Assembly (NCBI GenBank): GCA_900128585.1
Contig: LT642180.1
Location: forward strand, 1-40,821
DNA: 40,821 nt
Source: Stramenopiles sp. TOSAG23-3
Lineage: Eukaryota > Sar
Reading direction: 5' to 3'
The translations under genes were made by a program, and so were the position numbers. Position 1 is the first letter of the stretch, and each line of letters starts with the position of its first letter. The notes under the pieces were generated by a model. It did no database searches. It worked only from the letters and a program-made list of their open reading frames with translations, and had not been told where the DNA came from. Of this stretch, positions 1 to 40,821 are shown in pieces.

Positions 1-1203
1 TATCCTTAATACACATTTTTTTTTATCTACTAAAAAAACTTATTATTTCCTTATTTCCTTATTTTCATCTATTTCGTTACTTGATGGTCCCTGGACTAGT
101 GTCAGCAGGGAATTAGTCCTCTATTTTACAGATAGAGTATAATCGTTTCTAGACTATAACTACGAAGACGATTAACGAACGGTACGCGGGGTAACAACAA
201 TAACAACTAAAAAAAAAGGGGAAGAAGGACTTCTTGGTTATTTATTTAATTAGAAACAAACCCACCGTGGAAGACTACGAACCGTACGTAATTATAATAA
301 TAGGTACGGTAGGTAATTAAAATAATTGTATTGAAAGCTAGTCTAAACTAATAAATAGGAATAAAGGAGTTCTCGAAGTACCTTGGTATAAATAATACCA
401 ACCAGTATAACAAAACAATTTTGAAGTGTAACTCGATGTACATTAATTAGTCTAGGTTTAGGCCCTCCTCGTACTGTAGACGACTACAAGACAAGACTCT
501 AAATTATTATAATTTTCATTAGTCAGTATATAGCTACTATGAAGAAGAGAGTGAAATATTATCTATCAATAATGGACACTACAATACAGTACAGTACACA
601 AACACACACCTCCCTTTTTCCTTACTTTTTTTACACTGCTGAGCTTTTGATCAAAAGCAAGAAAAGATCTCAATAGGTGAAATTATAGGATCCACCCAAC
701 GTATTAATTATTACAGGCTATACGATGTAGTTTATAATATCTTCATATCATAATGCTGTGTTTATGATAAATATATATACAGAAGGATACAGCTACTACG
801 AACACACACATCATCGTCGTCGAACGATCTTCTTCTATCTTTTTGTTGTTGCATTTCTTCTTCTTTCTTCTTCTTTCTTCTTCTTTCTTCTTCTCTTTTT
901 TTTTTCTTCTTCTTCTTTCTTCTCTAAAAAAAAAATAAAATAATAATAATAATCCAATAAAAATAATAATTTAAAATAATAAATACTGTAATAATAATAT
1001 TGTAGCTAAACTCTACAATCCGAAGTCCGAAGTGAACCAATAAAAATGCTAAAATCCTACACCTAGTGTAAGTTGAAAGAATCCTTATTATTCTCGTTTG
1101 AGGCAATCATTTCTAAAAAAAACGATTACAGGTTTGAAGAGATATTCCTGTACTCCACCAATTTTTACACCACGCCCCGTTTATTGAAGGGTGTGAGGTG
1201 AGA
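1..1203. other. AT-rich upstream region of VMA8
   Basis: I see no gene here. The stretch is AT-rich and holds a pyrimidine tract at about 853-940 (see the separate repeat entry) and scattered short inverted repeats. One is a GGACTA/TAGTCC pair near 97-120. The motif TAGACGACTAC, which recurs in other AT-rich gaps of the window, lies at 477-487. The last 60 bases before the VMA8 start become less AT-rich, as happens before most genes here, which suggests a short 5' leader. Confidence 0.6.
853..940. repeat. TTC-rich pyrimidine microsatellite
   Basis: A pyrimidine tract built first from about four copies of the 10-mer TTTCTTCTTC, then a T run, then TTC triplets. Apparent open frames through it encode only Phe/Leu/Ser runs and are not genes. 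Confidence 0.9.
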
Positions 1204-1980
1204 ATGTCGAACCAACGCGAGCAAGTTTTCGCAACTCGCATGACACTTCAGACCTACAAGGGGAAGCACAAGGCTGCGGTCGTAGGATTCGAGTTGTTGA
1301 AAAAGAAGGCGGATGCGCTGAAATCAAGGATTCAAAAGATGATAAGGGCCATACATACTTTGAAATTGAGTATTGGGGACGATGTGAAGAGAGCCCACTT
1401 GGCGCTCGCGAAAGCTTCGTACGCCTCCTCCGGGGGAAATTTTGTTCGGCGCGTGCTGGAGAACGACCACAAAGCAACACTAAAGATTGAAGGAAAAGTT
1501 GAGAATGTTGCCGGGGTAAAGATAGCAAAGTACGTGTCCGTAAACATGCAAGAAGATAGCGAAGGGTCGATGTCTAGTCTCTACGGCTTGTCTGGGGGAG
1601 GCGCGCAGATAAACAAGTGCAAGGAGGAGTTCACGGCGCTGTTGGAGAAATTGATAAGGCTTGCCACTTTGCAGGCGGCGTTCAAGACTCTCGACGAGGC
1701 GATGAAGGTAACGAACCGAAGGGTAAACGCGTTAGACAATGTAGTTGTTCCTAGATTAGCAAATACTGTGCATTATATAACTCAAGAGCTGGACGAGCTA
1801 GAAAGAGAAGATTTCACTCGACTGAAAAAAGTTGTATCGCAGAAGCAAGAAACCGATGAGGCGGACGGGGCAGACGGTGCAGGAGAAATGGATCCGACAC
1901 TTGACGGGGGAAACTCAGGGCCAAGCGCTTTGGATGAGTACAACGTCGAGGAAGAGGACGAGGATTTATTGTCTTTCTGA
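1204..1980 (+). CDS. VMA8: V-type proton ATPase subunit D
   Basis: Encodes a 258-residue protein of the V-ATPase D family (human subunit D is 247 residues). Subunit D is the central rotor stalk of the V1 sector and couples ATP hydrolysis to proton pumping into endomembrane compartments. The start region (TRMTLQTYKGKHKAAVVGFELLKKK) and the late segment with NRRVNALDNVVVPRL followed by the long helix ELDELEREDFTRLKKV are family hallmarks; both ends form the long antiparallel coiled coil. The C-terminal 40 residues are acidic and Gly/Asp-rich, which is a variable tail. I chose the ATG at 1204; an in-frame GTG two codons earlier is not a plausible eukaryotic start. The gene converges on the SPFH gene with only 112 bp between stop codons. 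Identification is secure. Confidence 0.96.
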   Translation: MSNQREQVFATRMTLQTYKGKHKAAVVGFELLKKKADALKSRIQKMIRAIHTLKLSIGDDVKRAHLALAKASYASSGGNFVRRVLENDHKATLKIEGKVENVAGVKIAKYVSVNMQEDSEGSMSSLYGLSGGGAQINKCKEEFTALLEKLIRLATLQAAFKTLDEAMKVTNRRVNALDNVVVPRLANTVHYITQELDELEREDFTRLKKVVSQKQETDEADGADGAGEMDPTLDGGNSGPSALDEYNVEEEDEDLLSF

Positions 1981-2092
1981 GTGGAACAATTGCCGCGCAA
2001 CACAGCATATACAATGTACAGCACACAGTGTGATTTTTTCATAGTAAAGAACTTATTTTCTTTTTTTAAAATGGCCTTCTCCTCTCGCGCCC

Positions 2093-3595
2093 CTAATTGC
2101 TGTCACCTCCATTTTGGCTGCCGACGCGCGGAGTGACTTCTGCGAACATTGGAACTTTCTTGTAGTCTACAAACAGATCTCCGTTGTTCGTCTGCTTCGT
2201 TGCTTCCACCCACGCATATTGCAACAATTCTTTGGAGGTCATATTGACCGAGTCCTTCAGAGCCTTGAACAGACTAAGTTGCGCGTCGTACTTGTATTTG
2301 AGCGCGTTTGCTTTCGCGGTCCCGTTCGATCTTCTCTCGTACGATTGCGCGCCCGCTTCAATGGCCCTGATCAACGCTTCAGACCGAGCTTGCAGCAATT
2401 CGCGTTGGAATCGGATGCTGGCCCTCTCCTTCTGGTTGTTGGCATCTGTTACTTTTAAGATCCTGTTTCGTTTGGCAACTTCAATATCTTTCTCAAGATT
2501 TATCAGTTTGATGTCCCGGTTACGCAGAATTTGTTTCTGCAGGACCAACGAATCCGTCAACGCTCTGGTAACTGCACCTTCCCTATTCAATCGCGCGTTG
2601 TTAATCTCTCTTTCAATGTCGATCAGCTTGACAGTAATGTCAGTTTCCAGGTCAATTTGAGCCTTGAGGTATTCATTCGTCTCGTTCATCAGTTGCAACT
2701 CTCGCAGCTGCATCGCCTGCTGCTGCTCCAGCCTTAACATGTATATCTCTCTAATCGTGTTTTCATATAGGTCGGGCAAATCTACGTGGAACAAGTGAAC
2801 GTTCAGGACTTCGGCATACATAGATTTGGCCGTCGCGTTAGCAGCAACGGCGAATTTGCGAGCCGCATGGCTACGGTTTCTTCCTAAAAATTGTGTTGCT
2901 TCAATTTTTGAAGCTACGTTTTGCATGGCACCGAAAATGGCGGTTTGAAAGTAAGGAATGTAATTGGCTCCGGTCAAATTGTACAACTCCAGGATGCCGT
3001 CACGATCTAATTTGTAATCCACTGCTACTTCCATTCGCAGTGGCAATCCTTCCAGCGTGCGGGCTTCGAAAAGAGGAAAATACTGTGACGACGTTTCTTT
3101 CTCCTCCAAGACCGTGTTCTCTTCTTCGGTTTGAGAAGGAGTCGTATAAATAAGCCTCTGTCGATTCTTCGGATAGCACACAAAATTATGATCTATCCCG
3201 ATAAAGTAGGTCCCAGATTGCCCATCGTTGTACAAATAGGGGTCAACCCTTTGGCTGATTGTCCCATATCGAATACAATATTGGAGCTCTGAAACGTACT
3301 TGAAAGACGTGGCAAACATAACGATGAAAGTGATAGCCCAGGCAACAACGAATCCATAACAACTTAATTTCACCTTTACGGGCAAGGAATCAAAACACTC
3401 AGCCGCTGATTCAGCAATATAAGTCAGAGACGGGAGACGGGATCCTTCATCTTCGGGGTCACTGCCGGCACGCTCGGCGGCCGCGCCCAGGTCTCCGCCC
3501 AGGTCTCCGCCCGGGTCTCCGCCCAGGTCGCGCATTTCTACCTCCCGGCGGTTCCTCCTCTTACCTAATGCTACAGCGGCGGACACCGTTCTCAT
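2093..3595 (-). CDS. SPFH/Band 7 domain membrane protein
   Basis: Encodes 500 residues. The first ~75 are polar and contain a Gly-Asp repeat (GGDPGGDLGGDLG). One hydrophobic segment follows at about 79-98 (CYGFVVAWAITFIVMFATSF). Residues ~110-300 look like an SPFH/Band 7 domain, including a beta-rich start and the segment LEGLPLRMEVAVDYKLDRDGI, typical of prohibitin/stomatin relatives. Residues ~290-410 are a charged helical coiled coil (EIYMLRLEQQQAMQLRELQL and onward). Proteins of this build oligomerise on membranes as scaffolds. The exact membrane and partners cannot be read from sequence. The prohibitin, stomatin and flotillin subfamilies could not be separated by eye. The start is the ATG complement at 3593-3595. 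Confidence 0.8.
   Translation of the reverse strand: MRTVSAAVALGKRRNRREVEMRDLGGDPGGDLGGDLGAAAERAGSDPEDEGSRLPSLTYIAESAAECFDSLPVKVKLSCYGFVVAWAITFIVMFATSFKYVSELQYCIRYGTISQRVDPYLYNDGQSGTYFIGIDHNFVCYPKNRQRLIYTTPSQTEEENTVLEEKETSSQYFPLFEARTLEGLPLRMEVAVDYKLDRDGILELYNLTGANYIPYFQTAIFGAMQNVASKIEATQFLGRNRSHAARKFAVAANATAKSMYAEVLNVHLFHVDLPDLYENTIREIYMLRLEQQQAMQLRELQLMNETNEYLKAQIDLETDITVKLIDIEREINNARLNREGAVTRALTDSLVLQKQILRNRDIKLINLEKDIEVAKRNRILKVTDANNQKERASIRFQRELLQARSEALIRAIEAGAQSYERRSNGTAKANALKYKYDAQLSLFKALKDSVNMTSKELLQYAWVEATKQTNNGDLFVDYKKVPMFAEVTPRVGSQNGGDSN
3485..3530. repeat. 12-bp minisatellite inside the SPFH gene
   Basis: About three and a half copies of a 12-bp unit (CCAGGTCTCCGC with one C-to-G variant). 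The unit is a multiple of three and encodes the GGD(L/P) repeat of the SPFH protein N terminus, so copy-number change would keep the frame. Confidence 0.85.
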
Positions 3596-4627
3596 TTTTG
3601 ACAGTGATATATAACTTCTAAAATTACATGTAAGAAGATGATTTTTCCCCGTCGAAAGATGAAAGACAAATAATCTGCATAAAAGGCATTAACATATACT
3701 CTGACACATTATAATTTAGTCTGCAAAGATTATTCCCTTTGTTGACAAGCTGGATAATAATTATTGTACAACAAGGTAGAAGAAGATACAATTCCTAGAC
3801 TATGAAATATAGTACGAATAAAAATAAAAAGATCTATAATAGCTATCTATATTTATTATCTCCCCCTTTTATCCCCCCCCCCCCCCTCTGAAAATGCTTT
3901 GCACGGAAGTCGCAGCGGAGTGTTCCTGGTTCGTCGGCACCAGCGGTATTTCGGTGGTCTCAGGAAGGTCATCTGTGATGGGGGACTTCACAGAGTTCAG
4001 TGGAAGGAAAGAGGAAAGGAAATAAAAGCATTGCTTTCGTCTGTTTGATGATGATCACATACGAGGGTACTCGCAAGGTAATACTTGATCTATATATTTT
4101 ATAATTATTAATACATCAAATTCATACTTTATTTTTAGTCGTCTGTCTATTACGCGTTCGTACATTACATTATTGTGACATTCTCTTGCAGTTTTTCTAT
4201 TCTATATAATTAGCTACATATCACAAATTAACGAATAGAAAATTTGGTTGTGTCCTTGATTTGATGATGTTGCGCAAATTGAGTAGGTACAACAGGTAGA
4301 CTAAGGTAGACTACGAAACCTCCATTAAATATAATTCACTCTTTTACTCCTCTTCTGTTTGTTGTTGTTGGTTGTTGCTGCTGCTATTGTTGTAATGGAT
4401 GATGATGATGATGCAGTTCTTATCCAGAGTTCTTCCGTTACTTCCTAGTCGTGGTGAGACTATAAACAGAAAGAATTGAGCAATGAACAGCTGCTCTCGA
4501 CAGTCGTGTCTTTCTGAAAGAAAAATGAACGTAGCGGATGAAAATTGCAAAGGAAAAGCATACTTTCAGAGTTGTATCTATATAATATAACAAGAAATTA
4601 AGTTAGAAAAAAACTTGTACACTCACG
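3596..4627. other. Divergent gap with a GC-rich island
   Basis: This should carry the promoters of the SPFH gene (-) and the EF-hand gene (+). Most of it is AT-rich. A run of 14 C lies at 3873-3886, followed by a GC-rich island at about 3890-4020, described separately. GAT and GTT triplet runs occur near 4355-4415. Confidence 0.6.
3872..4054 (-). other. Coding-like GC island, unresolved small gene or exon
   Basis: The minus strand is open for 61 codons, ending at TAA 3869-3871, but has no ATG. It reads like ordinary protein in the middle (for example SPITDDLPETTEIPLVPTN) and ends in five Gly codons from the C run. The plus strand of the same island holds an ATG-to-TAA frame of 43 codons at 3894-4025. 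Third-position GC is similar in both readings, so composition does not choose between them. It could be a terminal exon of a spliced minus-strand gene, a small gene on either strand, a relic, or a non-coding RNA. I do not recognise a family. Confidence 0.35.
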
Positions 4628-5503
4628 ATGGGCTGCGGTGGTTCAAAGTTGAAAATATGGGAGTTCAACCCGGCCGAAGCTGGACTAGAAGGAAAACAAA
4701 GAAAAAAGTTCGACAAACTCTGCAGGAATCTACAAATACACCAGGAAGATGCCACAATATTTTATTCTGTGTGGAGAAAAATAGAGCCTATTGGAAACAA
4801 TCTCATCAGCGAAACCGATTTCATTACGCATCTGAAGATAGAACAAACCCCTTTCTTGAAGAGGGCCCTTACAATAGTGGACGTGGTCGGTCATCATGAC
4901 CCAGACGCGAAAAACATTGACTTTATACATTACTTTCTAAAACTTTACCAAATTTGCGCATTGACTGCAGTAGGACTGGATTGCTTTTCTTTCGAACTGT
5001 ACGACGCAGATCAAAGTGGGATTATAGACACGAGAGAGTTGATACAACTGGCGAAAGACATGTATGGGGACGACTATGAGCACGACCATCGCTTAAAGCA
5101 CACCATCGACTTGATCACAAAGGATCACCCAAACACGGTAACACTGCAGCAGTTTGAACATGTAATACTGAAGCATCCGTTGCTGACATTTCCTGCACAC
5201 CAGGCTCAAAAAGACTTGCAAGCGCATACGGGAGGCAAAGCCTTTTGGAAAAAGTTGATGGAACGGCGGTTGTTGGGGCACGAACAAGGCGCCATGTACC
5301 ACATGAAGCATTTGATGTCGAATGTTGCTGAGATAGCAGAAGAGATTCAAGATGATGTCACTGGAAGCCACCATAAGCACAAACACCATCATCACGACAA
5401 TCACGAGGCACATGGTAAGTACGTACATCACGAGCACCATGAAAAGAAACACCACGCCACACACCACGAGAAGCGTTCTTCGGCCGCACTGATGTTTCAC
5501 TGA
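4628..5503 (+). CDS. Acylated EF-hand protein with His-rich tail
   Basis: Encodes 291 residues. The N terminus MGCGGSK fits N-myristoylation at Gly2 (Ser6, Lys7) with Cys3 available for palmitoylation, so membrane attachment is likely. The middle resembles calcineurin-B/CBL-type EF-hand proteins. One canonical calcium loop, DADQSGIIDTRE at 126-137, has D, D, S, D and E in coordinating positions. A second site around DHPNTVTLQQFE is degenerate, and the earlier helices (SETDFITHLK; DAKNIDFIHYF) look like worn EF hands. Residues ~246-287 are very His-rich (KHKHHHHDN and similar) and could bind Zn or Cu or act as a pH-sensitive tail; that is inference. The start ATG at 4628 is fixed by the acylation signal. 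Confidence 0.85.
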   Translation: MGCGGSKLKIWEFNPAEAGLEGKQRKKFDKLCRNLQIHQEDATIFYSVWRKIEPIGNNLISETDFITHLKIEQTPFLKRALTIVDVVGHHDPDAKNIDFIHYFLKLYQICALTAVGLDCFSFELYDADQSGIIDTRELIQLAKDMYGDDYEHDHRLKHTIDLITKDHPNTVTLQQFEHVILKHPLLTFPAHQAQKDLQAHTGGKAFWKKLMERRLLGHEQGAMYHMKHLMSNVAEIAEEIQDDVTGSHHKHKHHHHDNHEAHGKYVHHEHHEKKHHATHHEKRSSAALMFH

Positions 5504-5558
5504 GTATTTTACAAAAAAATTACGAGAGTTAAGAAAATTAAAAATGTATCTTTGTGTT

Positions 5559-5628
5559 TCTGACATTAAAAAATAAATTGGCTGTTATTTAAGTAGTTAA
5601 ATTTTATCGTCAGACATGTCTGACATTA
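5559..5628 (-). mobile_element. Short insertion with 10-bp flanking direct repeats (M element copy 1)
   Basis: TCTGACATTA occurs at 5559-5568 and again at 5619-5628. The 50 bp between them contain the complement of the dispersed element core, AAATTGGCTGTTATTT at 5575-5590. This looks like an insertion with a target-site duplication in the 136-bp gap between convergent genes. Confidence 0.6.
5609..5624. repeat. Perfect 16-bp palindrome
   Basis: GTCAGACATGTCTGAC is its own reverse complement. It lies 16 bp beyond the stop codon of the minus-strand GH18 gene and overlaps the right-hand direct repeat of the neighbouring insertion. It could form a small hairpin in either 3' UTR. Confidence 0.75.
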
Positions 5629-5639
5629 CCGTGCTTCAT

Positions 5640-6749
5640 TTACAATTCGGTATGGCTGTTGACCCAGTCTTCGGCGCGATAGCGCTTTATGCGCTTGCTT
5701 TTCTCAAGGCTTTTCGTGATTGCCACGAGAAGAGAGTCACTGTCTTTTTGGCATGTCCGTTGATGGGTTGTATCCTCACGGGGCACAGGCTTTAACCTAC
5801 AGTCTTGTCCAATCTCCCAAATCATCAATCCACCGATGCCTTTCTCCAGTGCCATAATGGATTTCTTTACAATCGTTTCGACACTATTAAAGCCAATATT
5901 ATTCACAATATCGACCCCAGGCTTCAATGGTGAATGCTTGTGTAGAATGTCTTCATACGTTGTCCATTCACCTCGCCCGTCTCTTCCGTAAAAGGGCACA
6001 CCAAGGGTCAACTTGGCAGCGGGCAAGCCAATCTCAATCCCCTGGTCAACAGATTTTTCCGCAAAGGCATAGCTAGAGTGCTGCGCTCCATGTTGATCGT
6101 ACGTCATCATATGCATAAAATCTGCATATTTATGTGCATTTAACGTTTTAAATAGATTTTCTTGTCTACCGTCCGGGTAGTACGCAAGCGTGATCTCCAG
6201 GCGGCGACCAGAGGTTGCATCTTTGGAATACTCGTCAAACACTGCCCTGGTTTCCTTTAACAAACTGAGAAGGCCCTGGTAATCTTTATCGACAACGTCT
6301 GTGTCAGAGTAACCGCTGGAAAAGCTATACCCTGGGTATTCCCAGTTGTAATCCACACCATCAAGGCTGTATTTAACAATATAACCCATTAGTGACGAAA
6401 TGAATTTTTTCCTTGACTTTCGGGACGATACCATTCCCGAAAAGCCAGCCGACCTCCCGTTTCCACCGAAGCACAATAGGATTTTTGAGCCGTGTCTACG
6501 GGCGGCAGTAGTAGCCTCTCCCATCAACTCCTTTCTAGGAAACCTGTCCCTTGCCGTTATTTTACCGCTAGACGTCATTTCCAAGGAAAATAAGATAATA
6601 TGGCTGACATGCCGAGACACGACATCCCAATTTACCGCTTCATACCTCCATTCTGGCAAATACCCAAAAATCCTGAACGAAGAAGCCTCCAGCGCAGACA
6701 CAGAAATGGCAAGCAAACTATTCAACAAAAATATCAAACGGGCGCGCAT
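5640..6749 (-). CDS. GH18 chitinase-like protein, probably ER-resident
   Basis: Encodes 369 residues of the glycoside hydrolase 18 fold, the family of chitinases, endo-N-acetylglucosaminidases and inactive lectin-like relatives. Residues 1-20 are a likely signal peptide (RLIFLLNSLLAISVSA). The body runs from GYLPEWRYEAVNW through KILLCFGGNG, the active-site strand at 130-138 (DGVDYNWEY), MHMMTYDQHG and GGLMIWEIGQD. In the DxxDxDxE motif the catalytic Glu137 and the Asp at 130 and 133 are present, but the third Asp is Asn135, so activity may be altered. The last four residues are HTEL, a KDEL-type ending also found on human carboxylesterase 2, which suggests ER retention instead of secretion. 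Start is the ATG complement at 6747-6749, giving the signal peptide. Confidence 0.9.
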   Translation of the reverse strand: MRARLIFLLNSLLAISVSALEASSFRIFGYLPEWRYEAVNWDVVSRHVSHIILFSLEMTSSGKITARDRFPRKELMGEATTAARRHGSKILLCFGGNGRSAGFSGMVSSRKSRKKFISSLMGYIVKYSLDGVDYNWEYPGYSFSSGYSDTDVVDKDYQGLLSLLKETRAVFDEYSKDATSGRRLEITLAYYPDGRQENLFKTLNAHKYADFMHMMTYDQHGAQHSSYAFAEKSVDQGIEIGLPAAKLTLGVPFYGRDGRGEWTTYEDILHKHSPLKPGVDIVNNIGFNSVETIVKKSIMALEKGIGGLMIWEIGQDCRLKPVPREDTTHQRTCQKDSDSLLVAITKSLEKSKRIKRYRAEDWVNSHTEL

Positions 6750-7388
6750 GCTGCTGCTGTTGTGGAAGAAAGCAAAGTTCTCAAAAACAAGAAATTGAAA
6801 AACCGACTAAGCTTGAATTATAAACAATATTCCTCTATACATTGACCACGACGTCATACAGTCATTTGCATGGAAGAGTCTTTTTACAATTCATATACTT
6901 GTACCAACATTCAACCAGAAGAAGAAAGGGAAAAGCGATTTTTCACAATCGCGCGTGGAGAGGAGAAGTAAGAGGTATATAATAATATTAATCGGGTTCG
7001 TCGTCGTTACTACTACTCTCTACCGTAGTTATATATTACCGCAAATATTCCATTATAAGTTATTTATTAGACGACTACTATTTATTATTATAAAAATACT
7101 ACAGACCACCACAGCAGTAACAGCCATGTGGTGATGTGATGATGATGATAATATATTTTGATGATGAATAATTGATTGTTGAAATTGAGAAGATATATTA
7201 TTATTATTTATTATTTATTATTTATTAGACGACTAAAATCAATCTTATTAAATCTGTCCTACGAGATCAAAATTCAACAAAGAATGATAAATAAAATGCT
7301 GCGAGTCAGTTTTCTCTGATTCCTGTGTAGATTAAATATTTTTCTCAGGGAAAAGCACATCGCGGCAGATTTTAGAGCTCTTGCGCCA
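6750..7388. other. AT-rich divergent gap
   Basis: Shared upstream region of the GH18 (-) and 2OG oxygenase (+) genes. It holds (TTA)n/(TTAT)n runs near 7200-7226, GAT repeats near 7138-7170, and two copies of TTTATTAGACGACTA, at about 7062-7076 and 7221-7235. A splice-acceptor-like TTTTTCTCAG lies near 7350, so a 5' UTR intron is possible. No coding signal is seen. Confidence 0.6.
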
Positions 7389-8345
7389 ATGGAAATCAAT
7401 TTGCCTGTAATTGATCTTCGCTTGGAAGATTCGGAGGTGGCTAAGAGCCTTGGCCTCGCGTGCTCAGAGAGTGGATTCTTTGTCGTCACCAATCATGGCG
7501 TGCCTCCTGAGCTGATGAAAGGAGTTTATCGGTGTATGGTGGATTTCTTCTCCTTAAGTGAAGAACAAAAGTTTACTGCCCTCGTAAATAGCAGTAACCG
7601 TGGATTTACGCCTTTCAAGGAAGAGAAGCTGGACGTTGAAAACCAGACGACTGGGGATACCAAGGAAGGATATTACATTGGGAGGTCAGTTTCGTCGGAA
7701 GAAGTACGAAAGTTTCCACACCCCCTTCAGGGAGAGAATGTGTGGCCCGATGAGGAAAAGTTAGGATTAAAGAAGTGGAGGGAGACAATGGGGAAATATT
7801 TTGAACAAATGCACGTATTAGGAATGAAATTGCTACGCTTGGTGTCCATGAGCCTGAACTTGTCGGAAGACTATTTCAACGAATCGTTTACGCGTCCCAT
7901 GGAGACTTTACGCCTTTTGAAGTATGGTCCAGACCAGAGTGTTCCCGATGCAGGCGTCTTTGGATGCGGTGCCCATACAGATTACGGCATGTTGACGTTG
8001 CTGTCAACGGACAGCATCCCAGGTCTGCAAATTTACGACAGCAGGAAGGAACAATGGATCAGCGTCGTCCCCAGACCAAGCGATTTTATCGTCAATATTG
8101 GGGACATGCTGGCGCGTTGGACAAATTTCAAATACAAAAGTACCCTTCACCGTGTCGTTAATGTATCAGGAAAGGAGCGGTACTCCATTCCATTCTTTTT
8201 TGAGCCAAACTTTGAGGCAGTAGTCACATGCTTACCCTCCGTGCTTGGGGAGGACGAGGTGGCGGTGCACCCTCCCGTAATTTTCGGAGAACATCTCTTA
8301 AAAAAATTAACGTCTACCCACGACTTGCTCAGCGAAAAGTCCTGA
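7389..8345 (+). CDS. 2-oxoglutarate/Fe(II)-dependent dioxygenase, IPNS-like
   Basis: Encodes 318 residues of the isopenicillin-N-synthase-like 2OG-Fe(II) oxygenase superfamily. The N-terminal half has the DIOX_N pattern (INLPVIDLR, then ACSESGFFVVTNHGVP). The double-stranded beta-helix core carries the iron triad His196 and Asp198 (GAHTDYGMLTLL) and His254 (STLHRV). The 2OG-binding RxS pair is Arg264/Ser266 (RYSIPFF). All expected metal and co-substrate residues are present, so it should be an active soluble oxygenase. The substrate cannot be told; close relatives hydroxylate or desaturate small molecules. Length is normal for the family. Start ATG 7389 lies just before the conserved LPVIDL segment. 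Confidence 0.93.
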   Translation: MEINLPVIDLRLEDSEVAKSLGLACSESGFFVVTNHGVPPELMKGVYRCMVDFFSLSEEQKFTALVNSSNRGFTPFKEEKLDVENQTTGDTKEGYYIGRSVSSEEVRKFPHPLQGENVWPDEEKLGLKKWRETMGKYFEQMHVLGMKLLRLVSMSLNLSEDYFNESFTRPMETLRLLKYGPDQSVPDAGVFGCGAHTDYGMLTLLSTDSIPGLQIYDSRKEQWISVVPRPSDFIVNIGDMLARWTNFKYKSTLHRVVNVSGKERYSIPFFFEPNFEAVVTCLPSVLGEDEVAVHPPVIFGEHLLKKLTSTHDLLSEKS

Positions 8346-8625
8346 TGATTTATGCTGCAGCGGCGAGGGATGTTGTTGCGCATATTTCATGTGTTTACTG
8401 CAACCAGTGTACGAATTATTGGTTTTGGTACAAGATCGTACGATTCTTACGATACGCTAAAATGTAGTCCTGTTTATATCATGCTAGAGTAAATGGTGGT
8501 GGTGTTTCTTAAAGCAATTATTGATTTTGAGAATTCATGTGGCCCTCAATATTCTTACGCATCATATTGTTTTGTTTTAAATTTATTTTAGTGCTCTCAA
8601 GTACACACACATCATTTTTTAAAAT

Positions 8626-8721
8626 CAAGAAAATTGGCTGTTATTTAAAGTAATTTATAAAATTAAAACAAGAAGAAAATTGGCTGTTATTTAAAAACAA
8701 AAAAATAATTGGCTGTTATTT
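8626..8721 (-). repeat. Three tandem M element copies
   Basis: Three copies of the M core in reverse orientation, at 8626-8646, 8669-8692 and 8707-8721, spaced about 40 bp apart. All share ATTGGCTGTTATTT; the first two also keep the CAAGA(AGA)AA segment. TTTAAA-type sequences flank the first two. Confidence 0.85.
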
Positions 8722-8729
8722 CAGCAATT

Positions 8730-8801
8730 AAAAAAAACAAATTATATAGTATGTTTTATAACAGCCAATTTTCTTGTTTTTGTTTTAAGACTCTCATTTT
8801 A
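8730..8801 (+). mobile_element. M element copy inside a second repeat, with empty site elsewhere
   Basis: The forward M copy at 8758-8781 interrupts a sequence that is present without it at 33352-33394. The left flank (8730-8753) matches 33352-33375 and the right flank (8783-8801) matches 33376-33394, each with about one mismatch. About 29 bp are extra here. Confidence 0.7.
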
Positions 8802-8809
8802 AATCAATT

Positions 8810-8888
8810 GTGTACTTTTAAGACCAATCAATTGGAATCTTGACCAGAACTTGGGGAGGATCTGCAATAGGAGGAGACATTGTTCTTA
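8810..8888 (-). repeat. Dispersed repeat R1, copy A, with 20-codon frame
   Basis: The 57 bases at 8810-8866 are identical to 28783-28839, and similarity continues to about 8888. On the minus strand an ATG at 8880 opens a frame ending at TAA 8818-8820. Its last 14 residues, DPPQVLVKIPIDWS, are shared with copy B. It could be a short peptide, the last exon of a spliced gene, or a relic of a mobile gene. Confidence 0.75.
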
Positions 8889-9022
8889 TTAGATTTTAAG
8901 TAATAAAAAAAATTATCTTTCCTCATGCACCGCGTAATTTAATCTCCACAAAAAAAAGTTATTTTTTGTCTTTGAATTACACCCCGACAAATTGCATCTT
9001 TATAATCGAGCACAAGGCCACC

Positions 9023-10603
9023 CTACCCTCTCCCCGTACGGTACCCTACTCTCGGCTGCCCTCTCCAATTTGCGGAGGCTTTCCTCCCCAATGGCATTTT
9101 TTTCTTCTTCCCTTGGTACCCTCTATTGCGACCGTTTTGTACAGACGTTGTAGGCGAAACAATTTGCTTTGGGGCAGCTGCGGCTTGGATTTTCCCCATT
9201 TGCTGTTGGTACTGGTGTTGGTTGTTAAATACCACAGGCACAAACGGCTCTATCGTGCTGGTCAGTTGGTCTATTTTTTCGCTCATCACGTTCAACTCAT
9301 TTAAGAATACATAAAACATTCGACCATCTCTTTTCTTGTGCTTAAGAATGCTGCAAGCCATCTCAAGGGCTGTAAGGGCGCGCTGACGCTCCGCTCGTGC
9401 CTGTGATAGTTCGTGCACCAGCCGACCATTTTGCTTCTCTTTGTAGGCGACAGATTGCTCTACTTTGATCCGATGTTTCATATTCCGTAGATTGGCCTGT
9501 TTCTCCTTTATTTCTGATACTGCGGCACTCCAAGCGTCCATTGTGGCACGATTGTCCTTCAGTTCATCGTTCATCTTTTTCAAAAGCCCGCGCTTTTTTC
9601 TACTCGCCCCTTTTTCATTTGCAATCTTTATTCTCAAAAATTCAAGGCTTTTCTCCAGCTCCATCAGTTCAGCCACGGACGCCTCGTCTGCGACTTCCTC
9701 CACGGGAATGTCGCCCACCGAAATTTCTTCGATCGGTTCAGGTTCTGGAAATTTTCCGAACTGAATATAGTGCGACTGGGGCTTTGCTGCCGTTCTAGAC
9801 CCTTTCCCTTCAAGGTTCGACCGGCGCGGTCTTGTCATCGCCATCAGTTTGCTCCGCCCTCCAGCAAGCTCGGGCGCGTCGATATGAATTACAACAGACT
9901 TTTTTCTATGTTGAGGGGTATGTTGGGGGCGTTTTTTCGGGGGCGTTCGTTTCACTTTCCTTTGCAACGAGGGACTAAGCTTGCTTTTGCCTTTGCTTTC
10001 GGGTTCTGCACGCGGTTTTAATAGCTTCTTTTCCTCCCTGTTCAATCTGGCGTGTGGAATTTTAGTTTGCTTCTTATGTACAGGAGAGTTTTTACGGTTG
10101 CTGCGCCCTCGATATAGTGCTTGAATTTTGGTTGCTGCGTTCTCCGATTCTACCCATTGCTGAATTCTGTCGTTGTCCTCTTTTAGTTTTCTTTGCGTTT
10201 CCCGCTCGTTTCTCCCCCTTAACCTGGCCTGTATTTTGACAACTGCCGCGCCCTGCTCTTGTAGCAATTTTCTCTCTTTCGCATGATTCGCAGCATTTCT
10301 ACCTTTCTTTCCTCGTTGCAGTGCTTGAATCTTCAATGCCGCCTGCTTTCTCTGCTCGAGTTCAAGTCTGTTTTTTTCTATCATCTCGTTGAACGCTGGA
10401 TCCTCCTCTTCACTTACATCGTCCATTAGGTCTAAATCATACGGCGCGTCTATACCCTCGTCGTCCAAGTCATCAAAATCAAAATTGTCGTTTTCAACGG
10501 CCTCTGCCCCTTGATCGTAATTTTCCACCAGCCCTTCATCCAACTCCAGGGTCCATCCTTCTTCATCACTCGAAACGAGGTTCGTTGAATCATAATCACT
10601 CAT
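9023..10603 (-). CDS. IQ-motif coiled-coil protein
   Basis: Encodes 526 residues. Residues 1-75 are strongly acidic (Asp/Glu). Three IQ motifs that bind calmodulin or centrin-type light chains follow: ALKIQALQRGKKGR near 90-105, VVKIQARLRGRNER near 121-135 and ATKIQALYRGRSNR near 157-171. The section ~175-260 is Lys/Arg/Pro-rich and disordered. A charged coiled coil covers roughly 300-460 (for example LEFLRIKIANEKG). The C terminus is basic and Gly-rich. The build suggests a calcium-regulated cytoskeletal or flagellar scaffold, but no specific family was recognised. Start is the ATG complement at 10601-10603. It converges on the 2OG oxygenase gene. Confidence 0.85.
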   Translation of the reverse strand: MSDYDSTNLVSSDEEGWTLELDEGLVENYDQGAEAVENDNFDFDDLDDEGIDAPYDLDLMDDVSEEEDPAFNEMIEKNRLELEQRKQAALKIQALQRGKKGRNAANHAKERKLLQEQGAAVVKIQARLRGRNERETQRKLKEDNDRIQQWVESENAATKIQALYRGRSNRKNSPVHKKQTKIPHARLNREEKKLLKPRAEPESKGKSKLSPSLQRKVKRTPPKKRPQHTPQHRKKSVVIHIDAPELAGGRSKLMAMTRPRRSNLEGKGSRTAAKPQSHYIQFGKFPEPEPIEEISVGDIPVEEVADEASVAELMELEKSLEFLRIKIANEKGASRKKRGLLKKMNDELKDNRATMDAWSAAVSEIKEKQANLRNMKHRIKVEQSVAYKEKQNGRLVHELSQARAERQRALTALEMACSILKHKKRDGRMFYVFLNELNVMSEKIDQLTSTIEPFVPVVFNNQHQYQQQMGKIQAAAAPKQIVSPTTSVQNGRNRGYQGKKKKMPLGRKASANWRGQPRVGYRTGRG

Positions 10604-11477
10604 GCTGTACCAAGGAACACGAGGCTCTTATGCAGAACGACCACGCGCACACTTTCGTGTTTGCAGTAAATGTAAATGAAAACAAAATCATCATTACATG
10701 AATAATTCAACCTTTGATTATAAAATATTACAAACCTTATATAGAAATATAAATTCACTCAAATATTTTTCGTTGTGCTTGGTATACTTGGTATAGTAGT
10801 TGTATATATATTTAAATACAAAAGTAACGGGTAGAAATAGACACACTATCTATTAATTATAAATAAATAAATAACGAGTCAGGAGTCAGGAGTCAAGCCG
10901 CCACATTATATCTTAGTTAAGAAGAAGAAGAACAAATCTATTTTTAAATTCTCTTTTTTTTTGCTTAAATATTATAGTAGTGCCACTTATTGGCACTTAT
11001 AGGCACTTAAGACTAGTTATATAATAATTAGACTAGACTAATTTCCGAGTCGTCTTCTCTTTAAATGTTTCTTTCCTTCTTTTTGTTCTTGTCAACGATA
11101 TTGTTTCCATAGTGCCCTTTGATAAAGGTGTATATTGTACAGTACTTGTATAATCATTTCATTATTCTAAATAATGAGTATTCCTATCTAATCTATATAT
11201 TTCTTTTTTTTAAATTTTATTTAGTCCTCGTATAATAATAATAATACTTCTTCTTTTTTTTTTATAATAATATTATAATTCATATTATAATATTATTTTT
11301 CAATAATAATTATAAAAAAAAAATTGTTGATTCTTGTTGTTTTTGACTTTTCTTTGTTGGTGAACTTTTCTTATTCGACAATAAGTAAAAATGCATCGCG
11401 CGTTTTGTGTATAATGATTATCCTCAAATAATTTGTCACGTTTTAAACCACTGTCATCCCTGTGTCGTGATTGAATC
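10604..11477. other. AT-rich divergent gap
   Basis: Shared upstream region of the IQ gene (-) and ankyrin gene (+). It contains a 7-bp direct repeat near 10880, a GTGCC/GGCAC hairpin with an extra GGCACTTA copy near 10980-11010, and ATA/TAA runs from 11230 to 11330. No coding signal is seen. Confidence 0.6.
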
Positions 11478-12431
11478 ATGGGAAATAGTGCACCAGGGGC
11501 AGGTTTGCTCCGTGCCGTGGAAGATGGCAACTTAGTGGAAGTAAGAAAATGTCTTGGGTCAGGTGGCACGGTCAACGTGAACGAGTCTCGAAATAAGTAT
11601 GGGAAGTCAGCGTTAGAAATTGCCGTGGCAGCTCGTGATGGCGCATTAGTAGACTGTTTGCTGGCTGCTGGTGCAAACCCAGGTGTGTCAAACTCGTACA
11701 ACAACACGCCTTTGCACACTGCGGCGGGTTCCGGCGAAACTGTTATTGTAGACTTGCTGTTGAAGTACAAGGCACACCCGAGCGTGGTTAATATGGACGG
11801 AATGACACCATTGGATTGTTGCCTTCACTGGGAAAGATCCCAGCCAGCGCGCGCAACGAGCTGGCAGCAAATGCGTTGCGCTGCTATTCTACTGGCCTAC
11901 GGCGGGTACGCAGTAAAGTTTTCGTCGGGAAACCCCAACGCCGCTGCTACCGCGGTTCCCATCGGGGATGGCGCAAAGCTGACGTCGGGTGTGGCGACTA
12001 CCGTCCCAGTATCGGTCGATATCGTCCCCGTCGTCAACGCCGTTCCTGTTGATTTTGCCACGTTACTAGCTGTCCCTAGTTACTACAACCAGCACATACC
12101 TGGGACAGGGGTCCCAGTTGTCAAGGTAGAAGCGAGTGGCGCACAGATCAGCACTCAGTGGACCGCTTTGTTGAATCGATTTTCAAGTTGCACCGACGCA
12201 GAAGCACTGTTCACATGTTTGCAAGAGATTTCTGCAGTGTTACAATCCTCTTTAGCTAGCGACGGCAATGCTGCGGATCGCGAATTTTTGATTTCTCAGA
12301 AGCCTCACTTTATAGCCATCGGAACCTATAAATTTACAGGTTCCCCTCAAATTTGGAGTGCACAAGTAGCACAGTTGTACTCAAAAGTCTGCTGTCAATT
12401 TCAATTCCAGGCAGCATATTATAAAAATTAA
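11478..12431 (+). CDS. Ankyrin-repeat protein
   Basis: Encodes 317 residues. Ankyrin repeats fill roughly residues 5-150: a degenerate first repeat (LLRAVEDGNLVEVRKCL), YGKSALEIAVAARDGALVDCLLAAGAN, YNNTPLHTAAGSGETVIVDLLLKYKA with the classic TPLH tetrapeptide, and DGMTPLDCC. The rest (150-317) is Ala/Val-rich and then helical, with no domain I recognise. Ankyrin repeats mediate protein contacts, so the partner is unknown. The N terminus MGNSAPG has Gly2, but Pro6 argues against N-myristoylation. The gene is followed on the same strand by the Sec66-like gene after about 1 kb, so they are separate transcription units. Confidence 0.88.
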   Translation: MGNSAPGAGLLRAVEDGNLVEVRKCLGSGGTVNVNESRNKYGKSALEIAVAARDGALVDCLLAAGANPGVSNSYNNTPLHTAAGSGETVIVDLLLKYKAHPSVVNMDGMTPLDCCLHWERSQPARATSWQQMRCAAILLAYGGYAVKFSSGNPNAAATAVPIGDGAKLTSGVATTVPVSVDIVPVVNAVPVDFATLLAVPSYYNQHIPGTGVPVVKVEASGAQISTQWTALLNRFSSCTDAEALFTCLQEISAVLQSSLASDGNAADREFLISQKPHFIAIGTYKFTGSPQIWSAQVAQLYSKVCCQFQFQAAYYKN

Positions 12432-13441
12432 TACTAATATTTTGTACTATTAATGAACATATTCCTATTCATAAAATCAATCGAAACATCACGCACAAAT
12501 ATACTATACACACAATATTGAAACTATTCACCCAATTCCTTATTTTCTTCTTTTATTTTTCCTATATCTATAATACTATACATTTCAGTATTCTATTCAT
12601 TTTATTTTTCGCTATTTTTCCAAGAGAAGAGAGAGGAGAAGAGAAGAAAAAGAAAAAGAGGAAAGAAAGAAAAGAAAGACGAACAAAAAAAGAAAGAAAG
12701 AATAATGATTAATAAAATAATACAGTAATAATAGAAGAAGAAGAAGAAGAAAAAAACATTGAAGGAAGGAAAGAAAGAAGACACTCTCTACTCTACAGTC
12801 TTCTACATTATAACATATACACAGGATAGAAAAAAGCATCGCCACCACCAATCCCTTTTATATAGCTATAGTGAGGAGACATAATTCTCGGCCTTTGATT
12901 GACACAGCTCCAACTCTCATCTCTCAACTGTGGCACTACGTAAGCGTAAGCTCACACAGTATACACAAAAGTATAGCTAAATAGACCAGACCACTTTATT
13001 ATATTTTTTTATAATGATGATGTTAGTTGTGTGTTTATATAATAATTTAATTAAATAATACCACCACCAGGTATATAACATACACAGAGCACCAAGATAA
13101 TGGATAATAATAATAAAAAAATCATCATCATTAATTTATTTTATTATTTGTTTTGTTGTTTGTTGAGCGAATTATTTCTTTCATTTTAGTTTAGTTTAAA
13201 TCAGCAGGACGACCGGGGTTCACTTCCACTACACCACTATGACACACTTTTGATTTATAAATTTGATTGCCTTGCGTACATTCCAGATGGATTGCTAATT
13301 ATATTGTCACGCACAAACACTTTTGAATTTTGAGTTGGTAAACATCGTTCCCCACGACGCAGCTATTACACCTACGGCAAGTTGCAAAGGTCAGTTTTCT
13401 CCATTACCCCCCTGCAACACGTTGACGTTCGATCGGGCACC
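12432..13441. other. Tandem gap with GAA/AAG purine tract
   Basis: Lies between two plus-strand genes. A purine-rich tract of AGA, GAAA and AAG repeats spans about 12622-12780. The rest is AT-rich with short TAA and ATA runs. A GC-richer leader starts near 13320 before the Sec66-like start. A GGGGTTCACTTCC string at 13216 resembles a tRNA B box, but the flanks do not fold as a T arm. Confidence 0.6.
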
Positions 13442-14281
13442 ATGGACGTTCTGGACTTGTTGTTTATCTCGACCTTGGTCGGTTCTGTGTATTTGGTTTA
13501 TAAATTCAAGATAGGACAGAAGATTCAAAAGATGTTTTTCAAACCTGATACAGATTCAGCACTTAAATATTTGAGAGCGGTGGACCCACTCAGTGGTGAG
13601 ATATGCGAGCGGTCGGGGGAAGAAGAGAGAGGCTTTGGCTGGGGCGATTTTTACGATGTACGTATACCAGTAAAGCAAATTAGGGAATATGAATTGGCAT
13701 CTGCTCATGCAAAGGAACACAAAGGCGTGCCCTCGGACGAGCAGCTGCAGCAAATGCTGCTAATCCGGGCCATTGCTTGCATTCCAGCCTTCCGTAGAAT
13801 TGAAAACGAAACTCCGGAAATGGAGGCCTGCTTTAAGAAGGGCAACCTCCCAGAGACCAACTGGAAAGAAGTCCGGGCGGCACGGGATTGGATGAACGAG
13901 GAGTTCATGGAGATCCAAGCAGAGGCAAACAGGCTCATTGAGGGTTGGGGGGCCCATATCATTGGCCACGCGGTGCAAAAGTACGACGAAATAACGCATC
14001 AAAGGCACGCGCACGAAATGGCCCAGCGCGAGGAAATGATGAAGGCCAGGCGCCGCAAAGCCGCGCGAAGCCAACAAAAGCACGACAAGGAAATCGAACG
14101 GCAGCAAGAAGTGAAGCGCCAGCGCGCAGCGGACAAAATGGCAGAGCAGATTTTGGAAGAAGAACAGGCCAACAGCCCCCGAGAGAGCCCAAAAGAGGGC
14201 TTGAAGCAGCGCAAGAAGGTGGACAGTTCTCCAACAAAGGGAAAAAAGAAGGCAGGGTTAAAGAAAGGCTTTCTGAACTGA
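13442..14281 (+). CDS. SEC66: Sec66/Sec71-like ER translocon subunit
   Basis: Encodes 279 residues. A single membrane span lies at about 5-21 (DLLFISTLVGSVYLVYKF) with a basic cytosolic start. The segment at about 105-170, from LLIRAIACIPAFRRIEN through GNLPETNWKEVRAARDW to EANRLIEGWG, matches the conserved helical region of Sec66 (Sec71), a partner of Sec62/Sec63 in post-translational import into the ER. Yeast Sec66 is about 206 residues; the extra length is a charged, partly coiled Lys/Arg/Glu-rich tail after ~180. I chose the ATG at 13442 in a strong context (CACCATGG); the frame is open further upstream but has no ATG. The assignment rests on pattern recognition of one conserved region and should be tested by profile search. 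Confidence 0.65.
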   Translation: MDVLDLLFISTLVGSVYLVYKFKIGQKIQKMFFKPDTDSALKYLRAVDPLSGEICERSGEEERGFGWGDFYDVRIPVKQIREYELASAHAKEHKGVPSDEQLQQMLLIRAIACIPAFRRIENETPEMEACFKKGNLPETNWKEVRAARDWMNEEFMEIQAEANRLIEGWGAHIIGHAVQKYDEITHQRHAHEMAQREEMMKARRRKAARSQQKHDKEIERQQEVKRQRAADKMAEQILEEEQANSPRESPKEGLKQRKKVDSSPTKGKKKAGLKKGFLN

Positions 14282-14760
14282 ACCTGCAGGTAAACACAGC
14301 ACACTGTTGTCGTTTAGTCGCACTACATTTGTTCACGAGGAGGGAAAATTTTCTAAATTTAACTTAAGTTTTAAAAGGTTTTGTCAGTTTAATGATTCAA
14401 CGTATACTCCGTTGCTCTTTTCAAGTTAAGAAGAAAGAGAAACATTTTAGATATTAATTCAAATTTGTTTTTTTATAATTCAAATTTAAGTCCCTCGATA
14501 TTGAAAAAACACTCTCTGTGGGTTGATTTGAAATGCGTTCTGCCTCTCCGTACGAAAAGTGAACCAAGTACTTAGTAGTTGTTAGTATCATAAATCTTAA
14601 ATAACAGCCAATTTTTCGGTGCTAAATTTTTTGTGTTTCAATTGATATCTGAAATTTAAATTAACTTTATATCTCAAAATAGTTATACACACAAGCCGAA
14701 AACGAATTCCCCCTGCTCCAGCAAGGCAACAAGTCTCTCATCTCATTCTGATAAACTTGA
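14282..14760. other. Convergent gap with one M element
   Basis: Between the Sec66-like gene and the minus-strand membrane protein gene. It is AT-rich, with one forward M copy at 14599-14617. No other structure is obvious. Confidence 0.6.
14599..14617 (+). repeat. M element copy, single
   Basis: AAATAACAGCCAATTTTT matches the first part of the M core; the CTTG end is replaced by CGG. I found no clear flanking direct repeat, so this copy is probably older. Confidence 0.7.
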
Positions 14761-15321
14761 TTAGAACCCCGTGGATACGATCCGAATGGCATTTATCCTC
14801 GTCTTGATTTTCGCCTTCTCCGTTTCTATTCCAACTATCATAGTCTTTATGTCTTCAGCAGCCCCGTTGGTAACACCATTCTCCAGCGTTTCTCTCAAAT
14901 TTGATTCTTTCCGGCGCAAGCTGGTCAATTCCTCACGGAGTCTGACCCGTTCGTCGCTTGCCCCAGCAGTGTCTTGCTTCGCCCTTATTTCCTGTTCCGG
15001 AAACTCTTGTTGCGGCTCAGCGGGTTCAGGCAACGATCTGCCGGCTAGAACTTCATTCACAACGTCCTGGTCTTCTAACGTCGACCCATCCAGCAAGTCG
15101 CCAGTTTTGTTCCATTTGTACAAAAGCGAACAAAAGAGCAAAAAACCACCGGCTGCTAAGCCACGGGACAGTGCCGTGTTCCGTACCTCCGGAGGAGGCG
15201 GGGGAGGAGACAAACCGAACTCCTTCGTCGAAAACGCCGTTTTCCGAAAGGCTTGAATCTGCACCGATCTACTACAGACTCTACTTTTGCCAAGAAAGGC
15301 AACACCATATAGCCTTAACAT
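14761..15321 (-). CDS. Single-span protein with mitochondrial-type presequence
   Basis: Encodes 186 residues from the ATG complement at 15319-15321. The first ~35 residues are rich in Arg, Ser and Ala and lack acidic residues until STKEFG, which looks like a mitochondrial targeting peptide. A poly-Pro stretch (PPPPPP) follows, then one membrane span at about 55-70 (GLAAGGFLLFCSLLYKW). The remainder is acidic and then a coiled coil (ERVRLREELTSLRRKESNLRETLE). This is the pattern of an inner-membrane assembly or scaffold protein, but I recognise no family. The frame extends 20 codons upstream without an ATG. Confidence 0.7.
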   Translation of the reverse strand: MLRLYGVAFLGKSRVCSRSVQIQAFRKTAFSTKEFGLSPPPPPPEVRNTALSRGLAAGGFLLFCSLLYKWNKTGDLLDGSTLEDQDVVNEVLAGRSLPEPAEPQQEFPEQEIRAKQDTAGASDERVRLREELTSLRRKESNLRETLENGVTNGAAEDIKTMIVGIETEKAKIKTRINAIRIVSTGF

Positions 15322-16181
15322 GTCGCGAGAAACTCCAAACGTATACAAACTGTACTCACAGAAAACGGCTATTCCAGGCAATAGTCACGCGACGAGTGGA
15401 AGTGGATTTCCTTCAATTCAATAAGGTGTGTAAATATATATAAGAATATCTTTCTATCTCAATCTACCAACGTAAGTAAGACAGAGGATATTTCTCAAAT
15501 GCTGACGTATATCAAAATCAATCGTTTCTATAATAATTATTATTAATTATTATAGAAAATACATTCATACGACGGACGGACGACAAAAAGAATAAAATAA
15601 TTATTATAATTGGCCCCAACACCCAACAACAGACCAACAGAGACGACTTCTTAATTATTCTCTTTTTTTTTATTTCTTCCGCCGTACCCCAGGAGGTAGG
15701 TAATATATTAATACCAGGTACGGAACCGGTGGAAGACGACTAGTAAATTTTTAATTGTGTAATATATAATTATCTATATAGAGAACTGACTAAAAAAATA
15801 TTAATAAAAAATAAAAATATACTGTAATACTGTACCGGTACAGAACTGTACTGTAATAAAAAAACATTTTTTCTTTCTTCTTCTCTTCTTCTTCTTTTTC
15901 TTCCAAATAATTAATAATTATTACTAATTTTATTTCATCATTAAAAAAAAAAGGAAAAATGAAAGAATAAGAAGGATGATGTGTCCTGTATTGGAGATGT
16001 ACAATAGGAGAATAGTAAAGGAATTCAAATTTTGTTGAATATTGTTGTGTGCGTGTTGTTTGAAAGAAAGAAACCAATTCAATGGTTTGGAGAGTATTAC
16101 ATAAAGCTTACGATTCATAACCATGGTTTACAAAAGAATGAGATGATACGATAGAATTACTCATCCTACACACGACATTGT
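15322..16181. other. AT-rich tandem gap
   Basis: Upstream region of the preceding minus-strand gene and downstream of RPA3. It holds a TTC-rich tract near 15871-15903, a perfect 14-bp palindrome CTGTACCGGTACAG at 15830-15843 flanked by two copies of ACTGTAATA, and GACGACTAG near 15736. No gene was found; open frames here are low-complexity. Confidence 0.6.
15830..15843. repeat. 14-bp palindrome with TACCGGTA core
   Basis: CTGTACCGGTACAG is self-complementary. The same TACCGGTA core appears in the tandem repeat at 18551-18586. Confidence 0.7.
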
Positions 16182-16511
16182 TTACTCTGATGGGTGGAAC
16201 ATTCCTTTGAACTGGCTGTTTTGGAACTGCGTGAGTTTCAAGTATTGGTCCATATCTACCTCGTTCCAGGGGGTGTTTTTGAATTCCTGAACTTCTGCAG
16301 CTCCAGTTGCACGGCCAACAATTTCCACGTACGGGGAGTCATACGAACCGCCTCCACCTTGGGCTCGCACGATATTAATCGTGGTGCCATCTGCTGCTTG
16401 AACCTGCGCGTTCGACCCGTCGTCACTGAGGACCTTCCCCATCAATATGACACTTTTTCCGCTGTGTTGTTGGACATCGCTTCCACTTAGTCTTGGCATG
16501 TATCCTTCCAT
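16182..16511 (-). CDS. RPA3: Replication protein A small subunit (RPA14/RPA3)
   Basis: Encodes 109 residues, close to the 121 of human RPA3. The OB-fold pattern is clear: a start with MPRLSGSDVQQHSGKSVILMGKV, the middle QVQAADGTTINIV, and the diagnostic SPYVEIVGRATG followed by the C-terminal helix DMDQYLKLTQFQ that packs against RPA2. RPA3 is the small subunit of the heterotrimer that coats single-stranded DNA in replication and repair in the nucleus. The start is the ATG complement at 16509-16511. A (TC)n microsatellite lies about 25 bp upstream of the start, so it is likely in the 5' UTR or core promoter. Confidence 0.92.
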   Translation of the reverse strand: MEGYMPRLSGSDVQQHSGKSVILMGKVLSDDGSNAQVQAADGTTINIVRAQGGGGSYDSPYVEIVGRATGAAEVQEFKNTPWNEVDMDQYLKLTQFQNSQFKGMFHPSE

Positions 16512-17749
16512 TGTATCCTGTTCGCTCGTAGTTTATCTCTCTCTCTCTCTCTGAATTTAGTCGTGTATGAAACGATTACTTTACTTACTGAAATGAAAAA
16601 ACTTCCGGGGTGTGAAAGGCACTTCGTATCAGTCTTCAATACTTATGTTATACATGTAAATGCCCGGCACGAAATCATATGAATCGTGTTTGTTAGTTTT
16701 GTTTGTGATAATAAATTAATAATAATAATAAAAAAAAAAATACAGTAATAATAATAAAAATTAAAAAAAAAAGAGAAGAACAACCTACCAGGAGAAGAAG
16801 AGAGTGAAGAAAGAAGAAGAAGAAGAAGAAGAAGAAGAAAAAAAGGGAAGAAGAAGGAGGCGAGAAGAAGGGGTAGTAAAATAAAATAACAACATTTATA
16901 TGCTATGATGATGTATTTTATAAAATGATTTTGATGCGCAACTCAATCGGGTCAATGAACAGGACAGAGCATTGATTCCAATAAAAATATATTGATTTGC
17001 GCGGGATTTAACAACAACCAATTTATATTTATAATTTGTATACATTTTATGACAGCCTATAAAATGAAATCAATTGGAAAGAATCAAAGAGTATGGATAT
17101 ATAAACGATGGAATTAAATGACGTAATATAGTACTATGTATTAATATTTACAAGTACAATATTGTTTGTACTTTTTTGTTATATTTTAATATTTACCTAA
17201 GCTATAATGATATAAACAACTGATGCGATGCTGTCCCCTGTGTGGTGCTTCAAATCAATCACTTCCTTCTTCTTCTTTCTTCTTCTTCTTCTTCTTCTTC
17301 TTCTTCTTCTTCTTCTTCTTCTTCTTCTTCTTCTTCTTCTTCTTTTTCTTCTTTCTTTTTCTTCTTCTTCTTCTTCTTCTTTCTTCTTCTTCTTCTCTCA
17401 TGCTGTGTTTTTGTTTGTGTCAAGGGATCTCACCACAGCATCATCATCACTATTATTATTATTAAAAAAAATAATAATATAGACGACTACTGGTACAATA
17501 ATTTTAGTCTAGTCGAGACTAAAAAAATAATAATATAATAAAAAAAAGATATAATAAAATGTATTTACTATATATAATGCAAAGATGTTGAATAAATAGT
17601 AAAGGAAAAATCGGATTACTTGCCCGCGTGACACAAGCGGTGAATCAATCACCAAGTAAACAATTTCTAATTTTCCACCCCTTTCGCCGTTGGGGTAGTT
17701 GAGGGTCTGTTGACGACGAGAGTGTTTAGACGTGTTGCAAGCAAGCACG
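16512..17749. other. Long divergent gap with GAA and TTC microsatellites
   Basis: Shared upstream region of RPA3 (-) and the multi-span membrane protein (+). It contains (TC)n at 16536-16552, (GAA)n at about 16807-16840, a long TTC tract at about 17265-17398, TAGACGACTAC at 17480-17490 and an inverted repeat TTTAGTCT/AGACTAAA near 17503-17524. Open frames through the TTC tract are artefacts of the repeat. Confidence 0.7.
17265..17398. repeat. Long TTC/GAA microsatellite
   Basis: About 130 bp of almost pure TTC triplets with a few T-rich interruptions near 17343-17360. It is the longest simple repeat in the window. Homopurine-homopyrimidine mirror repeats of this length can form triplex DNA. 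Confidence 0.95.
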
Positions 17750-18403
17750 ATGATGGAGAAGTTAAGCGATAAGCTGAAACTGACGGGGGAGTGGCGTAAG
17801 GACAGCCGGACCATGCTGCGGCTGTACAGTTATCTTGATGCATTTCAGATTGGTTGTTGGTTTGTTACAGCCGTTGTATTTCAGTACCGGGCGAGCAAGG
17901 CGGCTTGTTCCCCTCTGTGGCGGGAGCATTTGTGCGCCTCGTCCATTGCACTGGACATGTTTGAGCCGTTTTTGTCTACCTTTGTCCCGGCCCTTGTTTT
18001 GTTTGGTTCGTACTGGAAGCTTCGAAAAGTTACCCGTTTCAACAGCGAAGATAGCTTGCCAAAGATGACCATCGCGTGCTTTATTCATCTGTACCTAAGC
18101 CTGGTCTACTTGTTGACGACAATATCCAGAAATTTTTGGTGGTTGATAGCGTTTGCTGCATTCGGCATTTTGCAAGATTTGCACATTTTGCTCCGGTTAA
18201 ACCTGCACTTTCGATTGGAGGAGTTTCCTAGCGAACAGAACGACAAAGGTCGTACCATGTGCGGGTGCATTCCTAGCCCCAAACAGTCTTCGTTTTTGTG
18301 GCCGTGCGCTTGGTTTGGAATATGCTTAGAATCTGTTCAACGAGATCGTAAACGTGATGAATGGCAACCAATGGAAACACAACCTTCAACAACCACGATT
18401 TGA
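17750..18403 (+). CDS. Multi-span membrane protein, unknown family
   Basis: Encodes 217 residues starting MMEKLSDKLKL; the second ATG at 17753 is equally possible. After a polar N terminus there are about four hydrophobic stretches: near 33-50 (IGCWFVTAVVF), 64-90 (SIALDMFEPFLSTFVPALVLFGSYW), 104-122 (ACFIHLYLSLVYLL) and 124-143 (NFWWLIAFAAFGILQDL). The Cys-containing tail (MCGCIPSPKQSS) is followed by a polar end. The composition is that of a true integral membrane protein and the frame fills its ORF. I do not recognise the family. Confidence 0.75.
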   Translation: MMEKLSDKLKLTGEWRKDSRTMLRLYSYLDAFQIGCWFVTAVVFQYRASKAACSPLWREHLCASSIALDMFEPFLSTFVPALVLFGSYWKLRKVTRFNSEDSLPKMTIACFIHLYLSLVYLLTTISRNFWWLIAFAAFGILQDLHILLRLNLHFRLEEFPSEQNDKGRTMCGCIPSPKQSSFLWPCAWFGICLESVQRDRKRDEWQPMETQPSTTTI

Positions 18404-18948
18404 GAAGATGTGGTAAGGAACATTATTTGAATAGGACATTAAATATAATTATAATTACAATCATTTGTATTAAATATATACTATATACTAATATGATACT
18501 ACTACTACGAGGACACTATAGGAATTAAAAAAAAAAAAAAGCGGACCTGGTACCTTGTACCGGTATTATACCTTGTACCGGTATTAATACGTTAAAAAAA
18601 ATTATTATTAATACTACTACTGTACTATTACCATGGTAATTATATATTACTGTATATTATTTTATATATAAATGAAGAAAAAAAAGAAGAAGAAGAGGAA
18701 GGAGGAGATAATAATAATTACTACAGAAAAAAAAATAAAATGCGTTGTTCAATGCTTCATTATATCAACAATTTTTTTCCTTCTTCTCTGATTAATTTTG
18801 CTGTTAACTTTAGAAGAAAAATCGAGTAAGGCAGTGGATTACGTGCGCGCTCGCGTCTTGTTCGTGGTTCCTTGGAGTGAGGAATATTTTATTTGTTGAG
18901 TTAGAGGAAACGTTGCTGTTCAGGGCTGTCAAGGAACGGCGGTGTCCA
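18404..18948. other. Tandem gap with 18-bp tandem repeat
   Basis: AT-rich gap between two plus-strand genes. It includes the 18-bp tandem duplication at 18551-18586. A branch-point-like GTTAAC followed by TTTAG lies near 18801-18813, and a GTAAG string at 18826, so a 5' UTR intron of the next gene cannot be excluded. The frame of the next gene is open from 18814 without an ATG until 18949. Confidence 0.55.
18551..18586. repeat. Perfect 18-bp tandem duplication
   Basis: Two perfect copies of TACCTTGTACCGGTATTA, at 18551-18568 and 18569-18586. Each contains the palindromic TACCGGTA also seen at 15833-15840. Confidence 0.85.
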
Positions 18949-20232
18949 ATGCCCACTGAAAAGTATGTCGAGACTGTGGGGGCGACTGCAATAGAGAAGG
19001 TTCTAGAGTTAGATTCGAAGCGTTTACATGGAATAGAGTCGCTGGAGAAATTCACAAAGTGCTTTCATGAAGAAGACGACGTGTACAGGTGTATTTACAG
19101 GGAAGAGTGGAGGACCAAAAAGGAAAAAATGCTGGTGGACGAGATCGAACGGTCCGGTATATTTAGAAAATCGGAAGTGCTAAAAGCACAGGGTGTAGAG
19201 TTGAAAACGTTTACGGAGTTGCAACAGTTGCTCTCGAAGCGCAGGGAAGAGTTTAAAAACGCCCTAATTGTATGCTTGAACTCCAAAGCCGACAAGGCCG
19301 CAGCCATACAAAGGGTCGTTCGACGATTCATCAGAAAGTTAAAGTTCAAACCCATAGAAGAGCATTTTGAAACTGTCCGCAAGAAGAACACTGTCAAACG
19401 GATACAGAAATGGTGGCGCTGGAGGCGAAACGCACACAAATGGCGAATGCACTGGGTGGATATGGGTGGACACGCGGCGATGGAGAAGTTAGAGGAGCTG
19501 CACGCTCGAAACATGCACTTGTTAGCTGGCGAGGGGCTCTCGAACGATACGCTGGATGACCCGAAGTTGCGGCGGAGGTACCACTTGGAGGTCTTGAGGG
19601 ACATCGTCATCATGCAATCGTGCGCGCGGCGTTGGTTCGCGTACAGACAGGTAAAATGGATGAAAGCGTTGATTCAAACAAAGAAGAGGAACCGGCGCCG
19701 AAACGCTTGGCAGCAGTTAAAGGGAGGGAACACACTTCCCGACCGAAGAGAGTACAGGCAGAAGCACGAGGAGTTAATCACTTGGTTTGTAAATGTAAAG
19801 AACGAAACAGCCAGGGTTGACCATGAAATTGCGATGGAACAGAAAAGGGTTGGGAAAGCCTTTCAGAAGTGGGACGAGAAGATGACCACGATTGTGCTCA
19901 GTCGGCCCTTGGGGAGAGACTGGTTGCCTCAGGTCGACAGCAAAAGCGGCGAAACGTCAAGTTACCTGAACCTGAAAACAGGAAAACAGCAGCCTGAGCA
20001 CCCACACATGCGCTACATCAAGACCTACCGCAAGCGTGAGTTCTCCAAAGCACAGGGGTTGTTGAACCAGCGAGTGGGGAATTTGACCAAGTACAAGACA
20101 AATTTGCTGGACAGCGAGCGAGTTCACCGATCCAAAATTTTCGATGAGATGCAAGGTATAATTAATAGAAAGGCCCCGATCATTCCAGTCGTAGACTTTT
20201 TTCATGGAACGAGCGTAGGTAGGAAAAAGTAA
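18949..20232 (+). CDS. IQ-motif protein with WW-like segment, possible ciliary protein
   Basis: Encodes 427 residues from the first ATG. Helical and very charged. IQ-like motifs occur near 117-135 (AAIQRVVRRFIRKLKF), 147-165 (VKRIQKWWRWRRNAHK) and 218-235 (VIMQSCARRWFAYRQ). Near 322-352 a segment WLPQVDSKSGETSSYLNLKTGKQ ending EHP has the spacing of a WW domain, with Leu for the second Tyr and no second Trp, so it is probably WW-derived. IQ plus WW-like regions are common in axonemal proteins such as the IQUB group; that placement is inference. The frame is open upstream to 18814 and reads protein-like (ILFVELEETLLF), so an upstream exon or a non-AUG start is possible. Confidence 0.75.
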   Translation: MPTEKYVETVGATAIEKVLELDSKRLHGIESLEKFTKCFHEEDDVYRCIYREEWRTKKEKMLVDEIERSGIFRKSEVLKAQGVELKTFTELQQLLSKRREEFKNALIVCLNSKADKAAAIQRVVRRFIRKLKFKPIEEHFETVRKKNTVKRIQKWWRWRRNAHKWRMHWVDMGGHAAMEKLEELHARNMHLLAGEGLSNDTLDDPKLRRRYHLEVLRDIVIMQSCARRWFAYRQVKWMKALIQTKKRNRRRNAWQQLKGGNTLPDRREYRQKHEELITWFVNVKNETARVDHEIAMEQKRVGKAFQKWDEKMTTIVLSRPLGRDWLPQVDSKSGETSSYLNLKTGKQQPEHPHMRYIKTYRKREFSKAQGLLNQRVGNLTKYKTNLLDSERVHRSKIFDEMQGIINRKAPIIPVVDFFHGTSVGRKK

Positions 20233-20318
20233 GAAACGAAACGGTGGTGGTGTGAAGAAGGGAACAATTGAAGAGCACAAACAGTTTTATTTTGCTGGTA
20301 CGTTCCGAAATTAAATTT

Positions 20319-20334
20319 TGATAATCGATTATCA
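20319..20334. repeat. Perfect 16-bp palindrome in convergent gap
   Basis: TGATAATCGATTATCA is self-complementary and lies between the convergent IQ/WW-like and small membrane protein genes, about 87 bp past the plus-strand stop. It could fold in either 3' UTR. Confidence 0.75.
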
Positions 20335-20465
20335 TACTGGTACTAATTAGAAAAAATCAAAAAATAGGTCTAGACTACGTACAAAGTATGATTTAAGATA
20401 TCACGCATCACACTATCCACATTAATCTTCGGATTTGTTTACAAAAAAAACCCGCGATGGAACTG

Positions 20466-20789
20466 TCACGACATTTTATCAACCTTATCTTTATGGACAA
20501 ATTGTGCAGCAACCTGTCCAACCACCAAACCACCAATATACAAGGCACCAGATAAAGCCAAGACCAAAACACCGAAAGAAACATTGGGGTGTGCTTCTAC
20601 CCAATCTTTTACTAGGCCGTGTTTGCAGTGGATATAGTAACCCCCTTGAAACGAGCACGACTTTCCTTCGGGACAAAAAATACCTGCAGTACAATCAAAC
20701 TCGATCGGACTAGGGTATGCAAGATACGGAGAAACAATTCCCAATACAGTTTTTCGGGCCTGTACAAAGTGTCCAACCACAGACTCCAT
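20466..20789 (-). CDS. Small Cys-containing membrane protein, unknown
   Basis: Encodes 107 residues from the ATG complement at 20787-20789. A mildly hydrophobic N-terminal part is followed by a Cys-rich block (FDCTAGIFCPEGKSC, then YYIHC), and one clear membrane span at about 70-92 (FGVLVLALSGALYIGGLVVGQVA). A short basic tail follows. Five Cys in about 25 residues suggest disulphides on the lumenal side. No family is recognised. The composition is coding-like and richer in GC than the flanks, which supports a real gene, but it is short. Confidence 0.6.
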   Translation of the reverse strand: MESVVGHFVQARKTVLGIVSPYLAYPSPIEFDCTAGIFCPEGKSCSFQGGYYIHCKHGLVKDWVEAHPNVSFGVLVLALSGALYIGGLVVGQVAAQFVHKDKVDKMS

Positions 20790-21694
20790 GCCCGAGCAAC
20801 GACTTTGGTCGCACTTAAAGTTTAGCAATAGTCACACAAAAAAATCTAGAACAACTGTATATACACCGGACCTATAGACAATAAAATCAAAGTGTACACA
20901 TAACTTCCTTCAGAAAAAGAAGAAAAAAACATATGTGATATGTACAACCCAGATGTAGAAATTGAACCTACATAGTTTATATTTTAACCGACCACGGTTG
21001 ACGACGACGACGATGCGACGAGCGAAGAAGAAAAAAAAAAAAGAAGAAGATCGATCAACACCACCTCCGATCACTGTCGTTTTCCCCCCTTATTTATAAT
21101 TATACTCAAATAGAATTCAATTGTAAATGATCCCTTGGCATAAATGTAGAAATACTATAATAACTAAGATTAAACAGTGAGTAAAATAATAATCAAACTA
21201 ACTTCAAGATTACAATAAATACCTTATATATATAAATAGAATGGAAATAGCGTTGGTGTAATAATTTGTGGTTGTTGGCAAAGGAAGAAGTTTTTAATTC
21301 TCTTCTTCTTCTTCTTCTTCGCGCATTTATTATTATTTTATATATTAGCCTAATATATAATAATAATAATAATAAGAAGAAGAAAGATGATGACATATTT
21401 TATAATATAGACACACCATAAAAACAACAAACTACTCAACAACAAAAATAATTAATAATAAAAAAAAAAAAGTGCGAAGAAGAAGTAGTGATGAGCAAAA
21501 CGCAAGAAGATATTATAGTAGAAGAGGATAATAATAGAATGGACCTTCATTTCTTATTGATGTTTTGACTGTGTTGCTTTAGATTGGTAAGAATGGATAT
21601 CAGAGTAGATATTTTTGTATGTACGATAAGATTTTTTGTGTTTAATTTTGTGGAAGAAAAGCTTGTTGTATAAGTTTAGTTGGAGACTAAGAAG
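20790..21694. other. AT-rich divergent gap
   Basis: Shared upstream region of the small membrane protein gene and TSR1. It contains GACGAC repeats near 21000-21020, purine tracts near 21025-21050, TTC triplets near 21300-21320 and ATA/AAG runs near 21355-21385. No additional gene is seen. Confidence 0.6.
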
Positions 21695-24361
21695 ATGTCC
21701 TACCACCACCGTTCTTCTTCGTTGAAGCAGAGCAACAAGAAGCATAAGACAGGGCGGGATACGTCGAAGCGCCGGGTCGATCGCCGTGACAATGTTGGCG
21801 GGCGCACAGGCAACGTGCGAAAAGTTGGAAAGTTTGCAAAAAGCACGCTAGGCGCCACCGGTCGGGTGAATCGCGCCAACCATGCAAAACAGACCGCTGC
21901 GAACAAAAAAGCTGCAGTGCTGAGGAATAAGCGGTTTGGCCCGGGGGGGGCCTACGGCCCCCCACGCTTTGTCGCGATTGTATCCCTGCACAAGGCACAG
22001 ACGTCGGCCAGGTCTCTCCACGACAACATTGTTTCTCTGATGACCAGAAAATCTACCAATTCGTCCGCGGGGGACTTTATTCAGACCACCGGGGTGGCCG
22101 AGAAATGGAACACGCGCTTAACGGTGTCAGTGACCCCAGAGTCTGGGGATGACGACACCGACATTTCAGCGTTATTGGACGTGTGTAAAGTTGCCGACCT
22201 GGTGCTGGTAGTCGTCCCAGCGACGCTCGACCCCGACGAGATCGTTGACGGCTTCGGGGAAAGGGCCCTCACGGCAATGCGTGCCCAGAGCACTCCGTCA
22301 ATATTAGGAATCGTTCAGGGCATGGAAAACATAAAGAACCCGAAGCGGCACACGAACGCGAAAAAGTTACTTCAGCGGTTTTTCGACACAGAGTTTGGGG
22401 ACGGGACAAAAGTATTGGAAGATTACTCAAAACTGTTAGCACAGAGCACCGAAGACGTTGAAATGGACGTCTGGTTGTCCGGCTCCAGCACCAGTGGAAA
22501 GAGCAAGATTACTTCACAGGACAGAAAGAGTGTAGCCACCAAGCAGGGCTTAGCAATTGACCAAGTATATAGGTTTGTATCTTCGTTGAAGTTGAAAGAC
22601 CTGGCCTATCGAAGCATGCGGCCGTATCTGGTTGCCGACAAGGCTACCGTTGAGGAGGGAAGCAGTTCGGAACTTGCCAACGTCCATGTGACTGGATTTA
22701 TCCGCGGGAAACCATTGGGTGTGAACCAATTGGTTCATATTACCGGGGTGGGCACGTACCGTATGGAGTCCATTTTACACGCTCTCGACCCCTGCCCCGC
22801 TCGAATTGAACGCAGAGGCGGCAACAGCGAATTCATCGCCGATGCGGGGAAACCTATCCTGTTCGCAGACGAGTCAATGCAGGAATCGCTTCAATCCTGG
22901 GCGGAAATAAACCCGTTGGCAGGAGAGCAGACGGTTTTCTCGGACACCGAGTTGGAAGAAGCGGGATTCGATACGAGCATGGGGGGTACCAATGTCGGCC
23001 CTTCCGACTTTGTGCAGCTCAAATCCAGTGGAGAGAGCAGCAGCGCAAAGAAGAAGAAGAAGAAGAAAAAGGACCGGTTTCCAGGACAATCGGAGACGCA
23101 AAAGGCATGGCTGGAAGTGGTAGAAAGCGAGGAGAGTGAAGACGACGACGGGCACGATGTAGACGAGGGAAGTGAGGAGGAGGAAATGGCCGTTGACAAT
23201 GAAGACGAAGACGAGGACGCTGACAGGTACGCCCTGGAGTTACGGAGGTGGAGGGAAAAGCGTGCTGAGCTTCGGGAACAGCAAGACCAGGACGTTATTT
23301 TCCCAGACGAGGTCGATACACCAGAGAATATCCCCGCCCGTGAGCGCTTTGCCCGTTACAGGGGATTGAAAAGCTTTCGTTCCAGCCCTTGGGACCCGAA
23401 AGAGAGTCTGCCGTTGGACTACGCTCGAATATTTCAGATTGAAAATATTGCGTATACGCAAAAGCGCTTGCTGGAGCAGTCGGAAGCCCGGCACCGTGCA
23501 TCTATTGGAAAATCCATGGCGGCATTATTGGATGCGCGAAAACGAGCAGCTGGCAAGAAAAAGGCAAGCACGACGGGCATGGAAGTAGAAAACAGCGGAA
23601 TGGGCCAAGACATTGAGATGGACAATGACGATCTGGTGGCAGATTGCGTCCCTGTTGGACAGTACGTGACGCTGGTTGTCAAAGATGTCAATCGCCAAGA
23701 GCTTTTGAAGCACAAGACGAACAATCCATTGGTATTGTCCGGACTTTTCTTGCATGAAAATCGCATGTCTGTTGTACATTTCAATGTTCGAAAGTCTTCC
23801 TCCTTTGAAGGCGTAGTCAAATCGAAAGATGCAATGGAAATACATTGCGGCTTCCGTCGAAGCATTTGCAAACCGCTGTTTTCGGAGAATAATTACAATT
23901 GCGACAAGCACAAGTTTGAGCGGTTTCTGCAACCAAACCGTTTTGTAGCTATGACGGCCTACCTTCCGATCACTTACTCGCCTGCCCCGGTGCTTGCATT
24001 CAAGAAAAATGTTACCTCGTCCTATTTGAAGAAGAAAGACTTGGCTCTCTCCGGATCGTTGATGAGCATAAATCCAGACAGAATTGTATTGAAGAGAATA
24101 TTGCTGTCTGGTACTCCGGTCAAAGTGAAGAAGAAAACTGCTACGGTTCGATTCATGTTCTTTAACCCAGATGACATTCGCTGGTTTAAACCGTTAGAGC
24201 TGTGGACCAAGCACGGAATTTCAGGCCACATTCGGCAGCCGATTGGTACACACGGTTCGATGAAGTGTGTGTTTAATGGTGCAATAAAGCAGCACGACAC
24301 GGTTTGCATGAGTTTGTACAAACGAGTGTACCCAAAGACTGTCGAAGAAACCGAAATTTAG
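21695..24361 (+). CDS. TSR1: Pre-rRNA processing protein TSR1
   Basis: Encodes 888 residues of the BMS1/TSR1 family, GTPase-like factors needed for 20S pre-rRNA maturation and late 40S assembly in nucleolus and cytoplasm. The start SSSLKQSNKKHKTGRH-like segment (here LKQSNKKHKTGRD) and GPPRFVAIVSL match TSR1. The AARP2CN-type region lies near 290-350 (NVHVTGFIRGKPLGVNQLVH). The signature at 534-575, FPDEVDTP, ARERFARYRGLKSF and SPWDPKESLPLDYARIFQ, is diagnostic of TSR1. The C-terminal RIBIOP_C part ends with SGTPVKVKKKTATVRFMFF and ISGHIRQPIGTHGSMKC. TSR1 lacks GTPase motifs, as here. A Lys run near 452-459 and an acidic block (490-515) are low-complexity inserts. I chose the ATG at 21695; the in-frame TTG five codons earlier is not a likely start. 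Confidence 0.96.
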   Translation: MSYHHRSSSLKQSNKKHKTGRDTSKRRVDRRDNVGGRTGNVRKVGKFAKSTLGATGRVNRANHAKQTAANKKAAVLRNKRFGPGGAYGPPRFVAIVSLHKAQTSARSLHDNIVSLMTRKSTNSSAGDFIQTTGVAEKWNTRLTVSVTPESGDDDTDISALLDVCKVADLVLVVVPATLDPDEIVDGFGERALTAMRAQSTPSILGIVQGMENIKNPKRHTNAKKLLQRFFDTEFGDGTKVLEDYSKLLAQSTEDVEMDVWLSGSSTSGKSKITSQDRKSVATKQGLAIDQVYRFVSSLKLKDLAYRSMRPYLVADKATVEEGSSSELANVHVTGFIRGKPLGVNQLVHITGVGTYRMESILHALDPCPARIERRGGNSEFIADAGKPILFADESMQESLQSWAEINPLAGEQTVFSDTELEEAGFDTSMGGTNVGPSDFVQLKSSGESSSAKKKKKKKKDRFPGQSETQKAWLEVVESEESEDDDGHDVDEGSEEEEMAVDNEDEDEDADRYALELRRWREKRAELREQQDQDVIFPDEVDTPENIPARERFARYRGLKSFRSSPWDPKESLPLDYARIFQIENIAYTQKRLLEQSEARHRASIGKSMAALLDARKRAAGKKKASTTGMEVENSGMGQDIEMDNDDLVADCVPVGQYVTLVVKDVNRQELLKHKTNNPLVLSGLFLHENRMSVVHFNVRKSSSFEGVVKSKDAMEIHCGFRRSICKPLFSENNYNCDKHKFERFLQPNRFVAMTAYLPITYSPAPVLAFKKNVTSSYLKKKDLALSGSLMSINPDRIVLKRILLSGTPVKVKKKTATVRFMFFNPDDIRWFKPLELWTKHGISGHIRQPIGTHGSMKCVFNGAIKQHDTVCMSLYKRVYPKTVEETEI

Positions 24362-24504
24362 AGTGGCGGAGAAAATATTTCTTTTTTTAAATATTCTTAC
24401 TACGAACGTACGAATTCTAGAATGTTTTTAATTCTATATGAATAATTGTAAAAAAAGGAGATGGAGGCCGGCGTAACTACGAATGAGTTCAGTGCGTGGA
24501 AATT

Positions 24505-25533
24505 TTACAAAAATTGATGTAGAATGTCAAACGCTCTGTCCTTGCTCTCTCTCGACTTCTCGATGACAGCCTTGCAGAATATCTGTAGTTGACTACTTCT
24601 GTTCATCAAGGATTGAAATCTTGGGAGAATTTCTGCTACTTTGACTCTGGTGTCACCTTGATTCATTGCCTCCCGTTTCTTGCAGCTATAGGGAATGAGC
24701 TTACAAGCAATCACTACTTCCTTTATGTAAGAGCTAGCAAATGGAAAATAGGCGTCAGAGAGGGCCGATGCATCTTCCGCATCACAAAATTGAATTTGTT
24801 TATTAGAGCCTGGTGAGTTGGGAAAATATAGGCGGTGAACGGCCTCTAGCATGGCAACAGATTGTTCGTTTTCCGCGCCCTTCTTGGCGATTGCCTCTAA
24901 CACCCAACGGACGATACAATCAGCAAAAATGTCAATGCTCTCTCTATTGTTGCGATCCACCTCTGTCAATAAATTGATCACAGGAAACGTTTTTGTTCGG
25001 ACGTCGAAAAAAGTAGAGTTTTCCTGGCTTACCAAATAGTTGAGGGTCGGGCCTCTACGACTTTTACGCTCTCCTCCATACTTCTCAAACAGCTTTTGCG
25101 TACTCTCATAAGCACGGACCATTTCGTTATATTTACAGTCTACTTTAATACGGTCGTTGATAATATCCTCTAAAGCTCTATTTTCAGAATCTAGCGTTTG
25201 AAAATACTCTATTGCCATGCGCATCAGCCGCGGGTTGAAGTCTACGAATTCGCTATGAAGAATGTATTTGATCAATAGTACGGTGGCCGATTGCAGCTCG
25301 GTATATCCGACTTTTGAAAAAAAACCGAGATTTGTTTTAATATACAAAGCGTGAACAGCCTTGGTAATTGTGCTTTCACTAGAGGTACCCGCGACTTGTT
25401 CAATACACTTGGCCCACCCAACAGCTCTCTGAAACTCCTTTTCACCCCATAGACCAATCTCTTTCGTCTGGGTCCGTGTTATGATATGGGCAAAACTATT
25501 CAAGTACTGCAACGCTTGGTCACTTGATGCCAT
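24505..25533 (-). CDS. Unrecognised all-helical protein
   Basis: Encodes 342 residues. It lacks a signal peptide, membrane span or low-complexity region, and most of it predicts as amphipathic helices (for example QSATVLLIKYILHSEFVDF, RESIDIFADCIVRWVLEAIAK). It looks like a compact, conserved, soluble helical-repeat protein. I could not assign a family. Start is the ATG complement at 25531-25533. It converges on TSR1 with 143 bp between stop codons. Confidence 0.8.
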   Translation of the reverse strand: MASSDQALQYLNSFAHIITRTQTKEIGLWGEKEFQRAVGWAKCIEQVAGTSSESTITKAVHALYIKTNLGFFSKVGYTELQSATVLLIKYILHSEFVDFNPRLMRMAIEYFQTLDSENRALEDIINDRIKVDCKYNEMVRAYESTQKLFEKYGGERKSRRGPTLNYLVSQENSTFFDVRTKTFPVINLLTEVDRNNRESIDIFADCIVRWVLEAIAKKGAENEQSVAMLEAVHRLYFPNSPGSNKQIQFCDAEDASALSDAYFPFASSYIKEVVIACKLIPYSCKKREAMNQGDTRVKVAEILPRFQSLMNRSSQLQIFCKAVIEKSRESKDRAFDILHQFL

Positions 25534-26363
25534 TCTTTCAATTGTAAAGACCCTTGCCTCAATTAATTATTTGAAATATTATCCACTCCTCAGTTTCACC
25601 TTCTTTTCTTTGCTCTAACGACATTTACTTGTGTATTGAATAAGAAAAGATTTTCTAATCAACTTTTATTATATAATATCTTCTTTTCCTCAACAATTAA
25701 TCATCCTCCATATTTCATAATAATAATAATGTAATATCTATCTCATTATTCATCATCATCACAAAAAAAAAGAAAGAAGGTAATGCTGTACGGTAGTATT
25801 ACAAGAAGAAAGGAGAAAAAAAAATATAATAATAATTATCACCACATACTCCTCGTATTATAATGTACATTATTACATCATACAGAAGAATGACAATGGC
25901 AAAACAATAAAATAATTATTTCTAATAAAAAAATACGACGACACAGCATTCCAAAACCCCACGCACCATCATAATTTTACACAGAACGAGGAGACCAATT
26001 AAATGAGAACAAAGAATGAGGAGGAGAGGAGGACATCAGAGAGTTTTTAAAATGGACAGAGCAAAGAAGGATTTTTCAAAACTCATCATCAAGAAGAAAG
26101 AAAAAACACTCTTTCTTTCTTCTCCTCCAGCAGTACCAAGGTAGAATAATAATATCCTTTTAAACAAAAGTTATTATAATATCCATTAATAGAGAGAGAC
26201 AACACATGCTGCTTGTTAATACTCTTTACATTCTCTACAAGACACGCGCAGGATTTCTAGCTTAAACCTGGTTGACAGCCTTTGCATCTTCTGTTGCGTT
26301 GCTGTCTTCCCAGAAACGTTTAGAGTTCGAACTACGCACGTGCTGTTGTATTGAAATTGTACC
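25534..26363. other. AT-rich divergent gap
   Basis: Shared upstream region of the helical protein (-) and the MyTH4-FERM gene (+). It holds purine tracts (AAAGAAAGAAGG near 25768, GAGGAGAGGAGGA near 26018), TTTCTT runs near 26108 and AT-rich sequence. No gene is seen. Confidence 0.6.
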
Positions 26364-28742
26364 ATGGGAAACGTCGAGGCGGGCTGCTGTGCAGCCAACC
26401 GGGAAAAACCCAAAGGGAAGCTGAAACCTGGAGATATGGAAAAAGCAATTAAAAACTTTCAAAAAGATCTTTTGAAGGAGTGGAAAGCCACAAACAGAAA
26501 CTCGCACCGGTTTATTTACAAAAAAAACCTGGCTGGTAATATTTGGCCGGAGATTGCATGGGGTTTTATACAACACCAAGCCGGGCTGAACCCGAATTTC
26601 AAAAGAGCTGTGGAGGGCTTGGCATTACGGCCCAATTACCGTACAGTCTATGATCGAAAAATAATGACAGTATCGGAGTTATTGACAGTATTAAATACCA
26701 TCCAGGCCATGTTCATCATAGACAAAGGCAGGTTCAATGGCAAGAACGACACGAATATATTGAATCTTGACTCCGATGTTACCCTGAAATTTCTGGCAAA
26801 TAGTGAAATACTGACGAACTTTGCGATGCTGAATTTTGAAGACTTCGTGCTGAAGCAGTACGGAGATACTGAAAAGAAGTGGTGGAAGATAAATGCAAAA
26901 ATAAAGGACAATCTTCTGAAGGCAACTTCCAAGACGTACCCAGACTGTGGTTCTATACTTTCGGCGAAAATTGAAAAGTTTTTGAAGGCAAGAGACGAGG
27001 ACTACCCTGGCGTGTGCATTGAATTTTTGAATTTCTTGTATTGGAATAAAGATGACTCGACCTGCATCGATGAAGCATACTGCCAGCTGCTCCTTTCTGC
27101 CTCACGCACCACATCTTACAGCGACGGCCAGTTGACGAGAATATGGCGATGCCTTCAACTGTTAGCGCGGTGCCTTGCACCGAAGGAGGAATTAGGACGT
27201 GTGATAATTTCCTGGAGCAAAGAGCTATTGACAATAATGACGGAGCATGCGGGGTATGATTTGCGCGGCGTTATCCCTGAGTTGATCAAGCTATTTTTAG
27301 AAAATTTTCGTTCAGTTTTAAAGTCCGGTTCAAGGACATATTTTCCGTGCACTAATGAAATTGCGACACAGCTCCTGAATGCTGGGCAGCAATCACCACG
27401 ATCGTCTCATATAATGATGCGGCTTTGGTTCAAGAGCGGAGAAACCATTCTTCTGGACATTCCAGACCCGCACTGGACAGCACAGAACGTCATAGACCAC
27501 ATATTGGGCGCTATTGGAATATCGCCAGAAGCTGGACCACTTTTTCACCTTCATTTGATAGGCACAAAAGGCAAGGAGACAAAAGATCAGACCTATACCT
27601 GCGACCTGCCACGAACCGAGTTGTCCTTCAAGCTGCCAGAGGATTATTCAACGGCGCCCGGAACAATTAACGGAAGTGGCTTACCTGAGGACAAGGCCTT
27701 TCTCCACATGTCCAGCAATTCCGATTTTGTGAATGTTCCGTTTCTTCGTCAAAAAGAGCACAGCAAGATTTATAAAAGGTTTGAGTCTCAATTTGGCTTC
27801 ACAAACAACATGGTACAAGGCAGCAATTTCGTGTCTCAGGACGAACAAGGCACAGCATGCAAGCCTTTTGCTCTGGTCGGCGATACTGTCCATCGTACAC
27901 GCACCCTGGACAATGGTGATGTAATTTTGGACTTTCTTGGATACTGCGAAACCATTGAAACCAGCAGGATCAACCCCGACTTTTCGATGCACATTAGCTT
28001 GGAATCGTCAGTTGCGTTAATATTCGACAGAGAGAACGAGGACGAAGTTCGGTTTAAGTTCAACGAAACATTGTGGGATATAATATCTGGGCGATATAAT
28101 TTAGAGATGACAGACGTTGATGCTGTTAGTTTAGCAGCAGTGGCGCTTGTTGCCAAACTTGGACCCTTAAGTTCAATAACCCAACATATTCGAAACAAAA
28201 CAAATCAGGACGACGTCGACATCGAGTCAATACTGTGGAAACAGATCAACATCAATTTGTTCGTACCGAAACCTAAAATCGAGGCTGTAAAGGCAGATAC
28301 AAAAATCGTGATTTCGTGCATAAAAGGCTTGCAGAGAGCGACGAAGCACGAAGCCCGCTTGCTGTACTGGGACTTTTGTGTTAGTAAGTTTTTCCTTTTT
28401 GGTGCCCGTATGTTTACCCTGGACAATATTGAGATAGAAAAAGTCTTCGGGAACCGGGGAAGAGAAATTGCAGGAGACACCAAAAGCAACGTTATGGCAA
28501 TTAGCAAATCTGGTATTATTTTGATAGATGTGGCAAGTGGTTCCATCAGCTACAAGTTTACATATGCGCACATAACGTTTTACGAGGTGGATGGAAATGT
28601 GCTTCGATTTCAGCACAAAATCCTTGATCAAAAGGAGGCACAGAGTAGGTCTTTTTCGCTCAAAGGCCAAGGTCTAGGTCACGCGTTCACACTGTTAGAC
28701 ATGTACTGGAAGAATAGTAATTTAAAGGAAGGCCCGGGCTAG
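26364..28742 (+). CDS. Motor-less MyTH4-FERM protein with acylated N terminus
   Basis: Encodes 792 residues. The start MGNVEAGCC fits N-myristoylation (Gly2, Ala6) with palmitoylatable Cys8/Cys9, so it should bind membrane. Residues ~25-150 are helical and unassigned. A MyTH4 domain lies at about 155-335, with the hallmark DEAYCQLL at 236-243 followed by IWRCLQLLARCLAP. A FERM module follows: F1 from about 355 (MMRLWFKSGETILLDIPD), F2 about 450-660 (KALVGDTVHRTR region and ALVAKLGPL), F3 about 670-780 (GIILIDVASGSISYKFTYAHI). MyTH4-FERM tandems bind microtubules and cargo tails in myosins VII/X/XV and kinesins, but here no motor domain is present and the ATG at 26364 begins the acylation signal, so the protein is complete. 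It is likely a membrane-cytoskeleton linker. Confidence 0.88.
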   Translation: MGNVEAGCCAANREKPKGKLKPGDMEKAIKNFQKDLLKEWKATNRNSHRFIYKKNLAGNIWPEIAWGFIQHQAGLNPNFKRAVEGLALRPNYRTVYDRKIMTVSELLTVLNTIQAMFIIDKGRFNGKNDTNILNLDSDVTLKFLANSEILTNFAMLNFEDFVLKQYGDTEKKWWKINAKIKDNLLKATSKTYPDCGSILSAKIEKFLKARDEDYPGVCIEFLNFLYWNKDDSTCIDEAYCQLLLSASRTTSYSDGQLTRIWRCLQLLARCLAPKEELGRVIISWSKELLTIMTEHAGYDLRGVIPELIKLFLENFRSVLKSGSRTYFPCTNEIATQLLNAGQQSPRSSHIMMRLWFKSGETILLDIPDPHWTAQNVIDHILGAIGISPEAGPLFHLHLIGTKGKETKDQTYTCDLPRTELSFKLPEDYSTAPGTINGSGLPEDKAFLHMSSNSDFVNVPFLRQKEHSKIYKRFESQFGFTNNMVQGSNFVSQDEQGTACKPFALVGDTVHRTRTLDNGDVILDFLGYCETIETSRINPDFSMHISLESSVALIFDRENEDEVRFKFNETLWDIISGRYNLEMTDVDAVSLAAVALVAKLGPLSSITQHIRNKTNQDDVDIESILWKQININLFVPKPKIEAVKADTKIVISCIKGLQRATKHEARLLYWDFCVSKFFLFGARMFTLDNIEIEKVFGNRGREIAGDTKSNVMAISKSGIILIDVASGSISYKFTYAHITFYEVDGNVLRFQHKILDQKEAQSRSFSLKGQGLGHAFTLLDMYWKNSNLKEGPG

Positions 28743-28782
28743 AAACGCGATGATCTCACATTGATTTAATAATGACACAAGA

Positions 28783-28866
28783 GTGTACTTTTAAGACCAA
28801 TCAATTGGAATCTTGACCAGAACTTGGGGAGGATCTGCAAATAGGAGGTCAGATATTGTTCTTGAA
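28783..28866 (-). repeat. Dispersed repeat R1, copy B
   Basis: Shares 57 identical bases (28783-28839) with copy A at 8810-8866. Beyond that, copy B has two small insertions totalling 3 bases, which keep the minus-strand frame ending DPPQVLVKIPIDWS and TAA. Copy A's ATG is ATA here; the frame stays open for about 37 codons without a start. Confidence 0.75.
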
Positions 28867-28905
28867 CTGAGACACCTTCTTTTTTCTTTACTTTTATTAG
28901 AATCA

Positions 28906-29016
28906 ATTTAAGAATTAAATTAATTTACTTAAATAACAGCCAATTTTCTTGTTTTTAATTACTATAAAATAACAGCCAATTTTCTTGTTTTATTTTTTTT
29001 TTCTTGTATTTAAGAA
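28906..29016 (+). mobile_element. Two M element copies between 9-bp direct repeats
   Basis: M cores at 28931-28956 and 28967-28990 repeat with a period of about 36 bp, each preceded by a TTAATT(T)ACT-like string. ATTTAAGAA flanks the pair at 28906-28914 and 29008-29016; in AT-rich DNA that could be chance. Confidence 0.5.
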
Positions 29017-29024
29017 GCAATTCA

Positions 29025-29078
29025 TTATTCTCACTCGTTAAATAACAGCCAATTTTCTTGTTTTTATTCTCACTCGTT
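29025..29078 (+). mobile_element. M element with 13-15 bp target-site duplication
   Basis: ATTCTCACTCGTT at 29027-29039 is repeated exactly at 29066-29078, and the match extends two T's to the left. Between them lie only 26 bp (29040-29065), made of the M core followed by TTTTT. This is the cleanest view of the element: about 26 bp with a duplicated target. Confidence 0.8.
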
Positions 29079-29244
29079 TCCTTCTCATATTTAAGCTAAT
29101 GAACCCAGTACACACTCGTTAACTCTCGGTTGACTCATTTTGAAAAGTTTAACATTTTTTACGCCGTAGCTTAAATTTGGTGGGGTGGTACATTTAACCC
29201 CCCCAAGTGTCTTGTAATGTTCTCTCGCCAAGATTGTGGCGGTA

Positions 29245-30663
29245 CTATCTGCCAGATGACGGAGAAATTTTCTTTTTAGTCGCTCGTCGTTTTACGTGCT
29301 TGCTATTGTTCAAGCTTTTTGCCCTGAGCTGAGCCGGGGAAATAACGACCGCCCCTTGCGGCGTGCCCGTCGGTTTACCGTACTTCATATTCATACGGTT
29401 TTTTGCACTACCACTTCTACTGCCCGATCCATTTCTATCACGATAATCTTGATACACTATCGTTTTTCCAGCGTTTTGCATGTTGCTCTTCTGCCGTCTC
29501 TGGTTTGGACTCTGGCTCTTGGATGATGCTTGCTGATCCTTTGGAGGAACAAAACTTTGTTGCTGATTATAAGCATTGGGGTTTGAATACGGCATCGATG
29601 GGGCTGAAAAAGATTGCGGTGCAGAGTATGGCTGAGGGCTAGGATAGGGCGACATTTGTGAATTTTGACTGACACCTTGCTGACCATAAAAGGACGGTGG
29701 TTGCTGCCAGGCCGATTGCTGGGCTGCTGGCATTTGCTGCTGTGGCTGACCCCAAGTGTTGGGGTTCGGAGTTGCCATGTTGGGTGGATTTTGCTGCCAA
29801 CTGCCATTTTGCTGCGCACTTGGACCGCCGTGCTGTTGTTGTTGCTGCTGCTGCTGCTTCGGGTAAAACGATAACGGGGCCGATGAATTAAAAGCGTTTT
29901 GCGGGGCTTGCATTGGCGGGTTACTCGATTTTGGCGAAAAGTAACCTTGGGGCTGGGGTTGTCTTGGCTTCACGGATGCGGACGCAGACGATGGGGCATT
30001 CTTGGCCCCATTTCCACTGTACGGCGGCGGTTGATTTCCCCAGAAGTTCACCGTTTGCTTTTCCGCCACCACCGGGGCACTGAACGAAGTTCGACCAAGC
30101 GTTTGGCTGTCCCCCAAGGCATCGTTGTAATCGCCAATTATGATCGGAACTTCGTTTCGCGGAGAGCCATGGGAGTTAGCGCGTTGCACGCCGTGGCGAG
30201 GGGGGCGACCATTTGGTTGCCCATAGGCATCAAAACCACTCCCTTTTGACCGACCTTTGGGAGAAAACTGCATGCCGTTGTCTCCCTGAAATCCGACACC
30301 ATCACCATCCCCCGAGACCCCTTGCTGCTTTAATTGAATTGTCTTTGCGACGCGGTCCGCACTGTCCAATGCCCTCCGCGAGCGGGCAACTGCATCCAGC
30401 ACCTCTTGGTGTTGCTCGGGTGGGGTTCGACATCTCCACTCAATCGGCAAAAGTTTCGCTTCCTTTTCTGCATCGGCAGTAATACTTCTTCCATTGCCCC
30501 GCACGCGACCAGATCCATTTCCCTTTCCCCTCTTCCCACTCCCACCCCTGCTATTACGACTCGAACGACGGTCACTGCGGTCACCACTGCTGCTATTGTT
30601 TCGCGAGTTGCTAGCCCTTTCACCGCCCGTCCGCTTCGATGATCCACGCGGGTTTTGTCGCAT
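29245..30663 (-). CDS. RG/Q-rich low-complexity protein, probably RNA-binding
   Basis: Encodes 472 residues from the ATG complement at 30661-30663. Residues 1-65 are rich in Arg, Gly and Ser (RGGSGKRGKGNGSGRVRG), typical of RNA-binding disordered regions. A short ordered stretch follows (LLPIEWRCRTPPEQHQEVLDAVARSRRALD). The middle and C-terminal parts are Gln/Pro/Ser/Asn-rich with an eight-residue Gln run (genome 29831-29855) and many QP and SP pairs, resembling prion-like proteins of RNP granules. The last 20 residues are basic. No catalytic domain is seen; a role in mRNP assembly is inference. The frame extends 23 codons upstream without an ATG. Confidence 0.75.
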   Translation of the reverse strand: MRQNPRGSSKRTGGERASNSRNNSSSGDRSDRRSSRNSRGGSGKRGKGNGSGRVRGNGRSITADAEKEAKLLPIEWRCRTPPEQHQEVLDAVARSRRALDSADRVAKTIQLKQQGVSGDGDGVGFQGDNGMQFSPKGRSKGSGFDAYGQPNGRPPRHGVQRANSHGSPRNEVPIIIGDYNDALGDSQTLGRTSFSAPVVAEKQTVNFWGNQPPPYSGNGAKNAPSSASASVKPRQPQPQGYFSPKSSNPPMQAPQNAFNSSAPLSFYPKQQQQQQQQHGGPSAQQNGSWQQNPPNMATPNPNTWGQPQQQMPAAQQSAWQQPPSFYGQQGVSQNSQMSPYPSPQPYSAPQSFSAPSMPYSNPNAYNQQQSFVPPKDQQASSKSQSPNQRRQKSNMQNAGKTIVYQDYRDRNGSGSRSGSAKNRMNMKYGKPTGTPQGAVVISPAQLRAKSLNNSKHVKRRATKKKISPSSGR

Positions 30664-32090
30664 GATACCGTGTGGTTTATTGTTCTTCCTCAAAAACTGC
30701 CACAGAATTCTTACCAATCTAATTCTTAACACTTCCCTCTACCATTCGCGTAAGTCTTTCATCCCTTTATCCTTGCCCCATAGATTCTTCGTTCATGCAC
30801 AGTGTCGACGTCCATCACAATCAATAAAAGAACGAAACTAGAGCTTCTTCGAGTGCGGATGATATTATAGATACTGTGTTTATGTTAAAATTTAATAGAG
30901 AGAGGATCATTATTATTACAATTATTAATATTACAGCATGATAAATTCGTTACATTAGTATGATTTTATGACTTAGTAAGTGCATAAATATTTATTTTAA
31001 ACTACATCCTTTTAATTGTACTAAGAGTTAATCACGATTCTTCTGCTTTACGTTTAAATATGAATTGTACTAAAATATCTAATTAGATATAATACGTAGA
31101 CGATAAACGACGGCTTGACAAAGAAATGAAAAAAAAAGAGATAGGGGTCCCCCCTTCATTTGCCTGTACCTGGTACCTGTGCCTGTACTGTGTAAATTAT
31201 ATATTTATTTTTTCTTCTTCTGATCGGTTACAAATAGATCTTTTATTTATAGAATTTATTCTATTGTATTCTATCGTTCCTATTAATTACTATGATTTTG
31301 TTTTTCGTTCAAGTTGACAACGCTGTGTGTATATATATATTACTCTGTGGTTTGTTCGGTTCTGTTGATAAAAATTGTTTCAATTTTGTGAATATATCAG
31401 CTATTTATTAACCCTATTTTTAAACATGCATACAATTCTATTATCTCGAGAAGAATCTTCTTTTCTCAAAAAAAAATAATAATAATAATAGAGTTTTATC
31501 CGTTCACCCCATCCAAATGCTGTACCTATGTAAAATGTAAACGAATTAAATTGACACTTATCTCTCCTCGTATTCCGATTATTAGCTGACGACAGTGCTG
31601 TGCTGCCTGCCTCTTCTATCTACCTAAAAAAACAACCCTTCTTTCCTTCTTGTTTTGCTTCTCTTTTTTTTTCTTTTGTTGAGCTCTTCTTCTTCTTTCT
31701 TCTTCTTCTATTATATTATTTTTTTATTCTTTCTTCCTCCACATTCCATCATAATTTTATTATAATTATCATCTCTTTCAACAAATTTCACGCTTAATAT
31801 AATATCTTGAATATAATAAAAAATGGTGCATTACAATCATGGAAGGTTTTCTAGTTGTGGTTTGTCATTACGAAAAACTTAGAAAGCTTAAGTAAGTGGT
31901 GCATTGACAGTAAAAAAGGTTATTTTTAATTTGTATCGCTGTTGTTCTTTCGTGCAAGGTTGCAGAGAGTTTCTAAGCGACCCACTTCACACTTGCGCCC
32001 AGGTAGTTGCGAGAGTGCGACATCGTTTCCTCCTCTCGCGAACGTGAACGGAAGAGTGCGCTTTTGGAGAGTATTTAGAATAGTATCAAA
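30664..32090. other. Longest divergent gap, no gene seen
   Basis: Shared upstream region of the RG/Q-rich gene (-) and the basic-protein gene (+). It is AT-rich throughout to about 31930, with TTC tracts near 31685-31710 and ATA runs near 31475-31490. The final 150 bases before the plus-strand start are GC-richer and probably the transcribed leader. I see no RNA gene. Confidence 0.6.
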
Positions 32091-33185
32091 ATGCGTATGT
32101 CTGCCCCAAAAAAGAACGGGAGGCCGGAAGATATTATCACGGATCGTGCAGGTGGGTTGGACCTGTACAAGGAATCAGAGTCAACAAAGTGGAGGCATAT
32201 GATAAAGAAAGATGCCGCTATTGATTTGAATAACATTCGGTCTCACATTCGTAGGTTCCGAAACACTCAGCTGATCTCTGATTCGGATTTGTTGATTCAC
32301 GATGCAACTTTATCAAAACCAGCAGCGATGAACGAAGCAGTTTTGGCAGGTGGCAAAGACGCCAAAGTTTTCCCAAAACTTGGGTTAGGTCCAGTAATCC
32401 CAAAGTCTATCAATGCACTAACCCCAGAAGAATTTGAAAAGACCAAAAACTCAATTGGGGGGATTAAAGTAGTCAAAGGCGACAAAATTTCTCAAAAACA
32501 CTTGAAGGCTCGCCTGAAGCGTATGGAAAAAACGCTCAAAATAGTCAGAAAGGAAAGAAAACTGGCAGAAAATGAGCTTAATGGTCTCCAACGTCATTTA
32601 AACTTGCCCATGTCGCCTTCTGCGAACATTTCAGCACCGCCTTCTGGGAGAATAGAAGTTGGGAAAAAGGGAAACATGAATAAAAGTATTAGCACTCCAC
32701 AACTGACAGGAAGATCAAACGCTTTATCAATTACGTCTGCTAGGAAACAAATAATGTCAGCCAGATCAAATGTTTCCAGACGCTCCAACACACCAAATGC
32801 TTCAAACCGTTCGCGACGCTCTTCAAAGAGCAAGCCTCAATACAAAGAGGTAAAGGTTTGGAATAAGAGAACCAAGGTGTGGGAGCCGAAAAAGAGAAAG
32901 ATGGGAAAGTTTGGTTTGCCAGATACTTCAGAATCTTTTCGTAGCCAAAACATCGGGAATCTTTTCATTTCTCCAGATTCTAGGGGAATGACCACCACGA
33001 ATCAAATTGGACTAGTTGCTATTACCGATCTGATCAGACGTGGAGTCGTCGATCCGAACTTGTACTTAAAAATTGACATGCACCAGAAAGACTCTCGGTG
33101 CCCGAAGATTATGTCGCCGATAACAAAGTTTGCAGAACATGCAGTCAGAAATAGATTAAAACCTTTTGCGCTTGGAAGAGGGTAG
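32091..33185 (+). CDS. Basic protein with coiled coil, unknown family
   Basis: Encodes 364 residues. The N-terminal 60 residues (RPEDIITDRAGGLDLYKESESTKWRHMIKKDAAIDLNNIRSH) look conserved and helical. A coiled coil runs at about 135-170 (KARLKRMEKTLKIVRKERKLAENELNGLQ). Residues ~180-260 are Ser/Arg-rich and disordered (RSNVSRRSNTPNASNRSRRSS). The C-terminal ~100 residues contain KVWNKRTKVWEPKKRK and an ordered end (GLVAITDLIRRGVVDPNLYLKIDM). Strong positive charge and the absence of catalytic motifs suggest microtubule or nucleic-acid binding. No family was recognised. Start ATG 32091; a second ATG is at 32097. Confidence 0.75.
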   Translation: MRMSAPKKNGRPEDIITDRAGGLDLYKESESTKWRHMIKKDAAIDLNNIRSHIRRFRNTQLISDSDLLIHDATLSKPAAMNEAVLAGGKDAKVFPKLGLGPVIPKSINALTPEEFEKTKNSIGGIKVVKGDKISQKHLKARLKRMEKTLKIVRKERKLAENELNGLQRHLNLPMSPSANISAPPSGRIEVGKKGNMNKSISTPQLTGRSNALSITSARKQIMSARSNVSRRSNTPNASNRSRRSSKSKPQYKEVKVWNKRTKVWEPKKRKMGKFGLPDTSESFRSQNIGNLFISPDSRGMTTTNQIGLVAITDLIRRGVVDPNLYLKIDMHQKDSRCPKIMSPITKFAEHAVRNRLKPFALGRG

Positions 33186-33535
33186 GCAAACATTATTGAA
33201 TGCAACAAGCGTAGAACGAAAAAGATCTCTATGCAAAAAACAGTTTTTCTAAAATGCATCATGATATACCATCTAAATCTAATATAATTTCGGAAAAAAA
33301 ACAAGTTTTATATGATATCATATAAGTATGTACGTTTTACTGAGAGATATGAAAAAAAACAAATTATATTGTATGCTTTAAGACTCTCATTTTATATTAG
33401 CATTAGTTTTTTTATATAATATGTTTTTTCTTCATATGTTTTCTATAAACTTCTAAAATTCCGTCTCGTTCCAAATATAAACCTACGGATATAACAGCCA
33501 ATTTTCTTGTTTTTATAATTTGTTTTTTTTTAAAC
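33186..33535. other. Convergent gap with M element and R2 empty site
   Basis: Between the basic-protein and MATCAP-like genes. It contains the M copy at 33490-33514 and the R2 sequence at 33352-33394 that lacks an M insertion. The rest is AT-rich. Confidence 0.65.
33352..33394. repeat. R2 repeat, uninterrupted copy (empty site)
   Basis: Matches the two flanks of the M element at 8758-8781 with about two mismatches over 43 bp, but has no M sequence between GTATG and CTTTAAGACTC. Confidence 0.7.
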
Positions 33536-33542
33536 CTACGGA
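33478..33542 (+). mobile_element. M element with 12-bp target-site duplication
   Basis: TAAACCTACGGA at 33478-33489 is repeated exactly at 33531-33542. The 41 bp between begin with the M core (33490-33514) and end in an AT filler with a T run. The right-hand duplicate contains the stop codon (33536-33538) and last Pro codon of the MATCAP-like gene, so the insertion landed directly at the gene's end. Confidence 0.8.
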
Positions 33543-35401
33543 CTTAAACTTTTACTTTGTAAAGTTGCTGGAGTCACACTTCCGCTCTTAAGAATCATGG
33601 GCAGGTTTTTAGTTTGCCCCTGCTCTCCACTAAATTTCATAGTTGGGTATAATTTTGACAATGTCTCCACAGAGTGCTCTATTTGACGATTCAGAGAGGA
33701 GTTTAGCTTCGGTCTTGGTTGATAAAGAGGTTTTCGGGTTACCATTTGCGTCTCGTTCGATTTCTTACTATTGTTGCTGCTTGGTTTCGGGCTCACTACC
33801 GAGTCCTTGGCTCGGTTCGACGATTTGTTGTACAGGACAGCGCCATCATCTCCAGTACGTTTACCCATTTTGCTCGAGCAATTATTTTTCTTTTTTCGGA
33901 ATCCTCCTTTACGGAATCTTCGGCTTTTCCGTATAGTCGATTTTCTCAGGTCTGCCTGTTTCTTTCTAATTTCGGCTCCCTTTTTTCTGACAGATTCTTC
34001 CGCTTTTTTTTGTCGTTTTAGAACTCGAGCATTGCCGGCTGTTGAGGGGCGCAAATTTCGCAATGCAGACAAGGGGGACCCTGCAGCAGTGGGTGTCGCT
34101 TTCGGAGTCTTTGGCCGCGATTCCTTGAGTAGCTTTATCGGAGATGAATAATGATACAGGGGGTTTCTACAAATTATGGGTTGGACAACGGGTTTCGGCT
34201 TAAAGTGTCCCGGTACTGTGGGAACGAGTCGATTTTTTTTTGCCATCAGTAGCAATCGGTAGCGGTAGTACTCGATGTTTTCCGCAAACGGTGGGAGCGT
34301 TAATCCGTCCCTTCGGACCACACGCTTTACACGGTCATGTTCGTCCATTGCAATTTTTCCACAAAAGAGCAATGCGATATCAATGCTAATAATGTTTTGG
34401 AGAATGTTGACAGCTCCTTCAAAGTAACACTGCGCCTTTCCATCACCACCAGGCTCGCTGGTGTCTTTCAGCCCACGTTTGGCGTTCACACAGAATTTCC
34501 AGCGTCTATCGGGGTCGGAAACGTATTTTTCCAGCATGTTGAAGAGTTCCCGAAACGAATGCTCTTTTGCTTTTGCAGACACAAAATATGTCACAGCATG
34601 CTGAGTCAATAGTTGTCCTGGGGTTACCAATGTATCGTTTATCGTCGCGAAGCCTTCTTCAGTTTGGGTGTCTGCACGCGTTTCCCCAGGCCTTCTCAAT
34701 TTGAAACGGGACCTCCCGAAATTCCAGGGCTGAACCTCCTCGTTGATTCTTCGTACTAGGTGAGTTCCTATTTCGTGCACCGCAAAACTTCTCAAACGGA
34801 CTGGGTTGCGCGGCAATCTAGTGGATACATACAAATAGTGTTTACTTGCAGAGGTATTGGACTTGTCAAAATATTCGTCTGTGCATTTGAACCGCGCATA
34901 GCTAACAGATTTCCTGTTTATAAAAGTACCACTGTTATGCATATCAGCAAACTTTATTTCGCAGTAGCTATCTACCCGTGTTTTGGCCATGTAATCGTTG
35001 AGATAAGCGGACGTCTGCTCTAGAGACCATTCGATATCGTCTTCTGAGCCTTTTTCAGGAAGGTTTCCTTCCAACACATTGCCCTCACCATATCGTTCAA
35101 TTGCGGCCTCCAAAATTCCAATAGCCTCAGGGAGTTTGTCCTGCTGCTGTTCGTGTATCTTCTTCTTAAACATGTCCTTGATTGTCTTCTGCGATATCTT
35201 ATACTCAAATTGTGGGTTGTAGTCATCCGATGCCTCAAACTTCTTAAGTTCTTCTTTAATGTTCTTTGCCAGCAGTTTATGCCTCGGGGCATACGATGAA
35301 GTCTTCACCTTTGGTATTTTCGGAGATTTGTCCGACACATAGTCGTCCGCATAGTCCGCAACATCGTCCGACAAGTCCCACAAATCGCACTCCCGGCACA
35401 T
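33536..35401 (-). CDS. MATCAP-like tubulin tyrosine carboxypeptidase (DUF1704)
   Basis: Encodes 621 residues. The core ~60-400 matches the DUF1704/KIAA0895 family, identified as microtubule-associated tyrosine carboxypeptidases that remove the C-terminal Tyr of alpha-tubulin. The metallopeptidase motif HExxxH is intact as HEIGTH at 209-214 (VHEIGTHLVRR), and the third zinc ligand region is present as TQTEEGFA at 245-252. Other family features include RFKLRRPGETRADTQ, YFEGAVNILQN and the helical FCGKIAMDEHDRVKRV. After ~420 a 200-residue Lys/Arg/Ser-rich disordered tail may add microtubule binding; human MATCAP1 is only about 471 residues. Acidic N terminus. I chose the ATG at 35401; an upstream short ORF overlaps the leader. 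The M insertion sits at the 3' end. Confidence 0.88.
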   Translation of the reverse strand: MCRECDLWDLSDDVADYADDYVSDKSPKIPKVKTSSYAPRHKLLAKNIKEELKKFEASDDYNPQFEYKISQKTIKDMFKKKIHEQQQDKLPEAIGILEAAIERYGEGNVLEGNLPEKGSEDDIEWSLEQTSAYLNDYMAKTRVDSYCEIKFADMHNSGTFINRKSVSYARFKCTDEYFDKSNTSASKHYLYVSTRLPRNPVRLRSFAVHEIGTHLVRRINEEVQPWNFGRSRFKLRRPGETRADTQTEEGFATINDTLVTPGQLLTQHAVTYFVSAKAKEHSFRELFNMLEKYVSDPDRRWKFCVNAKRGLKDTSEPGGDGKAQCYFEGAVNILQNIISIDIALLFCGKIAMDEHDRVKRVVRRDGLTLPPFAENIEYYRYRLLLMAKKNRLVPTVPGHFKPKPVVQPIICRNPLYHYSSPIKLLKESRPKTPKATPTAAGSPLSALRNLRPSTAGNARVLKRQKKAEESVRKKGAEIRKKQADLRKSTIRKSRRFRKGGFRKKKNNCSSKMGKRTGDDGAVLYNKSSNRAKDSVVSPKPSSNNSKKSNETQMVTRKPLYQPRPKLNSSLNRQIEHSVETLSKLYPTMKFSGEQGQTKNLPMILKSGSVTPATLQSKSLSP

Positions 35402-35978
35402 CGTTAAAACTCAGTTGTTCTTCGCTATTATCCGAGCTGTCGAACTCCCTGGGTTGCACTTCCTCACTGCACACCTCTGATGAACTTTGAAAAATAACAT
35501 TCTCTCCAATGAATAGCTGTCACGAAACATAAACTTCTTTGCAATAAAACAAACAGCGCCGACTCAATCTTTTTAGGAAGACGAATAAAGTCCGCGAAAA
35601 AATAATAAAAAAATGTTTGTAGTATATAATTATAGTATAGTAGATATTATTATGATGTCCCTCCTACATCCTACAACATACAACAAGAAGAACAGGTAAA
35701 ACAGCAGAGCAGCAAAAAAGAAGGGGAAATAAAAAGAAAAAGGAAGAAGAAGGACTTGGTGGATGCTGATGCTGTGTAATATTATACTAAATATTTTATT
35801 AAGGGGCGGGGGGGGGAGGGAATGAGTTTAACGGAATAATATATATATTAATATAGGTATAAAAGTACGGTATAGTATACGAGGACTACTATACTAAATT
35901 ACAATAGCAGAATACAGGAAACAGGAAGCTTTTTTATTTTTTTCATCAAAATTATATTATTATTATTATCGAGAAGAT
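35402..35978. other. Tandem gap with upstream ORF and G-rich run
   Basis: Upstream of the MATCAP-like gene and downstream of the BEACH gene, both on the minus strand. It includes the upstream ORF at 35411-35530, a G-rich run at about 35802-35820, AT runs and purine tracts near 35715-35755. Confidence 0.6.
35411..35530 (-). promoter_or_regulatory. Upstream ORF in the MATCAP-like leader
   Basis: An ATG at 35530 (complement of 35528-35530) opens a 39-codon frame that stops at TGA 35411-35413, 9 bp before the main ATG. If transcription starts upstream of 35530 it could limit translation of the peptidase. A different frame over the same bases is open and acidic without an ATG. Confidence 0.4.
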
Positions 35979-38900
35979 TCAATGTTCGTACACCATACAG
36001 GTTCCAGACTTTGTGCCAATAGCTAAAGATTTACCCTCGTTGCCTACCCCAATTGCGGTGATGGGAGAGCCTTTTGTAGGCACCATAAATTCGAAAGTCT
36101 CTACCAACCCGCTCCCACCGTTACTATTCCAAACCTTAATGACGCCACCGGCGCAGCCTGTAACGACGAAGCTAGAATATGTGTCGAGGCAGAGAATGGA
36201 ATGCGACAGTCCGACGGAATACAGCACCGACCAGCCTGCATTTTCGTCGTGGATTGTAAGGCTCGCTTCACACGCACATATGAAGCGCTGATTTGAATAC
36301 CACTTAATATCTACTACTGGACTTTTGTTTTCAAAAAAAGCAAACGCCGGGCTACCATCTCCGTCCAACAAGTCATTGACCGCTAGGGTACCGTCGTTTC
36401 CCCCGGAAACAAAGATGTTCTTCCGCATTGCGACTGTTCTTCCGCATTGCGACACAATTGACTTCCGAGTCGTGATCATAGCCAGTAAAGACTGGGTTCA
36501 CATCTAAACCCTTCGACTCCAGCTTCCATACTTTCACAGTCGAATCCCACGACCCCGTGCAAACGTATTCACCGCTGTAAGCCAGACACGACACAGCGTC
36601 ATCGTGAGCATTTAACTGCTGGATCATCAAGCCCATTTCGACCGAGTACACGTACACGCTGTTGTCCCAAGACCCTACAACGATCACCTCTTTATTTTCA
36701 ACGTTAATTTTAGCGCATGACGACAGGGACAGGTTGCTTAAACGTATACTTCTTCGTTGGTTCCACGAAGAACTTTCTGTCTCGTATTCATGCAGTTTAA
36801 GCGTTGTGTCCTCGGAAGTCGTGAAGATGGACGTTTTTGTCTCGTCTATTCGAGAAATGCCCGTCAGTATCGAAGTTATTGCGCTCCGATGCATTGTCTT
36901 CTGACCGAAGACATCGTCGGCACTCTCGTCTCCAGTTAGAGCTCTTTCCAGTCTTTTCATGGTATTCCATTCCGTGGAAAATTTCGGGTTTTCGGGTTTT
37001 ACATTTCGTGAGCTAAGATCACCTGCCACATCCAAGCCACCGGCTCTTTCAGGCGTCGAACGGGTTGGAATGTCCCGGCTGGCAGCCGCGGCTGGCGGGG
37101 GCACCGGTTTCGAGGGCGCCGTGTGAAACGGGTTCTTGGGGTTGACAGCCGGCTTTACAGTGTCTGCTTGACTCGGCGCCACAACCTTATCATACATCGG
37201 AGGCGGCGGACCAGCTACTTCAGGCTTTCTTTCTTCCACCGCCTCTTTCAGCGGCTCCATAACGGCCCCGTTTCGTGACGGGTGCGGCTCCTTGAAGATC
37301 TGTTTTGGGGTTTGCCCAAATTCACTAATCTGATCTTCAATTGACGACCGCTCCCTGGGATCTTCAATGTTTTCTAAGTCTACGGCTCCCTCGTAGGTAA
37401 GGTGGTAAAATAAATTGTTCGCTTTCTCAGCTTCTTCGCCTCGCTGCCGGTATCCAAAAATGAGGTCAATCCACGAATGCAGATGCTCAGATACATATTC
37501 CGACTCAAGCGCCTCCCTAAACTTGGTTATCAATTCCTCGGGGGTTTTCGCCCAGGGCGGCAATTCAACATCATGTAGCCTTTTCCCATTTTGCCTCGTA
37601 CCCATCTTTAGCTCCTGATAATTTCTCAAAAATTCACCAGAGTACAGGCTAGAGGTGTCGTAAAATTCAGGAATAAGTTCTTTCAAGTCTGCAGGATTGC
37701 TCATAACACTGTCCCACGCCTTCCCTATGCTAAAAAACATACGGTCCGGGGCATCAAACATTCCATTCTGCAAGCACAGCATGTACTCGGGGGCAACACG
37801 AACGAGGTAGAAAAGGACATACCCTGGTGTGGAATAGTGTGTCCCATATAAAAACGGCGGGGGTATCCCTTCCGGCAATGGTCGGCCAGGTTTGGCCCTT
37901 GGCATGTCCTGAAATCGTTGTCGAAAGTGAGACAGGCGTTTGGGCGACAGGGCACCAATTGGTTTGGACAGATCTCTATAAGTGTTTGGATCGTCTAGAT
38001 CAAGCGACGCACTCTTGTAATCCCGAACCACCCAGGGGAAAACCGGGTACTGTGTCAAATCATTCACTGAACGGTCTGCATACGTGTTCAGGAACAAAAG
38101 GTACGTGTAGTTGTCTATTTCTCTCCTCTGCCAAGCACGGGTCTTCTCACGCAGCAGGAACTGGTCGTCGCCCGAGCTCAGGCCCGCCGCGTTTCCCGCA
38201 GCCTTCATCAACACGTCCGCGACCATATCGCGCTCAAAGCTGGAAGAAAACGCCAGAAATATACTGCTTCGTTCGTTGTCGTAGAATATTTCCATGCCAT
38301 TCTGCTGGAGCATATGGCGCCGTTTGTGCACGTGGTTGATGGTTCGGATAGCACATCGAAAGACGGGTTCGCCGACATTGTTCAGCTGCGCAGGTTGCAC
38401 GTACAAGTACTTTGAGGTCACCATCAAGCACCCAGGAGTTTTGACCAGGGGGAGCACGCGATCGACGTAGCACGCACTTTTCAGCAGAGGTCTTTCTGAA
38501 AAATCGGCGAGAAGGCTGTTGTCGAATTTTGTCGGAATTCGGTTTCTCAGCAAGGGCTCGAGCACTTTCTTTTCTTCCCAACGGGATCGGGAGTGTTGAC
38601 ATGCCTCCCACAACTGCTGCAGCTGACCAGACACGACTTGGTCCACCCTTGTATGCACTAGCGCAAACAGGCGGTTTTGCATATTCTGGACTTCCCCGGC
38701 CGCTCCGGAGGTGCCGTCCTTCGACCGCTTTGCACCTGATATCCCGCCACTTCCCCCGACGGACGTGTAAGGCCCATGCGTGCCATCCTCGCGCATTCTA
38801 GTCTCGGTGCTGCACGCAATAGTAAAAAGGTCCCCTCCAAGCTCGCGCGCCGTACCGTCGTTCCCACGGTAGTGCAGGGATGGGCAGTTCGGCATATCGC

Positions 38901-39141
38901 GGAACCGGTAACGTGTCACTGGCACGGATATATCGTCGGGATCGAACATTATGGATTTTGTGCATATCTTCAGCCGCCCTCTCACTTTCGAACTGAGTAA
39001 AATCCTCAGCTGCGGCATACCCCCAGGAGGCACGACACACATATTTGCGGAGAAATCATCGAGAAAAAATTCCCCGTCCTCCAGAAGCAACAGGTCAAAT
39101 CGGCCACGTTTATCCCGCTGCGACACAGACTTTTTGAACAT
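35979..39141 (-). pseudogene. NSMAF/FAN-like BEACH-WD40 gene broken by a 19-bp tandem duplication
   Basis: As sequenced, the ATG at 39141 gives 922 residues ending at 36373. Domains: GRAM/PH-like N terminus (~1-300; LLLLEDGEFFLDDFSANMCV, VTRYRFRDMPN), BEACH domain ~325-620 (WQRREIDNYTYLLFLNTYADR, YPVFPWVVRDY, HYSTPGYVLFYLVR), a Pro-rich linker and WD40 repeats from ~747. This order matches human NSMAF (FAN, 917 residues), a membrane-signalling and vesicle scaffold. A perfect 19-bp duplication at 36416-36453 shifts the frame after residue 902, so 20 foreign residues precede the stop. With one copy counted, the frame continues to 35979 (about 1047 residues) with about four more WD40 blades (NDGTLAVNDL, GGVIKVWNSN, SGTCMVYEH). 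Either a real allele or broken gene, or an assembly error; the rest is intact. Confidence 0.85.
36416..36453. repeat. Perfect 19-bp tandem duplication
   Basis: TGTTCTTCCGCATTGCGAC occurs at 36416-36434 and again, without a mismatch, at 36435-36453, inside the WD40 coding region of the BEACH gene. Because 19 is not a multiple of three it shifts the reading frame. Confidence 0.97.
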
Positions 39142-40078
39142 GCTTCTTCAACTTTTTCTGCAGCACGCACGCAAGCTAATTAAATAAACGCAAACGAGTG
39201 TATCAGAACGATGGAACAGAGTAAAAAATATCAACGTCCAAATTTAAAAAAAAATGTTTGTACGGATGACAGACATTGCACGTACAATTAATTATTTTAT
39301 TTGAATGAATTGAATGAATTGAATGAATTAATTAATTTTTTTAAAATTATTTTTTATTAAAAAATTAAATCTCCTACTACTAGACTATATTAAATTATAC
39401 TCGTCGAAGAATATAATAAGGAAGTACGAAGTACGAAGAACAACAGTGTACGGTAGTGTGGCCAATATTAATATAATAATAAAATACGCAATGTATTATT
39501 CCAATTATTGCGCCGCCCCCCCCGCGGCCATAATAAATGGAGGAGGAGGAGGAGGATCGATCTAACTGGACTAACTCTTCTAATTTAAAATAAAAAATGA
39601 AGATCTTCTCGTAATTCGAATGTAGTAAAATATTTACTACTCGTACTAGTCTAGTCAGTTCTAATAAGTGTATAATAATGTAATAGTAAAGATATACATA
39701 GAAATACAAGAGTATTAAATTAGAAAAAGCCATCTACTTTACTTCTATACTTGTAATAACATGTATGTATTTAATTTTTTTGTATATCTATCTATTAAAA
39801 AAGGAATATAGTTGTATTATGAATAATGATAGTGAATGTATTTATTTATATAGGATTATGTCTGAATGAGGCCGCCAGCCGCAAGAATTGATTATTCTAG
39901 TTGTTTTGTATATGAAAAATAAATAATTATAAATAACGGTAAAATTATAAAAGACATTGACCATTGTAAATTTTGTTTCAAGTTTAACACTAATAAATGA
40001 ATTGAAATTAGTGCGTGGAAAAAGGTACTAGTTCTTTCATTGCTTTAATTGAGAACACAAGCGATTGCGAAAATTATC
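39142..40078. other. AT-rich divergent gap
   Basis: Shared upstream region of the BEACH gene (-) and the centrin-like gene (+). It includes tandem GAATGAATT-type repeats near 39301-39330, GGA triplets at about 39538-39555, and ACTAGTCTAGTC near 39650. No coding signal is seen. Confidence 0.6.
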
Positions 40079-40642
40079 ATGTCGGACGAAGAAAACAACG
40101 AACGAGGGGGGGGGGCTGGCCGGAAGAAGGTCCGGCGGCAGTCGCAGGTCATGTCATTTAGAGCGAAAATACAGGTCGCCAAGAAAAATAACGCGAAATC
40201 AAACCTGGATGAAAATCAAGTCGAAGAATTTAAAGAAGCATTTAAAGTGTTTGATGAGGACAATGGGGGTTCAATTGATGACGAAGAGTTTACGAATTTA
40301 ATCGGTATGCTTGGTTACAATTTTACTGAGGACGAAATCGCAAACATATTTAACGCGGTCGACGAAGCTGGAGAGGAGGAAATCCTATTTGACGACTTCT
40401 TGACGTTGATGGTAGTGCTGATGGCGAGTGACAACGATGCAATCATGATGGAAAATGCTTTTTCATCTCTAGACAAAAGCAACACAGGAAAAATACCCAT
40501 TAAGCATGTCGATAAAATTTTGAGATCGTTGGGCGAGCAGCTGACGCACAGGGAATTGAAGTACTTTCTGAAGCTAGTCGATCCGCTTGATAACGGATAC
40601 GTCACTTTGGCCGACATTGAAAGGATGGTAGAGCACGAATAA
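40079..40642 (+). CDS. Centrin/calmodulin-like EF-hand protein
   Basis: Encodes 187 residues from the ATG at 40079. A basic N-terminal tail (GRKKVRRQSQVM) precedes four EF-hand positions, as in centrin-like proteins. EF1 is canonical: loop DEDNGGSIDDEE at 59-70 after EFKEAFKVF. EF2 (DEAGEEEILFDD), EF3 (DKSNTGKIPIKH, no Glu at position 12) and EF4 (DPLDNGYVTLAD) each lack one or more coordinating residues, so probably only EF1 binds calcium strongly. Centrins and relatives act at basal bodies and in contractile fibres, often with IQ-type targets like those encoded nearby. True centrin identity is uncertain. A run of 10 G (40106-40115) encodes the GGG near residue 10 and could be prone to length error, but the frame is continuous. 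Confidence 0.88.
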   Translation: MSDEENNERGGGAGRKKVRRQSQVMSFRAKIQVAKKNNAKSNLDENQVEEFKEAFKVFDEDNGGSIDDEEFTNLIGMLGYNFTEDEIANIFNAVDEAGEEEILFDDFLTLMVVLMASDNDAIMMENAFSSLDKSNTGKIPIKHVDKILRSLGEQLTHRELKYFLKLVDPLDNGYVTLADIERMVEHE

Positions 40643-40821
40643 ATTTATGAGTCTCTGTGTCGGAAGAAAGAAACTATGAAGACGTTACGTGTAGGTGTTA
40701 AAGTTTTAAAAAGGACGTAAACATGTATCAGAGAAATAATAAGATACGATATCGTAGGAACGACAAAGGAGGTACCGACCGACTTTAAGTGATATGAATT
40801 TTAGCAGTTGCAAAATTAGAT
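40643..40821. other. Window end, no feature seen
   Basis: 3' flank of the centrin-like gene. No gene or repeat is evident. Confidence 0.5.

Follow-up and report, generated by a model that had tools for sequence, protein, structure and literature searches.

A short repeat of convergent gene gaps is probably the 3′-terminal tail of a LINE-like retrotransposon family

INTRODUCTION

Mammals have L1 copies that are severely truncated at the 5′ side, anchored by their tail, flanked by duplications and end in poly(A), and some SINEs have their 3′ tail in common with a partner LINE. In compact genomes, retrotransposons such as yeast Ty and Dictyostelium TRE use safe sites, namely tRNA genes and silent chromatin. 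The LINEs of the restriction-like-endonuclease type (R2, NeSL, CRE, Utopia and relatives) combine one fixed 3′ end with 5′ truncation and variable target duplications. According to two studies, target-specific insertion is usual among them (PMC4640811, PMC5678591). One of these also describes a KX2KY motif, placed in the nuclease's second helix, and, upstream of the nuclease, a CCHC knuckle with the spacing CX2-3CX7-8HX4C (PMC5678591).

Here, we have analyzed a 20-bp core, termed M, found in a window of 40,821 nt (the whole stretch of DNA under study) and throughout the corresponding assembly. The M element resembles the restriction-like-endonuclease LINEs in its 3′ end, truncation and target duplications, and its open reading frame (ORF) relatives share with them a C/H cluster followed by ADG, WDVHF and KX2KY blocks. 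It differs in that no reverse transcriptase was found in the assembly, in its knuckle spacing and in the length of its ORF past the KX2KY block; moreover, it is not limited to one repeated target gene, and many copies consist of the last ~25 nt alone. As with truncated L1, the copies are tail-anchored, duplication-flanked and truncated, but the M tail ends in T rather than poly(A) and the retained length is often only tens of bases. The joining of varied 5′ parts to one 3′ tail recalls SINEs with a LINE tail, although Rfam recognized no head in the window and ten loci, and the 5′ parts may be 3′UTR variants of one LINE family. Like yeast Ty and Dictyostelium TRE, M lies where genes stay undamaged, but in convergent gaps instead of tRNA genes or silent chromatin, and targeting is for M a candidate reading.

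RESULTS

M is abundant and arranged in clusters

All ten copies that the initial annotation had listed, in both orientations, were recovered with 0 to 3 mismatches to the 20-mer (Table 1), while 100 shuffles gave none, so that 0 would be expected by chance. The genome-wide search for the core that had been proposed there returned 804 copies at up to 2 mismatches across the 12.88-Mb assembly (reversed control, 0), evenly divided between the strands (400/404). The conserved core is followed by a T-run, and copies are clustered, nested, flanked by repeats and part of longer transposon sequence. Among the 55 neighboring pairs at most 300 nt apart, 33 had the same orientation and 15 were head-to-head palindromes.

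Table 1. Positions of M copies and associated repeats in the window
Feature	Position	Strand	Remarks
M copy	5570..5589	-	3 mismatches; direct repeats TCTGACATTA at 5559-5568 and 5619-5628 (10 nt, script); insert 50 nt
M copy	8626..8645	-	core exact
M copy	8672..8691	-	1 mismatch
M copy	8701..8720	-	3 mismatches
M copy	8757..8776	+	22-nt insert 8759-8780; duplications TGTTTTA at 8752-8758 and 8781-8787; inside R3 repeat
M copy	14600..14619	+	3 mismatches
M copy	28932..28951	+	exact
M copy	28968..28987	+	exact; same orientation as the 28932 copy, 36 nt after it
M copy	29041..29060	+	exact; 24-nt insert 29040-29063; 15-nt duplications at 29025-29039 and 29064-29078 (script)
M copy	33490..33509	+	1 mismatch; 11-nt direct repeat AAACCTACGGA at 33479-33489 and 33532-33542, read by eye, unscored by script
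R3 repeat, M copy inside	8732..8805	+	
R3 repeat, uninterrupted	33349..33397	+	paralogous empty site of the 8757 copy; 91.8% over 49 nt
R4 repeat	8805..8867	+	other copy 28778-28840, 97% identical
R4 repeat	28778..28840	+	upstream of M copy 28932; same order in L023

Direct repeats and an empty site support mobility

For the analysis of individual copies, identical duplicates and copies less than 80 nt from a locus end were left out (n = 104), as were, for direct repeats, three further copies without 150/40-nt flanks (n = 101). Direct repeats of at least 10 nt, with the right copy starting at most 12 nt from the core, flanked 22 of the 101 copies, compared with 5.9 when flanks were swapped. 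When the right copy started at the T-run, repeats of at least 9 nt were in excess for inserts of 15-32 nt (10 vs. 2.1 in the control) and of 61-100 nt (8 vs. 1.7), but not for those of 33-60 nt (1 vs. 1.7); hence, the short class, with its repeat-flanked inserts concentrated at 22-28 nt, may be discrete. Repeats of 8-17 nt were in excess of controls, and their lengths differed between copies. Most copies had no repeat longer than expected by chance, and some listed repeats are due not to target duplication but to arms or M copies nearby (e.g., L036:391, L053:529, L019:3053 and L001:1532). Among the confident repeats, 21 of 25 started with T, a feature to which the search itself contributes, as it starts within the T-run. 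Nothing beyond T/A-richness was found in the target sequence at M insertions.

The 8757 copy breaks an R3 repeat that is intact in the window and at other loci. Among the matches listed, the empty site was identical over 53/53 nt in L032 and 92-96% identical in L068, L063, L057 and the window; genome-wide, 158 uninterrupted R3 sites were present at up to 3 mismatches. The target-site-like duplications and the empty site pointed out in the initial annotation thus hold, in the window and beyond, and support its proposal that M is mobile.

M is the common 3′ end of longer sequences truncated at the 5′ side

Scoring the extension of M into longer shared 5′ sequence gave 51 of the 104 copies with such an arm, 31 clearly without and 22 intermediate, with arm lengths spreading from 13 nt upward. 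This longer shared sequence was absent from the initial annotation. Several kinds of 5′ part (A, B, C and D) are joined to the one M tail. M also forms the shared 3′ end of the longer inserts bounded by repeats, and many copies are cut at the 5′ side to 22-28 bp. Sequence was progressively lost with 5′ distance, from 804 M cores to 312 places that retain 9 more nt on the 5′ side and to 139 ORF C-termini. Likewise, with 60 of 145 candidates scored, the P0044 matches (n = 68) overlapped residues 600-744 in 54 cases, 291-580 in 17 and 1-290 in 2. A common 3′ end with variable 5′ truncation is what is expected of LINEs, and extreme 5′ truncation is the best explanation for the small M copies. The initial annotation had taken M for an insertion sequence of unusually small size, perhaps derived from a small RNA; this is not the best reading, because M is the 3′ terminus shared by longer sequences, some of which end an ORF.

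A small-RNA source was also searched for directly and rejected: Rfam matched neither the window nor any of ten loci, where a diverged SINE head derived from a Pol III RNA could escape recognition, and four tail sequences folded no better than shuffles. At the short inserts, the target shared at least 2 nt of microhomology with a TTA-rich patch upstream in the tail in 8 of 15 cases (chance, 1.8), or in 6 of 13 when two cases in older arms were removed.

An ORF with features of restriction-like-endonuclease LINEs precedes M

Of 25 ORF C-terminal ends, 16 were followed on their own strand by M (up to 5 mismatches) at a distance of 60-300 nt, the nearest copies being at 79-148 nt. As most of these loci were fetched for holding M, strand and side controls were used; they gave 4 (opposite strand downstream), 3 (same strand upstream) and 5 (opposite strand upstream).

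From the 154 proteins found, sets of 9, 20, 54 and 11 were aligned. The C/H cluster of the ORF relatives is followed by the conserved ADG and WDVHF blocks and by KX2KY, of which the first K and the Y were present in 9/9 covering rows and the full motif in 6/9 (11 aligned). In P0044, the cluster is spaced CX7CX8HX3C, which departs from the knuckle described for these LINEs, and the ORF continues for more than 150 residues beyond the KX2KY block. Searches of Pfam, PHROG and PDB sequences gave no match naming the protein; the nearest, below threshold, was zf-primase, which in P0043 and P0044 covered the C/H cluster (E 0.007-0.01). Pfam detected no reverse transcriptase in P0043-P0046. PF00078 had no match in the assembly, and M therefore has no reverse transcriptase linked to it; the assembly is fragmented, and its stretches reading N were invisible to this search.

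As to the PD-(D/E)XK fold of restriction-like endonucleases, the ADG and WDVHF blocks are conserved, but two structure models of the parent protein were of low confidence (mean pLDDT 46.7 and 44.6), and Foldseek found nothing with the first. In the second, a strand (117-125) is followed by a helix (128-151) that contains KX2KY, with a local pLDDT of about 60-82; given the low confidence of the model, a placement in the second helix of the nuclease is only suggested. A virus or phage origin was considered and rejected: the extended M core was absent from IMG/VR, the parent protein P0011 was unconfirmed there and the L069 ORF was absent from the phage collection.

M is almost confined to convergent gaps

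With a hexamer-based gene caller, all ten copies in the window fell in five convergent gaps and none in divergent gaps, tandem gaps or coding sequence, as initially reported. The accompanying estimate that convergent gaps make up about a fifth of intergenic DNA also stood, at 18-21% of the bounded intergenic bases of the window (gene thresholds 40 and 25). In a systematic sample beyond the window (12,122 N; N-containing gaps were left out here and in the stop-distance analysis), M occurred in 8 of 20 convergent gaps and in 0 of 44 others (Fisher p = 2.8e-5). At up to 3 mismatches, tandem gaps alone gave 0/29 against 8/20 (p = 0.00028); 12 of the 20 convergent gaps were without M at this threshold and 10 at up to 5 mismatches.

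We have also tabulated flanking-gene orientation at M-centered loci, leaving out L005 (which overlaps L004), L006 and ORFs overlapping the element's own protein, and keeping for L001-L008 only the central copy of each. Of 27 loci classified on both sides, 25 were convergent, two tandem (L001, and L003 with an 8-nt repeat) and none divergent. M was scarce less than 60 nt from stop codons, was in excess at large distances and kept no fixed distance. A lean to convergent gaps, seen in small numbers and not free of exceptions, was shared by the repeats R2, R3 and R4 and suggests that tolerance there is general.

Target availability was rejected as the cause of the bias: AT content was alike across all gap types (0.67-0.68), and the density of TTTTA/TAAAA, counted with the M copies, was 1.4-1.5-fold higher in convergent gaps. 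The initial annotation had offered insertion linked to transcript 3′ ends, or tolerance only there. Linkage to 3′ ends alone is disfavored because the sampled tandem gaps, which also hold a 3′ end, carried no M at up to 3 mismatches; tolerance fits better, and the confinement probably reflects the loss of insertions near promoters, sorted by selection.

DISCUSSION

The element has a common 3′ end, 5′ loss that grows with distance, variable duplications above control and an empty site. In our judgment, M is likely to be the 3′-terminal tail shared by a family of non-LTR (LINE-like) retrotransposons, which probably belongs to the restriction-like-endonuclease type. The element RNA would terminate in a U-run, and the element's putative enzyme would nick a T/A-rich site, where the exposed A-run could pair with the U-run as a primer. 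Copying would then start at M, by target-primed reverse transcription, and presumably stop early, often after ~22-28 nt. Joining of the cDNA end to the other side of the target would leave a duplication of variable length, and selection would let insertions survive almost only in promoter-free gaps, that is, between convergent genes.

The bias might instead arise at insertion and not in survival, if the machinery were directed to convergent gene ends by convergent transcription, R-loops, terminator-bound factors or cohesin. The bias is near absolute, extends to copies with intact repeats (e.g., L010, L014, L036, L048, L058, L062, L064 and L067) and spares the sampled tandem gaps despite their 3′ end, and target specificity is usual for restriction-like-endonuclease LINEs (PMC4640811, PMC5678591). 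Nevertheless, we regard directed integration as a possible but less probable cause, given the convergent lean of R2, R3 and R4, the scarcity of M close to stops, the lack of a target sequence beyond T/A-richness and the tandem placements. More doubtful still is an extended form, in which a tail-only insertion of ~24 nt would be the usual product of the LINE family, directed to the zone where convergent transcription meets and gradually padding convergent gene pairs.

It is unlikely that M is an independent, discrete unit of ~24 nt retroposed from its own tiny RNA, with longer elements sharing or having captured it. Such a unit would agree with the concentration of repeat-flanked inserts at 22-28 nt, the lack of an excess in the 33-60 nt range and the copies clearly without a 5′ arm. 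Against it, however, M occupies the same 3′ end in longer repeat-bounded inserts, arms come in all lengths from 13 nt up, M is associated with an ORF, and the microhomology with the TTA-rich patch can account for the short class.

A bidirectional 3′-end or terminator signal selected in convergent gaps, also raised in the initial annotation, would agree with the restriction to 3′-3′ gaps and with a conserved core followed by a T-run, but is very improbable. An mRNA 3′-end signal should mark the majority of gene ends and keep a set distance to the stop; M is missing from 12 of 20 convergent gaps and its stop distance varies, so that a required signal is disfavored, and the strands are equal and the copies clustered, nested, repeat-flanked and within longer transposon sequence. 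A MITE or other DNA-transposon derivative is hardly credible, since the head-to-head palindromes are outnumbered by same-orientation neighbors, the flanking repeats differ in length where a constant duplication would be expected, and the copies vary at the 5′ end but share a constant 3′ end.

To our knowledge, tail-only retrocopies of ~24 nt would be smaller than any known, and a literature search mostly restricted to journals outside subscription returned no report of tail-only LINE copies of ~25 bp or of confinement to convergent gaps. If the LINE-tail reading is right, repeat finders that ignore sequences below 50 bp overlook hundreds of retrocopies of 22-30 bp, maybe the commonest product of the LINE. 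M copies would then serve as a clean, natural map showing at which sites insertions are received or tolerated in a compact genome, and would offer a test bed for the limits on reverse-transcriptase processivity and for the closure of 5′ junctions. The near-absolute convergent bias would allow targeting to be separated directly from selection in any culturable relative. The window itself is denser in M than the genome average, with 7 copies at up to 2 mismatches against ~2.5 expected from 804 per 12.88 Mb.

Abundance and gene context of M

We have searched the 20-mer core of the short repeat M against the whole 12.88-Mb assembly, whose 660 contigs include the window (C440) and which is fragmented and reads N in places. 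At up to two mismatches, the core matched 804 times (400 and 404 on the two strands), and the reversed 20-mer used as control gave no match across the assembly. The ten copies that the initial annotation had described in the window are real and more than chance gives. The window-encoded proteins are eukaryotic (BEACH/FAN, Tsr1, V-ATPase subunit D, GH18, Sec66 and others), and the size of the assembly suggests a microbial host.

Gene context was assessed with a hexamer-based gene caller written for this analysis. It was run on the window and on a systematic sample, to which every 33rd contig from C5 to C632 contributed its first 10 kb (twenty stretches), together comprising 228,699 non-N bases out of 240,821. 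Coding calls covered about 70% of the sampled sequence (162,741 bases vs. 70,774 non-coding). All ten window copies lay in convergent gaps, in line with the confinement originally claimed. The systematic sample held 20 copies at up to three mismatches; the 12 bounded on both sides were all convergent, and the other eight lay at stretch ends. Counted by gap, M was present in 8 of the 20 convergent gaps and in none of the 15 divergent or 29 tandem ones (Fisher p = 2.8e-5; convergent vs. tandem, p = 0.00028), the calls being statistical and split genes possibly appearing as tandem pairs. Allowing five mismatches gave 35 copies, 24 of them convergent and one tandem. No copy fell inside called coding sequence in the window or the sample.

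The same orientation emerged from 46 further M-centred loci with 69 copies (L001-L008 excised automatically, L029-L068 hand-picked from the first hundred places listed): 25 were convergent, two tandem (L001, L003) and none divergent, the remaining 19 being open on one or both sides. The left neighbour was a + gene in 45/45 callable copies and the right neighbour a - gene in 54/57 (exceptions L001, L003 and L038). Since AT content is nearly equal in divergent (0.684), tandem (0.679) and convergent (0.671) gaps, base composition does not explain the bias.

Target-site duplications and an empty site

Exact direct repeats, with the right copy starting at most 12 nt past the core, were searched around 101 copies. 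Repeats of at least 10 nt flanked 22 copies vs. 5.9 when flanks were swapped between loci, which upheld the target-site-like duplications proposed earlier; at 8 nt or more, the counts were 56 vs. 27. Some of these repeats stem from neighbouring M copies or arms (longer sequence 5' of M) and are no target duplication (e.g., locus positions L036:391 and L053:529). We have then required repeats of at least 9 nt whose right copy begins in or directly past the T-run. This gave 10 vs. 2.1 in the control for inserts of 15-32 nt, 1 vs. 1.7 for 33-60 nt, 8 vs. 1.7 for 61-100 nt and 5 vs. 1.8 for 101-170 nt. The longest clean repeat around a short insert was 17 nt (L058), and 15 nt within the window (29041). 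T began 21 of 25 confident repeats, a preference partly built into the search. If real, the T-start of these repeats is the mirror image of the A-start known for L1 and suggests that an A-run of the target may prime on the U-run of the element RNA.

The claimed empty site was also recovered. The M copy at 8757 sits inside R3, a second dispersed repeat known uninterrupted elsewhere; among the sites listed, its joined flanks matched uninterrupted R3 at 53/53 nt in L032 and at 92-96% in L068, L063, L057 and the window. Judged by this alignment, the copy represents 22 nt of inserted sequence flanked by a 7-nt duplication. R4, a further repeat, adjoins R3 at 8805, and at 28778 and in L023 it runs into M.

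Dispersed repeats found beside M
Repeat	Position in window	Description
R3, second dispersed repeat	8732-8805, 33349-33397	GTATGTTTTAAGACTCTCATTTTA plus flanks; 158 uninterrupted places genome-wide (at most 3 mismatches)
R4, 63-nt repeat	8805-8867, 28778-28840	also in L023; 97% identical across two convergent gaps

Same-orientation pairs were the commonest among M neighbours (33 of 55 pairs at most 300 nt apart), as expected if an older T-run serves again as target. Short inserts flanked by repeats of 8 nt or more numbered 15, and in 8 of them the left end of the target matched the TTA-rich sequence upstream in the tail by at least 2 nt (1.8 by chance); excluding L001 and L050, located in older arms, left 6/13. 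These few cases suggest that the 5' junction may be closed at the first AT patch of the tail, giving inserts of 22-28 nt.

M as the 3' end of longer sequences

Alignment showed a 3' end common to the copies, AATAACAGCCAATTTTCTTG followed by the T-run. Scoring of 104 copies gave 51 with a 5' arm, 31 clearly without and 22 intermediate, and the arms belong to several different longer sequences. The core version with nine added 5' nt occurs at 312 places genome-wide. The C-terminal end of an ORF is readable in some 5' parts, and its peptide matched 139 places. In the loci analysed, a same-strand M lay 60-300 nt downstream of 16 of 25 ORF ends (nearest M at 79-148 nt), vs. 4, 3 and 5 for the other strand and side classes.

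Coverage of the protein encoded upstream of M (the parent protein) was tallied manually from 68 matches to P0044 (60 of 145 candidates scored): 54 reach into residues 600-744, 17 into 291-580 (in two cases by fewer than 10 residues) and two into 1-290. This dwindling toward the N terminus is the kind of 5' truncation that target-primed reverse transcription leaves.

Among the 100 arm-bearing copies listed, five begin less than 100 nt from a contig start (C47:44, C137:46, C139:72, C166:18 and C376:44), as if longer element copies break the assembly. N runs occupy L025 1-9615, L026 1-2507, L044 1-211 and part of L075. Some ORF-tail matches sit in "open frames" that are thousands of residues long, such as N runs would create. 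The longest element copy found is directly preceded by a 1485-residue ORF (L075 3-4460) that is phosphatidylinositol-kinase-like by eye. The B-type 5' part (L002, L006, L013, L048, L062) contains the telomere-repeat-like TTAGGATTAGGG.

The parent protein

Relatives of the parent protein were found in public sequence, the longest having 851 residues (P0046). They share a C/H cluster ending in HFIGC, an ADG block, a WDVHF block and KX2KY. In an 11-row alignment, the full KX2KY was present in 6 of the 9 rows reaching the motif, and its first K and Y in 9/9. PMC5678591 places the catalytic lysine of restriction-like-endonuclease LINEs at KX2KY and gives their knuckle as CX2-3CX7-8HX4C; the relatives share the former motif but do not fit the latter. 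Pfam, PHROG and PDB gave no naming match, apart from a zf-primase match below threshold that covers the C/H cluster, two structure models were both poor, and the reverse transcriptase profile PF00078 had no match in the assembly, which is fragmented and partly N. The LINE reading is thus supported more by copy anatomy than by the enzyme.

Origin of the convergent bias

Although tandem gaps also contain a 3' end, copies are far rarer there; hence, nearness to a 3' end is insufficient, and the bias must depend on the absence of a promoter or on convergent transcription as such. Median gap lengths in the systematic sample were 1070 nt (divergent) and 327 nt (convergent), so that most intergenic space seems to be taken by promoters. 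We rank selection first as the likelier cause of the bias and directed insertion second. Of 62 copies in 38 M-bearing convergent gaps, 9 lay less than 60 nt from a stop codon, where 17 were expected, and 9 lay more than 250 nt away, where 3.5 were expected. Such depletion near stops and enrichment far away is predicted by tolerance. Copies with intact repeats are mostly convergent (L003 is in a tandem gap), a placement to be expected from targeting as well as from very efficient selection. Other repeats likewise favour convergent gaps, but the cases are few and include exceptions: of the R2-like matches, one is in a divergent window gap and another within called coding sequence, and in the systematic sample R3 occurred once in a convergent and once in a tandem gap.
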